DNA from: Aminobacter anthyllidis
GTDB lineage: Bacteria > Pseudomonadota > Alphaproteobacteria > Rhizobiales > Rhizobiaceae
Length of the DNA stretch: 64,000 nucleotides
Assembly (NCBI RefSeq): GCF_018555685.1
Contig: NZ_JAFLWW010000004.1
Coordinates: 310,001 to 374,000, forward strand
Reading direction: 5' to 3'
Numbering within the stretch: position 1 is the stretch's first letter; each line of letters begins with the position of its first letter. Positions 1 to 64,000 of the stretch are shown one piece after another. A program made the translations under genes and the position numbers. Below the pieces are notes generated by a model, which made no database searches, was not told the DNA's origin, and was given only the letters and a program-made list of their open reading frames with translations.

Positions 1-501
1 GTCATCGATCCACGCACCGAGGTGCAGGAATGGGGAGCGATCTCGCGCTTCACCTGGAACCGTGGCCACTGGACGCTGCAGAACGGCCGCATCCATGCGC
101 ATACGCCTAACGACGCCGACATGTGGGCGGGCCACTATTATGCCCGCAACGTCAAGGTTGTTGCCGACATCCAGCCGCTCGCCGGCGCATCGCAGTTGGT
201 GACGGCGCGCGCGCAAGGCACCAGCCAGTTCTACGCCGCCGGCTTCGACGGCGACGACGTGGTGATCCTCAAGGAGGATTTCGGCACGACCGTTCTCGCC
301 CGCGCGCCGTTCAAGCGCGTGTTCGGCAACAACTATGCCTTCGCCTTTTCGGTCACCGGCGACACGCTGTCCTTTGCCATCGACGGCAAGACGCTGATCG
401 AGGCGAAGGACGGCCAATACACCTACGGCATGGCCGGCCTGCGCCTTGGCGCGCTCGGCCGCATGAGCGTGGGTACGGTCGAAATCATCGAGACGGCCTA
501 A
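1..501 (+). CDS. C-terminal part of a large protein, possibly an ADP-ribosylglycohydrolase-family protein (partial)
   Basis: The reading frame is open from the first base of the window and ends at TAA 499-501, so only the last ~166 residues are visible. They look like a beta-rich, concanavalin/laminin-G-like accessory domain: alternating hydrophobic strands, a YYARNVKV segment, a [11 protein letters not shown] turn and a final [12 protein letters not shown] strand. No catalytic motif is in view. In rhizobia such a tail is found on ADP-ribosylglycohydrolase-family proteins encoded next to sugar ABC transporters, and the next gene here is a UgpC-type ATPase, so I lean that way. The name is an inference from context and memory of the family. 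The gap to the next gene is 74 bp, so co-transcription is likely. Confidence 0.5.
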
Positions 502-575
502 AGACGGTGGTCCCCGCTCTGGGCCTGGCGGCTGGAGCGGGAGCCCGCGTGGGCGTATCGAAAGGGAGGAATACC

Positions 576-1627
<1,052 letters not shown>

Positions 1628-1631
<4 letters not shown>

Positions 1632-2845
1632 CCGGCTTTGCCCAAATGCATTGGGATGCTGCCGCCCAAGGGCCGCTCGAGGGCATCAAGGTGCTCGACC
1701 TGTCGCGGCTCGTCGCCGGCAACATGCTGTCGCTGCAACTCGCCGATTTTGGCGCCGATGTCATCAAGATCGAACCGCCGGTCGGTGATCCATTGCGCGA
1801 GTGGAAGGAAGACGGCCTGTCGATCTTCTGGAAGACCTATGGCCGCAACAAGCGCTCGGTCGTCCTCAACCTGCGCGAGCCCGCCGACCGCGAGGCTCTG
1901 TGGGCGCTGGTCGACGGTGCCGATGTGCTGATCGAGAATTACAGGCCCGGAACGCTGGAGCAGATGGGTTTTGGCCCGGACCAGCTTCTGAAGCGCAATC
2001 CCGATCTCGTCGTGGTGCGCATTTCCGGCTTCGGCCAGACCGGCCCCTATGCGGAATTCCCCGGCTTCGGCACCATCGTCGAGGGCATGAGCGGCTACGC
2101 CTACCGCACCGGTTTTCCCGACCGCGAGCCGGTGCTGCCGCCCCTGGCGCTGGCCGACATGATCGCCGGCATCTACGGCATGTCGGCGACGATGACAGCC
2201 CTTTTCGCCCGCCAAAAGGGCAAGGCGCGTGGCCAGGTCGTCGACCTGTCGCTGCTGGAGCCGATCTTCTCCGTGCTTGGGCCCGAGGCGGGCATCCATG
2301 CGCTCACCGGCAAGGTCAAGGAGCGCGTCGGCAGTGCCTCGAACACCGCAAGTCCGCGCAATGTCTATCGCTGCGCCGACGGCAAATATGTCGCCCTTTC
2401 CGGCTCGACGCCGGCTGTGGCGCGCCGCATCTTCGAGATCATCGGCCGGGCCGACATGAACGCCGATCCGCGCTTTGCCACCAACAGCGAGCGCCTCAAG
2501 CATCGCGAGCTTGTCGACGAGGCGATCGGCGCCTGGTTCGCCACCCGCTCGCATGACGAAGCACTGGCCGTTATGCGCGACAGCGGCGCTACCGTCGGGC
2601 CGATCTACAGCATCGCCGACGCTGCCACCGACCCACATTTCACTGAGCGCGAAGTGATCGTTTCGCTGGACGATGAAGACCATGGCACCCTGCCGATGCA
2701 CAACATCGTGCCGCGTCTGTCGACGACGCCTGGAACTTTCCGCCGCCCGGCGCCAGGATTGGGGGAACACACCGCCGAGGTGCTGGCGGAGGCGGGCATC
2801 GCGCCAGAGGCCGTTGCCACAATCGTCGCCGGAGCCGGCAAATGA
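1628..2845 (+). CDS. CaiB/BaiF (family III) CoA-transferase
   Basis: A 405-residue cytoplasmic enzyme that moves CoA from a donor acyl-CoA to a carboxylic acid. The N-terminal region [31 protein letters not shown] is the Rossmann-like opening typical of formyl-CoA and carnitine-type CoA-transferases. The segment [11 protein letters not shown] carries the Asp that forms the acyl-enzyme anhydride in characterised members. The length fits the family. The start overlaps the ATPase stop and the stop overlaps the next start, so all three are probably translationally coupled. With a CitE-like lyase directly downstream, a plausible pair of steps is activation of a hydroxy-dicarboxylic acid and cleavage of its CoA ester. 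The substrate cannot be read from the sequence. Confidence 0.88.
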
Positions 2846-3669
2846 GACTGCGCTCCTTGCTCTACGTGCCGGCTCATGCCGAGCGGTTTGTTGCCAAAGC
2901 GCATGAGCGGGGTGCCGACGCGATCATTCTCGATCTCGAGGATTCGGTGCCAGTTGGCAGCAAGCTCGCTGCCCGCGACGCCCTCAGTGCTGCTGTCCGG
3001 CATGTCGGGCAGGCAGGCGCCCGTGTCTTCGTGCGCATCAATGCGGACGCCGATCTTCGATTTGACGACGCCGCTGCAGCCGTTCTGGCAGGTGTAACCG
3101 GGCTGATGGTTCCGAAGCTGGCGGCGGTCGAAGACCTTGACCGGCTTGTAGCACATCTTGTGCCGTTCGAAGGCGAACAAACACCATTCATCGGCCTCGT
3201 CGAGGAACCCGGCGCCGTGCTCGACGCCCGTTCGCTCGCTGCACATCCACGCGTCATCGGGCTGGCGCTCGGCGGCGAGGACTTCGCCACCGCAATGGGC
3301 GCCGAGCCGACGCCCGAGGTGCTGCGCTTTCCCAAGCAGCTGGTTCATATGGCAGCCAAGGCCTCGGACAAGCTGTCGTTTGGGTTGCTGCGCAGCATTG
3401 CCGATTACGCCGACATTGACGGCATTCGGGTGGCAACGGCCGAAGCAAAAGCCTTCGGGTTCGATGGCGCCACTTGCGTCCATCCCTCTGCCATCGCCGT
3501 CTTGAACGCCGGCTTTTCGCCGACCGAGGCCGAACTCGACTGGGCAAGGCGCGTCATTGCCGAAGCCGAAAAAGCGGAACGCAAAAGCCATGGGGCCTTC
3601 GTCTTCGAAGGCAAGATGGTCGACGCGCCCGTCATCGCCCGCGCCCACGCCATTTTGGCCAAGGCGTAG
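2842..3669 (+). CDS. HpcH/HpaI-aldolase / citrate-lyase-beta-like (CitE-like) enzyme
   Basis: A 275-residue member of the CitE/malyl-CoA lyase superfamily, which cleaves or forms C-C bonds of acyl-CoA esters such as citramalyl-CoA or malyl-CoA. The family hallmarks are present: RSLLYVPA at the start, ILDLEDSVP with the metal-binding acidic residues, VRIN with the CoA/carboxylate-binding Arg, and LALGGEDF. The length is typical of stand-alone CitE-like proteins. It starts at ATG 2842 inside the last codons of the CoA-transferase (ATGA overlap). A second, clearly different family member, the serine-cycle malyl-CoA lyase, lies at 58102 in this window, so this copy probably serves another pathway. 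Confidence 0.85.
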   Translation: MRLRSLLYVPAHAERFVAKAHERGADAIILDLEDSVPVGSKLAARDALSAAVRHVGQAGARVFVRINADADLRFDDAAAAVLAGVTGLMVPKLAAVEDLDRLVAHLVPFEGEQTPFIGLVEEPGAVLDARSLAAHPRVIGLALGGEDFATAMGAEPTPEVLRFPKQLVHMAAKASDKLSFGLLRSIADYADIDGIRVATAEAKAFGFDGATCVHPSAIAVLNAGFSPTEAELDWARRVIAEAEKAERKSHGAFVFEGKMVDAPVIARAHAILAKA

Positions 3670-3957
3670 CTCGCCCTCCGGCTTGGGGCGCGCCCTGAAA
3701 ATCCTGACGGTAACCCATGGCATTGTCGTCAACCTTGCACCTGTCGGCGAGCGGGCGGCTGCCAGCAGCAGGTAAGGCTGTGGTCGAGGCAGGGGGCGCG
3801 AGGCAAAAGGACGGCTGGTGACGTCGCTGGCCACGTCCATCCACTTGTGCAGCGGGAAGGCGGCGACAGCTAAAATCTGCCGGAATCCATCAACATCGCC
3901 TGCGCGTTCACACCGTCAGAATAGGCGCCAATTTCCACTTCTAGCCGGTGGCGCCAG
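3670..3957. other. Intergenic region between convergent operons
   Basis: This 288-base stretch separates the lyase (+) from the thiolase (-). I see no convincing gene and no strong hairpin followed by a T tract. Short open frames here lack ribosome binding sites and run as shadows into the thiolase. Confidence 0.5.
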
Positions 3958-5160
3958 TTACGGCCGGCTGATCAGCAGCGAGATGCCCTGGCCGACGCCG
4001 ATGCACATGGTGGCGAGCGCGCGTCTTGCGCCTTGCTGGTCGAGTTCGAGCGCCGCCGTCAGCGCCAGGCGCGCGCCGGACATGCCGAGCGGATGGCCGA
4101 GCGCGATGGCGCCGCCATTCGGATTGACGTGGACGGCATCGTCGGCGAGGCCGAACTGGCGCATGCAGGCGAGCGATTGTGCGGCGAAAGCTTCGTTGAG
4201 CTCGACGATGTCGATGTCGGAGATGCTCAGGCCAGTACGTTCCAGAAGTTTGCGTGTCGAGGCGACCGGACCTATGCCCATGATGCGCGGGGCGACACCA
4301 GCGGTGGCCATGCCATCGACCTTGGCGAGTGGCTTGAGGCCGTAGCGTTCGACAGCGCGAGCGGAAACGATGATCACGGCTGCGGCCCCATCATTGACAC
4401 CGGATGCATTGCCGGCGGTCACCGTGCCGTCGGCGCGGAACGGTGTCGAAAGGCCAGCGAGTTTTTCGATGGTCGTTTCGCGCGGGTGCTCGTCATGCTC
4501 GACGACAGTCGCCTCGCCCTTGCGGCCCCTGATGGTGACCGGGGCGATTTCACGTGCAAACCGGCCGCTCTTCTGGGCGGCGGCAGCACGAGCCTGACTG
4601 CGCAAGGCGAAGTGGTCCTGATCGTCGCGCGAGATGGCAAATTCCGCCGCGACGTTCTCGGCCGTCTCCGGCATGGAGTCGATGCCGTATTGTTTTTCCA
4701 TCAGCGGGTTGACGAAGCGCCAGCCGATGGTGGTGTCGAAGATTTCGGTGCTGCGCTGGAACGCGCTCGAAGCCTTGGGCATGACGAAAGGCGCGCGCGA
4801 CATGCTTTCGACGCCGCCGGCAATGATGATGTCGGCCTCGCCGAGCTTGATGGCGCGCGCGGCGTAACCGACCGCGTCGAGACCGGAGCCACAGAGACGG
4901 TTGATGGTCGTTCCAGGGACCGTCTCCGGCAGCCCCGCAAGCAGGGCGGCCATGCGGCCGACATTGCGGTTGTCTTCGCCTGCCTGGTTGGCGCAGCCGA
5001 GCACGACTTCGTCGATCTGGTCGGTGGGAATGCCAGGCAAGCGCGCCAGTGCCTCGCGGATGGCGTGGGCGGCGAGATCGTCGGGGCGCACGGATGCGAG
5101 TGCACCGCCATAACGGCCGATCGGGGTGCGGACGCCGCCAACGATATAGGCTTCGCTCAT
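3958..5160 (-). CDS. Acetyl-CoA acyltransferase (thiolase), PcaF/PaaJ-like
   Basis: A 400-residue thiolase that would perform the final thiolytic cleavage of a 3-oxoacyl-CoA to acetyl-CoA and a shortened acyl-CoA. The opening [18 protein letters not shown], the nucleophile motif [25 protein letters not shown] and the C-terminal CIGVGQG are all present. They match 3-oxoadipyl-CoA thiolases (PcaF, PaaJ) especially closely. I start it at ATG 5160 (MSEAYIVGG), because longer frames upstream only read through the neighbouring gene. It is the last gene of the operon that begins at 13106 and overlaps the hydratase/dehydrogenase gene by ATGA. In that setting it would release acetyl-CoA at the end of aminobenzoyl-CoA breakdown. 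Confidence 0.92.
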
Positions 5161-7136
5161 GATGTCGCTTCCTTGTGCGTTTCGGCGGCGAACACCGGCC
5201 CGCCCTTGTGGGCCGGGAAGCCGTAGCCGTTGATCATGACCAGATCGATATCGCTCGACCGTGCCGCGATGCCTTCCGCGAGCAAGGCAGCGCCTTCTTC
5301 GGCCATCGCCTTGAGCAGGCGTGCAGCGATTTCGTCTGAGGTGAAGTCGCGTGGCACAATGCTCTTGGCCGCGCGCGCTGCCTCGATCAGTGCTGTCACC
5401 TCGGGATCGACGGCGCGCTCGCCGCTGGAATAATCGTACCAGCCGCGCCCGGTCTTGCGGCCGAAGCGCCCGGCTTCGCATAGCCTGTCTGCGATTTCGA
5501 CATAACGCGCCTTGGGATCGCGGGTCGTCGCCTGGCGCTTGCGCCGGGCCCAGGCGATCTCGAGGCCTGCCATGTCGTAGACAGTGAAGATGCCCATTGG
5601 AAAGCCGTAGGCTTCGAGCGCGGCATCGATCTCGTGCGGGGCAGCTCCGTCCTCGACCATGAATTCGGCTTCGCGGCGGTAGGCCGAAAAGATGCGGTTG
5701 CCGATGAAACCTTCGGTGACGCCGCAGACCACCGGCAGCTTGCCCAACCGCTTGGCGAAGGCGATGGCGCTGGCGAGCACGTCAGGTGCTGTCGCCTTGC
5801 AGTCAACGACCTCAACCAAGCGCATGATGTTGGCCGGCGAGAAGAAGTGCAGGCCGACGACGCGCTCGGGATGCGCTGTCGCGGCAGCGATTTCGTCGGG
5901 GTTCAGGTAGCTGGTGTTGGTGGCGAGGATTGCGTCCGGCCTGACGATGCCGTCGAGTCGCTGGAGCAACTCGGTCTTGACGGTGAGATCGTCGAAGACA
6001 GCTTCGATGACGAGGTTTGCTGCGGCGAGTTCGCCGGCATTGGCGGTCACTACAAGCCGGGCCAGGCATTCGTCGCGAACAGTTGCCGCCAGACGCCCTG
6101 ACTGGACCGACTTGTCGAGAATGCCTGCGATCCGCCCGTGCCCGTTGGCGGCGGCGGCCTCTGTCTGCTCGATGCCGGTGACGCGGTAGCCAGCTGTCAA
6201 CGCTGCGACCGCGATTCCCGCGCCCATCAGGCCGGTACCGACGATGCCGACAGTCTCGATCTTGCGCGGGGCGATGCCCTCGAGTTTGTCGACCCTGCCG
6301 GCCTGCCGTTCGGCGAAGAAGACGTGGCGAAGGGCTGCCGCTTCTTCGGAATCGCGCAGGCGCAGGAATGTCGCGCGTTCGTCGGCGAGGCCCTGTTTCA
6401 GGTCGACATTTGCGGCTGCCTTCACGAGGCGGACGGCCTCGGCAGGGGCTGCTTGGCCACGCGCTTTGGAAAGGACCTTTTTCGCCGCTGCCTCGACGGC
6501 CACCGGTTCGACGGCGGGGACTTCCAACATGCCGGTGCGGCGCAGCGGCTCGCCGGCGAGATCATGGACGAGGCTCAAAGCGGCGTCGAGATGATCTTTG
6601 GCCACGCCATCGACGAGGCCAAGAGAGCGCGCTTCCGTCGCCTTGACCGCCCGGCCGCTGCCAATCAGGTCGATGGCGGCGATTGTGCCGATCAGGCGCG
6701 GCAGGCGCTGTGTGCCGCCGGCGCCCGGCACGATGCCAAGCTTGACCTCGGGCATGCCGAAGCTCGCCTTTTCGCCTGATATGCGGCCATGGCAAGCCAG
6801 CGCGATCTCGCAGCCACCGCCAAGCGCGGCGCCATTGATCGCAGCGACCACCGGCTTGCTGTTGGACTCGATGCGCTCGATGACTTCGGGCAAAGCCGGC
6901 TCGACAGGGGGCTTGCCGAACTCCTTGATGTCGGCGCCACCGACGAAGGTACGGCCAGCACCAGTGATCACGACGCCGACCACCATGGCGAGCGCGGCAG
7001 CATGGTCGAGTGCCTTGACCAGACCCTGGCGGACATGGGCCGAGATGGCGTTGACAGGCGGGTTGTCGATCGTGACGACGAGCACGCCGTCGCGGATGCC
7101 ACCCGTAACGCTCTCGGAGAACCGCGTTGCGCTCAT
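5157..7136 (-). CDS. Bifunctional enoyl-CoA hydratase / 3-hydroxyacyl-CoA dehydrogenase (short FadB-like)
   Basis: A 659-residue fusion. The crotonase half spans roughly residues 1-190, with an oxyanion-hole segment [13 protein letters not shown] and the two Glu-bearing motifs GGGCEIAL and [15 protein letters not shown] dehydrogenase half follows, with the NAD-binding [14 protein letters not shown] near residue 290, the HFFSPAN His motif and the GFIGNRI segment. It hydrates an enoyl-CoA and oxidises the hydroxyacyl-CoA. It is shorter than E. coli FadB, as is usual for alphaproteobacterial and peroxisomal-type multifunctional enzymes. The start is ATG 7136. It sits between ridA and the thiolase, so it supplies the thiolase substrate in the ring-degradation operon. 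Confidence 0.92.
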
Positions 7137-7142
7137 TTGGCC

Positions 7143-7538
7143 TTACTCGGGGATGACGGCGGTGGCCTGGATCTCGATCTTGGCGCGGTCCTCGACCAAC
7201 GCCACCACCTGCATCGCAGCCATGGCCGGGAAGTGCCGGCCGATGACGTCGCGATAGGCCTGACCGAGGCCGCGCAGGTTTTCGGTATATTCCTTCTTGT
7301 CGGTGAAGTACCAGGTCATCGTGGTGATGTGCCGTGGCTCGGCGCCACCGGCCTTCAGCACAGCGACGACGTTTTCCAGCGTCTGCCGCACCTGGCCGAC
7401 GAAGTCGTCGGTCTCGAATTCGCAATTGCTGTTCCAGCCAATCTGTCCGCCGACGAAGATCGTCCGGCCCGTTGCCGCCACGCCATTGGCGTAGCCGATC
7501 GGCTTGGCCCAGCCCTCAGGTTGCAGGACTTCATGCAT
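7143..7538 (-). CDS. ridA: RidA/YjgF-family enamine/imine deaminase-like protein
   Basis: A 131-residue small trimer-forming protein of the RidA (YjgF/YER057c/UK114) superfamily. Visible family features are the early GRTIFVGGQIGW strand and the FVGQVRQTLENVVAVLKAGGAEPRHI helix. The C-terminal AAMQVVALVEDRAKIEIQATAVI carries the Arg and Glu-type active-site region of the group. Known members hydrolyse reactive enamines and imines. The ATG at 7538 overlaps the end of the thioesterase gene by 8 bases. In an operon that appears to produce an amino-cyclohexene-type CoA ester, an imine hydrolase would make chemical sense for removing the nitrogen as ammonia. That role is inferred. Confidence 0.88.
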   Translation of the reverse strand: MHEVLQPEGWAKPIGYANGVAATGRTIFVGGQIGWNSNCEFETDDFVGQVRQTLENVVAVLKAGGAEPRHITTMTWYFTDKKEYTENLRGLGQAYRDVIGRHFPAMAAMQVVALVEDRAKIEIQATAVIPE

Positions 7539-7947
7539 CGGATGTCTCCAAGAGTGTTTCCAGCGCGGCGCGGAGGTCGTCCGGCCATGCGATCGATTTG
7601 TGTGTGTCGAGCGAGGTGGCGACCACGCTGTGGCGGGCGCTCCACAGCAGCGTGCCGGCAGCCGAGACCTTGTGTTCCAGGTCGAGCGACGAGCGGCCGA
7701 TGCGGCGAACGAACAGCTCGAAATCGAGTGTGTCGCCATGGAAGCCCGGGTGAACGAAAGTGAGGTCCAGCCTGACCGTCGGTGTGCCGATGCGGCGCGA
7801 AGCGATCATGTCTTTCCACGGCGAGCCGACCGAGCCGAAGAATTCCTCGAGAACACCGACGAGGATGTTCAGATAGGAAGGGAAGTAGGCGATCCCGGAG
7901 GGATCGCAGTCCCCGAAGCGTAACGGGCGGCTGGTGCTGAAGGTCAA
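7531..7947 (-). CDS. Acyl-CoA thioesterase, 4-hydroxybenzoyl-CoA thioesterase (hot-dog) family
   Basis: A 138-residue hot-dog-fold thioesterase. The segment RFGDCDPSGIAYFPSY near residues 10-25 is the classic 4HBT/YbgC active-site stretch with its catalytic Asp, and the rest follows the usual beta-strand pattern. It would hydrolyse an aromatic or alicyclic acyl-CoA. In aerobic aryl-CoA pathways such an enzyme may rescue CoA trapped in dead-end esters. The start at ATG 7947 leaves 10 bases after the acyl-CoA dehydrogenase stop, and its end overlaps ridA by 8 bases, so it belongs to the same transcript. Confidence 0.88.
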   Translation of the reverse strand: MTFSTSRPLRFGDCDPSGIAYFPSYLNILVGVLEEFFGSVGSPWKDMIASRRIGTPTVRLDLTFVHPGFHGDTLDFELFVRRIGRSSLDLEHKVSAAGTLLWSARHSVVATSLDTHKSIAWPDDLRAALETLLETSDA

Positions 7948-7957
7948 GGCTTGCCCT

Positions 7958-9151
7958 CTACTTCGCGGCTTTCATCAGCTCGCGGCCGATGATCAGCTTT
8001 TGTACTTCGGTTGCGCCTTCATAGATGCGAAGCGCGCGGATCTCGCGGTAGAGCCGCTCGGTGATCTCGCCGACGCGTACGCCACGCCCGCCGAACATCT
8101 GCAGCGCCTGGTCGATGACCCACTGGGCGTTTTCCGTCGCTGTCATCTTTGCCATGGCGGCCTCACGGGTGATCGGCAGCTTCTGCACGTCGCGGCGCCA
8201 TGCGGTGCGCACGGTCAAGAGCGCTGCCGCGTCGATTGCGGTCGCCATCTCGCCAAGCGTGCTCTGCGCCGTCGGCAAATCGGCCAGCGTCGCTCCGAAC
8301 ATCTTGCGCGACTTGGCGTGTGCCACGGCCTCATCGAGCGCGCGGCGTGCGAAACCGAGGGCAGCCGCGGCCACCGACGGGCGGAAGATGTCGAGCGTGC
8401 GCATGGCGATCTTGAAGCCTTCGCCCGGAGTGCCCAGAAGCTGCGACGCCGGAATGCGGCAATTGTCGAAGCGCACGCGCGCCAGAGGATGCGGCGCGAT
8501 GGTTTCGATGCGTTCGGCAATCGAGAAGCCCGGCGTGTCGGCATAGACGACAAAGGCCGAGATGCCGCGCGTTCCAGGCGCTTCGCCGGTGCGGGCAAAG
8601 ACGGTGTAGACGTCGGCGATGCCACCGTTGGAGATGAAGATCTTCTCGCCGTCGAGGACATAGTGATCACCGTCGCGACGGGCGCTGGTGGCCATCGCGG
8701 CGACGTCCGATCCGGCGTCGGGCTCGGTGAGCGCGAAGGCCGAGATCAACTCACCCTGGGCGATCTTCGGCAGGATGGCCTGCCTGAGCTCGTCCGATCC
8801 GGACAGGCTGATGGCGCCGGTGCCCAGGCCCTGCATGGCGAAGGCAAAGTCGGCGAGGCCGTCGGCATAAGCAAGCGTCTCGCGGATCAGGCACAGCGAG
8901 CGGCTGTCGATCTGCTCGGAGACGCCGCCGAATGCAGCCGGCACGCAGTTGCGCAGGATGCCGGCTCTACCCAGGGCCGCGACCAGCTTCTTGCAGGCGC
9001 CATCGGCGTCGGCGTGGTCGATTTCGCCGAGGCCACCCCTTGATATGAAGGCGTCAAGTTCAGTCGCAAGCGCGCGGTGGCTGTCGGCGAAGAACGGCCA
9101 GTCGAGGTGGTCGCGGGTCGGCGCACTGGTCTGCATCATATGCGCGGCCAT
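7958..9151 (-). CDS. Acyl-CoA dehydrogenase family protein
   Basis: A 397-residue FAD enzyme of the acyl-CoA dehydrogenase family. The middle domain shows [14 protein letters not shown] and [17 protein letters not shown], which are the two PROSITE-type signatures. The C-terminal helical domain has [22 protein letters not shown]-like sequence (residues ~350-375), ending with [12 protein letters not shown]. It oxidises an acyl-CoA or an alicyclic acyl-CoA to the enoyl ester. I use ATG 9151 as start, although internal ATGs a few codons later are possible. The gene lies 3 bases after the crotonase stop and 10 bases before the thioesterase, so it is part of the ring-degradation operon. Confidence 0.9.
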
Positions 9152-9154
9152 GGC

Positions 9155-9997
9155 TCAGTTCCCCTTGAATTCGGGCTTGGACTTGGCGGCGAAGGCCTCG
9201 AAGGCGCGGCGGAAATCGCCCGTAGCCATGCAGATCGCCTGCGCCTGGGCTTCGGATTCGATCAGCTGGTCGATGCCCATCGCCCATTCCTGGTCGAGCA
9301 TCTTCTTGGTCATGGTGTGGGCGAACCAGGGGCCGTCGGCGATGTCGCGGGCGAATTTCTGCGCCGCGGCGAGCAGGGCAGGGCGTTCGTGCAGGGCGTT
9401 GTAGAAGCCCCAGGCATGGCCTTCGGCTGATGTCATGACACGGCCGGTGAACAGCAACTCGGCGGCGCGGCCCTGGCCGATGATCCGCGGAAGGATGCCG
9501 CAGGCGCCCATGTCGGCGCCGGCAAGGCCGACGCGGTTGAACAGGAAGGCGGTCTTCGCCTCGGGCGTCGCGATGCGGTAGTCCGACGACATGGCAAGGA
9601 TCGCGCCGGCACCGGCGCAGATGCCGTCGACGGCAGCGATGATCGGCTGCGGGCAGGCGCGGATCTGGCGCACCAGGTCGCCGGTCATGCGGGTGAAGTC
9701 GATGAGGTCAGGCATCGACATCTTGGTAAGCGGCTCGATGATGTCGAACACGTCGCCGCCAGAGGAGAAGTTGTTCTCAGCGCCGGTGAGCACCACGGCG
9801 CGGACGTCGCTGGCGCGGCCGAGCGCACGGAACAGATCCGTCAACTCCTCGTAGCTCTCGAAGGTCAGCGGGTTTTTCTTTTCGGGGCGGTTCAGCGTGA
9901 TTGTCGCGACCTTGCCTTCGGCATCGGTCTCGAACTTGAAGTGCGTCGCCTGATGGCCCTGGAACGGACGCTTCTTGTCCTGCATCGGGTTGGTCAT
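9155..9997 (-). CDS. Enoyl-CoA hydratase/isomerase (crotonase) family protein
   Basis: A 280-residue crotonase-fold protein. It has the oxyanion-hole segments [12 protein letters not shown] and [19 protein letters not shown], and the usual acidic position after [21 protein letters not shown] is Asp rather than Glu. Members hydrate, isomerise or open CoA-ester rings. Two ATGs compete: 10003 lies directly against the GGGAGG ribosome binding site with no spacer, while 9997 is six bases from it, so I choose 9997. The SDR stop is just upstream. In this operon the enzyme may act on the dearomatised ring before beta-oxidation, but its exact step cannot be told from the sequence. Confidence 0.87.
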
Positions 9998-9999
9998 CG

Positions 10000-10782
10000 T
10001 CATCCTCCCAGAACTTCGCCGCCGGCGACCGGGATCGCCTGGCCGGTAATTGCGGTTGCCTTTTCCGAGGCGAGCCAGAGCACGGCGTCGGCCACTTCCT
10101 CGGGTGTCACCAGCCGCCCTTGCGGATTGGCGCGGGCGAGCGTGGCGCGTGCGTCTTCGGTCGAACGGCCGGTCTTGCCGGTGATGGTCTCGACGGCATT
10201 GTCGAGCAGCGGCGTGTCGGTGAAGCCGGGGCAAACGGCGTTGACGGTCACATCAGTGCGGGCGAGTTCGAGGGCCAACGCGCGGGTCATGCCGACCACG
10301 CCGTGCTTGGATGCGCAATAGGCGGAGACATAGGCATAGCCGGTCAGGCCGGCGGTGCTGGCGACGTTGACAATGCGGCCCTTGCCGGCGCGCTTGACCG
10401 AGGCCAATGCTGCCTGTGTCACCAGGAACGTACCGGTGAGGTTGATGCCGATCACCCGGTTCCACAATGCCAGGTCGGTCTTGTCGAATGGTGCCGACGG
10501 CGCTTCGCCGGCGCAGTTGACCAGCACCGCGATGTCGCCTGCCTGGGCAATCGCCTTGGCGACGCCTGCCTCGACCGAATGCGCATCGGTGACGTCGAAG
10601 CCAGCAAGCACAAAGGCCTCGCCGCCCGCCTTGGCGATCTCGTCGCGTACGGCCTCCAGAGGCGCGGCACGCCGTCCGCACAGGCTGACGCTGTGGCCGT
10701 TGGCTGCCAGCGCTAGTGCAATGGCCTTGCCGATGCCGCTGCCGGCGCCTGTGACGAGGGCGTGACGCTTGGCCATGCTCAT
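10000..10782 (-). CDS. Short-chain dehydrogenase/reductase (SDR)
   Basis: A 260-residue classical SDR. It has TGAGSGIG for NAD(P) binding at the N terminus, the NCAG strand, a Ser in VASTAG and the YCASKHG active-site Tyr/Lys pair, followed by [10 protein letters not shown]. It would oxidise or reduce a hydroxy/keto group on the alicyclic CoA intermediate. ATG 10782 overlaps the stop of the fused monooxygenase (ATGA, 10779-10782), and its own stop at 10000 lies within the ribosome binding region of the crotonase gene. Such tight coupling shows it is a core component of the pathway. Confidence 0.9.
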
Positions 10783-13106
10783 GACTTGCCCGTGGGTGCC
10801 GTCGCCGCGGCGCGGGCCAGGTTGTTCACATACTGACCGCGAGCCGAATGATACTGCTTCGGCCAGGCTTGCTCGGCATAGCCGATCTTTGCCGCCTCAT
10901 GCATGACGAAGGACGGGTCGGCGAGATGCGGGCGGGCGACAGCGCAGAGGTCGGCGCGGCCGGCGGCGATGATCGAATTGGCATGATCGGCTTCCGAGAT
11001 CGCACCGACAGCGATGGTGGGCACCTGGATCTCGTTGCGGATCTTGTCTGAGAACGGCGTCTGGAACAGGCGGCCGTAGACCGGCTGCTCTTCCTTCACC
11101 ACCTGGCCCGACGAGCAGTCGATCATGTCGGCGCCGGCGTCCTTGAACATCTGGGCGAAGATCGCGGCGTCCTCTGGCGTGTTACCGCCTTCGTACCAAT
11201 CATGAGTCGACAGGCGCACCGAGATCGGCTTGTCCTCAGGCCAGACGGCACGAATGGCGCGGAACACCTCGAGCGGATAGCGGGCGCGGTTATCGTGGCT
11301 GCCGCCATATTCGTCGTCGCGCAAATTGGTCAGCGGCGACAGGAAGGACGACAGCAGGTAGCCGTGAGCGGCGTGCAGCTCGAGGATGTCGAAGCCGAGG
11401 TCGCGGGCGCGCTCCGTGGCGCTGACGAAGTCGGTCAGGACTCGGTCCATATCCTGCCGCGTCATGGCGCGCGGCATTTCAGAATGCTTGAGATAGGGCA
11501 GCGCCGACGCCGAAATCAGCGGCCAGCCGCCTGAGGCCACCGGCTGGTCAATGCCTTCCCAGGCGAGCTTGGTCGCGCCCTTGCGGCCGGCATGGCCGAT
11601 CTGGATGCCGATCTTGGCCTGGGTCTGGTTATGGACGAAATCGACCATGCGCCTGAAGGCCGTGGCCTGCTCGTCATTCCACAGGCCGAGGCAGCCCGGC
11701 GTGATGCGCGCGTCCGGCGACACGCAGGTCATCTCCGGGAAGACAAGCGCTGCCCCGCCCATGGCGCGCGCGCCGATATGGACGAGGTGGAAGTCGTCGG
11801 GCAGACCGTCGGTTGCCGAATACATCGCCATCGGCGACATGACGATGCGGTTCTTCAGCGTCAGCCCGCGAATGGTGAAGGGCGTAAACATCGGCGGCGG
11901 CACCGAGCCGTTGGGTGCAGGGCTCACGCCTGCACGTTCGGCGAACCAGCGTTCGAAGCCCTCGAGCCAGTTCTTGTCGCGCAGGCGCAAATTCTCGTGG
12001 CTGATGCGCTGCGAGCGCGTCAGCATCGAATACATGAACTGCTCAGGTTCGAGCGTGTCGGCGTAGCGCGTGCCGACGACTTCGAACCACTCCATGGCGT
12101 TGCGCGCCGCATTCTGGATGCGTGCAACGTCGACCCGGCGCACGTCCTCGTAGGCCGAAAGCACGGCCGGGATGCTGGCCTTGTCGTGGCCGATGATGTC
12201 GAACTGGCGCGTCAGTTCGATGGCGTCGTCGATGGCGAGCTTGGTGCCCGAACCGATGGCGAAATGGGCGGTATGGGCGCTATCGCCCATCAAAACGACG
12301 TGGCTTTGGCCGTTGAAATGGCTCCACTTGTCGCAGATCAGGCGACCGAAGTTCAGCCATGCCGAGCCGCGCAGATGGCGCGCATTGGTCATCAGCTTGT
12401 GGCCCTCGAGCGTGCCGGCAAACAGCTTCTCGCAAAACGCGATCGACTGGTCCTGGTCCATCTCGTCAATGCCATGCGCCTTGAACACCTCGTCGGTGGT
12501 TTCGACGATGAAGGTCGAGGTGTTGTCGTCGAAACGATAGATGTGCGCCTGGAACCAGCCGTGTTCGGTGCGCTGGAAATCGAAGGTGAAGGCGTCGAAG
12601 CGCTTGTCGGTGCCGAGCCAGATGTAGCGGTTCGGCCGCATCACCATGTCGGGCTTGAAGATGTCGGCGTATTTGTGCCGGATGCGCGAATTGACGCCAT
12701 CCGAAGAGATGATCAGGTCGGCGTCGGGGAAGTCCTGGTCGCCCTGAACGTCGGTCTCGAACACCAGCTCGACGCCAAGCTCGATGCAGCGTTCCTGCAG
12801 GATGTTGAGCATCTTCTTGCGGCCAATGCCGACGAAGCCGTGGCCGGTGGTGCGGATCTTGCGGCCTTTGAACACCAGCTCGATGTCGTCCCAGTGGTTG
12901 AAGGCGACTTCGATGGTTTCGGCCGTCTGCGGGTCCCACTGGCGCATTGACTGCATGGTAGCGTCGGAGAAGACCACACCCCAGCCGAAGGTGTCGAAGG
13001 GACGATTGCGCTCGACGACGGTGACCTGATGCGCGGGGTGCTGCTTCTTCATCAGCAGCGCGAAGTAGAGACCGGCCGGTCCGCCACCGATACAGACAAT
13101 GCGCAT
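10779..13106 (-). CDS. Fused flavin monooxygenase / old-yellow-enzyme-type reductase, 2-aminobenzoyl-CoA monooxygenase/reductase-like
   Basis: A 775-residue fusion. The N-terminal ~400 residues are an FAD aromatic hydroxylase with GGGPAGLY at 7-14 and [23 protein letters not shown]. From about residue 405 an old-yellow-enzyme domain follows, with [19 protein letters not shown] and [16 protein letters not shown]. This architecture is that of 2-aminobenzoyl-CoA monooxygenase/reductase from Azoarcus evansii; databases often label it salicylyl-CoA 5-hydroxylase/oxidoreductase. It would hydroxylate and then reduce the ring of 2-aminobenzoyl-CoA. The start ATG 13106 follows AGGAGGAGG. It is the first gene of the operon, and an 18-bp near-palindrome lies ~90 bp upstream. 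The substrate assignment rests on architecture plus the linked kynurenine and ligase genes. Confidence 0.87.
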
Positions 13107-13192
13107 GCCGTCCTCCTCCTGAAGCCGTTCGGCCAAGTGGACATGCGTGCCCGACCCTGACCATGGAAGGCACCATGGACGCTTTCCAAAAA

Positions 13193-13210
13193 AACTTCAA
13201 GCTTAAAGTT
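13193..13210. promoter_or_regulatory. Near-palindrome upstream of the monooxygenase operon, candidate MarR operator
   Basis: The 18 bases AACTTCAAGCTTAAAGTT form a palindrome with a single mismatched pair and lie 87-104 bp upstream of the monooxygenase ATG. A 16-base stretch within it matches 14 of 16 positions at 28869-28884 upstream of the formamidase gene, and a related core occurs at 15528-15535 upstream of the MarR gene. That pattern suggests one regulator binding all three. Confidence 0.65.
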
Positions 13211-13281
13211 GTTTTAGAAATGAGCGCAAAAGGCCCCCGGTCTGCGGGCGCACGACCGGGGCCATATAGGGCCTGAATGTA

Positions 13282-13830
13282 CTAACGCGACAGGTAAGTC
13301 GCGGTATCCACGAGTTCGCCATAGCCGAAGGCGATCGCGGCCATGACGGCGTCGTGGACCTGAGCGGCAGCCACGGTCTTGCCGTTGAATTCGAGATCCC
13401 GCGTGGCGCAGGCGTCATGGACGACGGTCGCCTTGTAGCCGAAATCCGCTGCGGCACGGGTGGCGCCTTCGACGCACATGTGGCTCATCGCGCCGACGAT
13501 GACCACTTCCTCGATGCCCTTGGCGTCCAGCGTCGCCTTGAGGTCGGTTTCGCGGAACGAATTGACGTAGTTCTTGGTGATGACCTTCTCGCCATCGGCC
13601 GGGGCGACAGTGGCGTTGATCTCGATGCCGTCGGTCCCGGGTGCGAAGATCGGCGCGTCCGCGCCCTTGGAGACATGACGGACGTGGATGACGGTGTCGC
13701 CCTTGGCGCGTGCCGACTCGATGACGCGGGCGGCGTTTTCAGTTGCCTTCTCGATGCCGACGAGTGGCATGCGGCCGCCGGGAAAATATTCGTTCTGCAT
13801 GTCGATGGCGATAACCGCGCGCTTGCTCAT
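13282..13830 (-). CDS. Isochorismatase-family cysteine hydrolase
   Basis: A 182-residue hydrolase of the isochorismatase/nicotinamidase superfamily. The catalytic triad is visible as Asp in AVIAIDMQNEY, Lys in ITKNYVNSF and Cys in SHMCVEGATRAA, where it is preceded by the usual GAM segment. Members hydrolyse amides or vinyl ethers such as nicotinamide, ureido acids or isochorismate, and the substrate here is unknown. The start ATG 13830 is the first good one. The gene is divergent from the GlxA-type regulator, with ~105 bp between the starts, so that regulator is the likely controller, as is common for this pair. Confidence 0.88.
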   Translation of the reverse strand: MSKRAVIAIDMQNEYFPGGRMPLVGIEKATENAARVIESARAKGDTVIHVRHVSKGADAPIFAPGTDGIEINATVAPADGEKVITKNYVNSFRETDLKATLDAKGIEEVVIVGAMSHMCVEGATRAAADFGYKATVVHDACATRDLEFNGKTVAAAQVHDAVMAAIAFGYGELVDTATYLSR

Positions 13831-13935
13831 GTCCCTGATGCCTTTGCTGTTGGGAAGGATGTTGCACGGAAGATGCAATGGATTATGGTGCCGGCCCATT
13901 GGCGATATCGACATAACAAGGGGTGATTTCGACAA

Positions 13936-14910
13936 ATGGCAAATTCCGGCGTCATCGAGATCGGGCTGGTGTTCTACCCCGGCGCACAGATGTCGGCGGT
14001 GCTCGGCATGACCGATCTGTTCGAGCTCGCCAACCGCACCGCCGCACGCAAGAGCCAAGGTGCGCCGGCGAAGCAGCTGCGCGCCAGTCACTGGCGGGCG
14101 GAGCATCCGGGACGCGTGCCTGTACGGGTGTTCGACAGCCATCCGAATGCTTCAGGTGTGCCCGAGGTCTACGTCGTGCCGCCGGCGCTCGGCGATCCGA
14201 TTTCGCGGGAGGCAGTCGCTGCTCTCGCCGGCTGGCTGCGCGAGCGCCACGGTGCCGGCAGCGTGCTGGCATCGGTCTGCGCCGGTGCCTTCGTGCTTGG
14301 CGAAACCGGGTTGCTGGCCGGGCGCTCGGTGACAACGAACTGGGTCTATGACGAGGCGTTCAGGGTACGCTTCCCTGCAGCGAAGCTCGATACCGACAGG
14401 CTGCTCATCGACGATGGCGACATCATCACGGCCGGCAGCCTGATGGCCTGGACCGATCTTGGCCTCAGGCTGGTCGACCGCTTCCTCGGGCCGACCGTGA
14501 TGATCGAGACGGCCCGGATTCTGGCGCTCGATCCGCCCGGGCGCGAACAGCGCTACTACAGCGCCTTCGCGCCGCGGCTCAGCCATGGCGATGCGGCCAT
14601 CCTCAAGGTGCAGCACTGGCTGCAGGCGGGCGAAGGCAGGGAGCTGAACCTCAATGTGCTGGCATCGTTGGCGGGCCTGGAGGAGCGCACCTTCCTGCGC
14701 CGCTTCCAGAAAGCGACTGGCCTGACGACAACCGAGTATGGCCAGCGCCTGCGCGTCGGCAAGGCGCGAGAATTGCTGCAGTTCACCACGCAGTCGGTCG
14801 ACAAGGTGGCGTGGGAGGTAGGCTACGGCGATCCCGGCGCGTTCCGCAAGGTCTTTGCCCGCATCGTCGGCCTGACGCCCAGCGACTATCGCGCCCGATT
14901 TCGCGCGTAG
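13936..14910 (+). CDS. GlxA-family transcriptional regulator (DJ-1/PfpI domain plus AraC-type HTH)
   Basis: A 324-residue regulator. Residues ~8-190 form a DJ-1/PfpI-like domain with the nucleophile-elbow segment [15 protein letters not shown]. The C-terminal ~100 residues are an AraC-type double helix-turn-helix, with [27 protein letters not shown] and [32 protein letters not shown]. The N-terminal fold usually senses a small molecule. It is divergent from the isochorismatase gene and likely controls it. Its end lies 7 bases from the convergent MarR gene. Confidence 0.9.
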
Positions 14911-14917
14911 CGCGCGA

Positions 14918-15442
14918 CTAGGCACCCTTGGCGAGCGACGCGACGATCGAGCGTTTCAGCTTGCCAAGTTCATCGAGCAGGATCCCGCCGTCCTTGGCCG
15001 TCAGCGTGCCAAACAGATCGGCGATCCATTCGGCGTGCGCCGCAGCCATCTTCTCGAACTCGGCGCGACCGAAGGGCGTCAGCGCGATGATCTGGACGCG
15101 GCGGTCGGTGGACGAGGTGGTGCGGCTGATGTGGCCGCTCTCGGCGAGGCGCTCAACCAACACGGTGATGTTACCGGGCGACACCATCATGCGCTTGGAC
15201 ACTTCGCCCAGCACCATGCCGTCGGGCGCGCGTTCGAGCTGCGCCATCAGGTCGAAGCGGGGCAGGGTGGAATCGAACTCTTCGCGCAGGCGCCGGCGCA
15301 CCTCTGTTTCAACCAGCGTCGAACAGGTAAGCAGGCGCAACCACAGGCGCAGTTCGGTGCCGTGGTCGGCGGGTGCTTCCAGCACCTTCGTCTCGCCGTC
15401 CACCCATCCGCCGGCATTCGCCGCTTCCTTGCGCTCATCCAT
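14918..15442 (-). CDS. MarR-family transcriptional regulator
   Basis: A 174-residue winged-helix regulator. The HTH region is LGEVSKRMMVSPGNITVLVERLAESGHISR at about residues 80-110, and the wing is SSTDRRVQIIALTPFGRAEF. MarR-type proteins often repress aromatic-degradation genes and release DNA on binding the aryl-CoA. The gene sits between the monooxygenase operon and the kynureninase block. A CAAGCTTG-centred palindrome related to those upstream of the monooxygenase and formamidase genes lies ~85 bp upstream of its start, which is consistent with autoregulation. It is therefore my best candidate for the regulator of the aminobenzoyl-CoA genes. The link is inferred. Confidence 0.9.
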   Translation of the reverse strand: MDERKEAANAGGWVDGETKVLEAPADHGTELRLWLRLLTCSTLVETEVRRRLREEFDSTLPRFDLMAQLERAPDGMVLGEVSKRMMVSPGNITVLVERLAESGHISRTTSSTDRRVQIIALTPFGRAEFEKMAAAHAEWIADLFGTLTAKDGGILLDELGKLKRSIVASLAKGA

Positions 15443-15522
15443 CTGCTATCTGGTCTTCCTCGCCACGTGGATCGGAGAACAAGCCGATCCGACCGGGCAT
15501 TTGTAGTGCCGTTTCGCGTGAT

Positions 15523-15540
15523 AGTACAAGCTTGAAAGGT
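15523..15540. promoter_or_regulatory. Candidate MarR operator upstream of marR
   Basis: The bases TAGTACAAGCTTGAAAGG centre on a perfect 8-bp palindrome (CAAGCTTG, 15528-15535) and lie 81-98 bp upstream of the MarR start. The right half, read on the minus strand, is CCTTTCAAG, resembling the TTCAAG half-sites at 13193 and 28869. The left half matches less well, so this is the weakest of the three copies. Confidence 0.5.
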
Positions 15541-16509
15541 TCAGGCGTCCGGGATGCCACCCGTCAGGACCGTCGAATAGTCTTCGGCGTCGATGTTGCC
15601 GCCCGAAACAACGCAGACGACATTGCCGGTGGCATGCTCACTGGCAAGAGCGGCGGCCAGCGAGGCGGCGCCCGCACCCTCTGCCACCACCTTGGATTTG
15701 CCGAACAACAGCCGCATCGCGGCGGTCACCTGGTCGAGGCTGACTGTGACGGCACCGCCGATCAACTCGCGTGCCACCGGCCAGAGTTGCGGCACCAGCG
15801 ACGGGCCGCCGATGCTTTTGATGAAAGAAGGGCGCGTCTCGATGTCGACGATGCGACCGGCCGCAAGTGCGGCCGTCACTGGCGCCGCGTTCTCGTCCTC
15901 GACGGCAAAGACCTTCGTATCGGGCCGCAGTGCCTTCACAGCGCTGGCGACACCAGTGGTCATGCTGCCGCCGCCAAAAGGCGTGAGCACCACGTCGACA
16001 TCGGGCAGGTCTTCGATGATTTCCATGCCGATCGAGCCGTTGCCTGATAGCACCGCCTGATCGGTGACCGGATTGATCAGCAGTTCTGGAAAATCGGGCC
16101 GGTCAGCGCCGATGATGTACTGCCACCATGTCTCCATGGAGATGAAGCGGACATCCCCGCCGAGGCGGCGCACGCCTGATATCTTGGTCTGCGGGGCACC
16201 GGAATACATGTAGGCCGCCATCGGCACGCCCAACTTGTTAGCGGCCCAGGCCATGCCATAGGCCATGTTGCCGGAGCTTGTGGTGGCGACGCCATTGGCG
16301 AGCGCATCGGCATCACGAGACAGAAGCGCGTTGAGCGCCGGCCTCAGCTTGAAAGCGCCGATCGGCGACAGCGTTTCAAGCTTGAGGAAGATCTGCCGGT
16401 CGGGCAGGCCGAGGTCGAGGCGGACAAGCGGCGTGCGCGGAACATACGGCGCGATCCGGGCGCGGGCAGCGGCGATCTCGTCCAGTGTCGGGCGGTAGGG
16501 AGCGGTCAT
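15541..16509 (-). CDS. PLP-dependent serine/threonine dehydratase-like enzyme
   Basis: A 322-residue fold-type II PLP enzyme resembling catabolic threonine/serine dehydratases without a C-terminal ACT domain. The PLP Lys lies in LSPIGAFKLRPALNALL, the substrate loop is TTSSGNMAYGMAWAAN and the phosphate-binding glycines are in TPFGGGSMTTG. It would deaminate a hydroxy amino acid or racemise it. The start overlaps the stop of the GntR gene (16506-16509), so the two form an operon that diverges from the TrpX-like transporter and kynureninase. Its link to tryptophan metabolism is positional only. The usual Ser-x-Lys motif is replaced by Ala-Phe-Lys next to the Gly, which deserves an alignment. 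Confidence 0.85.
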   Translation of the reverse strand: MTAPYRPTLDEIAAARARIAPYVPRTPLVRLDLGLPDRQIFLKLETLSPIGAFKLRPALNALLSRDADALANGVATTSSGNMAYGMAWAANKLGVPMAAYMYSGAPQTKISGVRRLGGDVRFISMETWWQYIIGADRPDFPELLINPVTDQAVLSGNGSIGMEIIEDLPDVDVVLTPFGGGSMTTGVASAVKALRPDTKVFAVEDENAAPVTAALAAGRIVDIETRPSFIKSIGGPSLVPQLWPVARELIGGAVTVSLDQVTAAMRLLFGKSKVVAEGAGAASLAAALASEHATGNVVCVVSGGNIDAEDYSTVLTGGIPDA

Positions 16510-17285
16510 TCGGCAGCCGATTTCGATCGCAGGCTGCCGGCGCGCGCGGCATGCTTGTTGCCGCTGTAGTCCTCGGTGTGGACATAGACATGCAGCGTGT
16601 AGCCGATGTGGTCGATCATCAGCGCTTTCGCCTTGTCGAGATCGCGGTCGAGCGCGGCCTCCATAAGGGAGGTGTGCGGTCCGATCGACTGTGCTTCGCC
16701 CAGTGCGGCCATCGCTTCTTCGTAGCCTTGCTTCTGGCCTTCGGCCGCTCGAAGCGTTGGCGCCAGACCGAGAAAACGATGGTGGCGGCGCAACTGGTCG
16801 GAGATCGTCGAACGGAAGCGCAGCAGCCAGTTCGACGTCGCGGCGCTCAGGAGCGCCGAATGGAACGCTTCGTGCTTTTCGTCCCAGTCATCGACGGAGG
16901 AGTCGGAAGGATCCTCGACTGCGGTCTTGCAGCGCGACAAGCGATAATGCGCTGTCACGACAGCCTCTTCCCAGTCGCTGCCGCCCTTTTCGATCGATTC
17001 CAGCAGAAGCGGCAGTTCGACCACCATCCTGGCTCTCGCCAGGTCTTCCAGTTCCTGGCGCGAAACGGAGGCCACGGTGAAACCGCGATTGGAGATCGCT
17101 GTCACCAGCCGCTCGGCCTCCAGCCGCGACAGCGCCTCGCGCAGGGGGGTCCAGCCGACGCCATAGGCAGTGCGCAGCGCGCTCAGCTTCAGCGGCGCGC
17201 CTGGCATCAGCCGGGTGGTCAGGATATCGCGCCGCAGCAGCCGGTATGCCGCTTCCGTCTTGGTCGAGTGCTCGTCGTCCTGCAT
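16506..17285 (-). CDS. GntR-family regulator with FCD domain
   Basis: A 259-residue regulator. The N-terminal winged helix spans residues ~12-75 (ILTTRLMPGAPLKLSALRTAYGVGWTPLREALSRLEAERLVTAISNRGF). An all-helical FCD ligand-binding domain follows, with the metal/ligand-type His and Asp residues (DEKHEAFHSALL, HTSLMEAALDRD). The start is ATG 17285. It is divergent from the TrpX-like/kynureninase operon. Two 12-bp copies of ATTATATAT[C/A]AT lie in the shared promoter region (17312-17323 and 17341-17352). It probably represses both its own operon and the transporter/kynureninase genes, perhaps responding to kynurenine or a related compound. Confidence 0.9.
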   Translation of the reverse strand: MQDDEHSTKTEAAYRLLRRDILTTRLMPGAPLKLSALRTAYGVGWTPLREALSRLEAERLVTAISNRGFTVASVSRQELEDLARARMVVELPLLLESIEKGGSDWEEAVVTAHYRLSRCKTAVEDPSDSSVDDWDEKHEAFHSALLSAATSNWLLRFRSTISDQLRRHHRFLGLAPTLRAAEGQKQGYEEAMAALGEAQSIGPHTSLMEAALDRDLDKAKALMIDHIGYTLHVYVHTEDYSGNKHAARAGSLRSKSAAE

Positions 17286-17311
17286 CGCTATCCGTTCCTG
17301 TCTGCCGCAAA

Positions 17312-17352
17312 ATTATATATCATGGGCGCATGTGGCAAGAATTATATATAAT
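17312..17352. promoter_or_regulatory. Tandem AT-rich operators in the GntR / transporter divergent promoter
   Basis: ATTATATATCAT at 17312-17323 and ATTATATATAAT at 17341-17352 agree at 11 of 12 bases and start 29 bp apart. The second is a perfect palindrome and ends 2 bases before a TTGACA hexamer. In an otherwise GC-rich stretch between divergent genes they are strong candidates for the binding sites of the adjacent GntR protein. Confidence 0.65.
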
Positions 17353-17354
17353 GT

Positions 17355-17383
17355 TTGACAGACCCCTTCGGACTGCTCATGAT
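17355..17383 (+). promoter_or_regulatory. Sigma70-type promoter for the TrpX-like/kynureninase operon
   Basis: TTGACA (17355-17360) is followed after 17 bases by CATGAT (17378-17383), a 4-of-6 match to the -10 consensus, about 52 bases before the ATG at 17436. The AT-rich operator abuts the -35 element, so a bound repressor would block polymerase. Confidence 0.5.
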
Positions 17384-17435
17384 TACCCCATGCCGTCGTT
17401 CCGTGAGCGGCGCTTGTCAAATCTGGGAGGAATAG

Positions 17436-18422
17436 ATGAGAAATTTGAAGTCCGGTCTGATGTCGGGTCTGGTTCTGGCTGGCGCTCTCGCCGTCAGCCT
17501 CGGTGCCGCCGTCGCTGATCCGATCAAGATCGGCATTGCCAATTTCGGTGAACATCCGCAGCTCAACGCAGCCGTCGCCGGCTTCAAGAAGGCGCTGGCT
17601 GACAATGGCTATGTCGACGGCAAGGACGTCGTCTACACTGAGAGCCACACCAATTTTGATGCGTCGCTGGTTCCCCAGATGATCGCCAAGCTGCAGGCTG
17701 AACAGCCCAAGCTGATCTACACCGTCACCACCCCTGTGTCGCAGATCGCCAAGAAGGCGCTCGCCGGCTCAGGCATTTCCATCGTCTTCTCCGCAGTGAC
17801 CGACCCGGTCGCCGCCAAGCTGGTTCCGTCGTGGGAAGCCGGCGACGAAGGCATGACCGGCGCCACCGATCTCCAGGACGTCAAGGCGGTGATGGAATTC
17901 ACCAAGAAGCTTTTGCCAAACGCCAAGCGTTTCGGCGTGCCTTACAATCCAGGTGAAGCCAACGACGTCGCCCTGGTCGAGAAGATCAAGGAAGCGGCAC
18001 CTGCCGCAGGCTTCGAAGTCGTCGAAGTCGGTATCGACAATGTCAACGACATCCAGCAGCGCATCGCTTCGCTGGCTGGCAAGGTCGACGTGATCTACGG
18101 CCCGACTTCGAACCTGATCCAGCCGGCGATCCCGGCCGTCTCGGCGGCAGCGCGCCAGGCCGGCATTCCGGTCGTCAATGCCGACGACAATGCCGTGCGT
18201 GACGGCGTCGTGCCGGCAAGCTTCGCGGTGAACTACGAGCAGGTCGGCATCAACGCTGGCAAGATCGCCGCCGAAATCCTGAAGGGCAAGGACCCCAAGA
18301 CCATCGCGCCTTCGCGCCCGGCCTATGAGGACCACGCCGCGATGATCTCGAAGAAGGCGATGGCGGCATTCGGCATCGAAATCCCGGCTTCGCTGGCTGA
18401 TTGCGGCTGCATCGTCGAGTAA
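17436..18422 (+). CDS. ABC transporter substrate-binding protein, TrpX-like
   Basis: A 328-residue secreted binding protein of the ABC_sub_bind (TrpX) family. A signal peptide covers about residues 1-26 (positively charged start, GLVLAGALAVSLGAAVA). The mature protein has the two-lobed pattern KIGIANFGEHPQLNAAVAGFKKAL ... TDPVAAKLV ... GVPYNPGEAN ... IYGPTSNLIQ. In Streptococcus the homologous system imports tryptophan. Here the system shares an operon with kynureninase, so tryptophan, kynurenine or a similar compound is the likely ligand. The start follows GGGAGGA. A strong hairpin just after the stop would make this gene more highly expressed than the downstream membrane parts. Confidence 0.88.
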   Translation: MRNLKSGLMSGLVLAGALAVSLGAAVADPIKIGIANFGEHPQLNAAVAGFKKALADNGYVDGKDVVYTESHTNFDASLVPQMIAKLQAEQPKLIYTVTTPVSQIAKKALAGSGISIVFSAVTDPVAAKLVPSWEAGDEGMTGATDLQDVKAVMEFTKKLLPNAKRFGVPYNPGEANDVALVEKIKEAAPAAGFEVVEVGIDNVNDIQQRIASLAGKVDVIYGPTSNLIQPAIPAVSAAARQAGIPVVNADDNAVRDGVVPASFAVNYEQVGINAGKIAAEILKGKDPKTIAPSRPAYEDHAAMISKKAMAAFGIEIPASLADCGCIVE

Positions 18423-18442
18423 TCTTCAGCTTCGTCAAAACA

Positions 18443-18473
18443 GGTAACGGCGTCTTGGACGCCGTTACCTTTT
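18443..18473 (+). terminator. Partial terminator (attenuator) between binding protein and ATPase genes
   Basis: GGTAACGGCGTC (18443-18454) pairs perfectly with GACGCCGTTACC (18458-18469) around a 3-base loop, followed by TTTT. It lies inside the operon between the binding-protein stop and the ATPase start, a usual way to keep binding protein in excess. Confidence 0.75.
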
Positions 18474-18486
18474 CCGGGAGGGACGG

Positions 18487-19266
18487 ATGCTCGAAATCCG
18501 ATCTGCACGTAAAGTTTTCTACAAAGGTCAGGCCGACGAGAAAGTCGCGCTGGACGGCCTCAACCTCAAGCTTGCCACCGGTGAATTCGGCGTCGTCATC
18601 GGCTCCAACGGTGCCGGCAAGAGCAGCATGCTCAATGCCATTTCAGGCGCGCTGGTGCTCGATTCCGGCCAGGTCCTCATCAATGGCGACGATGTGACGG
18701 ACATGCCCGTCCACAAGCGTGCGATCCGCCTCGCGCGTGTCTTCCAGGACCCGATGAAAGGCACCGCCGCCTCGATGACGGTCGCCGAAAACATGCTGCT
18801 GGCCGATCTGCGGAGCAAGAAGCGCACCTTGCGCCAGGGCCTCAATGCCACTCGCCTTGCCACCTACAAGGAGCGGCTTGAACTCCTTGGCCTTGGCCTC
18901 GAGAACCGCCTCGACACCCGCGTCGAACTGCTTTCGGGCGGCCAGCGGCAGTCGCTGTCGCTGATCATGGCCGTTGGCGGCTCGCCGGATCTGCTCTTGC
19001 TCGACGAGCATACCGCAGCCCTTGATCCGCGCACTGCCGACATCGTCATGAAGGCGACCGTGCGTGCCGTCGAAGCACTGAAGCTCACCACCTTGATGGT
19101 GACCCACAACATGCAACATGCCGTCGATTTCGGTCACAGCGTCATCATGCTGGACGCCGGCAAGCTTCGGCTCGAAATCTCCGGCGAGGAAAAGGCCAAG
19201 GTCACTGTTGTCGACCTGATCGGCCATTTCTCCGTGAAAACCGACCGCATGTTGCTGGCGAGCTGA
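18487..19266 (+). CDS. ABC transporter ATP-binding protein of the TrpX-like system
   Basis: A 259-residue ATPase. Walker A is GSNGAGKSS near residues 39-47, the signature LSGGQRQSLSL near residue 147 and Walker B LLLLDEHTAALDP, with Glu replaced by the natural DEH variant seen in the family. An H-loop segment MVTHNMQHAVDFG follows. It powers the permease encoded 5 bases downstream. The start ATG 18487 follows GGGAGGGACGG. The protein fits the third component of TrpXYZ-like importers, where the ATPase is generally of branched-chain-amino-acid-transporter type. Confidence 0.9.
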   Translation: MLEIRSARKVFYKGQADEKVALDGLNLKLATGEFGVVIGSNGAGKSSMLNAISGALVLDSGQVLINGDDVTDMPVHKRAIRLARVFQDPMKGTAASMTVAENMLLADLRSKKRTLRQGLNATRLATYKERLELLGLGLENRLDTRVELLSGGQRQSLSLIMAVGGSPDLLLLDEHTAALDPRTADIVMKATVRAVEALKLTTLMVTHNMQHAVDFGHSVIMLDAGKLRLEISGEEKAKVTVVDLIGHFSVKTDRMLLAS

Positions 19267-19271
19267 TCATC

Positions 19272-20195
19272 ATGGACTTTATCCAGACCGTTTTCACGAG
19301 CTTCGTCTCGCTCATTCCCGTCACCCTGGCGCAGAGCCTGATCCTGGCATTCGTCGTGCTCGGAATCATGATTCCGTTCCGCACACTCAACTTCCCTGAC
19401 CTCACCAGCGAGGGCGCATTCCCGCTCGGCGGCTGCGTCTGCGGCGTGCTTCTGGCAAGCGGTGCCTCGCCGCTCACGGCAATTGCCGTGGCAATCATCG
19501 CCGGCTTCCTCGCAGGCTGCTGCACCGCCTTCATCCACCTGCGGTTCCGCATCCATACGCTGCTCGCCGGCATCCTGCTGATGACGATGCTGTACAGCAT
19601 CAACCTGCGCATCATGGGTAAGTCGAACCTCTCAGTCTTCGGCGCGCCCACCGTTTTCGACTGGGCGCCGTTCGTCCAGCCGGGCTTCCCGGTCGCCAAG
19701 ATCATCGTGGCGGGGTTGATCGGGGCGATCGTCTTCATCCTGCTTAACATGTTCTTCAAGACCGAGAAGGGCACCGCGATCCGCGCTGTCGGCGCCAATC
19801 CTGATATGGCCGAAGCACAAGGCATCAATGTCTGGGTCGCCACAATCGGCGGCGTCGGCCTTGCCAGCGCGTTTTCGGCGACCAGCGGTGCTCTGATGGT
19901 TCAGAGCCAAGGGTTTGCCGACGTCAATATGGGCCTTGGCATCCTGATCAACGGCCTTGCCGCGTTAATGATCGGCGAAGCCATCGTCGGCAAGCAGACA
20001 GTGCTGCGCCAGCTCGCCGCCCCGTTCGTCGGTGCGGTTGTCTACTACCAGCTGGTGTCGTTCTGTCTCGCCGCCGGCATGCCGCCCCCCGACCTGAAGC
20101 TCGCCACCGGCCTGTTCGTGCTTGCCATGCTTGCTCTTCCGAGCCTGCGTCGCAGCCGGGGACCGGCGCAAGCACGCGAAACCATCCGCGAATAA
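19272..20195 (+). CDS. ABC transporter permease of the TrpX-like system
   Basis: A 307-residue integral membrane protein with about eight hydrophobic segments (for example LIPVTLAQSLILAFVVLGIMI, LTAIAVAIIAGFLAG, IIVAGLIGAIVFILL). It has a cytoplasmic coupling segment around GTAIRAVGANPDMAEAQGINV, the EAA-like loop of LivH/TrpY-type permeases. A single permease gene implies a homodimer. It starts 5 bases after the ATPase stop, and kynureninase begins 18 bases after its own stop, so all four genes are one transcript. Confidence 0.88.
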   Translation: MDFIQTVFTSFVSLIPVTLAQSLILAFVVLGIMIPFRTLNFPDLTSEGAFPLGGCVCGVLLASGASPLTAIAVAIIAGFLAGCCTAFIHLRFRIHTLLAGILLMTMLYSINLRIMGKSNLSVFGAPTVFDWAPFVQPGFPVAKIIVAGLIGAIVFILLNMFFKTEKGTAIRAVGANPDMAEAQGINVWVATIGGVGLASAFSATSGALMVQSQGFADVNMGLGILINGLAALMIGEAIVGKQTVLRQLAAPFVGAVVYYQLVSFCLAAGMPPPDLKLATGLFVLAMLALPSLRRSRGPAQARETIRE

Positions 20196-20213
20196 GCAAG
20201 GATAGCCCGCATC

Positions 20214-21461
20214 ATGACTGCAATTCCCGATCTCGTCGCTGTCGAGGCGATGGACGCTGTCGATCCGCTGCGTTCGATGCGTGATCGCTTCATCCTGCCG
20301 GAGGGAGTGATCTATCTCGACGGCAATTCGCTGGGGGCCGCTTCGCACGCCGCCTTCAGCGAACTCCAGGCGGCCGCGTCCAAGGAGTGGGCGCAGGACC
20401 TGATCCGCGCCTGGAACACCGCCGGCTGGTTCGACATGCCGACAGAGCTGGGCGACCGCATTGGCCGCCTGATTGGTGCCGCACCTGGCCAGACGGTTGT
20501 CTGCGACACCACCTCGAGCAACATCTACAAGGTGCTGCACGCAGCACTCGCAATGCGGCCGGACCGTTCGGTCATCGTTGCCGAGGGCAACAGCTTCCCG
20601 ACCGATCTCTACATGGCGGAGGGTGTGGCCTCGACACGGGCTGGTGCCGTGCTGCGGCTAGAAGGCGTCGACGCGCCCAGCATCGAAGAGCTGATCGACG
20701 ACAAGGTTGCGGTGGTTCTGGTCAACCACGTCAACTACAAGTCGGGCGAGCTGCGCGACATGGCGGCGCTGACGAAGAAGGCGCAAGCCGCCGGTGCCTT
20801 GATCGTCTGGGACCTCTGCCACACGGCAGGCGCCCTGCCGGTCGACCTCGACGGCGCCAATGTCGATTTCGCCGTCGGCTGCACCTACAAATACATCAAT
20901 GGTGGCCCGGGCGCGCCGGCCTTCATCTACGCTGCAACCCGCCATCTCGCCGACGTCAGCCAGCCTTTGAGCGGCTGGTGGGGCCATGCCAGGCCGTTCG
21001 CCTTCGAGCAGGGTTATGCGGCGGACGCCGGCATCCGCCGGTTCCTGTGCGGCACCCAGCCGATCCTGACCATGCGGGCGCTCAAGGGCGCGCTCGATGA
21101 CTGGGAGGACGTCGACATGGCGGCGCTGCGCAAGAAGAGCATCGCCCTGACCGACCTGTTCATCCAGCTGGTCGAAGCAAAGTGCGGCGCCTACGGCCTC
21201 AAGCTGGAAAGCCCGCGCGACGGCACCAAGCGCGGCAGCCAGGTGTCGTTCGAGCACGACAACGCCTATGCCATCATGCAGGCACTGATTGCGCGCGGTG
21301 TTATCGGCGACTTCCGTGCACCAGCTACGGTGCGCTTCGGCTTTACGCCGCTCTATGTCGGCTTCAAGGACGTCTGGCAGGCGGTCGAGATCCTCGAAGA
21401 CATCATGCGGACTGGCGCCTGGAAGGAAGCCCGTTTCGCCGTCAAGTCGGCGGTGACCTGA
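20214..21461 (+). CDS. kynU: Kynureninase
   Basis: A 415-residue PLP enzyme that cleaves L-kynurenine to anthranilate and L-alanine. The N terminus has FILPEGVIYLDGNSLGA, the kynureninase opening. The middle has WDLCHTAGALPVDLDGANVDFAVGCTYKYINGGPGAPAF, with the PLP Lys at residue 226 and the cofactor-binding Asp upstream. SGWWGHARPFAF and RFLCGTQPILTMRAL are also characteristic. The length is normal for bacterial KynU. It is the last gene of the TrpX-like transporter operon, and a strong bidirectional terminator follows. It supplies anthranilate, the probable substrate of the CoA ligase encoded at 27032. Confidence 0.95.
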   Translation: MTAIPDLVAVEAMDAVDPLRSMRDRFILPEGVIYLDGNSLGAASHAAFSELQAAASKEWAQDLIRAWNTAGWFDMPTELGDRIGRLIGAAPGQTVVCDTTSSNIYKVLHAALAMRPDRSVIVAEGNSFPTDLYMAEGVASTRAGAVLRLEGVDAPSIEELIDDKVAVVLVNHVNYKSGELRDMAALTKKAQAAGALIVWDLCHTAGALPVDLDGANVDFAVGCTYKYINGGPGAPAFIYAATRHLADVSQPLSGWWGHARPFAFEQGYAADAGIRRFLCGTQPILTMRALKGALDDWEDVDMAALRKKSIALTDLFIQLVEAKCGAYGLKLESPRDGTKRGSQVSFEHDNAYAIMQALIARGVIGDFRAPATVRFGFTPLYVGFKDVWQAVEILEDIMRTGAWKEARFAVKSAVT

Positions 21462-21481
21462 TCTCAGGTCAAATGGAAACG

Positions 21482-21507
21482 AAAAGGGCGGCAATTGCCG
21501 CCCTTTT

Positions 21508-21508
<1 letters not shown>
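21482..21508. terminator. Bidirectional rho-independent terminator between kynU and livF
   Basis: AAAAGGGCGGCAA pairs with TTGCCGCCCTTTT over a nearly loopless perfect palindrome, with T-rich flanks on both strands. It lies between the convergent kynU and livF genes and reaches the livF stop codon. Confidence 0.85.
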
Positions 21509-22190
<682 letters not shown>

Positions 22191-22194
<4 letters not shown>

Positions 22195-22940
22195 GCGGCT
22201 TCTCCGAGATAGGCCCGGCGGACTTCGGGGTCGTTGCGGATCTGGTCGACAGTGCCGGTGGCAATGACGCGGCCATAGACCAGCACCGAGATGCGGTCGG
22301 CGAGCGCGAAGACGGCATCCATGTCGTGCTCGACCAGCAGGATCGGCGCTTCATGGCGCAGGCCGTCGAGGAACTTGGTCAGCGCCTTCGAGCCCTCGGG
22401 ACCCATGCCGGCCATCGGCTCGTCGAACAGGAACGCCTTTGAGCCGAGCGCCAGCGCAATCGCGATTTCGAGCTGGCGGCGTTCGCCATGCGACAGCTCG
22501 GCGGCGGGCAGGTGGGCGCGTCCGGCGAGGCCGACGCGCTCCAGCATCGCCATTGCCGGTTCGGTCAGGCTCTTGTCGTTCATCACGGGACGGAAGAAGC
22601 GGAAGCTCGTGCCCTGGCGTGCCTGTACCGCAAGCATGACGTTGCGCAGGGCGGAAAACTCCTGCGCCAGCGACGAGATCTGGAAGCTGCGGCCGAGGCC
22701 GAGACGGGCGCGTGCGGCCATGTCGAGCCCGGCAATGTCCTGGCCGAGGAAGCGGATGGTGCCGCTGTCGGGCCGGAACGAGCCGGAGATCTGATGGATC
22801 AGTGTGCTTTTGCCGGCGCCATTGGGGCCGATCAGCGCGTGGACCTCGCCAGGTCTCAGATCGAGGCTTACGCCGTCGGTGGCCTTCAGTGCGCCGAAGG
22901 TCTTTTTGAGATCGCGGATTTCGAGAACTGGCTCAGCCAT
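22191..22940 (-). CDS. livG: Branched-chain-type (HAAT) ABC transporter ATPase, LivG-like
   Basis: A 249-residue ATPase. It has Walker A GPNGAGKST, the longer LivG insert with LGRSFQISSLAQEFSALRNVMLAVQAR, signature LSHGERRQLEIAIAL (a SHGE variant common in LivG) and Walker B FLFDEPMAGMGPEGS. I start it at ATG 22940 (MAEPVLEI), since a longer frame upstream overlaps the permease more than needed. It is one of five contiguous Liv-type genes. Confidence 0.92.
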
Positions 22941-23937
22941 GACGCGCCTTTCCGGCCAGCAGGCCCAGCAGCCCACCGCGCGCGAACAGCACCACGCCGA
23001 GCAGGATCAGGCCAAGGAAGAACTGCCAGCGCTCGGTTATGCCGCCAAGCGCATATTCGATCAGCACGTAGAGCATGGCGCCAGCGACGGGGCCGAACAG
23101 CCGTCCCTTGCCGCCAAGGATGATGAGCACGATCAGCTCGCCTGACATATGCCAGGACAGCATCGATGGGCTGACGAACTTGTTGAGGTCGGCGAACAGC
23201 GCGCCGGCGAGCCCGGTGACCATGGCCGAGACGGCGAATGCAACAAGCCTGACGTTGAACGGCGCGATGCCGACTGCGGCTAGGCGCGTCGCGTTCTGCC
23301 GCGCTGCCTGCAGGGCCGCGCCGAAGCGCGAGCCGCGCAGCAGCCAGAACAGCCCGAGTGCTGCCATCAGCACCACATAGCAGATCAGGAAATAGGACAG
23401 CGGCTGGGCAGTATTCACGCCGGGGAATTCGTTGCGAACATAGATCGAAAGCCCGTCCTCGCCGCCATAGGCCGGCCACGACACGGCGAAGTAGTAGATC
23501 ATCTGCGCGAAGGCGAGCGTGATCATGATGAAGTAGACGCCCGTTGTGCGCAGGCTGATGGCGCCGATCGGCAATGCGATCAGGCCGCAGACCACGACCG
23601 CGACAAGCCAGATGATCGGCATCGATGCCGTGCCCGGGATGCCGGCGAAGAGTGGCACACCGTCGAAGGCATGGGTGGCGAGGATGCCGGCGGCATAGCC
23701 GCCGAGGCCGAAGAAGGCGGCGTGTCCAAACGACACCAGCCCGCCGAGCCCTAGCGCGATGTTGAGGCCGACAGCAGCGAGCGCCAGGATGGCGATGCGC
23801 GTCGCGAGCGTAATGTAGAACGGCTCGCCCATGGCGGACGCCCCAAGCGGGATCGCCAGCAAGAGAAGCGCCAGCAGAGTGTTGATGACGGTTTCGCGGG
23901 TCATGAGGGGTGCATTGGTCATGGCGGCGGCACTCAC
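22933..23937 (-). CDS. livM: Branched-chain-type ABC transporter permease, LivM-like
   Basis: A 334-residue permease with about nine hydrophobic segments and the LivM hallmark ALGLGGLVSFGHAAFFGLGGYAAGILA. The cytoplasmic LRGSRFGAALQAARQNATRLAAVGI loop contacts the ATPase. The frame opens with GTG at 23937 (MSAAAMTNAP), overlapping the stop of livH (GTGA). An ATG five codons later is an alternative start. It forms the heterodimeric channel with the LivH-like protein. Confidence 0.9.
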   Translation of the reverse strand: MSAAAMTNAPLMTRETVINTLLALLLLAIPLGASAMGEPFYITLATRIAILALAAVGLNIALGLGGLVSFGHAAFFGLGGYAAGILATHAFDGVPLFAGIPGTASMPIIWLVAVVVCGLIALPIGAISLRTTGVYFIMITLAFAQMIYYFAVSWPAYGGEDGLSIYVRNEFPGVNTAQPLSYFLICYVVLMAALGLFWLLRGSRFGAALQAARQNATRLAAVGIAPFNVRLVAFAVSAMVTGLAGALFADLNKFVSPSMLSWHMSGELIVLIILGGKGRLFGPVAGAMLYVLIEYALGGITERWQFFLGLILLGVVLFARGGLLGLLAGKARHG

Positions 23938-24854
23938 GACTGCGTCGCAAACAGGCCGCTCGGCCTGAAAGCGAGGATCAGGGCCATGACGATGTAGATC
24001 AGCATGGAGGCAAGCGCGGCACCGATCGGGCCGGCCTGGGCGGCGGGGATCATCAGGGCCAGGACCTTGGGCAGCAGGAAACGCCCCATCGTGTCGACGA
24101 CGCCGACGAGGACGGCGCCGAACAGCGCGCCCTTGATCGAGCCGATGCCGCCGATGACGATGACGACGAAGGCAAGGATGAGCGCCGGTTCGCCCATGCC
24201 GACTTGAACCGACTGCAGTGCGCCGACAAGCGCGCCGGCAAGGCCGGCCAGCGCGGCGCCAAGTGCGAAGACGACGGTGTAGAGGGTACGGATATCGACG
24301 CCGAGTGCGGCGATCATCTCGCGGTCGGACTCGCCGGCACGGATACGCATGCCGAGCCGCGTGCGCGAGATCAGCACATACAGGCCCAGTGCTACCACGA
24401 CACCGACGCCGATGATGGCGAGACGGTAGAGCTGGTACTGGCCACCGCCTGGCAGGGGCACTGCTCCCTGCAGCAGCGGCGGGATGTCGAGATAAAGCGG
24501 AAACGAGCCGAACATCCAGCGCGTGCCTTCGGAGAAGATCAGGATCAGCGCGAATGTCGCCAGCACCTGGTCGAGATGGTCGCGGTCATAGAGGCGGCGT
24601 ATGACGGTCACTTCGATGATCGCGCCGGCCGCCGCCGCCGCAACGAGACTCGCCGCCAGTCCGATCCAGAACGAGCCGGTGGCAGCCGCAACCGCCGCGC
24701 AGGCGAAGGCGCCGACCATGTAGAGCGAGCCATGGGCGAGGTTGATCAGGCCCATGACGCCGAAGATCAGCGTCAGGCCGGCGGCCATGAGGAACAGCAT
24801 CACCCCGAGCTGCAGCCCGTTGAGAAGTTGCTCGAGGAGCAGTGCGATGGACAA
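23934..24854 (-). CDS. livH: Branched-chain-type ABC transporter permease, LivH-like
   Basis: A 306-residue permease. The N terminus LLEQLLNGLQLGVMLFLMAAGLTLIFGVMGLINLAHGSLYM is the LivH signature, and SRTRLGMRIRAGESDREMIAALG is the coupling loop. The only suitable start codon is TTG at 24854; the next in-frame ATG would remove the first membrane helix. No strong ribosome binding site is visible before the TTG, so translation may be weak. A 165-base gap with RIME-like palindromes separates it from the binding-protein gene. Confidence 0.87.
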   Translation of the reverse strand: MSIALLLEQLLNGLQLGVMLFLMAAGLTLIFGVMGLINLAHGSLYMVGAFACAAVAAATGSFWIGLAASLVAAAAAGAIIEVTVIRRLYDRDHLDQVLATFALILIFSEGTRWMFGSFPLYLDIPPLLQGAVPLPGGGQYQLYRLAIIGVGVVVALGLYVLISRTRLGMRIRAGESDREMIAALGVDIRTLYTVVFALGAALAGLAGALVGALQSVQVGMGEPALILAFVVIVIGGIGSIKGALFGAVLVGVVDTMGRFLLPKVLALMIPAAQAGPIGAALASMLIYIVMALILAFRPSGLFATQS

Positions 24855-24898
24855 GGGGACGCTTTCGCTGGCTGGGGTTTAGGATGCGACGAAGACGC

Positions 24899-25018
24899 CT
24901 CCCTCTCCCCGTTCACGGGGAGAGGGTAAGGGTGAGGGGTAGCATCGGACTTGCAGGCGTATGCACCGCCCCTCATCCGCCTGCCGGCACCTTCTCCCCG
25001 CATGCGGGGAGAAGGAAG
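24899..25018. repeat. RIME-like palindromic intergenic element
   Basis: Two clear hairpins, CCCTCTCCCC/GGGGAGAGGG around 24901-24927 and CCTTCTCCCC/GGGGAGAAGG around 24990-25015, are joined by sequence containing GTGAGGGG and CCCCTCATCCGCCTG. These words are those of the mosaic palindromic repeats (RIME type) scattered between rhizobial genes. Here the element lies within an operon, between the binding-protein and permease genes, and could stabilise the upstream mRNA. Confidence 0.7.
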
Positions 25019-25019
25019 C

Positions 25020-26156
25020 TCACATCTTGCACTGTTCGGCGTAGGCGTCCTTGTGGTGCTCGAAGGCGGTGGCAACGATCTTGTTGGTCAGCACGTCGCC
25101 TTCCTTGATCACCTCACGCACGTAGATGTTCTGCACCGGGTGGTTGTTGGTGTTGAAGGTGAACTCGCCGCGCACCGACTTGAAATCGGCGGCCTTGAGT
25201 GCTGCGCGGAAGGCATCCTTGTCCTTGACGCTGGCCTTGCCGAGCGCCGACAGGATCAGGTTTGCCGTATCCCAGCTCTGGGCGGCATAGACCGAGGGCA
25301 GGCGCTTGTATTCGGCCTTGAAGGCCTCGACGAACTGCTTGTTGGCCTCGTTGTCGAGGTCCTTCGACCAGCTGGCCGAGTTCTTGACACCGAGTGCCGC
25401 GTCGCCAACGGCCGGCAGGATGTCCTGGTCGAAGGAGAAGCCTGGGCCCATGACCGGAATGTTCACGCCCGACTGGGCGTACTGCTTCATGAACGAGATG
25501 CCCATGCCGCCGGGAAGGAAGAAGAAGACCGAGTCGGCGCCGGAATCGCGGATCTGGGCGATCTCGGCGGCGTAGTCGGTCTGGCCGACCTGGGTGTAGA
25601 CTTCACCCGCCAACTCACCCTTGTAGTAGCGCTTGAAGCCGGTCAGCGAATCCTTGCCGGCCGGATAGTTGGGCGCAAGGATGAAGGTCTTCTTGTAGTC
25701 CTTGTTGGCGTACTGGCCCATCGCCTCGTGGAAGTTGTCGTTCTGATAGGCGACGTTGAAATAGTTCTTGTTGCACTTGGCGCCAGCGAGTGCCGAAGGG
25801 CCGGCATTGGGCGATAGGTAGATGACGTCCTGTGCCACAGCGTTCGGCACCACGGCCATCGCCAGGTTCGACCAGATGATGCCGGTCAACAGGTCGACCT
25901 TGTCGCTCTGGATCATCTTTTCAGCGAGCTGAACGGCGATCTCGGGCTTCTGGGCATCGTCCTCGATGACGAGTTCAACATCCTTGTTGCCGGACTGCTT
26001 CATCGCCAGCGCAAAGGCATCGCGCATATCGACGCCGAGGCCCGCGCCGCCTCCCGAAAGCGTGGTGATGACGCCGATCTTCACCGGCTCGGCATATGCC
26101 AGGCCAGATGCCGCAAGCGACAGGCCAAAAATTCCGGCCGCAATGATTTTCTTCAT
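25020..26156 (-). CDS. livK: Branched-chain-type ABC transporter substrate-binding protein, LivK-like
   Basis: A 378-residue periplasmic binding protein. The signal peptide is MKKIIAAGIFGLSLAASGLAYA, cut before EPVKIGVITTLSG. Type I periplasmic-binding fold motifs follow: GLGVDMRDAFALAM, LTGIIWSNLAMAVVP and FFFLPGGMGISFMKQY. ATG 26156 follows GGGAGGAG. The ligand is not obvious from sequence; position after tryptophan dioxygenase suggests tryptophan, kynurenine or anthranilate. Two Cys near the C terminus and middle (AKCNKNYF, AEQCKM) may form a disulfide, as in related aromatic-acid-binding proteins. Confidence 0.9.
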   Translation of the reverse strand: MKKIIAAGIFGLSLAASGLAYAEPVKIGVITTLSGGGAGLGVDMRDAFALAMKQSGNKDVELVIEDDAQKPEIAVQLAEKMIQSDKVDLLTGIIWSNLAMAVVPNAVAQDVIYLSPNAGPSALAGAKCNKNYFNVAYQNDNFHEAMGQYANKDYKKTFILAPNYPAGKDSLTGFKRYYKGELAGEVYTQVGQTDYAAEIAQIRDSGADSVFFFLPGGMGISFMKQYAQSGVNIPVMGPGFSFDQDILPAVGDAALGVKNSASWSKDLDNEANKQFVEAFKAEYKRLPSVYAAQSWDTANLILSALGKASVKDKDAFRAALKAADFKSVRGEFTFNTNNHPVQNIYVREVIKEGDVLTNKIVATAFEHHKDAYAEQCKM

Positions 26157-26198
26157 TAGGTACTCCTCCCAAGTGTTCCCGATTATTGAATTGAAGTT

Positions 26199-27035
26199 CT
26201 AGAGCCGGGTGCGAACTTTCCAGAGTTCCGGAAACAGTTCAACCTCCAGCATCTTCTTCAGATACGAAGCGCCAGACGTGCCGCCGGTGCCGCGTTTCAT
26301 GCCGATGATGCGTTCGACCGTGGTGACGTGGTTGAAGCGCCATCGGCGGAAGTAATCCTCGAAGTCGACCAGCTTCTCGGCCAGCTCATAAAACATCCAG
26401 TAGCGTTGCGGATCGCGATAGATCGTCTGCCAGGCGACGAGCACCTCTTCGCTTTCGCTGCGGGTCTCGCGCCAGTCGGTGCGCTTGCCATCCGCGCCGA
26501 TGTCGAAGCCGTTGCGACCAAGCAGCAGGATCGCCTCATCGTATAGCGAGGGCTGGGCAAGCACCGCTTCCAGCTTCTCGGCCAGTTCGGGCTGGTGCGC
26601 GTGTGGGCGAAGCATAGCCAGATTGCGGTTGCCGGCCATGAACTCGATGGCGCGATATTGCCAGGACTGGAATCCCGAGGACTGGCCGAGCGAGTCGCGA
26701 AACTCGGTGTATTCGCTTGGCGTCATCGTCCTGAGCACATCCCAGGCGCTGTTGAGCTGCTCGAAAATGCGCGACACGCGCGACAGCATCTTGAACGACG
26801 GCTCGAGCTTGTCGGCACGAATCGAGCGGATCGCCGAGCCGATCTCGTGCAAAGCAAGCTTCATCCACAGCTCCGACGTCTGATGCTGGATGATGAACAG
26901 CATCTCGTCGTGCGCGGTCGAAAGCGGCGCCTGGGCGTCGAGGATCTTTTCGAGATGCAAATAGTCGCTGTAGGACATCCGGTCCTTGAACGACATCTGC
27001 GCGCCTTCGACGGAGGGATCGTACGGCTTGCTCAA
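26199..27035 (-). CDS. kynA: Tryptophan 2,3-dioxygenase
   Basis: A 278-residue haem enzyme that opens the indole ring of L-tryptophan to N-formylkynurenine. It has [16 protein letters not shown], the substrate-site [14 protein letters not shown] with His51, [13 protein letters not shown] and, near residue 236, [23 protein letters not shown] with the haem-ligand His and the GTGGTSG loop. The best start is TTG 27035, which overlaps the ligase stop (TTGA) and sits 8 bases after GGAG. The first ATG is 13 codons further in. Coupling to the aryl-CoA ligase upstream directly links tryptophan ring opening with anthranilate activation. Confidence 0.95.
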
Positions 27036-28657
27036 TTCATTTTCTCCGCACGCAACCGGAAGCGCTGGATCTTGCCGGTCTGGGTCTTGGGCAGGGCGTC
27101 GATGAACTTCACCGATCGTGGATACTTGTAGGGCGCGATCGTCGCCTTGACGTGATCCTGCAGGCGTTTGACGGTCGCAGCATCGGCGGCCACGCCAGCG
27201 ACGAGCACGACATAGGCTTCGACGATCTGGCCACGCTCGCCGTCTTCTGCCCCGATGACAGCGCATTCGGCGACTTCGGGATGCGAGAACAGAGCTGCTT
27301 CAACCTCCGGGCCGGCAATGTTGTAGCCGGCGCTGACGATCATGTCGTCGGAACGGGCGGCGAAATGGAAGAAGCCATCCGCGTCCTGCAAGAAGGCATC
27401 GCCGGTGACATTCCAGCCATCCCGCACATATTCGAGCTGGCGGTCATCGGCCATGTAGCGGCAGCCTGTGGGTCCGCGCACGGCGAGCTTGCCGACCGTG
27501 CCGCGCGGCACCTCGTTCATCTCGCTGTCGACGACACGCGCCTCGTAGCCGCCGACGGGCTTGCCGGTGGAGGCGGGCTTCATGTCCTCGAAGCGGTTTG
27601 AGATGAATATATGCAGCATCTCGGTGGCGCCGATGCCGTCGAGGATCGGCTTGCCGGTCTTGGCCAGCCATTCCTCGAACACCGGTCCGGGCAAGGTTTC
27701 GCCAGCCGAAACCGCGACGCGCAGCGACGACAGATCGGCACCTTCGTCCATCGCCTTCAGCATCGCGCGATAGGCGGTTGGGGCGGTGAACGAGATCGTC
27801 GCCTTATAGGTCTCGATGATGTGGATCATGTTGGGCGGCGTCGCCTGTTCGAGCAGGGTCGCGGCCGCACCAAAGCGAAGTGGGAAGATGGCCAGGCCGC
27901 CGAGGCCGAAGGTGAAGGCGAGCGGTGGCGAGCCGACGAAGACGTCGTCGGAGGTGACCGAAAGCACCTCCTTGGCATAGGCGTCGGCGATGATCAGCAG
28001 GTCGCGATGGAAGTGCATCGTCGCCTTCGGCACACCCGTGGTGCCCGAGGTGAAGCCGAGCAGTGCAACGTCGTCGCGGCCGGTCTTCACCGCTTCGAAG
28101 ATGACGGACTTGTCGAGTGCTACACGGTCCAGTTCGGCGTCGTGATTGGCGGTGCCGTCGAAGCCGATCACCGTCTTGAGGAAGGGACTGTCCTTGGCGC
28201 AGGCGACCATCTCGTCCATCAGGCGCGTGTCGCAAAGCGCGATGGTGATCTCCGCTTTGTCGACGATCTTGGTGAGTTCGCCGGCGCGCAGCATCGGCAT
28301 CGTGTTCACGACAACTGCTCCGGCCTTGGTGGCGGCCAGCCAGCAGGCGACCATTGCGGGGTTGTTGGCCGAGCGGATCAGCACCCGGTTGCCTGGCTTG
28401 ACGCCGTAGTTCTCGACCAGCGCATGCGCCAGCCGGTTGGTCCAGTCGGACAGCTCCTTGTAGGTACGGCGGCGGCCATTGCCGATCAGGGCAGTGTGGT
28501 CGCCGAGGCCCTTTTCGACAAGCCGGTCGGTCAGTTCGACGCCGGCATTGAGGTGTTCGGGATAGTCGAAGCCGTCGAGCAGGAAGTCCGGCCACTGCTC
28601 GGCGGGCGGCAGGTTGTCGCGCGTGAAAGTGTCGATATGCGCTGACGGTCCAAGCAT
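27032..28657 (-). CDS. Benzoate-CoA-ligase-family enzyme, probable 2-aminobenzoate (anthranilate)-CoA ligase
   Basis: A 541-residue adenylate-forming ligase. The AMP-binding motif is [20 protein letters not shown], followed by [23 protein letters not shown] and [14 protein letters not shown]. The C-terminal lid has [41 protein letters not shown], and the catalytic Lys lies in [14 protein letters not shown]. It belongs to the benzoate-CoA ligase branch, and the length equals the Azoarcus 2-aminobenzoate-CoA ligases as I recall them. Linkage to kynA, kynU and the fused monooxygenase supports anthranilate as the substrate; benzoate or salicylate cannot be excluded. It is the first gene of the minus-strand kynA-liv unit. 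Confidence 0.88.
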
Positions 28658-28964
28658 TCTGCGGCTGTCCCCTACCTGCTGATCGCCCCGGCAAGTGGCC
28701 GTGCGTGCGTTTGAATGCGTTACTCAGGGGAGGCTTCGCGCCGAAAATAGGGGGTCACGTCCGACAAGCGGCGCACCCCTTGCGCGATCGAAACTGCGAC
28801 CGGCGTTTGGCACAGCGAGACCTCCCACGTTCTCGGTTGATGATTGAGAATTGCACCGGACCAAAATTATTTCAAGCATAAAGTTTTTGGTGCTGGCCCA
28901 TTGACGCGATCCGGTGGGCTGGCCATTGCTTTGGTGCCGAATGTCATTGCCTGGGAGGGGCCGA
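28658..28964. promoter_or_regulatory. Divergent promoter region between the CoA ligase and formamidase genes
   Basis: This 307-base gap holds no gene. It contains an AT-rich island around 28855-28892 with the candidate MarR operator at 28869-28884, and a GGGAGGGG ribosome binding site (28953-28960) for the formamidase GTG start. Both flanking genes belong to the proposed tryptophan pathway, so the region is probably a two-way control point. Confidence 0.6.
28869..28884. promoter_or_regulatory. Candidate MarR operator upstream of the formamidase gene
   Basis: ATTTCAAGCATAAAGT matches ACTTCAAGCTTAAAGT at 13194-13209 in 14 of 16 positions. It ends 80 bp before the formamidase start, close to the 87-bp distance seen at the monooxygenase operon, and lies ~210 bp upstream of the ligase start. 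Confidence 0.62.
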
Positions 28965-29792
28965 GTGTTCGAACGTCACATCACCGATTGGGACAACGCC
29001 TACACAAACGGCGCAAACATCGCCGGTGGCGACCGTTGGCCTGCTGCCTGGGTCGAGCCGGCGCAGTCGTTTCGCCAAGCCCTGTCGGCCGCTGGTAGGG
29101 CGCGGCTAGACATCGCCTATGGCGACAAGCCGCGTAACCGGTTCGACCTTTTCCTGCCTGAAGGCGCGCCCAAAGGCCTGGTCGTGTTTGTGCATGGCGG
29201 CTACTGGATGGCACTGGACAAGAGTTTTTGGTCGCATCTCGCCAAGGGTTCCGTCGACAGCGGCTACGCGGTGGCGATGCCGTCCTACACCTTGTGTCCG
29301 GAAGTCAGGATTGGCGACATCGTGCGTGAGGTCGGCGCGGCGGTTGGCAAAGCAGCCGGACTTGTCGAAGGCCCGATCATGCTGACCGGCCATTCCGCCG
29401 GCGGACATCTGGTCTCCCGCATGGTCGCAGCCAGTTCGCCGCTTGCGCCTGAAGTACAGTCCCGTATCCGCCATGTCGTCTCGCTCTCGGGCGTCCATGA
29501 CCTCAGGTCCTTGATGAACACCGGCATGAACAAGACGCTGCACATCGACGAAGCCGAAGCGCTGGCCGAGAGCCCCGCTCTGCTGCGGCCGGTCGCCGGC
29601 GCGCGCATCACCTGTTGGGTCGGCGGCGGGGAACGGGCGGAGTTCCTGCGCCAGAACGATTTGCTCGCCAATATCTGGACCGGCCTTGGTGCCGCCACGG
29701 TGACGGTGGTTGAGCCCGATAGGCATCATTTCAGTGTCATCGACGGACTTGTCGACAAGGACCATGCGCTGACAAGGACCTTGCTCGGCTGA
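28965..29792 (+). CDS. Alpha/beta hydrolase, probable kynurenine formamidase (arylformamidase, AFMID-like)
   Basis: A 275-residue alpha/beta hydrolase. HGGYW at residues 77-81 is the oxyanion motif shared with eukaryotic kynurenine formamidases. The nucleophile Ser144 lies in LTGHSAGGHL, and the C-terminal Asp/His are likely in VVEPDRHHFSVIDGL. No signal peptide is present. It would hydrolyse N-formylkynurenine to kynurenine and formate, the one step between the dioxygenase and kynureninase genes seen here. The classical metal-dependent KynB is absent from the window. The GTG start at 28965 is chosen because GGGAGGGG lies 4 bases upstream. Other esterase or amidase activities remain possible. 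Confidence 0.82.
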   Translation: MFERHITDWDNAYTNGANIAGGDRWPAAWVEPAQSFRQALSAAGRARLDIAYGDKPRNRFDLFLPEGAPKGLVVFVHGGYWMALDKSFWSHLAKGSVDSGYAVAMPSYTLCPEVRIGDIVREVGAAVGKAAGLVEGPIMLTGHSAGGHLVSRMVAASSPLAPEVQSRIRHVVSLSGVHDLRSLMNTGMNKTLHIDEAEALAESPALLRPVAGARITCWVGGGERAEFLRQNDLLANIWTGLGAATVTVVEPDRHHFSVIDGLVDKDHALTRTLLG

Positions 29793-30154
29793 ACCCCGCT
29801 CGAGCGTGAAATCGTGGCGGCTTGTGCCGGCGATTAGCCAGGATGACTTGCCATGATTTTTGGCGGCAGTTCCTCAAGGGACTTGCCGGGAAGCGCGCGT
29901 CCGAAGGATCGTTGCCTGGCAGGCCGGCTTCGAGCAGTCGGAACCGGCGGTCGAAGACGACGACGCGCCGGGCAACGCGGACTGAATTCTAGCGCGCCGG
30001 TGATGCCTCGCCGGCGAGGGTCGTGGCCTTCGCTGACGGGGAAAAACCTGACCAAACTAAACTTGATATTTATAGTCATATTTTATATGGTCCCTTCGTG
30101 TTCGGGACGTGAACGGCCAGAAGGGCCGTCGCCGGGCAGATCGGGACGAAGGCT
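29793..30154. other. Intergenic region with a possible AT-rich promoter
   Basis: No convincing gene is seen in these 362 bases. The last third is strikingly AT-rich (about 30050-30092, with TTGATA and TATAGT/TATATG words) and probably contains the promoter for the small-gene cluster that follows. Confidence 0.45.
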
Positions 30155-30517
30155 GTGCCACAAGACGCAATGAACGGCCGGACGCGCCAGGTCAGCAGGT
30201 TGAGCTTGCAGGCGGCGAACGGCGCTCTGGAGTTTACCCGGGCCGAACTCCACCGATTGGTCTGGTCACGACCGATGACCGAAATTGCTCTCCAGCTTGG
30301 CGTGCGCGACCAGCAGGTGGCGCAGGCCTGCGATCGCCATGACATTGCTCGTCCGCAGCCGGGGCATTGGCAGAAGCTGCAATACGGCAAGGGTGTCGAG
30401 GCCTGGCCGCTTTCGACAGACTCCTACGCCGCCGAAGAGCCGGTCATCATCGCGGGCCGCGAGCCGTTCTCGCGCATGCGCGACAACGAGTTTGCGCCGG
30501 AGGCCAGCAGGTCATGA
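30155..30517 (+). CDS. Small putative DNA-binding protein (HTH-like), unknown function
   Basis: A 120-residue protein. Residues ~25-75 read FTRAELHRLVWSRPMTEIALQLGVRDQQVAQACDRHDIARPQPGHWQKL. This matches a recurrent small-protein helix-turn-helix pattern (ELxxLVWxxPMxxIAxxLGVxDxxVxxxCxxxxIxxPxxGxW). The rest is low in motifs. An internal ATG at 30170 is an alternative start. The stop overlaps the next gene (ATGA). It begins a trio of small overlapping or abutting genes. I do not recognise a characterised homologue. Confidence 0.65.
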   Translation: MPQDAMNGRTRQVSRLSLQAANGALEFTRAELHRLVWSRPMTEIALQLGVRDQQVAQACDRHDIARPQPGHWQKLQYGKGVEAWPLSTDSYAAEEPVIIAGREPFSRMRDNEFAPEASRS

Positions 30518-30858
30518 TGCATTTCAATCCCTACAAGGATACCGGCGGATTGCAGGGCGACAAGATGCGCCGTTATCGCGAGACGTTCGCCGAGGTCGAA
30601 GCGCTTGGCGCCCTGGTTCGCCGGACGAGGCGGCAGGCTGATCTGAGCCTGAAGCGCGTCAACGCCGCACCGGAACCCCACAGTGCGGCCAATGCCGTTT
30701 TCGCGGTGGAATTCGAACGCCACCGTGCCGACCGCGAAACGATGTTCGAGGCGATGCGCAAGCTTGAAACCGCGCGCCAGGCGCTGCGGGCAATCGCATC
30801 CGATTTCGCCATGGATCAGGACAAAACAGCCCCGATGGATCTGCGCCGCCCTGCTTGA
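30514..30858 (+). CDS. Small protein of unknown function
   Basis: A 114-residue, highly charged, mostly helical protein. A likely coiled coil runs over residues ~18-98, rich in Arg, Glu and Ala (MRRYRETFAEVEALGALVRRTRRQADL; ERHRADRETMFEAMRKLETARQALRA). There is no signal peptide or membrane segment. ATG 30514 overlaps the stop of the HTH-like gene, and the end overlaps the beginning of the next open frame, which suggests co-translation. I do not recognise the family. Confidence 0.6.
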   Translation: MMHFNPYKDTGGLQGDKMRRYRETFAEVEALGALVRRTRRQADLSLKRVNAAPEPHSAANAVFAVEFERHRADRETMFEAMRKLETARQALRAIASDFAMDQDKTAPMDLRRPA

Positions 30859-30905
30859 GGCAAGGTCGGATCGTCCGGGGACAACAGATAGCTGGAGACT
30901 GCCGA

Positions 30906-31226
30906 GTGTCAAAGATGGCTGAGATCGAACGCCGCAGCGAAGAGGCGTCAGCGCATATCCGCGCAACGATCATGAACGAGTTTTGCGAAGTCATGCATAA
31001 GACGGGCCTGTCACCGATTGCGGTGATGCGCCTTGCCGCCCAGGCGGTCGGATCGATCTATCGCGAAGTGGCCGACGTTCATGCCTGCCCCGATGGCTGC
31101 CCGTGCGGCTGGCGTCCACATGAAGCTTCCGACATAGAGGTGCTTGGCGCGGCACTAGCGGCTGCGTGCCGGCAGCACCGTTGCAACCACGATCTGCGCT
31201 TGATGCGGGTTATCGGCAGCGCCTGA
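30906..31226 (+). CDS. Small Cys-containing protein of unknown function
   Basis: A 106-residue protein. An N-terminal helical part (EIERRSEEASAHIRATIMNEFCEVMHKTGLSPIAVMRLAAQAVGSIYREVADV) is followed by a Cys cluster CPDGCPCGW and a later CRQHRC, enough to bind a metal ion. The GTG start at 30906 sits 9 bases after GGAG; ATG 30915 is the alternative. It lies in the same orientation just after the coiled-coil gene and completes the trio. The function is unknown. Confidence 0.6.
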   Translation: MSKMAEIERRSEEASAHIRATIMNEFCEVMHKTGLSPIAVMRLAAQAVGSIYREVADVHACPDGCPCGWRPHEASDIEVLGAALAAACRQHRCNHDLRLMRVIGSA

Positions 31227-31251
31227 TCGGGTGGCGGGTGGCGTCGCGCCT

Positions 31252-32094
31252 TTAGCGAACCGTCTGCCTCAGCCCTGCAAGCGCCTCCTGCACGTCGGCC
31301 CGCGCTTCGCTCGCTTCGGGCCAGACGGCGTAGACCGGATAGGTAAATTCCGGCGCGCCTTCGACAGCTTCCAGCTCGCCCGCGGCGATCAAGGGTGCAA
31401 CCACGCCCTTGCGGAAATAGCCCATGCCGCCGGCGCGCAGGATATAGCTCAGGCCGAGCGGACCGAGGCCGACAACAAGGCCTGGCTCGCCGAATGCCGT
31501 CGAGCTGGCGTCGTGCTGGGCGGCAAACAATGGCCCCCAATCGACATAGACATAGGTGTCGGCGTCCGGTCTGTCATTGCCGGGCCTAGTCCTGACCAGC
31601 ACGAGCTGTTCTTCCTGAAGGATCTCGACCTTGAAGCCTGGCAGCAGCTTCGGCGCATAGAGCACGGCGATGTCGAGCACACCGTTCCTGAGCTGGTCGA
31701 GCAACTGGTCCGGCACACCGACATGGGCGTGAACGGCAATCTCCGGCCTGGTCTTCTTCATCCACACCAGCCAGTCGAGCAGCAGCGGGTTCCACAGGCT
31801 GAGCTCGCCGCCCAGCGCAACCACGCTTGTCCGCCCGGACGGGATGGCCAGCTGGTAGCGGGCGCGTTCCCATATCTGGACAAAGGACTGGGCGAAGCGC
31901 TCGAACTCGCGGCCGGCCGGGGTCAGCTGCGCCCCGTTGCGATTGCGCACGAACAATTGCCGCCCGAGTTCATTCTCGAGCGTGCGGATGCGGGCGCTGA
32001 CAGTCGTCTGGGTGACATGGAGTCGATCTGCCGCCCTGAGGAAGCTGCCGCAATGAACGATTTCGAGAAACGTGCGGGCGCGATCGATGTCCAT
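31252..32094 (-). CDS. LysR-family transcriptional regulator
   Basis: A 280-residue LysR regulator. The N-terminal HTH reads MDIDRARTFLEIVHCGSFLRAADRLHVTQTTVSARIRTLENELGRQLFVR, followed by the LysR effector domain. The ATG at 32094 is standard, although the frame stays open upstream. It is divergent from a 5-formyltetrahydrofolate cyclo-ligase-like gene, and LysR-type sites are visible in the gap. Regulation of that neighbour, and perhaps of other C1 or folate genes, is likely but inferred. Confidence 0.92.
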   Translation of the reverse strand: MDIDRARTFLEIVHCGSFLRAADRLHVTQTTVSARIRTLENELGRQLFVRNRNGAQLTPAGREFERFAQSFVQIWERARYQLAIPSGRTSVVALGGELSLWNPLLLDWLVWMKKTRPEIAVHAHVGVPDQLLDQLRNGVLDIAVLYAPKLLPGFKVEILQEEQLVLVRTRPGNDRPDADTYVYVDWGPLFAAQHDASSTAFGEPGLVVGLGPLGLSYILRAGGMGYFRKGVVAPLIAAGELEAVEGAPEFTYPVYAVWPEASEARADVQEALAGLRQTVR

Positions 32095-32105
32095 AGTCTT
32101 ATTAG

Positions 32106-32128
32106 TGCAAAATAATTGCATCAATGCA
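32106..32128. promoter_or_regulatory. Candidate LysR binding site between lysR and the cyclo-ligase-like gene
   Basis: TGCAA-N5-TTGCA (32106-32120) overlaps TTGCATCAATGCA (32116-32128). The latter contains inverted TGCAT/ATGCA arms and fits the T-N11-A rule for LysR proteins. The site is 12 bases from the lysR start and ~90 bases from the divergent gene. Confidence 0.5.
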
Positions 32129-32215
32129 GCATTTAATTCCGTTTGCCTTCCGGATTGATGGAGCGCAACTTTTCTGTACCGACGATCGATCTCGCCGCGA
32201 AAACGGGACACGAAG

Positions 32216-32881
32216 ATGATGTCTGACGAAAAGAGCATTCCTGCCGATACACGGGAATACGCCTCGCCACCGTGCTTCATGCATGAACTCGAACCGGGAT
32301 ACCGGGCCGAAACGGCTCCCATGGACGCGTGGGCCGATGTCGCGCGATGGCGCAAGGCGGAGCGGGCGCGCCTGATCGACTTGCGATTGCTTGCCGATCC
32401 TGACGAGCGCAAGGCTCGCTCCGAACTCATCGCCGCCGAACTCGACCTGGCAATCGGCAAGGTCAGCGGCCGGATCGTCAGTGTCTATTGGCCTTTCCGC
32501 GGCGAGCCGGATCTTCGCAACTGGGCTGTCCAGGTGATCGGGCGTGGTGGCCGGATCGCCTTGCCCGTGGTCATCAAGAAGGCTTGGCCGCTTGAGTTCC
32601 GCGCCTGGTCGCCGGGCGATCCGCTGGAACGGGGCGTCTGGAACATTCTCGTTCCCGCCAATGGGCCGGCGATCCTGCCCGATGTCGTCATCGCGCCCGT
32701 CGTCGGTTTCGATGATGCGAACTATCGGCTGGGCTACGGCGGCGGCTTCTTCGACCGCACGCTCGCCGCCATGCCGAAGCGCCCGCTGGTCGTCGGCGTG
32801 GGCTACACCGGCAGCCGTATCGCCACGATCTATCCGCAGCCGCACGACATTCCGATGGACGTAATTGTCACTGACGAATGA
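32216..32881 (+). CDS. 5-formyltetrahydrofolate cyclo-ligase-family protein
   Basis: A 221-residue protein. From about residue 45 it follows the 5-FCL (MTHFS) fold: WRKAERARLIDLRL near the start, YWPFRGEPDLRNW in the middle, and PDVVIAPVVGFDDANYRLGYGGGFFDRTLA with the ATP/folate-binding glycine motif. Enzymes of the family convert 5-formyl-THF to methenyl-THF with ATP. An extra ~45 N-terminal residues (PPCFMHELEPGYRAE...) are not part of the classical enzyme. With two ATGs at 32216 and 32219, the first is used. It stands alone, divergent from LysR. A C1/folate role would fit the serine-cycle genes in this window. Confidence 0.85.
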   Translation: MMSDEKSIPADTREYASPPCFMHELEPGYRAETAPMDAWADVARWRKAERARLIDLRLLADPDERKARSELIAAELDLAIGKVSGRIVSVYWPFRGEPDLRNWAVQVIGRGGRIALPVVIKKAWPLEFRAWSPGDPLERGVWNILVPANGPAILPDVVIAPVVGFDDANYRLGYGGGFFDRTLAAMPKRPLVVGVGYTGSRIATIYPQPHDIPMDVIVTDE

Positions 32882-33011
32882 GCGATGGCTAATAGGTCGC
32901 AGCACCCCACTCTTGTCCTAACGGGCTCTGCTGTTAGGCTTTGATCATGCGATGCCGGATGTCCGGACAGTCAGTGCGACACGCATCGCAACTGGGAGGA
33001 GGTCGCCTGTC

Positions 33012-33419
33012 GTGAATGAAGCTGTGCAGCCAAAGGGGCGTTCGCTCTATCTCGAACTCGGAGGTGAAGAAGCCGTCCGACGGCTGGTCGAGATCTTCTA
33101 CGACATCGTCGAGCAGGACGAGGCCGCGGCCGAGCTGCACCTGTTGCACCGCAGGGGACATGGCGTCGCGCATTCGCGCGAGGAACAGTTCAACTATCTC
33201 TCAGGCTTCTTCGGTGGTCCGAGCTACTATGTCCAGAAGCACGGGCATTCGCGCCTGAAGGAAATCCACGAGCATGTGGCGATCGGCCCGGAACTACGCG
33301 ATCTCTGGCTGACATGCATGCGCCAGGCGGTGGAGAAGGCCGGCCTGTCCGAGCACCTGCAGGCATTGGTGATGCGCCACTTTACCTTTGCCGCCGAGAT
33401 GACAAGAAACCAGGATTGA
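33012..33419 (+). CDS. Group II truncated haemoglobin
   Basis: A 135-residue 2-on-2 globin. The early LYLELGGEEAVRRLVEIFYDIVEQD is the globin A-B region. FNYLSGFFGGPSYYVQKHGHSRLKEIHEHVAIGPELRDLWLTCM carries the proximal His and the Trp in helix G typical of group II. Such proteins bind O2 or NO and are linked to nitrosative-stress protection or oxygen handling. I take GTG 33012 as start, 10 bases after GGAGG; the frame remains open upstream to 32952. Confidence 0.9.
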   Translation: MNEAVQPKGRSLYLELGGEEAVRRLVEIFYDIVEQDEAAAELHLLHRRGHGVAHSREEQFNYLSGFFGGPSYYVQKHGHSRLKEIHEHVAIGPELRDLWLTCMRQAVEKAGLSEHLQALVMRHFTFAAEMTRNQD

Positions 33420-33457
33420 GCCAGTCAAGCTGGCTTTCCAGCCGCCTTGGCGGCTGG
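33420..33457. terminator. Two hairpins between convergent haemoglobin and ftsZ genes
   Basis: GCCAG/CTGGC followed by TTT (33420-33437) and CCAGCCGCC/GGCGGCTGG (33438-33457) lie between convergent stop codons. Together they probably terminate one or both transcripts; the T tracts are short. Confidence 0.45.
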
Positions 33458-33472
33458 TCCCGGCGTTAAGCC

Positions 33473-34507
33473 TCAGTGGTAGGGCTGCATCGAGCCCGGC
33501 GCGGGTTCGCCACGCATGTTGACGACCGGCTCGCCTTGCGACGTCGGCGCAGACAGCCCGGTGGCAACCACTGATACCTTGAACTGGCCCTGGAGCGAGT
33601 TGTCGAAGATCGCGCCGACAATGATGTCGGCTTCGTCGCCGACCTCCTCGCGGATGCGGGTGGCCGCCTCGTCGACCTCGAACAGCGTCATGTCCATGCC
33701 GCCGGAGATCGAGATCAGCACGCCCCTGGCGCCCTTAATCGAGTTCTCATCGATGAGCGGGTTGGCGATCGACGCTTCGGCCGCCTTGCTGGCGCGGTTC
33801 TCGCCGCTGCCGACGCCCGTGCCCATCATGGCGCGGCCCATGTCGCGCATCACCGTCTTGACGTCGGCGAAGTCGAGATTGATCAGGCCTTCCTTGACGA
33901 TCAGGTTGGTGATGCAGCTGACGCCGGAATAAAGCACCTTGTCGGCGATGCCGAACGCATCCTCGAAGGTGGTCTTGGCGTTGGCGATGCGAAACAGGTT
34001 CTGGTTCGGAATGACAATCACCGTATCGGCGGCCTGGCGCAAAAGCTCGATGCCCTGTTCGGCCATCTGCATGCGCCGCTTGCCTTCGAAGGTGAAGGGC
34101 TTGGTGACGATGGCGACGGTAAGGATGCCTGCCGCCCGTGCTGCCCTTGCAATGACTGGTGCAGCACCTGTTCCGGTGCCGCCGCCCATGCCGGCCGTCA
34201 CGAAGCACATATGCGTGCCGGCAAGCTGGTCCATGATTTCGTGGATCGATTCCTCGGCTGCGGCCTGGCCGACCTCTGGCAGGGAACCGGCACCGAGACC
34301 TTCGGTCACCACGGCGCCGAGCTGAACCAGCTTCGAGGCTTTCGACATGGTCAGCGCCTGGGCGTCGGTGTTGGCAACGATGAACTCAGTGCCCTCGAGA
34401 CCTTCGGCAATCATATTGTTGACGGCGTTGCCGCCACCGCCGCCGACACCGATAACGGTCAGCTTCGGCCTCATTTCCGAGATCTCAGGTTTCTTGGAAG
34501 TGCTCAT
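33473..34507 (-). CDS. Short FtsZ paralogue lacking the C-terminal linker and tail (FtsZ2-like)
   Basis: A 344-residue tubulin-like GTPase. [13 protein letters not shown] opens the GTP-binding domain, the tubulin signature is [16 protein letters not shown], and the T7 loop is [11 protein letters not shown] with the catalytic Asp. After the globular domain (~residue 325) the protein ends with [18 protein letters not shown]. The long linker and the conserved IPAFLRRQ-like tail that binds FtsA and other partners in full FtsZ are missing. Rhizobia carry such a second ftsZ (S. meliloti FtsZ2). No ftsA, ftsQ or ddl lies nearby, so this is not the division-cluster copy. It may modulate the main Z ring. 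Confidence 0.92.
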
Positions 34508-34710
34508 AGTTCCGTTTCCTGCGCAGCGCCCCTGCCCGAATCGGACCGGCTCAGGGAATCAGATTGATGAGGAGGCTGCAAGGAATAGCCTGCCGATTGC
34601 GGTTTTTAACCGGCAGGTCCAGGCTTTTGCACTTGTATGTGACAGTGGTGGGCGTCCGATCTGATGTCCGGCCGCGGCTAGAGCGACCGGACAGCACTGG
34701 CTGCGGTTGG

Positions 34711-35400
34711 TCAGAACGATTTTGCCGCCTCTTCGATCAGCGCGACAATCTCATTGGCATGCGAGGCCAGCGAGGCGTGGCTGGCATCGAGCGTGATGGT
34801 CTTGCGCGTCTTGATGCGGTCCGCCATCCACTGCTCGGTATCAGGCGGGATCATGTTGTCGCGGCTCGAGACCTGATACCAGCTCGGCTTGGTGTGCCAG
34901 GCCGCCGGACCGGCCTTGTCCTCGAAGCAACGCGCCGCGATCGGCTTTTGCGTCACCGCCATCACGAGTGCTTCGGTTTCGTCCAGGTCCTGGCTGAAGC
35001 TCTGGCGGAACGTGTCCTGGGCGAGCCAGAGGAAGCCATCCTTGTCGGGGCGGATGCTGGCAGCCCCCGAAGGCGGTTCACGACGGGCAAAGATGCTGCC
35101 GAGGCTGTCGCCTTCCTCGGGCGCGAAGGCGGCGATGTAAACCAGTCCGACGACGTTCGGGACGTGGCCTGCGCCTGATATGACCGCGCCGCCATAGGAA
35201 TGGCCGACCAGCAGAGTGGGTCCATCCTGTGCGGCGGCAAGCTTTGACGTGCGGTCTATGTCGTGGGCCAGCGAAGTCAGCGGGTTCTGTACCGCAGCCA
35301 CCTTGTAGCCCTTGGTGTGGAGCGGGGGAATGACATGGCGCCAGTGCGAGGCATCGCCCCAGGCGCCGTGGACAAGAACGATATTCCTTACCGATGGCAT
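34711..35400 (-). CDS. Alpha/beta hydrolase
   Basis: A 229-residue single-domain hydrolase. VLVHGAWGDASHW forms the oxyanion region, LVGHSYGGAVISGA holds the nucleophile Ser, and DASHASLASHANEI holds the C-terminal catalytic His. It resembles esterases of the salicylate-esterase/EstC type (VHGAW... GHSYGG). No signal peptide is seen. The start ATG 35400 was chosen at MPSVRNIVLVHG, since upstream residues do not belong to the fold. It is divergent from the MocR gene. The substrate is unknown. Confidence 0.87.
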   Translation of the reverse strand: MPSVRNIVLVHGAWGDASHWRHVIPPLHTKGYKVAAVQNPLTSLAHDIDRTSKLAAAQDGPTLLVGHSYGGAVISGAGHVPNVVGLVYIAAFAPEEGDSLGSIFARREPPSGAASIRPDKDGFLWLAQDTFRQSFSQDLDETEALVMAVTQKPIAARCFEDKAGPAAWHTKPSWYQVSSRDNMIPPDTEQWMADRIKTRKTITLDASHASLASHANEIVALIEEAAKSF

Positions 35401-35752
35401 AACCAGTCTCCTTCTGTTGAATTCGAGCCGTTTGCGCGCGGTTGCAGGTCGCTTTCGAGAAATGGCAGTGCGAGTATCCACCGATCGCAAGGTCCGGCGG
35501 ATTGCGCCTTCAGTGTCTGCAGCAACGGGCAGTCTGCGTTTGCCTTGTGACGACTATGCGACGCCCAGCCTATGCCCGTGCGGTCCCCGCGTCGATTTAT
35601 TGTCCGGTCTAGTGTGGCAAACAAAACCGTGATGCGGGTTGCCGGCTGACGCCGAGGCGCAAAAGGAAAGGCCCGTTCTTAACAGGCAGGATGGTGGTCA
35701 TCGGCATACATTATGCATATATATGGAAAACGATGATGGAACCTGTGGCGTC
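35401..35752. promoter_or_regulatory. Divergent promoter region between hydrolase and MocR genes
   Basis: No gene is evident in these 352 bases. A short AT-rich block TTATGCATATATATGG (35711-35726), containing the palindrome TATGCATA (35712-35719), sits ~30 bases before the chosen MocR start and probably includes its promoter or an autoregulatory site. Confidence 0.4.
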
Positions 35753-37141
35753 ATGACTGTCAACAATTGGTCACCTTCGATCTCGAAGGCCGACGGTCCG
35801 CTCTACCTGGCGATAGCCGATGCCCTGTCGGTCGACATCGCGTCGGGCCGGCTGCCCGGCGGCTTCCGCCTGCCGCCGCAGCGGACGCTTGCCGACCAGC
35901 TTGGCATCGACTTCACCACGGTGAGCCGTGCTTATGCCGAGGCGCGCAAGCGCGGGCTGGTCGAAGGCCGGGTTGGGCAGGGCACCTATGTCAGGATGCG
36001 TCGTCCGTCCGGCTCGCAGGCGACGGTGACCGGCGTCGTCGACATGAGCATGAACCTGCCGCCGCGTTTTGATGATCCGGACCTGGCGGCGAGGATGTGG
36101 GACGGCATCGCCGAACTGCAGGCTGGCGACGGCCTCGGCCTGCTGATGCGCTACCAGGAAGCCGGAGGCACGTTGCGCGACCGCGCCGCGGGAGCCATGT
36201 GGCTAGCACTTCGGCTGGGCGATATCGGTCCAGGCCGGTTAATGGTCTGCCCCGGTGCGCAAGGCGCGTTGCTGGCGCTGCTGGGAGCGTTGGCCGCGCC
36301 TGGCGAAACGATCTGCGCCGAAGCACTTACCTATCCCGGCCTGCTGGCAGTTGCCGAGCATCTGCGTATCGGCGTCACCGGTGTCGCGATGGATGCGGAA
36401 GGGCTCATCCCCGAAGCCTTCGAGGAAACCTGCCGCAAGCGCGCGCCCAAGCTGCTCTATTGCACGCCGACTCTGCACAATCCGACGACGACAACATTGT
36501 CGCAAGCGCGGCGCGAGCGCATCGTGGCGATCGCGCGCCAGCACGATGTGCTGATCGTCGAAGACGATGCCTATGGCGCACTGCCGCTCAATCCGGTAGC
36601 CACCTTTGCGGCACTTGCGCCTGAAATCACCTACCACATTGCCGGCCTGGCCAAGTGCCTGGCGCCGGCCCTGCGCGTGGCCTACGTGGTGGTGCCACAG
36701 GAGCGCACGGTCGCCCACCTGGCAGGCGCCATCCGGGCGACCGCGGGCATGGCCTCGCCGCTCACCGCTTCGCTCGCCACGCGATGGATCGAAACAGGGG
36801 TTGCCCAGTCTGTGCTGGCGGCAATCCGCGTCGAAGCCACGCAGCGGCAGGCGATAGCGTCGCAACTGCTGCCGTCCAGCCTCGTGCAGGCAAATGCCGA
36901 AGGTTTCCACGTCTGGCTGAAGCTTCCCTCAGACTGGAACCGGAGCGACTTTGCCGCCCGCTTGCGCTCCGCCGGTATCGGCGTCGTCACCAGCGACGCC
37001 TTCTCTGTTTCAGGGCCCGCTCCCGAGGCGGTTCGCCTCGGTCTGGGGGCGGCGCCCAATCAGGCTTCGCTCGCTGCGAGTCTCGAGACCGTCGCCGACC
37101 TGCTTGGCCAGCAGTCGACCATGTCGTCGATGGTGGTGTAA
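35753..37141 (+). CDS. MocR-type regulator: GntR HTH fused to aminotransferase-like domain
   Basis: A 462-residue fusion. Residues ~12-80 are a GntR winged helix (IADALSVDIASGRLPGGFRLPPQRTLADQLGIDFTTVSRAYAEARKRGLVEGRVGQGTYV). A fold-type I aminotransferase domain follows, with the PLP Lys301 in AGLAKCLAPALRVAY and the Asp in VEDDAYGAL. MocR regulators sense PLP or amino compounds rather than transaminate. ATG 35753 is the conservative start; ATG 35723 in frame is possible. It ends 3 bases from the convergent oxygenase-like gene. Confidence 0.9.
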   Translation: MTVNNWSPSISKADGPLYLAIADALSVDIASGRLPGGFRLPPQRTLADQLGIDFTTVSRAYAEARKRGLVEGRVGQGTYVRMRRPSGSQATVTGVVDMSMNLPPRFDDPDLAARMWDGIAELQAGDGLGLLMRYQEAGGTLRDRAAGAMWLALRLGDIGPGRLMVCPGAQGALLALLGALAAPGETICAEALTYPGLLAVAEHLRIGVTGVAMDAEGLIPEAFEETCRKRAPKLLYCTPTLHNPTTTTLSQARRERIVAIARQHDVLIVEDDAYGALPLNPVATFAALAPEITYHIAGLAKCLAPALRVAYVVVPQERTVAHLAGAIRATAGMASPLTASLATRWIETGVAQSVLAAIRVEATQRQAIASQLLPSSLVQANAEGFHVWLKLPSDWNRSDFAARLRSAGIGVVTSDAFSVSGPAPEAVRLGLGAAPNQASLAASLETVADLLGQQSTMSSMVV

Positions 37142-37144
37142 GCG

Positions 37145-38068
37145 CTAGAGAACAGAGACCAAGTTGGCCGGCATCGGGCCGGCAAAACGCTCGATACGGT
37201 TCATGCCGAGGATTTCATGCAGCGGGGTCTCGTCGCTCACCCGGCGGAACATGCCGGGCGACATCCAGCGCGCAAGGCCGTCGACATTGGGCGCGCCACG
37301 GCCTGAGCGAACATCGTCGATCCACAGCGTGCGTGTTTCGAGCGAGATACGGGTCAGGCCGGTCGAATTCGGCACGCCGGCATGGGCGTGAGCGCTGGAA
37401 AACGCGATGATTTCGCCCGGTGCTATGACCACAGGCGTCGCGTCGCTGACCTCCAGCTCCTCGGTCAGGTGAGGTATAGCCGCATCGGCATCGACGGCGT
37501 TGCGTCCACCTGATTTCGATCGCTCCAGAAGTGCGGAAAGGTCGAAGTCGGCGCTGGTGTTTGCGACCGGACGATCCCAAAGCGAGGGGTAGATCGCAAA
37601 GGTCCGCCCTTCATCGATGTCGTAGACCGGCGCCCACCAGTTGGTCTGGGCATAGAGGTTGGAGCCCCAGGTGTCGCGGTGGAAGGCGATGGTTGCGGTG
37701 GTGCGGGCACGCGGCACGACGGTGCCTGGATCCTGGTGCGGCTGGAACCTGAGGTAGAGCGCGTCGCGGGCGAGCCCTTGCGCGTCCAGGCCGCAGGCCT
37801 CAAAGACATTTCGCCACAACAGCCTTACCTCGGGTGAACGGGCGAAGTCACGTTGGCGCTGCGCAAAGCTTTCCGTCTGCTCTTGATGCGACAGGTGGCG
37901 ATGGATCTCTGTCGGTGCGAAGGGCGCGAACGCATCTTCCAGGAAAGCCTGGGTGAAGCTGACGAGCTCGCGCATCGGCACAAGTGCTCCGAAACGCAGG
38001 ACGTCGCCGGCATAGATCCGGTCATGAAACATGCGCTGGCCGAGCGTCTGGGTGACGTTGCTGTACAT
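37145..38068 (-). CDS. Putative Fe(II)/2-oxoglutarate-type oxygenase, unknown substrate
   Basis: A 307-residue protein I cannot assign to a characterised enzyme. A possible metal site is HRDT in TATIAFHRDTWGSNLYAQ, an HxD-like pair with one residue between, together with a downstream His in FSSAHAHAGVPNSTGLTRISLETRTLW. The Arg 9-10 residues later could hold 2-oxoglutarate. That spacing is the facial-triad layout of phytanoyl-type oxygenases. No signal peptide is present. ATG 38068 (MYSNVTQ) has GGAA upstream; the open frame extends 12 codons further. It is the last gene after the cydAB-type operon but separated from it. Confidence 0.6.
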   Translation of the reverse strand: MYSNVTQTLGQRMFHDRIYAGDVLRFGALVPMRELVSFTQAFLEDAFAPFAPTEIHRHLSHQEQTESFAQRQRDFARSPEVRLLWRNVFEACGLDAQGLARDALYLRFQPHQDPGTVVPRARTTATIAFHRDTWGSNLYAQTNWWAPVYDIDEGRTFAIYPSLWDRPVANTSADFDLSALLERSKSGGRNAVDADAAIPHLTEELEVSDATPVVIAPGEIIAFSSAHAHAGVPNSTGLTRISLETRTLWIDDVRSGRGAPNVDGLARWMSPGMFRRVSDETPLHEILGMNRIERFAGPMPANLVSVL

Positions 38069-38084
38069 CAGATCATTCCACAAT

Positions 38085-38228
38085 TCACACGGTGAGGCCG
38101 GCAAAATTCATCAGCAAGCGGAAGAGATAGGCCACCGCGCCCAGCCCCAGAACGCTGACTGTCCAGATGAGGACCAGCCAGCCGATCCGCTTCGGCCACG
38201 AAACCGGCGCTTGGGAAGGGGCCGCCAT
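38085..38228 (-). CDS. Small membrane protein, DUF2474 family (CydX-like accessory subunit)
   Basis: A 47-residue protein too short for usual gene calls. It has a short polar head, WPKRIGWLVLIWTVSVLGLGAVAYLFRLLM as one membrane helix and a GLTV end. This is the DUF2474 pattern, whose genes accompany cyanide-insensitive bd oxidases, where it probably acts like CydX in stability. Its ATG overlaps the stop of the subunit II gene (TGATG, 38226-38230), which strongly supports translation. Confidence 0.85.
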   Translation of the reverse strand: MAAPSQAPVSWPKRIGWLVLIWTVSVLGLGAVAYLFRLLMNFAGLTV

Positions 38229-39235
38229 CAGTGGTAGCCCTCGCCTGCCTTCACCTTGCCGCGGAACACGTAATAGGACCACGCAGTGTAGCCGAGGATG
38301 AAGGGGATGATGAACAGCGCGCCGACAAGCGCGAAGCCCATGCTCTGTGGTGGGGAGGCAGCCTCGCGGATAGTGATGTCAGGCGGGATGATGTTCGGCC
38401 ACAGGCTGATGCCAAGCCCGCTATAGCCGAGGAACAGCACAAACAGCGCCAGGATGAACGGCCCGGCATGCGGTGCGCCCTGCAGGCTGCGCAGGATCAG
38501 CCAGGTGGCGACAAGCACGAGAATGGGCACCGGGGAGAAGAACGCGATGTTGGGGAAGCTGAACCAGCGTTCGGCAATGTCGGGGTGGGCGAGCGGCGTC
38601 CACAGGCTGACAATGCCAATGACAGCAAGCAAGGCTATGGTTATCGGCCGCGCGAGCGATACCATGCGGTCATACAGCACGCCTTCGGTCTTGATGATCA
38701 GCCATGTGCTGCCGAGAAGTGCGTAGGCGACGATCAGACCGAAGCCGGTGAACAGGCTGAAGGGCGTGATCCAGTCGAGCGCTCCACCGGCATAGGCGTT
38801 GTTTTCGACCTTGAAGCCGTCGAGGAAGGCACCGAGCGAAACGCCCTGGAAGAAGGTGGCGACGTAGGAGCCGCCGGCAAAGGCCTTGTCCCAGAATGCC
38901 CTGTGATGCTGGTCGGCCTTGAAGCGGAACTCGAAGGCAACCCCGCGCCAGATCAGCCCAAGCAGCATCAGTACCAGCGGCAGATAGAGCGCGCTGAGGA
39001 TGACGGCATAGGCAAGCGGGAAGGCGGCCATTAGGGCAGCGCCACCGAGCACGAGCCAGGTCTCGTTGCCGTCCCAGACCGGGGCGACGGTGTTGACCAT
39101 GGTGTCGCGCTGCTCGCGATCGCGAACGAAGGGGAACAGGATACCGATGCCGAGATCGAACCCGTCCATGATGACATACATCATCAGGCCAAAGGCGATG
39201 ATGATGGCCCAGACAACTGGAAGATCGATGCCCAT
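38228..39235 (-). CDS. cydB: Cytochrome bd-type (cyanide-insensitive) quinol oxidase subunit II
   Basis: A 335-residue membrane protein with about eight or nine helices. The CydB opening MYVIMDGFDLGIGILFPF, then VAPVWDGNETWLVLGGAALMAAFPLAYA and AFEFRFKA are all conserved. It is the partner of subunit I and part of a proton-non-pumping terminal oxidase for low oxygen or inhibitor stress. ATG 39235 is used; the gene starts 4 bases after the subunit I stop. Linkage to a DUF2474 gene is typical of the CioAB subgroup. Confidence 0.95.
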   Translation of the reverse strand: MGIDLPVVWAIIIAFGLMMYVIMDGFDLGIGILFPFVRDREQRDTMVNTVAPVWDGNETWLVLGGAALMAAFPLAYAVILSALYLPLVLMLLGLIWRGVAFEFRFKADQHHRAFWDKAFAGGSYVATFFQGVSLGAFLDGFKVENNAYAGGALDWITPFSLFTGFGLIVAYALLGSTWLIIKTEGVLYDRMVSLARPITIALLAVIGIVSLWTPLAHPDIAERWFSFPNIAFFSPVPILVLVATWLILRSLQGAPHAGPFILALFVLFLGYSGLGISLWPNIIPPDITIREAASPPQSMGFALVGALFIIPFILGYTAWSYYVFRGKVKAGEGYH

Positions 39236-39239
39236 TGGT

Positions 39240-40670
39240 TCAGCCTTTCCTGTCGGCGTGGGTCGGCGCGAACATGTCGATCTGTTCGTGGGCGGCGGAT
39301 AGCGGGCGCGCTGGCCGGCCATGCTGATCGTCCTCGCCCGGATCGTGCTCGTCCACTTCAGGGCCCTTGCCGACAAGCTTGAGCATGTAACTGGTGCCGA
39401 TGCCGAAGACGATGAAATAGACCACGACGAAGACGATAAGCGTGGTGCTCATCGCCAGCACCGAATGGTTCGAAACCGCATCCTTGGTGCGCATGACGCC
39501 GTAGACGATCCATGGCTGGCGGCCGATCTCGGTGGTGTACCAGCCGGCGAGGATGGCGATCAGGCCCGCCGGGCCCATCAATGTGGCGAAGCGCAGGAAC
39601 AGCCTCTTTTCATAGAGTTGTTTGCGCCAGCGCAGCCATAGCCCCCAGGCGCCGAGCAGCAGCATCAGTATGCCGAGTCCGACCATGACCCGGAAGCTCC
39701 AGAATACGACGGTCGAGTTCGGTCGGTCTTCCCTGGCGTATTCCTTGAGGCCCGGGAACTGGCCATCCCAGCTATGGGTCAGGATCAGGCTGCCGAGGCG
39801 CGGAACCTTGACCGCGTAGAGCGTCTCTTCCTTCTCCATGTCGGGCCAGCCGAACAGCGTCAGCGGCACGGCTTCGCCGGGCTTGTTCTCCCAATGGCCT
39901 TCGAGTGCAGCGATCTTGGCGGGCTGGTGCTTCAGCGTGTTGAGGCCGTGCAGGTCGCCGATCAGGATCTGCACCGGCGCCGAAATCAGCACCATCCACA
40001 TCGCCATCGACATCATGGTGCGGACGTGGCGGTTGTCGTTGCCGCGCAGCAGATGCCAGGCACCCGACGCGCCAACGAAAAGAGCGGTCGCCAGATAGGC
40101 GGCGACCGTCATATGCGCCAGGCGATAGGGGAAAGAGGGATTGAATATGACCTCGAACCAGTTCACGGGCACGACGATGCCGTTGATGATCTCGAAGCCC
40201 TGCGGGGTCTGCATCCAACTGTTGGAGGCGAGGATCCAGGTGGCCGAGATCAGTGTGCCGATCGCCACCATGATCGTCGAGAAGAAGTGCAGGCCAGGGC
40301 CGACCCTGTTCCAGCCGAACAGCATGACGCCGAGAAAGCCGGCTTCGAGGAAGAAGGCGGTCAGCACTTCATAGGCCAGCAGCGGGCCGGTGATCGAGCC
40401 TGCAAAGGACGAGAAGTAACTCCAGTTGGTGCCGAATTGGTAGGCCATGACCAGGCCGGAGACCACGCCCATGGCGAAGTTGACAGCAAAGATCTTCGAC
40501 CAGAAATGATAGAGATCGCGATAGACGGTATCGCGCTTCCACAGCCACAGGCCTTCGAGCACTGCGAGGTAACTTGCGAGGCCGATGGTGATGGCGGGAA
40601 AGATGATGTGGAAGGAGATGGTAAAGCCGAACTGTATACGGGCCAGTTCGAGTGCGGTTAGGCCGAACAT
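39240..40670 (-). CDS. cydA: Cytochrome bd-type (cyanide-insensitive) quinol oxidase subunit I
   Basis: A 476-residue haem-bearing subunit. LELARIQFGFTISFHIIFPAITIGLA contains the first haem His. The Q-loop region is short (KHQPAKIAALEGHWENKPGEAVPL...), as in CioA-type enzymes, and the signature GWYTTEIGRQPWIVYG is present. The C-terminal ~35 residues are hydrophilic and Asp/Glu/His-rich. ATG 40670 begins MFGLTALELARIQ, and a good AAGGACC-type sequence lies upstream only weakly. It oxidises quinol and reduces O2 in the cytoplasmic membrane. Confidence 0.95.
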   Translation of the reverse strand: MFGLTALELARIQFGFTISFHIIFPAITIGLASYLAVLEGLWLWKRDTVYRDLYHFWSKIFAVNFAMGVVSGLVMAYQFGTNWSYFSSFAGSITGPLLAYEVLTAFFLEAGFLGVMLFGWNRVGPGLHFFSTIMVAIGTLISATWILASNSWMQTPQGFEIINGIVVPVNWFEVIFNPSFPYRLAHMTVAAYLATALFVGASGAWHLLRGNDNRHVRTMMSMAMWMVLISAPVQILIGDLHGLNTLKHQPAKIAALEGHWENKPGEAVPLTLFGWPDMEKEETLYAVKVPRLGSLILTHSWDGQFPGLKEYAREDRPNSTVVFWSFRVMVGLGILMLLLGAWGLWLRWRKQLYEKRLFLRFATLMGPAGLIAILAGWYTTEIGRQPWIVYGVMRTKDAVSNHSVLAMSTTLIVFVVVYFIVFGIGTSYMLKLVGKGPEVDEHDPGEDDQHGRPARPLSAAHEQIDMFAPTHADRKG

Positions 40671-41031
40671 CAAGGACCTCTCTTGCATGTACAATCGGCT
40701 TGAGCGCGATTGCCGGTCGAAGCGTAATACTCGTCGATCGTCGTCAGGTATTGCTCACGCCTTGCAATAGACCCCCATCTTGATCTGCGCAGCGCGGAAA
40801 GTCGACGCACCCCCGGGGACATTTTGCCCCATGTGGCGGACCCGCACAGGCGACGTTCGCCTTTGCAGATTTCCATACAATGTATCCATTCAATTGCGAA
40901 TTGATCGGAATGTATGTGAATTATATGTATATTGTCCCTTGCCGGCAAGGGTGGAGCGCCCTATGTGTTGAGGCGATGGGACGCCCTGTGGCGCTGCCCG
41001 CGTGCTTGCGACCCGCAAAGAGGAGACGCGC
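40671..41031. promoter_or_regulatory. Divergent promoter region of cydAB and the DUF983 gene
   Basis: No gene is supported in these 361 bases. An AT-rich core (40870-40945) holds the odd palindrome ATACAATGTAT (40875-40885) and TATATGTATATTG, likely promoter elements for one or both sides. I see no clear FNR/Anr box (TTGAT-N4-ATCAA). Confidence 0.4.
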
Positions 41032-41478
41032 ATGTCTCGGTCCAGATATTCAGCGGAGGGGTTCACCCCGACCGACAATCCGATGAAGACAGGCATCCGG
41101 GGGCTTTGCCCGCGCTGCCAGATGGGTCACCTGTTTCAGGGGTTCCTGAAGCTGGCACCACGCTGCGAGGTCTGTGGCCTCGATTATTCCTTTGCCGATC
41201 CCGCTGACGGTCCCGCCTTCTTTGCCATGACTATCGCGGCGGTGCCGGCGCTGGCATTCGGCGCCTGGTTCCAGACGGCCTTCGGCCTGCCGCTGTGGGT
41301 GCACCTGTTCATCACCTTGCCACTGACCGTGCTGAGCTGCATGGCGCTGTTGCGGCCGCTCAAGGGCTGGCTGGTGTGTTCGCAGTTTTTCCACAAGGCG
41401 GAGGAGGGCTCGATCGACTTCGATTGGCATGACAAGGCCAAGGGACAGCAGAAGAACGGCCAAACGCCGGCTGCCTAG
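41032..41478 (+). CDS. DUF983-family membrane protein
   Basis: A 148-residue protein. The N-terminal cytoplasmic part has two Cys pairs, GLCPRCQMG and PRCEVCGLDYS, probably a zinc knuckle. Two membrane helices follow (FFAMTIAAVPALAFGAWF and VHLFITLPLTVLSCMALL) and then a charged tail. This is the DUF983 layout, seen near cytochrome oxidase genes in alphaproteobacteria, but its role is unknown. ATG 41032 follows AAAGAGGAG. It is divergent from the bd-oxidase operon. Confidence 0.85.
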   Translation: MSRSRYSAEGFTPTDNPMKTGIRGLCPRCQMGHLFQGFLKLAPRCEVCGLDYSFADPADGPAFFAMTIAAVPALAFGAWFQTAFGLPLWVHLFITLPLTVLSCMALLRPLKGWLVCSQFFHKAEEGSIDFDWHDKAKGQQKNGQTPAA

Positions 41479-41526
41479 TCGGCGAGAATTGTTTCCCGCG
41501 ATCGCGCTGCGCGCTGGAAACAGCAA

Positions 41527-41557
41527 AAAGCCATGGGCAGGGGCGGCCCATGGCTTT
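41527..41557 (-). terminator. Rho-independent terminator downstream of the DUF1344 gene
   Basis: AAAGCCATGGGC (41527-41538) pairs over 12 bases with GCCCATGGCTTT (41546-41557). On the minus strand the stem is followed by a T run, placing it correctly after the DUF1344 stop at 41599. It may also stop DUF983 transcripts from the other side. Confidence 0.75.
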
Positions 41558-41598
41558 GCGGCAGCTCAAGCTGCCCTGTGGCGGTGGGGAGGTGTCGA

Positions 41599-41835
41599 TC
41601 AGCGCAGGACGCTGGTGACCTTGTCTCCTTCATCGTTGAGCTCGATCGAGACCTTCTCGCCGATCTGGACAGTCGGAAGGGCGACGTCACGTGGTACCGT
41701 GAAGCTGTGGCCGTTCTCGAGGGTGATGACGCGAGATGCGGGGCTGAACTTCATGACCACGCCGTTGTTCGACGATGCCAGGGCGGCGCCCGACATGAAG
41801 GCGAGGGATGCGGCAGCCAGGATGATCTTCTTCAT
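41599..41835 (-). CDS. Small secreted protein, DUF1344 family
   Basis: A 78-residue protein. The signal peptide is MKKIILAAASLAFMSGAALA, and the mature part SSNNGVVMKFSPASRVITLENGHSFTVPRDVALPTVQIGEKVSIELNDEGDKVTSV looks like a compact beta barrel, as in the DUF1344 family. It probably acts in the periplasm, and no biochemical function is known to me. A tandem GAAAC-N4-GAAAC element lies ~100 bp upstream, which suggests control by the two-component system at 44220-47944. Confidence 0.82.
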   Translation of the reverse strand: MKKIILAAASLAFMSGAALASSNNGVVMKFSPASRVITLENGHSFTVPRDVALPTVQIGEKVSIELNDEGDKVTSVLR

Positions 41836-42280
41836 TTGGTAGGTTCCTTTCTTGGGAGGTGACGCCAACATCGGCGACGCCCTATTTCTAGCGACGTCCC
41901 GTTTCGAGCTGTTTTCAGAACCTGGCGATAAGTGTTTCGTTTGTTTCAGTCGCCGGTAGGAAGCGAAACATTACGCTGCTTTTCAGCCAGAAAGGGCAGG
42001 CTTGCTGGAATAGCGGTCGTGCCATTGCAGCCATGCAGGCGCGATGGCCTGTGACCAGGCACAGGCGCAAAACGATTGGATTTGGCGTGGGTTCAATTGG
42101 GTAGGTGACCGTCGGCATGACTGCAGCCAAGCGCAAGGGGCACTCTTGGTTCTGTCGAGCCGACTGCAACGCGATGGGATCGGGAAAGGGATCGGAGAGG
42201 TTTGTCCGTATCCCGCAGCGCCGGCGCGACCCGTCGATCGGCTGGAGACGCAAGCGCACCGACCGGCAAGCGCCGGTCGG
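41836..42280. other. Intergenic region holding one tandem GAAAC element
   Basis: These 445 bases between the DUF1344 gene and the end of the alpha/beta hydrolase contain no supported gene. The part nearest the DUF1344 gene holds the tandem repeat at 41934-41947. The rest looks featureless; open frames on both strands lack ribosome sites and known motifs. Confidence 0.5.
41934..41947 (-). promoter_or_regulatory. Tandem GAAAC-N4-GAAAC element upstream of the DUF1344 gene
   Basis: On the minus strand the sequence is GAAACAAACGAAAC, two half-sites 9 bp apart, ~100 bp before the ATG. The same 21-base context recurs exactly at 43472-43492. Spaced direct repeats are the usual target of OmpR-type regulators. 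Confidence 0.6.
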
Positions 42281-43165
42281 TCAGAGCGAATGGGATAGTG
42301 ACGCTGTTGAACGCCGCGACTTTCGGACGGTACGTACTCCGGCGGCGGCTCGCAAATGTGCGGCAATCATCGGATTGACGATATGTGGATCGGTCAGCAG
42401 CGCCATGTGTCCGGCATCGGGAACGATGGCCAGCCGTGCACCTGGAACAGCCTCGGCCACCATTTCGGTGACGCGCAAGCTCGTGATCGGACTTTCCAGT
42501 GCCATCATAACAAGCGTCGGGCAGACGAGCTCGCGGCAGCGGCTTGCTGGCCAGGTTGCAGCAAGCACCGCGGCAAGATCCCGGCCCAATTGCTCCGCAT
42601 GGAGCTCAAGCTCTTGCCGGAGGCTTTCGCTGCTCCGGCGCCAGGCTCCCGCGCCATGCCAGAAGTCGACATAGGCACGCATGCCGGCTGTCGGGCTGGA
42701 GGCAGTTGCCATTGTCGCCAGTTGGTCGGCCATGCTGGCAAGCTCGATGAACAAGGCCAGATCGGACGGATCGCCGTCACGCAGCAGATGAAACAGTGCT
42801 GGCTCGATCAGCGTCAGGCTTTTCACCAGTTCCGGCCGCAACAGCGCGATTTCCAGCGCCACCGCCGCACCGTGCCCGTGCCCGACAAGATGCATCGGCT
42901 CTGCCATCGAGCCGAGAATGACGCCCGCGACATTGGGGATATCGCGGGACGCTCGCCTGGAAGCATTGCCATAGCCGGGCAGATCAGGCGCGATTACTTG
43001 GTAGCGCCCTCGGAGGTAGTCCGCGGTGCCTTGCCACAGCAAGCTTGTACTCGCGGAGCCGTGCAGTGCGAGCACAGGCGGGGCGAGTAAAGTCTGGCCC
43101 AGCACATGCTGGCAGGCGTTGCCAGGGTCGGACCTCCAGCTGGCATCATTCCACATTGTGTTCAT
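42281..43165 (-). CDS. Alpha/beta hydrolase
   Basis: A 294-residue hydrolase. VLALHGSASTSLLW forms the oxyanion loop and PDLPGYGNA the next turn. LVGHGHGAAVALEIALL is at the nucleophile position, where the second residue of the usual G-x-S-x-G is replaced: GHGHG has His instead of Ser. The catalytic His may be in PDAGHMALLTDP. The missing Ser means this may not be a classical esterase. ATG 43165 overlaps the DUF1127 gene by 20 bases, so the two are co-expressed. Confidence 0.78.
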   Translation of the reverse strand: MNTMWNDASWRSDPGNACQHVLGQTLLAPPVLALHGSASTSLLWQGTADYLRGRYQVIAPDLPGYGNASRRASRDIPNVAGVILGSMAEPMHLVGHGHGAAVALEIALLRPELVKSLTLIEPALFHLLRDGDPSDLALFIELASMADQLATMATASSPTAGMRAYVDFWHGAGAWRRSSESLRQELELHAEQLGRDLAAVLAATWPASRCRELVCPTLVMMALESPITSLRVTEMVAEAVPGARLAIVPDAGHMALLTDPHIVNPMIAAHLRAAAGVRTVRKSRRSTASLSHSL

Positions 43166-43385
43166 GGCCGCGGTTCCGATCAGCCGATGGGTCGCTGACA
43201 AGCGACTGGATTTCGGAACGTGCCACGCCAATGTCCTTGAGCAGGTAATCGTCAAGTTCCGCAAGGTTCCAAACCGCGCGGCGATGGGCGCGACGCAGCC
43301 AGAATGCCCGATGGGCAGCCGCGATCCGCGAAGCCAGCGACGAGACTAGGCCGGCGGCGGGGGATCGGATGGTCAGAGTAGTCAT
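43146..43385 (-). CDS. DUF1127 domain protein
   Basis: A 79-residue basic protein. The C-terminal part RRAHRRAVWNLAELDDYLLKDIGVARSEIQSLV is the DUF1127 motif, an Arg-rich helix followed by LxxLxDxxLxDIGLxR. In rhizobia such small proteins affect RNA turnover and stress or phosphate responses. ATG 43385 starts MTTLTIRSPAAG. It is followed in the same operon by the alpha/beta hydrolase. The tandem GAAAC element lies ~90 bp upstream. Confidence 0.88.
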   Translation of the reverse strand: MTTLTIRSPAAGLVSSLASRIAAAHRAFWLRRAHRRAVWNLAELDDYLLKDIGVARSEIQSLVSDPSADRNRGHEHNVE

Positions 43386-43475
43386 ATCCTGGAACTCCTT
43401 TGAGCTGTGCCGAAGTCGGCGATACTGATCTAGACCTCTCCTGTTTCGGGCATGTTCCCGGCGTCGGGGAGAAGT

Positions 43476-43489
43476 GTTTCGTTTGTTTC
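43476..43489 (-). promoter_or_regulatory. Tandem GAAAC-N4-GAAAC element upstream of the DUF1127 operon
   Basis: The minus strand again reads GAAACAAACGAAAC, 91-104 bp before the DUF1127 ATG, in the same orientation as at the DUF1344 gene. The flanking bases are identical for 21 positions at both places. Confidence 0.6.
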
Positions 43490-43500
43490 AGTGGTGATGT

Positions 43501-43866
43501 TCAGTCGATCTGCGAGTTGCCGCAGGGCGCACGACGGCCGCCCGGACGAGCAGGGCCGCCAATCGCCATCGAGGCAGCTGACGAAAGTCCGATCGAGCCG
43601 TGCCCGCTGTCGAATGTTGAAGACAGCGGCAGGACCCCGAACAGGCGGTGCGACGTGAGCCGCCCCGGTTTCGCGCCCAGCGACGCGCGTGAATAGACGT
43701 GGGTTCGCTGCTTCTTCACGATCCGCGACGATGTTGCGTTCGACGGCTCGGGCCGTGACGACATCATCCCGGCGGGCGGGAACTGAAAGGTGGAAGCGAA
43801 GTCGAAAGCATGCGCCACGCCGAAGGTCGGCAGAACAGCGCAAAAGGCTAGAATGGTCGATCGCAT
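43501..43866 (-). CDS. Putative small secreted protein, unknown function
   Basis: A 121-residue open frame starting MRSTILAFCAVLPTFGVAHAFDF, which reads as a signal peptide with cleavage after AHA. AAGGAG lies 8 bases before the ATG. The mature part is basic and Ser/Pro/Gly-rich, with no motif I recognise and low hydrophobicity. A degenerate tandem GAAAC element lies ~190 bp upstream in the same orientation. The start context favours a real gene, but the composition of the second half is unusual for a folded domain, so it could be a decayed or overcalled frame. Confidence 0.45.
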   Translation of the reverse strand: MRSTILAFCAVLPTFGVAHAFDFASTFQFPPAGMMSSRPEPSNATSSRIVKKQRTHVYSRASLGAKPGRLTSHRLFGVLPLSSTFDSGHGSIGLSSAASMAIGGPARPGGRRAPCGNSQID

Positions 43867-44059
43867 CTCATGTCTCCTTGAGGGACGTTTGAGTTCTCGA
43901 CTTTGCCGGCGCCTTGCCTGTGGAAGGGCGGCCTATCAACATCCCGTGGGTTTTTGATAGACTGGCTGCTTCCGCATGCCGGGAGCCGACCCAAAGAAGT
44001 CGACATGGCGGAAGTTAGCTCAGGCCTGTTTCGGCGCTTTTTCTGAGTTCAGGGAAAAG

Positions 44060-44073
44060 GTTTCGTTTGTTCG
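44060..44073 (-). promoter_or_regulatory. Degenerate tandem GAAAC element
   Basis: The minus strand reads CGAACAAACGAAAC, differing from the two perfect copies only at its first two bases. It faces the gene ending at 43501. Confidence 0.45.
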
Positions 44074-44102
44074 CGCAAATACGCAGAAAAGGCGCTCAGT
44101 CC

Positions 44103-44116
44103 GAAACAATTGAAAC
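44103..44116 (+). promoter_or_regulatory. Tandem GAAAC-N4-GAAAC element upstream of the hybrid kinase gene
   Basis: GAAACAATTGAAAC lies 104-117 bp before the kinase ATG, in the same orientation as the gene. The 9-bp periodicity is identical to the other copies; only two spacer bases differ. Confidence 0.55.
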
Positions 44117-44219
44117 AAAGTGAGTGAGTTTCGACCTCATACCGAAACAGAGGGCTTGTAATCATCCGCCGCGCTCACGCCGCCGTGATGTGGCCGCGCT
44201 CAGGATTGAGGAGACGATC

Positions 44220-47174
44220 ATGCGAGCTGGTGATCCGGCCGTGAATGTTCGGACGGGCTACGCGCTTTTCGACAGCGACGACATTCTTGTCGATGCCAAC
44301 GTCGAGATTTTCGGCGGCATTATCCAGCCGCGCGGTAAGCAGCCGCCGATGAATGTCATTGCAGCCGTTGCCAAGGTCCTCCGGCAATTCACCAGCTTCG
44401 ACGGTCTCGTCGTGGAAACGACCGATGACTTCGTGCGGCGCGCCGCGCTGCGCTGGCGGCAGCCGAACGTGCCGCCGATCGAGGCACAAACCGTCGATGG
44501 TGGTTGGAAGCTGCTGACGAGCCATCCCCGCCTTGATGCCGGCATCGCGCTGATCAGCACCGACATCACCGAAATGAAGCTTGCCCAGATTGCACATCTC
44601 AACAGTGCCGAGATATTCCGCTGTATCACCGACAGCCACCCGTTGCCGGTCTGGGTCGTCGACGAGCAAAGCAAGCAGATCCTCTATGAGAGCCTCGACG
44701 GGTCGCACCTGCTTGGCCGCAAATGGCAGCCGCAACAGCAGCAGCTGCTCACCGACCATTTTGTGAACCCGGACGAATTCGATGAGGCGTGTTGCCGTGT
44801 CCACGGCAACGACATCCTGCGCGACTGCGAGATCCAGATGCAACGGGAAGATGGGTCGCGCGTCTGGTGCTCGACGAATTGGCGGCGAAGCGTATTCCGC
44901 TCGCGCCCGTCGCTGGTCATCGGCGTCCTCGACATCACCGAGCGCAAGAGGGCTGAGGCTGCGGAACGTGAGGCGACGTCGCTTATGCAGCGGGTGCTGG
45001 ACGCTTGCCCCTCGCCAACACGCATGTCGACGATCGAGGGTGAAACGCTCTACTGCAACCCCGCCAGCCGGGAACTCTATGGCGATCGCTCCCACATCGC
45101 GGACTACTATGTCGACCCCGGCGACAGGGAGACATTGGTCCGCACCCTGCTGGACAAGGGCAGCATCGATGATTTCCGCGTGCGGCAATATTGTTCCGAC
45201 GACACCATCTTCTGGGGTTCGCTCTCGGCGCGGCTGATCGACTTCCAGGGCAAGAAGGTGATCGTTTCCAACGCGACGAACATCAACGGCATGATCATGG
45301 CGCAGCAACAGACGCGCCAGGCAAACAACCGTCTGACAGACGCGATCGAGTCGCTGGCCGAAGGGTTCGCCCTGTATGACAAGGACGATTGCCTGGTGCT
45401 GGCCAACAGCCAGTATCGGAAGATGCATGCCATCTGCGCGGATGTGCTGGTCCCGGGGGTGAACTGGTTCGATTTCCTTCGCGTGACCGCCGAACGCAGC
45501 CAGTTCCGCGTTCCCGGCGACAGGATCGACGAGTGGCTGGCCGAGCGGGCAAGGGATCGGCGCGAGTACCGGCAGCAGGAATTCCAGCATGCCGATGGCG
45601 GCTGGTTCTTCGTTTCGAACAGCCCGACACGAGAGGGCGGCTTCGTTGTCACCCGTCTCGACATCACCGAGCGCAAGCGGGCTGAACTGGCGGCCAAAGA
45701 GGCAGACGATCTGGTGCGCAGGGTCCTGGAGGCCAGCCCCGTCAGCATCCAGATGACACGGGCGCATGACGGCAAGCAGCTGTACAGCAGCCCGGCGACG
45801 ACAAGGCTTCTGGGCGACGTTGCCGGCGCCCTTGAACATTTCACCAATCCAGCGCACCGCGACGAATATGTTGAACGCCTGTTGCGCGACGGCGCGGTCG
45901 ACGAGTTCGAAACCCAGCTTAGGCGCAATGACGGCCAGACATTCTGGTGTTCGATCTCGTCGCGGTTGATCGATTTCCACGGCGAGCAGGTCATCGTTTC
46001 CCACACTTACGATCTGAGCGACCGCATCGAGTTGCAGAAGCAGCTCGAACACCAGCGTGAGAAGCTGCACCAGAACGAGAAGCTGTCCGCGCTCGGCGGG
46101 TTGCTTGCCGGCGTTGCCCATGAGTTGAACAATCCGCTGTCGGTGGTGCTGGGCATGTCGCTGACGCTGAAGGAGACTTCGACCGACCCCAAGACGGTCG
46201 ACCGCGCCGATAAGATCAGCAGGGCGGCGGAGCGCTGCGCCCGGATCGTCAAGACTTTCCTGGCAATGGCCAGGCAACAGCCAACGCGCGCCACAAATGT
46301 CTCGATCGACGAGGTTGTTTCCGCTGCGCTCGAAGTGGTCAACTATTCGATCCGCTCTTCCGATATCCAGCTTATGCTCGATCTCGAATCGGATCTACCA
46401 GCGATCTGGGGCGACCCCGACCAACTCAGCCAGGTGCTGATCAACCTGCTGGTCAATGCCGAGCATGCACTGCATCACTGGGAGGGCCCGAGGAAGATAC
46501 TGGTTGCAACGGGGCGTCACCCGGAATGCGGCAATATCACCCTCAGCGTCACCGACACCGGCCCCGGGATTTCGGAAAAAATACTGCCACGCATCTTCGA
46601 GCCGTTCTTCACGACCAAGGAGGTTGGGGCCGGAACGGGCATCGGCCTGTCATTCTGCCATCGCATCATACAGGCTCACCAAGGGACGATAGAGGTCGAA
46701 ACCGTGCCTGGCGGGGGCTCGACCTTCGTCGTCTCGCTGCCGGCTTCCGATCGGCTCGTCGAAAGTTTGGGACCGTCCGATGAAGAACCAGCCAACTCCA
46801 CGGGCCTGTCATGCCTGGTGGTGGATGACGAGCGGGAGGTTGCCGACTTGATCGCCGAAGTCCTCAAGCGCGATGGTTTCAATGTCGTCGTCGCGCGGTC
46901 GGGCGAGGAGGCTTTGACGCAGCTCAGGAAGCGCACGTTTGCCGTCATCCTTAGCGACCTGAAGATGCCGGGCATGGATGGGAGGCGCCTCTACAACTAC
47001 ATCGCCGACTACCATCCAGCCGAGGTCGACAGGCTCGCTTTCCTGACCGGCGATACGATCAGCCCCGATGCGCAGATATTCCTGCGCGCGACGAAGCGGC
47101 CCTATCTCGAAAAGCCGGTGAAGCCTATCGAGTTGCGCAGGTTCGTTTCCGGACTGGTCGTCAGGCAGGCCTGA
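44220..47174 (+). CDS. Soluble multi-PAS hybrid sensor histidine kinase
   Basis: A 984-residue sensor with no signal peptide or membrane helix. About five PAS or PAS-like units occupy residues ~10-620; four end in ISTDITEMKLAQ, VLDITERKRAE, TRLDITERKRAE or THTYDLSDRIE-like junctions. The HisKA motif LLAGVAHELNNPLSVV has His634, the ATPase motifs are NLLVNAEHAL, DTGPGIS and GAGTGIGLSFC, and a C-terminal receiver (~862-984) carries Asp913 in LSDLKMPGMDG. ATG 44220 has GAGGAG 6 bases upstream; the frame extends to a GTG at 44124 without such a site. An OmpR-type regulator is encoded 65 bases downstream. The signal is unknown; cytoplasmic PAS domains suggest redox, oxygen or a metabolite. Confidence 0.93.
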   Translation: MRAGDPAVNVRTGYALFDSDDILVDANVEIFGGIIQPRGKQPPMNVIAAVAKVLRQFTSFDGLVVETTDDFVRRAALRWRQPNVPPIEAQTVDGGWKLLTSHPRLDAGIALISTDITEMKLAQIAHLNSAEIFRCITDSHPLPVWVVDEQSKQILYESLDGSHLLGRKWQPQQQQLLTDHFVNPDEFDEACCRVHGNDILRDCEIQMQREDGSRVWCSTNWRRSVFRSRPSLVIGVLDITERKRAEAAEREATSLMQRVLDACPSPTRMSTIEGETLYCNPASRELYGDRSHIADYYVDPGDRETLVRTLLDKGSIDDFRVRQYCSDDTIFWGSLSARLIDFQGKKVIVSNATNINGMIMAQQQTRQANNRLTDAIESLAEGFALYDKDDCLVLANSQYRKMHAICADVLVPGVNWFDFLRVTAERSQFRVPGDRIDEWLAERARDRREYRQQEFQHADGGWFFVSNSPTREGGFVVTRLDITERKRAELAAKEADDLVRRVLEASPVSIQMTRAHDGKQLYSSPATTRLLGDVAGALEHFTNPAHRDEYVERLLRDGAVDEFETQLRRNDGQTFWCSISSRLIDFHGEQVIVSHTYDLSDRIELQKQLEHQREKLHQNEKLSALGGLLAGVAHELNNPLSVVLGMSLTLKETSTDPKTVDRADKISRAAERCARIVKTFLAMARQQPTRATNVSIDEVVSAALEVVNYSIRSSDIQLMLDLESDLPAIWGDPDQLSQVLINLLVNAEHALHHWEGPRKILVATGRHPECGNITLSVTDTGPGISEKILPRIFEPFFTTKEVGAGTGIGLSFCHRIIQAHQGTIEVETVPGGGSTFVVSLPASDRLVESLGPSDEEPANSTGLSCLVVDDEREVADLIAEVLKRDGFNVVVARSGEEALTQLRKRTFAVILSDLKMPGMDGRRLYNYIADYHPAEVDRLAFLTGDTISPDAQIFLRATKRPYLEKPVKPIELRRFVSGLVVRQA

Positions 47175-47239
47175 ATGACGCTGTTTGATTTGCTGACCTT
47201 GCCGAAGAGGGGTACTTTTCCAATCGAGGTGAGGACCTA

Positions 47240-47944
47240 GTGACTGCCAACTCGCAGATCGTCGTTTGCGATGATGAGCCCGATGTCCGCGAAATGGTCG
47301 CGGAGTATCTGGAGCGCCACGGCTATGCCGTGACGACAGCCGATGCCGGGCCGGCTTTGCGCCAGCTCGTCGAGAGCCAACCCGTCGATGTCGTGATCCT
47401 CGATATCCGCATGCCCGGCGAAGACGGTCTCTCCCTGGCGCGCTACCTGCGCGAGCATTCTCAGGTGGCCATCATCATGTTGACCGGCTCGGCGGAAATC
47501 ATCGACAGGGTCGTCGGCCTCGAGATCGGTGCCGACGATTACATCGGTAAGCCGGTCGACCTGCGCGAACTGCTGGCGCGGGTGAAGGCCGTGCTGCGCA
47601 GGACAACGGGCCGGGACCGTGTTTCCGAAAATGCCATCGGCGCCCAGAGTGCCCAGTTCGGCACTTGTCGGCTTGATCTGGAGACGCACAAATTGTTCGA
47701 TGCTGACGGCATAGACATAGCGATCACCCCGATGGAATTCAGGTTGCTCAAGGTGTTCGCCGAGAACAGGGGGCGGATACTCAATCGTGACCAGTTGCTC
47801 GAGCTTGCGCATGATCGGGGCTGGGACCCGTTTGACCGCAGCATCGACATTCGCATTTCGCGTTTGCGCAAGAAAATCGAGACCGATCCGTCCAAGCCCG
47901 AGGTGATCAAGACCATTCGTGGGGTCGGATACCTATTCGCCTAA
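47240..47944 (+). CDS. OmpR-family response regulator
   Basis: A 234-residue regulator. The receiver domain has VVCDDEPDVRE and the phospho-acceptor Asp55 in VVILDIRMPGEDG, with the Thr in MLTGSAE and the Lys in IGKPVDLRELLARV. The C-terminal winged helix has MEFRLLKVFAENRGRILNRDQLLELAHDRGWDPFDRSIDIRISRLRKKIE. It is very likely the partner of the kinase encoded just upstream. GTG 47240 follows GAGGTGAGGACCTA. The repeated GAAAC elements nearby are its probable targets. Confidence 0.95.
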   Translation: MTANSQIVVCDDEPDVREMVAEYLERHGYAVTTADAGPALRQLVESQPVDVVILDIRMPGEDGLSLARYLREHSQVAIIMLTGSAEIIDRVVGLEIGADDYIGKPVDLRELLARVKAVLRRTTGRDRVSENAIGAQSAQFGTCRLDLETHKLFDADGIDIAITPMEFRLLKVFAENRGRILNRDQLLELAHDRGWDPFDRSIDIRISRLRKKIETDPSKPEVIKTIRGVGYLFA

Positions 47945-48084
47945 CCCAGTGTCTGACAGTTGCGTTTGCCCCGACACCCTTTTGGACGGCGGCAAGACTC
48001 GCTTGGCGTATCCATTAAAATGCCTTACTGGTCGGCTCCTTGGGCAACTCAGCCCCCAGAGATCACGGACCGCGCCACCACCTT

Positions 48085-48474
48085 ATGCAGCAGACCAAGG
48101 CATATAGATCGCCTATAACCGGCATGTTGCCGGCCGTGCTGTTATGCATGGCGGTGATGCTTGCCATGGTTGGCGGGTCGCTGATTAACAGCGTGCCCTT
48201 GGTATCTGCTGCCACCGACCCTGCTTCGGGCCAAATGGATGTCCGCGGACGGAGTACCGGCCCCGCCATTCCCGAGCGATCATTCGTCGTCGTCGATTGG
48301 CGCAGTGCCAAGGCGATGCCCCAGCACGATGACGGCAAGTCGGCATTGATCCCGGCCGGGGTGGAAATGTCCACAACGGCCATTGCCAGGCCGCGCTCCG
48401 ATCTGGTCTTGCGGGCAAATGTCCGACCGTCGGGGCCGACCTACGGTGCGCGCGCGCCGCCCGCATTCTCCTGA
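48085..48474 (+). CDS. Putative small membrane-anchored protein upstream of secDF
   Basis: A 129-residue open frame. Residues ~13-46 are a single strongly hydrophobic segment (GMLPAVLLCMAVMLAMVGGSLINSVPLVSAA) that could be a signal anchor, followed by a polar Pro/Ala/Arg-rich domain with no motif I recognise. ATG 48085 has no strong ribosome site. It ends 101 bases before secDF in the same orientation. Support comes only from the hydrophobic segment and location. Confidence 0.4.
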   Translation: MQQTKAYRSPITGMLPAVLLCMAVMLAMVGGSLINSVPLVSAATDPASGQMDVRGRSTGPAIPERSFVVVDWRSAKAMPQHDDGKSALIPAGVEMSTTAIARPRSDLVLRANVRPSGPTYGARAPPAFS

Positions 48475-48575
48475 AACATCTGTGAATGGCGCGGGCACCG
48501 ATGTGCCGCGCCGTCGAACTAACTGCCGTCGTCCGCGCATCGCGCCGCGGCGATTGCTTTTGCAGGATAAATCAT

Positions 48576-51110
48576 ATGCGGACCTCCCGATGGGTGGTGG
48601 TGACGTACACCATCATCATTTTGGCCGGCATCATTGCCGCGCTTCCCAACGCCCTTACATCAAAGCAACTGGCAGCATTGCCGAGCTGGTTTCCGAAACA
48701 ACAGGTCACGCTCGGCCTCGACCTCCAGGGCGGCTCGCACCTGGTGCTTGAAGTCGATGCGGCGGCGCTCAAGACCGACCGTCTGCGCTCGCTGCTCGAC
48801 GATGTGCGCGGCGCCCTGCGCAAGGAGCGCATCAACGCATCGTCGGCACGGCTCGCTGGCGATGCCATCGTCGTCAACATTCCCGACGATGTTCAGCGGG
48901 CGAAAGCCCTGGCTACGCTGCAGTCGCTGGCTGTGCCCGTCAGCGGCGGCCTCGGTCTTGGTGGGGGTAAGCCTGACATCGAGGTCACCACCGCCGACAA
49001 GCAGATCAAGGTCGTACTGACCGAGGCCGGCCAGCGCGACAAGCTCGACGCGGCGCTCCAGCAGAGCCTCGAGATCGTGCGCCAGCGCGTCGACCAGGTC
49101 GGCGTCGCAGAACCAACGATCCAGCGCGTCGGCAGCGACCGCATGCTCGTCCAGCTGCCGGGCCTGCAGGATCCGACACGTTTGCGCGAGCTGCTCGGCA
49201 GCACCGCCAAGATGACGTTCCACATGGTGGCCAATGTCGCCAATGGTGAGCCGTTGCCGCGCGGCGTCAGCATGCTTCCCGACGCCAAGTCCGGTGCGCA
49301 ATATCCTGTCGAGGATCGCGTCGCGCTCGATGGCGCACGCCTCACCGATGCCCGCGCCGGCTTTGACCAGCGCACCCAGGAACCTCTGGTTTCGTTCCGC
49401 TTCGACAGCGTCGGCGCGCGCCAGTTCGCCGAGATCACCGCCGCCAATGTCGGCAAGCCGTTCGCCATCGTTCTCGACGGCAAGGTGCTGTCGGCGCCAA
49501 GCATCCGGGAGCCGATCACCGGCGGGTCGGGCCAGATCAGCGGCAGCTTCAGCGTTGAAGAGACGGTGACGCTGTCGGCGCTTCTGCGCGCAGGCGCGCT
49601 GCCGGCGCCGCTGACCGTCATCGAAGAGCGGACCGTCGGTCCCGACCTCGGCGGCGACGTCATCAAGATGGGCATCTACACAGGCATCGCCGGCTTCGTG
49701 GCCGTCGTGCTGTTCATGGTGGCGCTCTACGGCACCTGGGGCATGATCGCGAATTTCGCGCTGTTGTTGCACCTGATCCTGACCTTCGGCGTGCTGACCC
49801 TGATCGGCGGTACACTGACGCTGCCCGGCATCGCCGGCATCATCCTGGGCATCGGCTTCGGCGTCGACGCCAACATCCTAATCAACGAACGGATCAGGGA
49901 AGAGTCGAAGAAGGGGCTCAGCGCCTTCGCTGCCTTGGACAATGGCTTCAAGCGCGCCTATTCGACAATTGTCGATGCCAACGTGACGTCGCTCATCGCC
50001 ACCGGCCTGCTGTTCATGTTCGGCTCCGGTCCGGTGCGTGGCTTTGCCATCACCATGTTCCTGGGCACTTGCCTATCGATGTTCACCGCCGTTTCGGTGA
50101 CGCGCATCCTGATGGCGGCCGTTGTGCGCCGCAAGCGCCTGAAGACGATCACGATCGAACCGCTGATCCGGTTCTTCCCGGAAAAGACCTCGATCTCGTT
50201 CATGAAGGCGCGTTACCTCGGCATCGGCATGTCGATCTTCCTGTCGCTGGCCTCCATCGGCCTGTTCTTCAAGCCGGGCCTCAACTACGGCATCGACTTC
50301 AAGGGCGGCATCCAGGTCGAGATCGCGACTTCGACACCGGCCGACCTAGCACAATTGCGCAGCACGCTGGGCGGCTTGAACATCGGCGAGGTGGCGCTGC
50401 AGCAGATTGGCGGCGAGGGCAATGTGCTGATCCGCGTCCAGCGCCAGGAAGGTGGCGAAACAGCGCAGACCGCTGCTGTCGACACCATCAAGGCCGCCGT
50501 GCAGAAGCTCGACCCGAGCGTAAAGTTCGAACGCACCGAAGTGGTGGGTCCGAAGGTCAGCGGCGAGTTGGCGCAGTCCGGCATCCTGGCCGTGGTGTTG
50601 GCCGCACTTGCCATGCTGGTCTACATCTGGTGGCGCTTTGAGTGGAACTTCGCCATTGGCGCCATCGCGACGCTTGTGCTGGACACCACCAAGATGGTCG
50701 GCTTTTTCGCGTTGTTCGGGCTGGACTTCAACCTGACGGCGATTGCAGCGCTTTTGACCATCATCGGCTACTCGGTGAACGACAAGGTGGTTGTCTATGA
50801 CCGCATGCGCGAGAACCTGCGCCTGTACAAGAAGATGCCACTGCGCGAGATCATCGACATGAGTATCAACCAGGTGTTCGCGCGCTGCATCTACACCTCC
50901 GTCGCCATCCTGCTGTCGATGCTGCCGATGGCGATCTGGGGTGGTAGTGCTGTCGAGAACTTCGCCATTCCGATGGTGTTCGGTGTGTTCATTGCAACGA
51001 CGTCGTCGATCTTCATCGCAGCACCGATCCTGCTTCTGCTGGGTGACTGGTGGCAGCATCGTAGCGCCGGCCGCGAACCATCAACCGCGGTGGCTGCAAC
51101 CAAGGCCTGA
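48576..51110 (+). CDS. secDF: Fused protein translocase subunit SecDF
   Basis: An 844-residue, 12-helix membrane protein that uses the proton gradient to help pull exported proteins through SecYEG. The SecD half has LDLQGGSHLVLEVD near residue 50, the periplasmic P1 domain and FGVDANILINERIREE in the fourth helix. The SecF half begins near residue 550 with GLNYGIDFKGGIQVEI and has GYSVNDKVVVYDRMRENL. Rhizobiales usually carry SecD and SecF as one polypeptide. ATG 48576 (MRTSRWVVV) is preceded by AGGATAAAT. A bidirectional terminator separates it from the next gene. Confidence 0.95.
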   Translation: MRTSRWVVVTYTIIILAGIIAALPNALTSKQLAALPSWFPKQQVTLGLDLQGGSHLVLEVDAAALKTDRLRSLLDDVRGALRKERINASSARLAGDAIVVNIPDDVQRAKALATLQSLAVPVSGGLGLGGGKPDIEVTTADKQIKVVLTEAGQRDKLDAALQQSLEIVRQRVDQVGVAEPTIQRVGSDRMLVQLPGLQDPTRLRELLGSTAKMTFHMVANVANGEPLPRGVSMLPDAKSGAQYPVEDRVALDGARLTDARAGFDQRTQEPLVSFRFDSVGARQFAEITAANVGKPFAIVLDGKVLSAPSIREPITGGSGQISGSFSVEETVTLSALLRAGALPAPLTVIEERTVGPDLGGDVIKMGIYTGIAGFVAVVLFMVALYGTWGMIANFALLLHLILTFGVLTLIGGTLTLPGIAGIILGIGFGVDANILINERIREESKKGLSAFAALDNGFKRAYSTIVDANVTSLIATGLLFMFGSGPVRGFAITMFLGTCLSMFTAVSVTRILMAAVVRRKRLKTITIEPLIRFFPEKTSISFMKARYLGIGMSIFLSLASIGLFFKPGLNYGIDFKGGIQVEIATSTPADLAQLRSTLGGLNIGEVALQQIGGEGNVLIRVQRQEGGETAQTAAVDTIKAAVQKLDPSVKFERTEVVGPKVSGELAQSGILAVVLAALAMLVYIWWRFEWNFAIGAIATLVLDTTKMVGFFALFGLDFNLTAIAALLTIIGYSVNDKVVVYDRMRENLRLYKKMPLREIIDMSINQVFARCIYTSVAILLSMLPMAIWGGSAVENFAIPMVFGVFIATTSSIFIAAPILLLLGDWWQHRSAGREPSTAVAATKA

Positions 51111-51162
51111 GCCTTGCCGGAGTAGTCTCTAGGCAGCTCCGGAACGCAACATTCCCGGCAAA

Positions 51163-51198
51163 AAAGAGCCGGCGAGCCACAGGGTTCGCCGGCTCTTT
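51163..51198. terminator. Bidirectional rho-independent terminator between secDF and the aminotransferase gene
   Basis: AAAGAGCCGGCGA (51163-51175) pairs perfectly over 13 bases with TCGCCGGCTCTTT (51186-51198). A and T runs flank the stem on both sides, so it can stop transcripts from both convergent genes. Confidence 0.85.
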
Positions 51199-51216
51199 GT
51201 GTGATGGGCCGACGCT

Positions 51217-52314
51217 TCAGCCGTTGGCCGCCCGCACTTCGATACGCAACAGGCCGAGCATTTCATCGAGATCGGCCCGATCGGCGATCGAGATGCGCAA
51301 CCATTCCGGCAAGCCGTAATCTTCGTTCGAGCGGATGATGAAGCCATGCCTGGCAAGCCGCGCCACGGTCGCCTGGGCCCAGCCGGCATAGGCGCCAGGC
51401 AGGCGGACGAAGGCGAAATTGGCGGCACTCGGCGAAATCTCGAAGCCTAGCTTGCGCAGTTCGCCTTCGAGATATTCGCGCTCCTCGGTGGTGCGGGCGC
51501 GTACGTGCTGGACGAATTCCTGCTCGCCGACTGCAACCGTTGCCGCTACCTGTGCCAGGCCGTTGACGTTGCCGATGCCACGCACATTGTTCAGCGCAGA
51601 AACCACCTCCGGATAGGCATAGGCCCAGCCGGCACGCGCCGACGCCAAACCATATGCCTTGGAGAAGGTGCGGGTGACGATGACGTTGGGATGGCGATCG
51701 GCGATCTCGAAGGTCGCGACCGCCTCGGCCGGGTCGACATATTCGGCGTAAGCTGCGTCGAGCACCAGCACGATATGCGACGGCAGCTCGCGCGCCAGCC
51801 GCGCGACCTCGTCCATCGGCACGACCGAGCCGGTCGGGTTGTTGGGATTGGCCAAAAAGACGACGCGCGTCGCCGGCGTGACGGCGGCCAGCAGCGCGTC
51901 GACATCGACGGAGAAGTCGGCGCCAAGCGGTGCCTCGACTGCTTTGGCGCCAAGACGATAAGCAACGATGGCGAACTGCAGGAAGGAATAGGCCGGAAAC
52001 AGGATCTCGTCGCCGGCGCGCGCATAGACGCGCCCGACCGCATCGAGCAGTTCTTCCGAGCCGTTGCCGCAGACGATGCGGGCGGGGTCGAGGTTGAACT
52101 GCTTGCCGATCGCCGCGCGCATCGTTCCGCAGTTCGGATCGGCATAGCGGTAGACGTTTGGCGCAGCCTCGCGAATTGCCTCGACCACGCCCGGGGCCGA
52201 TCCGAGCCAGCTTTCGTTGAGCCCGAGATTGACGATGCGTGCCGCACCCGTGGTGTCGATCTTCTTGACGACGGTCAGCGTTCGGGCGGACAGGTAAGGC
52301 ACGGGCAGGGACAT
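51217..52314 (-). CDS. Histidinol-phosphate-aminotransferase-like PLP enzyme
   Basis: A 365-residue fold-type I aminotransferase. LNESWLGSAPGVVEAI opens it, FLANPNNPTGSVVP holds the Asn, VLDAAYAEYVD holds the Asp/Tyr, and RTFSKAYGLASARAGWAYA holds the PLP Lys and phosphate-binding Arg. It is HisC-like in sequence but clustered with a TetR regulator and a nucleoside hydrolase instead of histidine genes. It may therefore act on another amino or keto acid. It begins 32 bases after the TetR stop and probably belongs to the same transcript. Confidence 0.88.
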   Translation of the reverse strand: MSLPVPYLSARTLTVVKKIDTTGAARIVNLGLNESWLGSAPGVVEAIREAAPNVYRYADPNCGTMRAAIGKQFNLDPARIVCGNGSEELLDAVGRVYARAGDEILFPAYSFLQFAIVAYRLGAKAVEAPLGADFSVDVDALLAAVTPATRVVFLANPNNPTGSVVPMDEVARLARELPSHIVLVLDAAYAEYVDPAEAVATFEIADRHPNVIVTRTFSKAYGLASARAGWAYAYPEVVSALNNVRGIGNVNGLAQVAATVAVGEQEFVQHVRARTTEEREYLEGELRKLGFEISPSAANFAFVRLPGAYAGWAQATVARLARHGFIIRSNEDYGLPEWLRISIADRADLDEMLGLLRIEVRAANG

Positions 52315-52346
52315 TTCATTTCCTCAGTTCATACGGGCTGGCGCCG

Positions 52347-52946
52347 TCATTCGGAGCCGATCAGGATCTTGGTATAGAGCGAGCGGAAGCGCTTGCGGTC
52401 CGCCGGCGGCTCCTTGAAGTGGGTGGCGTAGTAGCCGATCTGCTGGAAGTAGGTGATGCGGGCGCGGATCAGGCTTTCGTCCTGGTCGTAACCCATCACG
52501 GCAAAGGCCCGAACGAGCAGGGCCATGCGAAAATCGTCCTGTGCCTGCACCTTGCGGGCGATCACCGCCGAGCTGCGCGCCCAATCCCTGATGGCCAGAT
52601 CGAGCCGTGGGCTGAACGGGTCCTCCCTGATCCAGACGCCTGTTACCGCATCGAAGAAGGCGGGGCCGTCGATGACCTCCTGGTCGATAAGGGCTTCGAA
52701 CGGCTTGCAATTGCGCTGGCGCCACTCCTCCAGCAGGCTGTCGAGCAGGTCCTTCAGGTTCCTGAAGTGGAAGTAGAAGCTGCCGCGCGTGACCTTCAGC
52801 TGCTTCGACAGGTGGTCGATCTTGACGTTGGCGATGCCCTTCTTTTCCAGCGTGGCGATAGCCGCGGCAATCCAGGCCTCGCGCGACAGCGTTTTCCGCG
52901 TCTCGGACTTGGCCGACCGCTCGGGAGAAGTTGGGCTGCGCCTCAT
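52347..52946 (-). CDS. TetR-family transcriptional regulator
   Basis: A 199-residue regulator. The HTH is AIATLEKKGIANVKIDHLSKQLKVTRGSFYFHFRNLKDLLDSLLEEW, residues ~28-75. The C-terminal half is a ligand pocket without recognised specificity. It sits 10 bases after the nucleoside hydrolase stop and before the aminotransferase. A perfect 16-bp palindrome upstream of the hydrolase (53963-53978) is a probable target, which would make this an autoregulated operon. Confidence 0.92.
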   Translation of the reverse strand: MRRSPTSPERSAKSETRKTLSREAWIAAAIATLEKKGIANVKIDHLSKQLKVTRGSFYFHFRNLKDLLDSLLEEWRQRNCKPFEALIDQEVIDGPAFFDAVTGVWIREDPFSPRLDLAIRDWARSSAVIARKVQAQDDFRMALLVRAFAVMGYDQDESLIRARITYFQQIGYYATHFKEPPADRKRFRSLYTKILIGSE

Positions 52947-52956
52947 CTCGTCGTCC

Positions 52957-53898
52957 TCAGGGGAGGTTGCCGAAGCGCTCCAGCATCAGCGCGAAGAAGC
53001 CGTCAGCGTCGATGCGGCGCAGCACGTTGCAGTTCTTGCGCCGGCCGGTGACATGCCACCAGTCGACCACGGTCATGCCGATGGTCTCCGGCGACATCAG
53101 CTCGATGGTGACGTTGCACTGCTTCTGCTCGTAGAGCTCCGGTGCGAGTAGGTAGCCGGTGACGCAGGCGTCGTGGATCGGCCGGGCCTCGGTCGGGAAT
53201 TTGTGCGAGCCGTACTGGCGGTAGAAGTCGGCCATGTTGGCGGCTTCGATGGCCGAGCGGGTACCGAGCGCACGCAGCTGTTGCAGCCATTCGGGCGTCA
53301 TCTGGGCGGTATAGGTGCAGTCGATGCCGGCCATGGTCACCGGCACGCCGGAATCGAACACGACAGCCGCGGCATGCGGGTCGACCCAGATGTTGAACTC
53401 GGCGGCGGGCGTGGCATTGCCACCCTCGAAGAAACCGCCACCCATCAACACCACTTCACGGATGCGCGGGATGATGCGTGGTTCCATCACCATCGCCATG
53501 CCGAGATTGGTCATGGGTCCGAGCGTGCAGACGGTGATCTCGCCTTCGGGTGCTTCCATCAACGTGTCGACGAGGAAGTTGACGGCGTGCTTGTCCTGCA
53601 GCGGCTTGGTCGGCTCAGGCAGGACACAGCCGTCAATGCCGGTCGGACCGTGGACATATTCGGCGGTCTTGAGCGCCTTGACCATCGGGCGCGAGCAACC
53701 GGCATAGACCGGTACGTCGGAGCGGCCGGCGAGCTCGGCGATCTGCAGCGCGTTGCGCGAGGTCAACGCCAGCGGAACGTTACCGCCGACGGTGGTCAGC
53801 GCCACGACGTCCAGTTCGGGCGAACCGAGCGCGAACAGGATGGCAAAGGCGTCGTCCTGGCCGGGGTCGGTATCGATGATGATTTTTCGCTGCGACAT
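52957..53898 (-). CDS. Nucleoside hydrolase (inosine-uridine-preferring type)
   Basis: A 313-residue Ca-dependent hydrolase that splits nucleosides into base and ribose. The hallmark KIIIDTDPGQDDAFAILFAL is at residues 4-23. VCTLGPMTNLGMAM, VLMGGGFF, AEFNIWVDPHAAAVVF and HDACVTGYLL complete the active site, including the metal-binding Asp and the catalytic His region. ATG 53898 starts MSQRKIII. It is divergent from a FAD oxidoreductase gene and followed by TetR and aminotransferase genes. Confidence 0.93.
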   Translation of the reverse strand: MSQRKIIIDTDPGQDDAFAILFALGSPELDVVALTTVGGNVPLALTSRNALQIAELAGRSDVPVYAGCSRPMVKALKTAEYVHGPTGIDGCVLPEPTKPLQDKHAVNFLVDTLMEAPEGEITVCTLGPMTNLGMAMVMEPRIIPRIREVVLMGGGFFEGGNATPAAEFNIWVDPHAAAVVFDSGVPVTMAGIDCTYTAQMTPEWLQQLRALGTRSAIEAANMADFYRQYGSHKFPTEARPIHDACVTGYLLAPELYEQKQCNVTIELMSPETIGMTVVDWWHVTGRRKNCNVLRRIDADGFFALMLERFGNLP

Positions 53899-53962
53899 GG
53901 CTCTTCCCCCCGGTTCGATCGCCGGATAGCTTCGGCGGCATTGCAAGCATTGGACGTCAGTG

Positions 53963-53978
53963 CATACAGTACTGTATG
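53963..53978. promoter_or_regulatory. Perfect 16-bp palindrome, candidate TetR operator
   Basis: CATACAGTACTGTATG is a perfect palindrome lying 65 bp before the nucleoside hydrolase ATG and 56 bp before the divergent oxidoreductase ATG. Its size and symmetry suit the TetR protein of this locus. Confidence 0.7.
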
Positions 53979-54033
53979 TTATTTTCAAGACGGGCTGGGA
54001 CGCCACCCCCGTTCGCTCATTGGGGAGAAATGA

Positions 54034-55359
54034 ATGGGGCCTCCAGTCGATCCGGTTCCCGCTGGCGACATCCAGCCGAAGAGCGCCGACGTCGTCATCG
54101 TCGGTGGCGGTATCATTGGCGTGAGCGCGGCGCTGTTCCTGGCGCGCAAGGGCATCTCGGTCGTCGTTTGCGAGAAGGGCCACGTCGCGGGCGAACAGTC
54201 GAGCCGCAACTGGGGCTGGTGTCGGCGCATGGGCCGCGATCCGCGCGAACTGCCGCTGATCGTCGAGGCCATGAAGATGTGGGGCGGCATCGAGGAACTG
54301 CTCGGCGAAGATGTCGGCTTCCGCCGCACGGGCATTCTCTATCTCTGCCAGGACGAAAGCGACGTCGAACATCATGCCGAATGGGTGAAAAGTGCGGGCG
54401 ATTTTGCGCTCGACAGCAAGATGATCGAGGGCAATGAGCTGGCCAAGCTGATGCCGGGCGCGCAAAAGACGTTTAGGGCTGCACTGCACACGCCAAGTGA
54501 CGGCCGCGCCGAGCCGCAGAAGGCGGCGCCCGCGATTGCACGCGCCGCCCAACGCGCCGGCGCTCGCATCCTGCTGCGCTGCGCGGCGCGCGAGATTGAA
54601 ACCGAAGGCGGTCGCGTCTCAGGCGTGGTAACCGAAAACGGTCCGATCCGCGCCAGCACCGTTGTCGTTGCCGGCGGCGCATGGTCGAGCCAGCTCTGCC
54701 GAACGGTCGGCATCCGCTTGCCGCAACTTGCCGTGCGCTCATCGGTGATGCGTACCGGTCCTGTTCAGGGTGGCCCCGATGGTGCCGCGTGGACCGAGGG
54801 CTTTGCCTACCGCAAGCGTCTCGACGGCGGCTACACCATTGCCAACGGCACCGTCAGCTATCACCATCTGAACCCTGACAGTTTCCGCTATTTCGTCGAC
54901 TTCCTGCCGATTCTCTCGCGCGAATGGCGCTCGGTCGGCCTGCGCTTCGGCGATTTCCTCGGTGGCCCCTTCGGGCTTTCACCCCAGCTGGAAGGTGCGG
55001 GCAGTGTCTATGAGCGGCACCGCACGCTCGATCCGGCGCCGGCCGTTGCCCCGCTCGAAGCTGCCCGTGCCAACATGGAGAAGGTGTTTCCGGTGTTGAA
55101 GGGCGTGCCCACGCTGCAGCGCTGGGCGGGTTTCATCGACGCAACGCCTGATGCGGTGCCGGTGATTTCGCCTGTTAGGTCGCTGCCCGGACTGGTCATC
55201 GCCACCGGCTTTTCTGGGCACGGTTTTGGCATTGGCCCGGCCGCCGGGCGGCTGACGGCCGATCTGGTGAGGGGCAACACGCCGCTCGTCGATCCCCAGG
55301 CCTTCCGTTACGAGCGGTTCATCGACGGCACCAAGCATCGTCCGACGACGGGGGTGTAA
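54034..55359 (+). CDS. FAD-dependent oxidoreductase (DAO/DadA-like)
   Basis: A 441-residue flavoprotein. ADVVIVGGGIIGVSAALFLARKGISVVVCEKG at residues 18-49 binds FAD. GEQSSRNWGWCRRMGRDPRELPL resembles D-amino-acid and amine oxidase types, and the C-terminal GLVIATGFSGHGFGIGPAAGRLTADLV is the second FAD region. It would oxidise an amine or amino acid. The ATG follows GGGGAG with 6 bases between. It is divergent from the nucleoside hydrolase and shares the TetR-type palindrome, so both are probably expressed under the same signal. Confidence 0.9.
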   Translation: MGPPVDPVPAGDIQPKSADVVIVGGGIIGVSAALFLARKGISVVVCEKGHVAGEQSSRNWGWCRRMGRDPRELPLIVEAMKMWGGIEELLGEDVGFRRTGILYLCQDESDVEHHAEWVKSAGDFALDSKMIEGNELAKLMPGAQKTFRAALHTPSDGRAEPQKAAPAIARAAQRAGARILLRCAAREIETEGGRVSGVVTENGPIRASTVVVAGGAWSSQLCRTVGIRLPQLAVRSSVMRTGPVQGGPDGAAWTEGFAYRKRLDGGYTIANGTVSYHHLNPDSFRYFVDFLPILSREWRSVGLRFGDFLGGPFGLSPQLEGAGSVYERHRTLDPAPAVAPLEAARANMEKVFPVLKGVPTLQRWAGFIDATPDAVPVISPVRSLPGLVIATGFSGHGFGIGPAAGRLTADLVRGNTPLVDPQAFRYERFIDGTKHRPTTGV

Positions 55360-55364
55360 GGAGT

Positions 55365-56615
55365 TCAGCGGCTGTCGAGGATGCGCTGCATCTCTTGCAC
55401 GGCGGCATCGCGCTGCGGGTCCCGGCCCGCAGCGTAGGGCAGGCTGAAGGCCACCGGGATGTCGGGCGCAACACCGACACCCTCCAACCGCACGTCGTCA
55501 CCGATGACGGCGTCGGAGACCGCCACTTCGAGAAGGCTGTCATCGGGCAAGAGATAGGCGCGCCCCGCCAGCAATGCGCCGGCGGTTCGGGCGCCGACGA
55601 GTGGAATGCCGTTGCTCTTCAGCGCATAGGCGAACAGCTCCAGCCCGCTTCGCGCCCCTTCGTCGATGATGGCGACGACCAGCTTTTGCCAGCGCATATT
55701 GGCAAGCGTTGCCTCGCCGCCACGCTGGATGAGCCGGAATGTCGGCGTGTCGCCAACGAACAGCTCGGCGGCATCGGAAGGGCCGCCGCCCCAGCGTCCG
55801 CGCAGGTCGACGACCATGCCGTCGACCTCCTTGAGGCGACCATCCGCCATTTGGCGGGCAACGATGTCGAGACCGTCAGGCGCCGAAAGGGTCCACAGCC
55901 TGACATAGCCGATCCGCTCTCCATCACGCTCGCTGACGCCAATGCTTGCCTCGATCGCTTGCTCGAAAGTCCTGAGCGGGCGCAGCCGCTCTACCCCGAC
56001 CTTGACCGCGATGGGTTCGGCGTTGGCGTTCCGGCGTAGCCTGATCTCGACGGTGCGGCCGACCTTGTCGCTGAACGACGCGATTTCATGATAGGGCGCG
56101 CCGTCGACCGAGAGGATTTCATCGCCGGTCTGGATGCCTGCTCGCGCGGCCGGCGAGCCGTCATAGACGTCGCTGACGAACAGGGTCCCTGCCAACGGTT
56201 CGGCGATCATGCCGATGCCGGGGTAGCTGACCTGGCCGTCGGGTGGAAACAGCCGCCGCATGTCATTACGGATGGCAAAGCGGAAGATGTCGGCGAGCTC
56301 GAAATAGGCGATCGTGTCTGGCTCGAAACGGCCGGTGTGGGACGCCTGAAGACTGGCAAGCACGCTGTCGATCGCCTTGTCGACCCGCGTCTCCGAACTG
56401 TTCGCGTTCAGCGGCTCGCTGCCAATTTCCTGCCTGACCGCAGAGCCGAACCGCGGAAGCGCCGAAGCGTCATGGAAATTGTCGACGACGAGTTCGACGG
56501 CGCGGTCGAAAACGGGATTGCCCGATTTCGGCGGCGCGTCATCCGCCGTAGCCGGCAAAGGCTGCAGCAGATAGAGGGCTGTCGCCGCGAGGAAGCCGAG
56601 GGTCTTGAAGTCCAT
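55365..56615 (-). CDS. S41-type (C-terminal processing) peptidase-like secreted protein
   Basis: A 416-residue exported protein. The signal peptide is MDFKTLGFLAATALYLLQPLPATA. A PDZ domain lies around residues 125-200 (GIGMIAEPLAGTLFVSDVYDGSPAARAGIQTGDEILSVDG), then an S41 core with MVVDLRGRWGGGPSDAAELF. A possible Ser is in DEGARSGLELFAYALK. The usual catalytic Lys in a GxxTxGKG-like segment is not evident, since GARTAGALLAGRAY has no Lys, so activity is uncertain. It lies convergent with the FAD oxidoreductase, 5 bases away. Confidence 0.82.
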   Translation of the reverse strand: MDFKTLGFLAATALYLLQPLPATADDAPPKSGNPVFDRAVELVVDNFHDASALPRFGSAVRQEIGSEPLNANSSETRVDKAIDSVLASLQASHTGRFEPDTIAYFELADIFRFAIRNDMRRLFPPDGQVSYPGIGMIAEPLAGTLFVSDVYDGSPAARAGIQTGDEILSVDGAPYHEIASFSDKVGRTVEIRLRRNANAEPIAVKVGVERLRPLRTFEQAIEASIGVSERDGERIGYVRLWTLSAPDGLDIVARQMADGRLKEVDGMVVDLRGRWGGGPSDAAELFVGDTPTFRLIQRGGEATLANMRWQKLVVAIIDEGARSGLELFAYALKSNGIPLVGARTAGALLAGRAYLLPDDSLLEVAVSDAVIGDDVRLEGVGVAPDIPVAFSLPYAAGRDPQRDAAVQEMQRILDSR

Positions 56616-56900
56616 GGGCGGTTCCTTCTCCGGCCCATTATCGGCCTAAGTGGCGGCAGAACGAGCCCCCTCGCTTACAAGTTTGCGTGAGCGGAACTGG
56701 CGCCAATCGCGCGGTTGCCGGGTAGGTTCCACCCTATCCGAAAGGCCGCCGGCACATCTGAAAGAGTAGGCCCGGTCCAACGCCCAAAGGTCCGCGAATC
56801 TATCCCGGCAGGTGTTGTGAGCCGGCAGTGCAAAACCGATCATCTTCCCGAAAGCCACAGACAGGGCACCACGCCGCAACAGTTTTCGGGAGGACTTTTC

Positions 56901-58091
56901 ATGGCCGGCTTCAATCAGCTTTTCGTTCCAGGACCGACCAACGTTCCGGAGAGTGTCCGGCAGGCGATGAACATGCCGATGGAGGACATGCGCGCGCCGG
57001 ATTATCCTGCTTTCACCCGCGGCCTGTTCACCGATCTGATGAAGGTCTTCCGCAACGAGACCGGCCGCGCCTTCATCTTCCCGTCCTCGGGCACCGGCGC
57101 CTGGGAATCGGCGATCACCAACACGCTCAGCCCAGGCGACCGCGTGCTGATGTCGCGCTTCGGCCAGTTCTCGCATCTTTGGGTCGACATGGCCGAGCGC
57201 TTCGGCCTCGATGTCGATGTCGTCGATGCCGAATGGGGCACGGGCGTTCCGGTCGAGATCTATGCCGAGCGTCTCGCCAAGGACAAGGAACACCGCATCA
57301 AGGCGGTCTTCGTCACTCACAATGAAACCGCTACCGGCGTCACCAGCGATGTCGGCGCGGTGCGTGCAGCGCTGAACGCCGCCAAGCACCCGGCGCTTCT
57401 ATTCGTCGATGGTGTCTCATCGGTTGGCTCGATCGACTTCCGCCAGGAAGAGTGGGGTGTCGACTGCGCCGTTTCAGGCTCGCAAAAGGGCTTCATGCTG
57501 CCGCCCGGCCTCGGCTTCCTGTCGGTCAGCCAGAAGGCCCTGGACGCGGCCAAGTCAGCGAAATTCAGCCGCTGCTACTTCTCCTTCGAGGACCAGATCC
57601 GCGCCAACGACACCGGCTATTTCCCCTACACGCCTGCCGTTCAGCTGCTGCGCGGCCTGCGTGCAGCCCTCGACCTGATCCAGGAAGAAGGCCTTGACAA
57701 CATCTTCGAACGTCACAACCGACTGGCAACTGGCGTGCGCAAGGCGGTTGACGCCTGGGGCCTGAAAGTCTGCGCCAAGGAGGCGAAGTGGCACTCCGAC
57801 ACGGTCAGCGCTATCCTCGTGCCTGAAGGCGTCGACAGCGCCGAAGTCGTCCGCCGCGCCTATCACGGCTACCAGACCTCGCTCGGCGTCGGCCTTAGCA
57901 AGGTTGCCGGCAAGGTGTTCCGCATCGGCCATCTCGGCTGGGTCAATGAGGTGATGATGTGCGGTGCGATCTCGGCGGCCGAAATGTCGCTGCGCGACGT
58001 CGGCGTCAAGGTGCAGCCGGGTTCAGGTGTTGGTGCCGCGCTCGAGCATTACCGCCTGTCGGCCCAGCCGGCCGTCGCAAAAGCAGCCTGA
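56901..58091 (+). CDS. sgaA: Serine-glyoxylate aminotransferase
   Basis: A 396-residue PLP enzyme that converts serine plus glyoxylate to hydroxypyruvate plus glycine, the entry point of the serine cycle. FVPGPTNVPESVRQAMN opens it, FPSSGTGAWESAI binds the cofactor, VTHNETATGV and LFVDGVSSVGSIDFRQEEWGVD follow, and the PLP Lys is in SGSQKGFMLPPGL. The ATG at 56901 follows TTCGGGAGGA. It leads a series of five further serine-cycle genes on the same strand. The ~285 bases upstream hold no gene and probably the promoter. Confidence 0.95.
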   Translation: MAGFNQLFVPGPTNVPESVRQAMNMPMEDMRAPDYPAFTRGLFTDLMKVFRNETGRAFIFPSSGTGAWESAITNTLSPGDRVLMSRFGQFSHLWVDMAERFGLDVDVVDAEWGTGVPVEIYAERLAKDKEHRIKAVFVTHNETATGVTSDVGAVRAALNAAKHPALLFVDGVSSVGSIDFRQEEWGVDCAVSGSQKGFMLPPGLGFLSVSQKALDAAKSAKFSRCYFSFEDQIRANDTGYFPYTPAVQLLRGLRAALDLIQEEGLDNIFERHNRLATGVRKAVDAWGLKVCAKEAKWHSDTVSAILVPEGVDSAEVVRRAYHGYQTSLGVGLSKVAGKVFRIGHLGWVNEVMMCGAISAAEMSLRDVGVKVQPGSGVGAALEHYRLSAQPAVAKAA

Positions 58092-58101
58092 GGAGGATCG
58101 C

Positions 58102-59067
58102 ATGAGCCATACACTCCACCACCTCCGCAAGCTGCGTCTGCAGCGCAGCGAGCTCGCAGTGCCGGGTTCGAATCCGGAGATGATCCGCAAGGCCGCCGAT
58201 GGTGAGGCCGACTACATCTTCCTGGATATCGAGGATGCGGTGGCACCGCCGGACAAGGAACGCGCCCGCAAGAACATCATCCAGGCGCTCAACGAGATCG
58301 ACTGGCGCGCCAAGGGCAAGACCATTTCGGTCCGCATCAACGGCCTCGACACCCATTACATGTACCGCGACGTGGTCGACGTGATGGAACAGGCCGGCGA
58401 CAAGCTCGACACCATCCTGGTGCCGAAGGTCGGCGTTCCTGCCGATCTCTACACTGTCGACGCCATGGTCAGCCAGATCGAGATGGCAAAGGGTTTCAAG
58501 ACCCGCGTCGGCCTGGAAGCCCTGATCGAAACAGCACTCGGCATGGCCAATGTCGAAGCCATCGCCGCCTATGGCGGCCGGCTTGAGGCGATGCATTTCG
58601 GCGTCGCCGACTATGCCGCGAGCTGCAAGGCACGCACCGTCAGCATCGGCGGGCTCAACCCCGACTATCCCGGCGATCAGTGGCACGCCGCCCTGTCGCG
58701 CATGACAGTCGCTTGCCGCGCCTACGGCCTGCGCCCGATCGACGGACCGTTCGGCGATTTCTCCGATCCGGAAGGTTACATCGCAGGCGCAAAACGTGCG
58801 GCAGCGCTCGGCATCGAAGGCAAGTGGGCCATCCACCCCTCGCAGATCGAGCTTGCCAACGCGGTGTTCTCGCCGCCGGAAAAGGAAGTCACCCGTGCCC
58901 GCCGCATCATCGAGGTGCTGAAGGAAGCCGAGGAGCAGGGCAAGGGTGCCGCAGCACTCGACGGCAAGATGATCGACGCCGCATCCGAACGCATGGCCCG
59001 CAACGTCCTGGTCATGCACGACGCAATCGAGCAGTCGGCGCGGTCGCGCAACGGCCTGCCAAACTGA
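58102..59067 (+). CDS. mcl: Malyl-CoA lyase
   Basis: A 321-residue enzyme that splits L-malyl-CoA to acetyl-CoA and glyoxylate. [39 protein letters not shown] contains the metal-binding acids, [14 protein letters not shown] holds the CoA-site Arg, and [18 protein letters not shown] and [20 protein letters not shown] are typical of malyl-CoA lyases. It is much closer to that group than the CitE-like protein at 2842. The start follows GAGGAGG, 10 bases after sgaA, and mtkA begins 13 bases later. Confidence 0.95.
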
Positions 59068-59080
59068 GGAGGAGTTCGAC

Positions 59081-60265
59081 ATGGATATTCATGAATATCA
59101 GGCCAAGGAACTGCTCGCGCGCTACTCGGTGCAGATCCCGCGCGGCGGTCTTGCCTACAGCCCGGAGCAGGCGACTTATCGCGCCAGCGAGATCGGTGGC
59201 GGCAAGTGGGTTGTCAAGGCGCAGATCCATTCCGGTGCACGCGGCAAGGCCGGCGGCATTCGCATCTGCTCCACTGACAATGAGGTCTCCGAGGCCGCCG
59301 AATCCATGCTCGGTCGCAAGCTGGTAACGCATCAGACCGGCCCCAAGGGCAAGCTGGTGTCGCGGCTTTATGTCGAAGAAACCGTCGATATCCGTCAGGA
59401 ACTCTATCTTGGCATCGTGCTCGACCGCAAGTCGGAGCGCGTCATGATCGTGGCGTCCGCTTCCGGCGGCATGGAGATCGAAGAGATCGCTGAAAAGCAG
59501 CCCGACTCGATCATCCGCGCCATCGTCGATCCGGGCGCTGGCATGCAGCAGTTCCAGGCCCGCGAGATCGCCTTCGGTCTAGGGCTCGACAACAGTCTGA
59601 TCGGCAAGGCCGTCGATACGCTGCTCGGCTGCTACCGCGTGTTCCGCGACTTCGACGCTTCGATGCTGGAGATCAACCCGCTCGTCATCACCAAGGACGG
59701 CAACTTGATCGCGCTCGACGCCAAGATGTCGTTCGACGAAAACGCCTTGTTCCGCCGCGCCGAGATTTCGGAGCTGCGCGACAAGTCGCAGGAAGATCCT
59801 CGCGAAACCTTCGCCAGCGACCGTGGCCTTTCCTATGTCGGCCTCGAAGGTAACATCGGCTGCATCATCAATGGTGCCGGCCTCGCCATGGCGACGATGG
59901 ACATGATCAAGATTGCCGGTGGCGAGCCGGCGAACTTCCTCGACATCGGCGGTGGTGCTTCGCCGGAGCGAGTGGCCAAGGCATTCCGTGCCGTCTTGGC
60001 CGACAAGAATATCGAGACCATCCTGGTCAACATCTTCGCCGGCATCAACCGCTGCGACTGGGTGGCCGAGGGTGTCATCAAGGCGATCCGCGAGGTTGGC
60101 GTCAATGTGCCGCTGGTCGTGCGGCTTGCCGGAACCAATGTCGAGGAGGGCAGGCGCATCCTCGCCGAGTCGGGCGAAAAGGTGATTATCGCCGACACGC
60201 TCGCCGAGGCAGCCGAGAAGTCGGTCGAGGCGATGCGTGCATTCTCGAAAAGCAAAAAGAACTAA
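59081..60265 (+). CDS. mtkA: Malate-CoA ligase (malate thiokinase) beta subunit
   Basis: A 394-residue ATP-grasp subunit like succinyl-CoA synthetase beta. [31 protein letters not shown] opens it, [21 protein letters not shown] binds nucleotide, [24 protein letters not shown] follows, and [34 protein letters not shown] ends the domain. With mtkB it makes malyl-CoA from malate, ATP and CoA. The name malate rather than succinate ligase rests on the neighbours sgaA and mcl. GAGGAG precedes the ATG. Confidence 0.93.
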
Positions 60266-60276
60266 GGGAGGTCGAA

Positions 60277-61176
60277 ATGGCAGTTCTCTTGAATCGCCGG
60301 ACGCGCGTCATCGTCCAGGGTCTGACCGGCAAGATCGGCTCGTTCCACGCCGACGACATGAAGCGCTACGGCACCAACGTGGTCGGCGGTGTCACCCCCG
60401 GCAAGGGTGGCCAGGTCCACCAGGGCATTCCGGTGTTCAACACCGTCCGCGGTGCTGTGCGCGAAACCGGAGCCGAGGCCTCCATCGTCTTCGTGCCGCC
60501 GCCCTTTGCGGCTGACTCGATCATGGAAGCGGCCGAGGCCGGCCTGAAGCTCTGCGTCTGCATCACCGACGGTATCCCCTCGCAGGACATGATGCGGGTC
60601 AAGCGCTACATGCGCCGCTTCCGCTACGAAGACCGCATGCGTCTCGTTGGCCCGAACTGCGCCGGCGTCATCACGCCCGGGCAGGCGCTGATGGGCATCA
60701 TGCCCGGCAACATCTACCTGCCGGGACGTGTCGGCATCGTTGGCCGTTCGGGTACCCTCGGCTATGAAGCGGCCTCGCAGATGAAGGCGCTCGGCATCGG
60801 TGTTTCGACGTCCGTCGGCATCGGCGGCGACCCGATCAACGGCTCGTCCTTCAAGGACATTCTCAAGCTGTTCGAGGACGATCCGGAGACCGATGCGGTT
60901 GTGATGATCGGCGAGATCGGTGGCCCACAGGAAGCCGAGGCCGCCGAATGGGCCAGGCACAACATGCGCAAGCCGCTGATCGCCTACATCGCCGGTCTTT
61001 CGGCACCGAAGGGCAAGCGCATGGGCCATGCCGGCGCCATCATCTCGGCCTTCGGCGAGTCCGCCCAGGAAAAGGTCGAGATCCTGCGCGAAGCCGGCGT
61101 GACCATCGTGCCGACCCCAGCAGCGTTCGGCCCGACCGTCGCGGGCGTGCTGGAGCAACAGAAGAAGGCCGCCTGA
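60277..61176 (+). CDS. mtkB: Malate-CoA ligase (malate thiokinase) alpha subunit
   Basis: A 299-residue CoA-binding subunit. RVIVQGLTGKIGSFHADDMKRYGTNVVGGVTPGKGG is the CoA-binding Rossmann start. VGPNCAGVITPGQ is present, and GHAGAIISAFGESAQEKVEIL contains the phosphohistidine. The start is 11 bases after mtkA with AAGGGAGG upstream. Together the two subunits feed malyl-CoA lyase. Confidence 0.93.
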   Translation: MAVLLNRRTRVIVQGLTGKIGSFHADDMKRYGTNVVGGVTPGKGGQVHQGIPVFNTVRGAVRETGAEASIVFVPPPFAADSIMEAAEAGLKLCVCITDGIPSQDMMRVKRYMRRFRYEDRMRLVGPNCAGVITPGQALMGIMPGNIYLPGRVGIVGRSGTLGYEAASQMKALGIGVSTSVGIGGDPINGSSFKDILKLFEDDPETDAVVMIGEIGGPQEAEAAEWARHNMRKPLIAYIAGLSAPKGKRMGHAGAIISAFGESAQEKVEILREAGVTIVPTPAAFGPTVAGVLEQQKKAA

Positions 61177-61187
61177 CCTGGCCTTCG

Positions 61188-61215
61188 GGGAGCCGGCGCC
61201 GACCGGCTCCCTTCT
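61188..61215 (+). terminator. Possible rho-independent terminator after mtkB
   Basis: GGGAGCCGG (61188-61196) pairs with CCGGCTCCC (61203-61211) around a 6-base loop, followed by the short TTCT. The T run is weak, so partial read-through to the next gene is likely. Confidence 0.45.
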
Positions 61216-61341
61216 ATCCGACCGGCGCGCCGGCCGATTATCGATGATCCATCGCATGATGTGTCGTTTCGAACTGCTTAGAATGCCTGTTGCGCGTCCA
61301 TTCGGGGCGTGCGGTGTTCCAAGCATGACCAAGGAATTGAA

Positions 61342-62310
61342 ATGAAACCTCGCGTTATCGTCACGCGGCGCTGGCCCGCAGCAGTCGAACAGATCCTGGC
61401 GGAGCGGTTCGACACAACCTTCAACCAGGGCGATGCCCCTCTGGGCCCGACTGAGCTCAAGGCGGCGTTCCTGAACTTTGACGCGATCCTGCCGACCGTC
61501 AGCGACAAGCTGCCGGCGTCGGTGTTTCCTGACGCCGACATCCGTACCAAGCTGCTGGCCAACTTTGGCGTCGGCTTTAGCCACATCGATACCGATTCGG
61601 CACGCGCCCGTGGCATCGCCGTTACCAACACGCCAGGTGTGTTGACCGACTGCACCGCCGACATCGGCATGAGCCTGCTGCTTTCGGTCGCCCGGCGGGC
61701 TGGCGAGGGCGAACGCCAGGTGCGCGCCGGCCAATGGGTCGGCTGGTGTCCGACGCACATGATCGGCACCAAGGTCACCGGCAAGACTCTTGGCATCATC
61801 GGCATGGGCCGCATCGGCAAAGCCATGGCCAAGCGGGCGCATTTCGGCTTCGACATGGATGTCGTCTTCTACAATCGCTCGAAGGTCGACGACGAGGAAA
61901 CCCGTGCCATGGGCGCGCGCCAGTTGGCGACCATCGAGGATGTGCTAGCGCAATCGGACTTCGTTTCGCTCCATTGCCCTGGCGGCGCCGAGAACCGGCA
62001 TCTAATCAATGCCGAACGGCTTGCCTCAATGAAGCGCGGCGCGTTCCTGATCAACACGGCGCGTGGCGACGTGGTCGACCAGAAAGCGCTGGTCGCGGCG
62101 CTCGATAGCGGCACCATCGCCGGCGCTGGCCTCGACGTCTATGACGGCGAGCCCGACGTACCTGGAGCGCTGATGCGCATGGAAAATGTGGTGCTGTTGC
62201 CGCATCTGGGCAGCGCCACCGAAGAAACCCGCGTGGCCATGGGCATGAAGGCGGTAGACAATCTGACCGCCTTCTTCGAAGGCCGCGCCTTACCCGACAA
62301 GGTGGTGTGA
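61342..62310 (+). CDS. D-2-hydroxyacid dehydrogenase, probable hydroxypyruvate/glyoxylate reductase
   Basis: A 322-residue NAD(P)-dependent dehydrogenase. NFGVGFSHIDTDSARARGIAVTNTPGVLTDCTADIGMSLLL is the catalytic/coenzyme entry. GKTLGIIGMGRIGKAMAKRAH binds NAD(P), with the conserved Arg and Glu present. LLPHLGSATEETR holds the catalytic His. In this cluster it would reduce hydroxypyruvate to D-glycerate. ATG 61342 follows AAGGAA. Its stop overlaps the glycerate kinase start (TGATG). Confidence 0.92.
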   Translation: MKPRVIVTRRWPAAVEQILAERFDTTFNQGDAPLGPTELKAAFLNFDAILPTVSDKLPASVFPDADIRTKLLANFGVGFSHIDTDSARARGIAVTNTPGVLTDCTADIGMSLLLSVARRAGEGERQVRAGQWVGWCPTHMIGTKVTGKTLGIIGMGRIGKAMAKRAHFGFDMDVVFYNRSKVDDEETRAMGARQLATIEDVLAQSDFVSLHCPGGAENRHLINAERLASMKRGAFLINTARGDVVDQKALVAALDSGTIAGAGLDVYDGEPDVPGALMRMENVVLLPHLGSATEETRVAMGMKAVDNLTAFFEGRALPDKVV

Positions 62311-63611
62311 TGTATCTCGACTGCTCGGTCTCGGCACTGGTCAAGCTTCGCGCGCAGGCAACGGCCCTGTTTCGCGAAGGTATCGCGGCTTCCGATCCCG
62401 AGCAGGCGGTCATCTCCGCCCTTGAAACGAAAACGGATGAAATCGCCGCTGCAAGGCGGGTCATCCTGATCGCCTTCGGCAAGGCGGCGTGCCCGATGGC
62501 GCGCGCGGCCTTGCCTTTCGTTGGCGACAAGCTCGTTACCGCCGTTGCGGTGACCAATTTCGAGAACCTGGCCGAAATCGAAGGCGTGGAAGTGATATCA
62601 GGCGGTCACCCCTTGCCCGACGAAGGCAGCATCAGGGGCGCCGAGGTCATCGAGCGCGCCGCCTTGTCGGCCGAAACAGACGATCTTGTGCTGGTGCTGG
62701 TCAGCGGCGGCGGTTCGGCGCTCACCTGCGCTCCTGCCGCGGGCATCGCGCTCGCGGACAAGATCGCGCTCAACGACACGCTGATCCGCTGCGGCGCCGA
62801 CATCAGCGAAATCAATGCCGTCAGGCAGCTGTTCTCGCGGCTCAAGGGCGGACGTCTCGCCCAACTCGCTTCACGGGCCAAGGTGCTTTCGCTCATCCTG
62901 TCCGACGTGCCCGGCGACGATGTCGGCACTGTTGCAAGTGGTCCGACCGCGCGGCCTTCGGCGACGCAGGCCGAGGCAATCGCCATTCTCGACCGCTATG
63001 ATCTGGTCAAGACGTTGTCGCCGGCGCTCAAGGCGCATCTCGACCTGCTCGTCGAACGCGACGAGGTCGCACCCAGCTTCGATCATGTCGAAAACCTCGT
63101 CATCGGCAGTAACGGCATCAGCCTGCAAAGGGTGATGCACAGCGCCGAAGCCAACTATCCCGTCGTAGTCAAGGCAGACGACTGGCTGAGTGGCGATGTC
63201 TCCGATGTCGCCAAGACCTTGCACCGCATGGCGGTGTTTGCAGCCAGCCAGCGCGGTCCCGTTGCGATCGTTGCTGGTGGTGAGCCGACGGTACGTGTCG
63301 CCGGCAACGGCAAGGGCGGGCGCAACCAGGAACTGGCGCTGCGTTTTGCGCTGCTCAACGAGTGGACGTCGATCAAGCGTCCCTGGGTTTTTCTGAGCGG
63401 CGGAACAGACGGCCGCGATGGCCCCACCGATGCGGCGGGCGCCATCGTCGACGCCGGGTCGACGACCTGGATGCGCAAGCTCGGCTGCAATCCGGTGGCG
63501 CTGCTGCAGAACAACGACTCATACCATGCACTGGCATCATCCGGCGATCTGCTGATGACCGGTGCCACCGGCACCAATGTTGCGGACCTGCAAATACTGC
63601 TGATGCAGTAG
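62310..63611 (+). CDS. gckA: Glycerate 2-kinase (MOFRL family)
   Basis: A 433-residue kinase that phosphorylates D-glycerate to 2-phosphoglycerate. ILIAFGKAACPMARAAL near residue 50, ISGGHPLPDEGSIRGAEVIE, LVLVLVSGGGSALTCAPA, RQLFSRLKGGRLAQLA and LSDVPGDDVGTVASGPT are the kinase-family motifs. The C-terminal MOFRL domain has VAGGEPTVRVAGNGKGGRNQELALRFAL and FLSGGTDGRDGPTDAAGA. ATG 62310 overlaps the preceding stop; GTG 62307 in frame is an alternative. It completes the hydroxypyruvate to phosphoglycerate arm of the serine cycle. Confidence 0.93.
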   Translation: MYLDCSVSALVKLRAQATALFREGIAASDPEQAVISALETKTDEIAAARRVILIAFGKAACPMARAALPFVGDKLVTAVAVTNFENLAEIEGVEVISGGHPLPDEGSIRGAEVIERAALSAETDDLVLVLVSGGGSALTCAPAAGIALADKIALNDTLIRCGADISEINAVRQLFSRLKGGRLAQLASRAKVLSLILSDVPGDDVGTVASGPTARPSATQAEAIAILDRYDLVKTLSPALKAHLDLLVERDEVAPSFDHVENLVIGSNGISLQRVMHSAEANYPVVVKADDWLSGDVSDVAKTLHRMAVFAASQRGPVAIVAGGEPTVRVAGNGKGGRNQELALRFALLNEWTSIKRPWVFLSGGTDGRDGPTDAAGAIVDAGSTTWMRKLGCNPVALLQNNDSYHALASSGDLLMTGATGTNVADLQILLMQ

Positions 63612-63771
63612 CCGGGCTCACCCGTCAAAACTTCCAACCGAATGCCTGGCCAGCTTGCGTTTCGCCGGCCGCCGTCGATCCGCTGCGTTTGTCAGAATCT
63701 GTTGAACCCGACACTGAAAATGTTTACTGTCGGTGAAATAGATTCAGCGAGCAGAGGCAGGCGGCGTCAAT

Positions 63772-64000
63772 ATGAGCAAAGCTAAGGCGGCAGAAAAGAA
63801 CGGGCATTCGAAGAAGAATGGCAAGGCGCTGTCGGCTGCGGTTTCAGCCGGCGCCGCGAAATCCGCTCTGGCTCACGTCTCGCCGCCGCTGCACCAGGAT
63901 CCGCATGCCGTTCGCGACACCCGGGAAAAGGTGCTCGAAGTGGCGATCGGCCACGAAGTTCGTGCCTTCCGCAAGAAGCTCGGCATTACGGTTGCCGACC
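63772..64000 (+). CDS. XRE-type helix-turn-helix regulator (N-terminal part, runs off the window)
   Basis: An open frame from ATG 63772 to the end of the window, 76 codons. It begins with a Lys/Ala-rich stretch (MSKAKAAEKNGHSKKNGKALSAA). From about residue 55 the sequence EVAIGHEVRAFRKKLGITVAD is the first helix pair of an XRE/Cro-type HTH. In related rhizobia such regulators with a C-terminal cupin precede a type III glutamine synthetase/gamma-glutamylmethylamide synthetase, but that is outside this window. Confidence 0.8.
   Translation, partial: MSKAKAAEKNGHSKKNGKALSAAVSAGAAKSALAHVSPPLHQDPHAVRDTREKVLEVAIGHEVRAFRKKLGITVAD

Follow-up and report, generated by a model that had tools for sequence, protein, structure and literature searches.

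The present study covers a 64,000-nucleotide stretch of the Aminobacter anthyllidis genome (the window), in which the following genes were found. Several gene starts, noted below, were set by comparison with the annotated plasmid of Aminobacter sp. SR38.

3958..5160, minus strand: PcaF-type 3-oxoacyl-CoA thiolase, closing the lower operon (TIGR02430, 667 bits, cut-off 597)
5157..7136, minus: enoyl-CoA hydratase/3-hydroxyacyl-CoA dehydrogenase fusion (PF00378, PF02737, PF00725)
7143..7538, minus: Rid-family protein with a PAM motif, proposed enamine-CoA deaminase (PF01042)
7531..7947, minus: hotdog (4HBT-type) acyl-CoA thioesterase (PF13279, 55.7 bits)
7958..9151, minus: acyl-CoA dehydrogenase (PF00441, PF02770, PF02771)
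9155..10003, minus: crotonase-fold enzyme of the PRK08258 family, proposed ring-opening hydrolase (NF006107, 463 bits, cut-off 330; start from SR38)
10000..10782, minus: short-chain dehydrogenase/reductase, SDR (PF00106)
10779..13106, minus: 2-aminobenzoyl-CoA monooxygenase/reductase-type fusion of an FAD monooxygenase and an old yellow enzyme (NF006101, PF01494, PF00724)
13282..13830, minus: isochorismatase-type cysteine hydrolase (PF00857)
13936..14910, plus: GlxA/AraC-type regulator, accessory (PF12833, PF01965; GlxA in SR38)
14918..15442, minus: MarR-family regulator (PF12802)
15541..16509, minus: PLP enzyme, threonine/serine dehydratase fold (PF00291)
16506..17285, minus: GntR-FCD regulator, putatively of the kyn module (PF00392, PF07729)
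17436..18422, plus: TrpX-like substrate-binding protein (PF04392; NF041285)
18487..19266, plus: ABC importer ATPase (PF00005)
19272..20195, plus: ABC importer permease (PF02653)
20214..21461, plus: kynureninase KynU (TIGR01814)
21508..24854, minus: branched-chain-type ABC importer, two ATPases and two permeases (annotated orthologues in locus L084, 93-98% identical)
25020..26156, minus: substrate-binding protein of the branched-chain-type importer (PF13458)
26199..27035, minus: tryptophan 2,3-dioxygenase (TDO), TTG start overlapping the ligase stop (TIGR03036, sequence)
27032..28657, minus: anthranilate-CoA ligase-type enzyme (54% identity to the verified pAL1 ligase; best solved structure 4wv3)
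28965..29792, plus: alpha/beta-hydrolase, proposed N-formylkynurenine formamidase (HGGYW and GHSAG motifs aligned with 4e11; stand-alone kyn modules)

Every gene that the initial annotation had named in this window is present, i.e., TDO, kynureninase, ligase, fused enzyme, hydrolase, and two ABC importers. TDO scored 425.5 bits on TIGR03036 (cut-off 390.7) and KynU 366.9 bits on TIGR01814 (cut-off 246.4). In the profile search, the fused enzyme reached 1351.7 bits on NF006101 (cut-off 1078), with PF01494 at 13-156 followed by PF00724 at 416-745. The NCBI name of this model is 'bifunctional salicylyl-CoA 5-hydroxylase/oxidoreductase'; for the fused enzyme the name salicylyl-CoA is misleading. 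The comparison with SR38 placed the start of the fused gene at about 13106, that of TDO at the TTG at 27035, and that of the hydrolase at 28965. The reported overlap of ligase and dioxygenase genes is real, as the TTG start and the ligase stop share four bases (TTGA); the first ~77 residues of the 355-aa TDO reading frame in the ORF list are the ligase read out of frame. Seven genes are indeed coupled 3′ of the fused gene, but not all are of beta-oxidation type, the thioesterase and the Rid protein being the exceptions. Three genes (17436-20195) make up the TrpX-like importer and five (21508-26156) the branched-chain-type one. The substrate-binding protein of the former scored 184 bits on the TrpX model NF041285, far below the cut-off of 390. 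The MarR regulator is often retained next to the fused gene in relatives. The isochorismatase-type gene is not conserved with the cluster and was seen among the compared loci only in L003, L006, and L084. Since the same genes recur in L084, a chance grouping is excluded.

The gene identities, their overlaps, their conservation, and the kinship of the ligase to a verified one are observed; the substrates, transport, regulation, and every step past the fused enzyme are what we infer, and we put the probability that the locus encodes aerobic tryptophan degradation by a CoA-ester route at about 0.87. The order proposed in the initial annotation, from tryptophan through formylkynurenine, kynurenine, anthranilate, and anthraniloyl-CoA to a dearomatised CoA ester, is still the best reading; the exclusivity and rarity attached to it lack support. 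A putative ABC system would import tryptophan or kynurenine, and the dioxygenase would open the pyrrole ring of tryptophan to give N-formylkynurenine. The candidate alpha/beta-hydrolase, which is not KynB, may take off the formyl group, and kynureninase would split the resulting kynurenine into alanine and anthranilate. The ligase would convert anthranilate into 2-aminobenzoyl-CoA, which the putative fused flavoenzyme would hydroxylate at C5 and reduce in the ring, yielding 2-amino-5-oxocyclohex-1-ene-1-carbonyl-CoA. Rid may then take ammonia from this enamine, the SDR may reduce the ring ketone, and the crotonase may cleave the ring hydrolytically between C1 and C2. The acyl-CoA dehydrogenase, the hydratase/dehydrogenase fusion, and the thiolase would shorten the pimeloyl-type CoA ester, while the thioesterase could free the remainder or rescue CoA.

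The gene at 28965 had been described as formamidase-like. An alpha/beta-hydrolase is present there (370.6 bits on NF058665, above 320), and its assignment as a formamidase comes mainly from context. Its HGGYW and GHSAG motifs, i.e., the HGGxW oxyanion motif and the GxSxG nucleophile, aligned with kynurenine formamidase 4e11 at 58 bits. HGGxW, a kynurenine formamidase (KFase) motif, occurs in 27/27 homologue rows, and GHSAG accompanies it in 23, including all 22 rows at ≥38% identity. HGGxW is not specific to formamidases, because the hydrolase of the Arthrobacter plasmid pAL1 has it too. KynB identity was rejected, as the best match in the genome itself (E 1.6e-4) stays below the TIGR03035 cut-off; 0/180 family genomes and 0/14 control genomes exceeded that cut-off, so this search had no positive control. 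There is an appreciable, though minority, chance that the hydrolase cleaves N-acylated or esterified anthranilates and leaves the hydrolysis of formylkynurenine to another enzyme. The gene occurs near the fused gene in three genomes having neither TDO nor KynU (G035 and G170, <3 kb; G137, <14 kb), and its pAL1 homologue (32% identity), presumably an N-acetylanthranilate amidase, sits in a quinaldine-to-anthranilate region. Furthermore, among 63 fused loci with no TDO inside 30 kb, 11 have the hydrolase within 5 kb, as do 11 of 41 TDO loci with no fused gene inside 30 kb; thus, the hydrolase is linked to TDO hardly more strongly than to the fused gene. Against such a substrate, the stand-alone kyn modules L099 and L107 contain the hydrolase and no anthranilate-CoA genes in their 20-kb stretches, TDO is present in 88/180 genomes, none of which exceeded the KynB cut-off in the search without a positive control, and HGGxW occurs together with GHSAG as in one animal kynurenine formamidase.

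The check for co-occurrence with kynA and kynU proposed in the initial annotation covered 180 family genomes, of which 108 have the fused enzyme. It is present in 84 of the 88 TDO genomes (Fisher p ~1e-23, uncorrected for relatedness); 48 of the 84 have TDO no more than 30 kb away from it. Dioxygenase, kynureninase, and hydrolase are each within 30 kb of the fused enzyme in 30/180 genomes. Besides, in a locus survey with 592 confirmed relatives, 18 of the 80 loci listed had an orthologous kynU no more than 10 kb from the fused gene, 7 of the 80 being truncated by contig ends. Since TDO is absent from 24/108 fused-enzyme genomes and 14/99 KynU genomes, the kyn and anthranilate-CoA modules are separable. 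The Aminobacter locus is a mosaic, its modules inherited separately. The stand-alone modules L099 and L107 carry the same importer type, the hydrolase, and a GntR regulator adjoining kynU/TDO, which ties these three to KynA/KynU. There is a minority chance that the lower operon serves an anthranilate pathway drawing chiefly on quinoline- or indole-type compounds or plant anthranilate, with the kyn genes as a loosely attached supplier. The 62 listed fused loci without orthologous kynU within 10 kb (one of the seven contig-end loci has it), the fused-enzyme genomes without TDO, and a genome (L105) with neither TDO nor KynU, where ligase and fused gene come with the branched-chain-type importer, all point that way; the four-base overlap of TDO and ligase genes here and the 84/88 co-occurrence argue against it. 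In any case, tryptophan and other anthranilate feeds are compatible in this organism.

The initial annotation had the route operating instead of one via quinolinate. The genome has a separate 3-hydroxyanthranilate 3,4-dioxygenase gene on contig C1 (G000:C1:115267; TIGR03037, 273.8 bits, cut-off 145.95), and therefore exclusivity over the 3-hydroxyanthranilate route cannot be asserted. Despite this match, it is improbable that kynurenine is channelled through 3-hydroxyanthranilate to that locus, which sits on a different contig and has an importer of its own; the FAD monooxygenase beside the dioxygenase matches 2-methyl-3-hydroxypyridine-5-carboxylate oxygenase at 264 bits and kynurenine 3-monooxygenases at ≤64. 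For the large subunit of anthranilate 1,2-dioxygenase (AntA), the best score in the genome was 127.5 bits against a cut-off of 671.9, in a search without a positive control (0/14 control genomes over); the absence of a match above it is in line with the CoA-ester route.

Proteins of Arthrobacter pAL1 served as reference for the ligase and fused-enzyme comparisons and the tree. The ligase is 54% identical to the verified pAL1 enzyme and 34% to that of a gentisate-type locus (L108); PMC3534580 identifies the pAL1 enzyme as an anthranilate-CoA ligase by expression and assay. The fused enzyme is 48% identical to its pAL1 counterpart over the full length and 35% to the stand-alone L108 monooxygenase over the N-terminal half only. 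Both are thus closer to the pAL1 pair than to the enzymes of the salicylyl-CoA/gentisate-type locus, and the clustering with salicylate- or benzoate-specific enzymes named beforehand as counting against the pathway was not seen. A quick tree of the fused enzyme's N-terminal part agrees weakly with the anthranilate side, with one outgroup row on a very long branch. Among solved structures, the ligase matched anthranilate-CoA ligase 4wv3 best (299 bits), benzoate-CoA ligase 2v7b at 261 bits, and 5oe3, another anthranilate-CoA ligase, at only 147 bits. On 4wv3 and 2v7b, however, even the verified pAL1 ligase reaches nearly equal scores, 245 and 242 bits, respectively; therefore, such scores do not fix the substrate breadth of the putative ligase. 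Salicylate or benzoate as the substrate of this pair is very improbable: the database name and the score of the AMP-binding ligase on the benzoate-CoA ligase family TIGR02262 (374.6 bits, narrowly below 375.25) favor it, but the monooxygenase of L108, a salicylyl-CoA locus judged by gene content, has no old-yellow-enzyme part, the pair beside the verified anthranilate-CoA ligase is closer, and no gentisate-family gene was found among the cluster genes scanned.

The range of 2-aminobenzoyl-CoA-type loci retaining the Rid protein extends from Rhizobiales as far as Arthrobacter and Rhodococcus. At the position of the RidA catalytic Arg, located by alignment with Arg-bearing relatives, 88 of 89 sequences, that of the window included, have Met and one has Ile. 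This Arg is required in RidA, according to PMC4433059, and an archetypal RidA imine deaminase was rejected for its absence. We tentatively suggest, at somewhat less than even odds, that the cluster Rid is a dedicated acyl-CoA enamine deaminase lineage with Met for Arg, converting 2-amino-5-oxocyclohex-1-ene-1-carbonyl-CoA to 2,5-dioxocyclohexane-1-carbonyl-CoA. In anthranilate-grown Arthrobacter, PMC3534580 describes a CoA ester with the formula C7H8O4, tentatively assigned as cyclohexanedione-carboxyl-CoA, which fits deamination at the ring stage. If so, Rid would fill the deamination gap in the 2-aminobenzoyl-CoA route and, with the alpha/beta-hydrolase replacing KynB, complete the tryptophan route that GapMind omits for lack of knowledge. 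The conserved gene set gives candidates for each missing step, above all the Rid-type deaminase and the ring-opening crotonase, and also the non-KynB formamidase.

The cluster is an instance of known chemistry, and related bacteria have clusters sharing its core genes. As the upper and CoA-activation steps had already been described, it represents a good annotation and not a discovery. The 2-aminobenzoate clusters of Azoarcus evansii reportedly comprise the ligase, the fused monooxygenase/reductase, and beta-oxidation-type enzymes, together with a MarR regulator, an ABC binding protein, and a Rid-type 'translation inhibitor', and are said to serve anthranilate only; compared with this description, the Aminobacter locus adds TDO, KynU, the TrpX-like importer, and the hydrolase. 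Phaeobacter inhibens DSM 17395 is said to degrade tryptophan via kynurenine and 2-aminobenzoate and then as in A. evansii. Single-locus completeness, presented earlier as notable, is not exceptional, since the core genes are also clustered within the family and, beyond it, in a roseobacter, Marinovum algicola (L085), in a compact one-locus version, and on a Rhodococcus sp. NJ-530 plasmid (L109). Like Aminobacter, L109 has TDO (46% identity), a class-V PLP enzyme that matches KynU (41%), the ligase (54%), the fused enzyme (47%), and a Rid protein, all within 10.4 kb; unlike Aminobacter, it has an actinobacterial gene set and another importer and regulators. Arthrobacter sp. Rue61a pAL1 (L083) shares the ligase (54%), the fused enzyme (48%), and a Rid carrying an identical PAM motif; in contrast, it is quinaldine-fed, has PaaX-type regulators, and has no kyn genes annotated within the 40 kb read. 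The kynABU genes of Paraburkholderia xenovorans represent the KynA/KynB/KynU route in PMC11676955. The tryptophan-to-anthranilate chemistry of that route is the same as that proposed here; in Aminobacter, no KynB family is over the cut-off, and anthranilate would proceed to the CoA ester.

The cluster is a real, coherent and recurrent catabolic locus. Its genes lie in four blocks spanning 3958 to 29792; the initial annotation's single locus carrying the genes from tryptophan to anthraniloyl-CoA was borne out. The same genes are present at 84 to 99% identity on plasmid pSR1 of Aminobacter sp. SR38, where an IS1182 element is inserted between kynU and the branched-chain-type importer; gene starts in the window were set by comparison with this annotated plasmid. 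The genome itself is Aminobacter-like (6.7 Mb), and its fused enzyme is 97% identical to an A. ciceronei protein.

Features of the cluster, by block
Block (a), minus strand: operon of fused enzyme, SDR, crotonase, acyl-CoA dehydrogenase, thioesterase, Rid, hydratase/dehydrogenase fusion and thiolase; neighbouring genes overlap or are at most 10 bases apart
10779-13106, minus strand, in block (a): fused FAD monooxygenase and old yellow enzyme, 2-aminobenzoyl-CoA monooxygenase/reductase type
Block (b): MarR, GlxA-type and GntR regulators, isochorismatase-type hydrolase, PLP enzyme
Block (c), plus strand: TrpX-like ABC importer, then kynureninase (KynU, 20214-21461)
Block (d), minus strand: anthranilate-CoA-ligase-type ligase (27032-28657), tryptophan 2,3-dioxygenase (TDO, 26199-27035), five-gene branched-chain-type importer
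28965-29792, in block (d), divergent: alpha/beta-hydrolase

A 355-aa TDO reading frame was rejected because its initial segment is the ligase read out of frame, and a minus-strand frame at 14152-14925 because it is antisense to the GlxA-type gene. Class III CoA-transferase and HpcH/HpaI-type lyase genes (1628-3669, plus strand) converge on the thiolase; they were rejected as pathway members since the pair does not adjoin the thiolase in SR38. A PLP gene of threonine/serine-dehydratase fold (15541-16509) is retained in 13 of 15 loci from Aminobacter, Rhizobium, Ensifer/Sinorhizobium and Shinella (L003-L017), all with a window-type kyn module. Directly past the cluster lies an FtsZ-family gene (33473-34507, minus strand; 344 aa; PF00091, PF12327), possibly an accessory copy.

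Over 537 residues the window ligase shares 54% identity with that of Arthrobacter pAL1, which was expressed and demonstrated to be an anthranilate-CoA ligase according to an excerpt of PMC3534580, and the fused enzymes of the two loci are 48% identical over their full length. A contrast locus, L108, encodes a monooxygenase, a benzoate-CoA-ligase-type enzyme, a thioesterase and gentisate-type genes, a content consistent with the salicylyl-CoA route. The L108 monooxygenase lacks the old-yellow-enzyme part and shares 35% identity with the window fused enzyme, in the N-terminal half only, while the two ligases are 34% identical. Quick trees, rooted on single long-branched L108 rows and built for the fused enzyme from its N-terminal part only, placed both window proteins with anthranilate-locus relatives; for an anthranilate-type placement, as predicted from sequence, the identities are firmer evidence than these trees. 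Salicylate or benzoate specificity was rejected on the L108 comparison, the higher identity to the pAL1 pair and the trees. Against solved structures, the window ligase scored 299 bits with anthranilate ligase 4wv3 and 261 bits with a benzoate ligase, a comparison that discriminates little because the verified pAL1 ligase itself differs only by 245 versus 242 bits. Clustering with salicylate- or benzoate-specific enzymes, which the initial annotation had named as evidence against its assignment, was not observed, the reference here being Arthrobacter pAL1 and not Azoarcus.

Among the matches listed, the fused enzyme is found in 108, TDO in 88 and the hydrolase (at least 49% identity) in 113 of the 180 family genomes; KynU is over its cut-off in 99. 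These are raw counts, corrected neither for relatedness nor for contig breaks. Rows covering just one half of the fusion, either the old yellow enzyme or the monooxygenase, were excluded (169 to 108 genomes), and one fused enzyme incomplete at a contig end (G089) was counted. For TDO, rows confined to the query start (roughly its first 100 residues, which are out-of-frame ligase) were excluded together with rows below 42% identity (99 to 88 genomes), the latter being G066, G175, a second G100 row and partial rows of G009, G084, G102, G155 and G174; a G163 row at 42% with five internal stops was retained. Hydrolase rows below 49% identity (150 to 113) and KynU rows below the cut-off (106 to 99) were likewise removed. 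On co-occurrence in relatives, proposed earlier as a check, 84 of the 88 TDO genomes among the matches listed also have the fused enzyme. The distance between the two genes is at most 30 kb in 48 of the 84, an arbitrary limit that scores as apart two genomes with both genes on one contig at about 30 and 35 kb (G064, G143). In 30 of the 180 genomes, again among the matches listed, the fused gene has TDO, KynU and the hydrolase all no more than 30 kb away. Furthermore, Marinovum algicola pMaD4 holds a comparable set within about 14 kb (esterase, TDO, KynU, dehydrogenase fusion, fused enzyme, SDR, regulator, crotonase, acyl-CoA dehydrogenase, ligase, thioesterase, Rid, thiolase), and a Rhodococcus plasmid (L109) carries TDO, a KynU-like enzyme and anthranilate genes. 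The arrangement is therefore recurrent, and its completeness in one locus is less notable than first claimed. NCBIfam NF006101 labels the fused enzyme a salicylyl-CoA 5-hydroxylase/oxidoreductase, a name that leads the annotation of anthranilate loci astray. The model is over its cut-off in 50 of 289 genomes at class level and in 39 of 299 at phylum level. A Rhizobiales-type cluster was also seen in an assembly labelled Bacillus subtilis SK6B4 (JAHREI010000003.1). In the tree its ligase is paired with the Pseudochrobactrum one (SH-aLRT 99); this assembly is probably mislabelled or contaminated.

Among the matches listed, fused enzymes fall into identity bands to the window of 75 to 100% (37 genomes), 52 to 57% (63) and 45 to 49% (12), four genomes falling in two bands. 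Loci L091, L096 and L097 resemble the window in ligase (84 to 86%), TDO (73 to 78%) and branched-chain-type importer (72 to 86%), with fused enzymes just 52 to 54% identical. The KynU tree has two lineages (split 95/94), the window's and another comprising L091, L096, other loci of the 52 to 57% group, stand-alone modules and the Mesorhizobium/Rhizobiaceae loci L021, L080 and L024. In the fused-enzyme tree, by contrast, L021 and L024 fall with the window (SH-aLRT 92 to 93, N-terminal part). The locus is thus a mosaic, implying a minimum of two joining events or else a replacement. Two stand-alone kyn modules (L099, L107) consist of hydrolase, TrpX-like importer, GntR regulator, KynU and TDO; anthranilate-CoA genes are absent from the 20-kb stretches read there, and each of the two genomes (G063, G149) carries a fused enzyme on a different contig. 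The window's own genome has a second kynureninase-like stretch (contig C26, 579639-580241), apparently a remnant, which matches only the second half of the model (161 bits) and shares 58% identity with the window KynU.

The initial annotation had the route operating instead of those via catechol or quinolinate. No anthranilate 1,2-dioxygenase was over the cut-off in the own genome, in a search that had no positive control. Contig C1 (104000-123000) holds a separate ring-cleavage locus with 3-hydroxyanthranilate 3,4-dioxygenase, an MHPCO (methylhydroxypyridinecarboxylate-oxygenase)-like monooxygenase, aldehyde dehydrogenase, DHDPS-type, metallo-beta-lactamase-type and alpha/beta-hydrolase genes and its own HAAT importer. 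Because this locus might contribute to tryptophan breakdown, exclusive use of the cluster is not established.

KynB as the formamidase was rejected, TIGR03035 being over the cut-off in none of the 180 family genomes, nor in any of 14 control genomes, so that this search had no positive control. The hydrolase at 28965 is probably, at roughly two chances in three, the N-formylkynurenine formamidase. It has HGGYW and GHSAG motifs, aligned with kynurenine formamidase 4e11 (58 bits), and motifs of both types occur in all 22 homologue rows of at least 38% identity; the structure nearest to it, 2pbl (260 bits), is annotated as a putative esterase. Favoring this role, it is part of the stand-alone kyn modules, and 25 of 90 TDO loci (two genomes contribute two each) have it no more than 5 kb away; 11 of these 25 are among the 41 TDO loci with no fused gene within 30 kb. 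Against it, the hydrolase is also within 5 kb of 11 of 63 fused loci with no TDO within 30 kb, and near fused loci in genomes lacking both TDO and KynU (within 5 kb in 2 of 18, within 30 kb in 3).

The Rid protein would deaminate the enamine-CoA product of the fused enzyme, and its simplest reading is a candidate specialised enamine-CoA deaminase. The product's being an enamine favors this, as do a C7H8O4 CoA ester, tentatively cyclohexanedione-carboxyl-CoA, in anthranilate-grown Arthrobacter (excerpt of PMC3534580) and the Rid-family 2-aminomuconate deaminases of other aromatic pathways (excerpt of PMC6449761). Of 89 Rid sequences (the window's included, with the top match from each locus fetched), 88 have Met at the RidA-arginine position and one has Ile, and a PAM motif is common to the window, Arthrobacter, Rhodococcus and Marinovum proteins. 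Arginine loss is not unusual as such, because 6 of the 13 other alignable Rid genes of the own genome (two fragments of one gene excluded) lack it, one of them (L122) also with Met, while 7 retain it. Speaking against the deaminase role, Arg-less Rid subfamilies are most likely not imine hydrolases in the excerpted text of PMC4433059. Deamination of the enamine-CoA may also be spontaneous.

A literature search of limited coverage, which carries little weight, returned partial accounts only and no description of the combined locus. The anthranilate part of the route was reportedly described in Azoarcus evansii in 2001, and the tryptophan route in Phaeobacter inhibens in 2014. The route is already known; the locus offers two testable leads, the Rid protein and the hydrolase.
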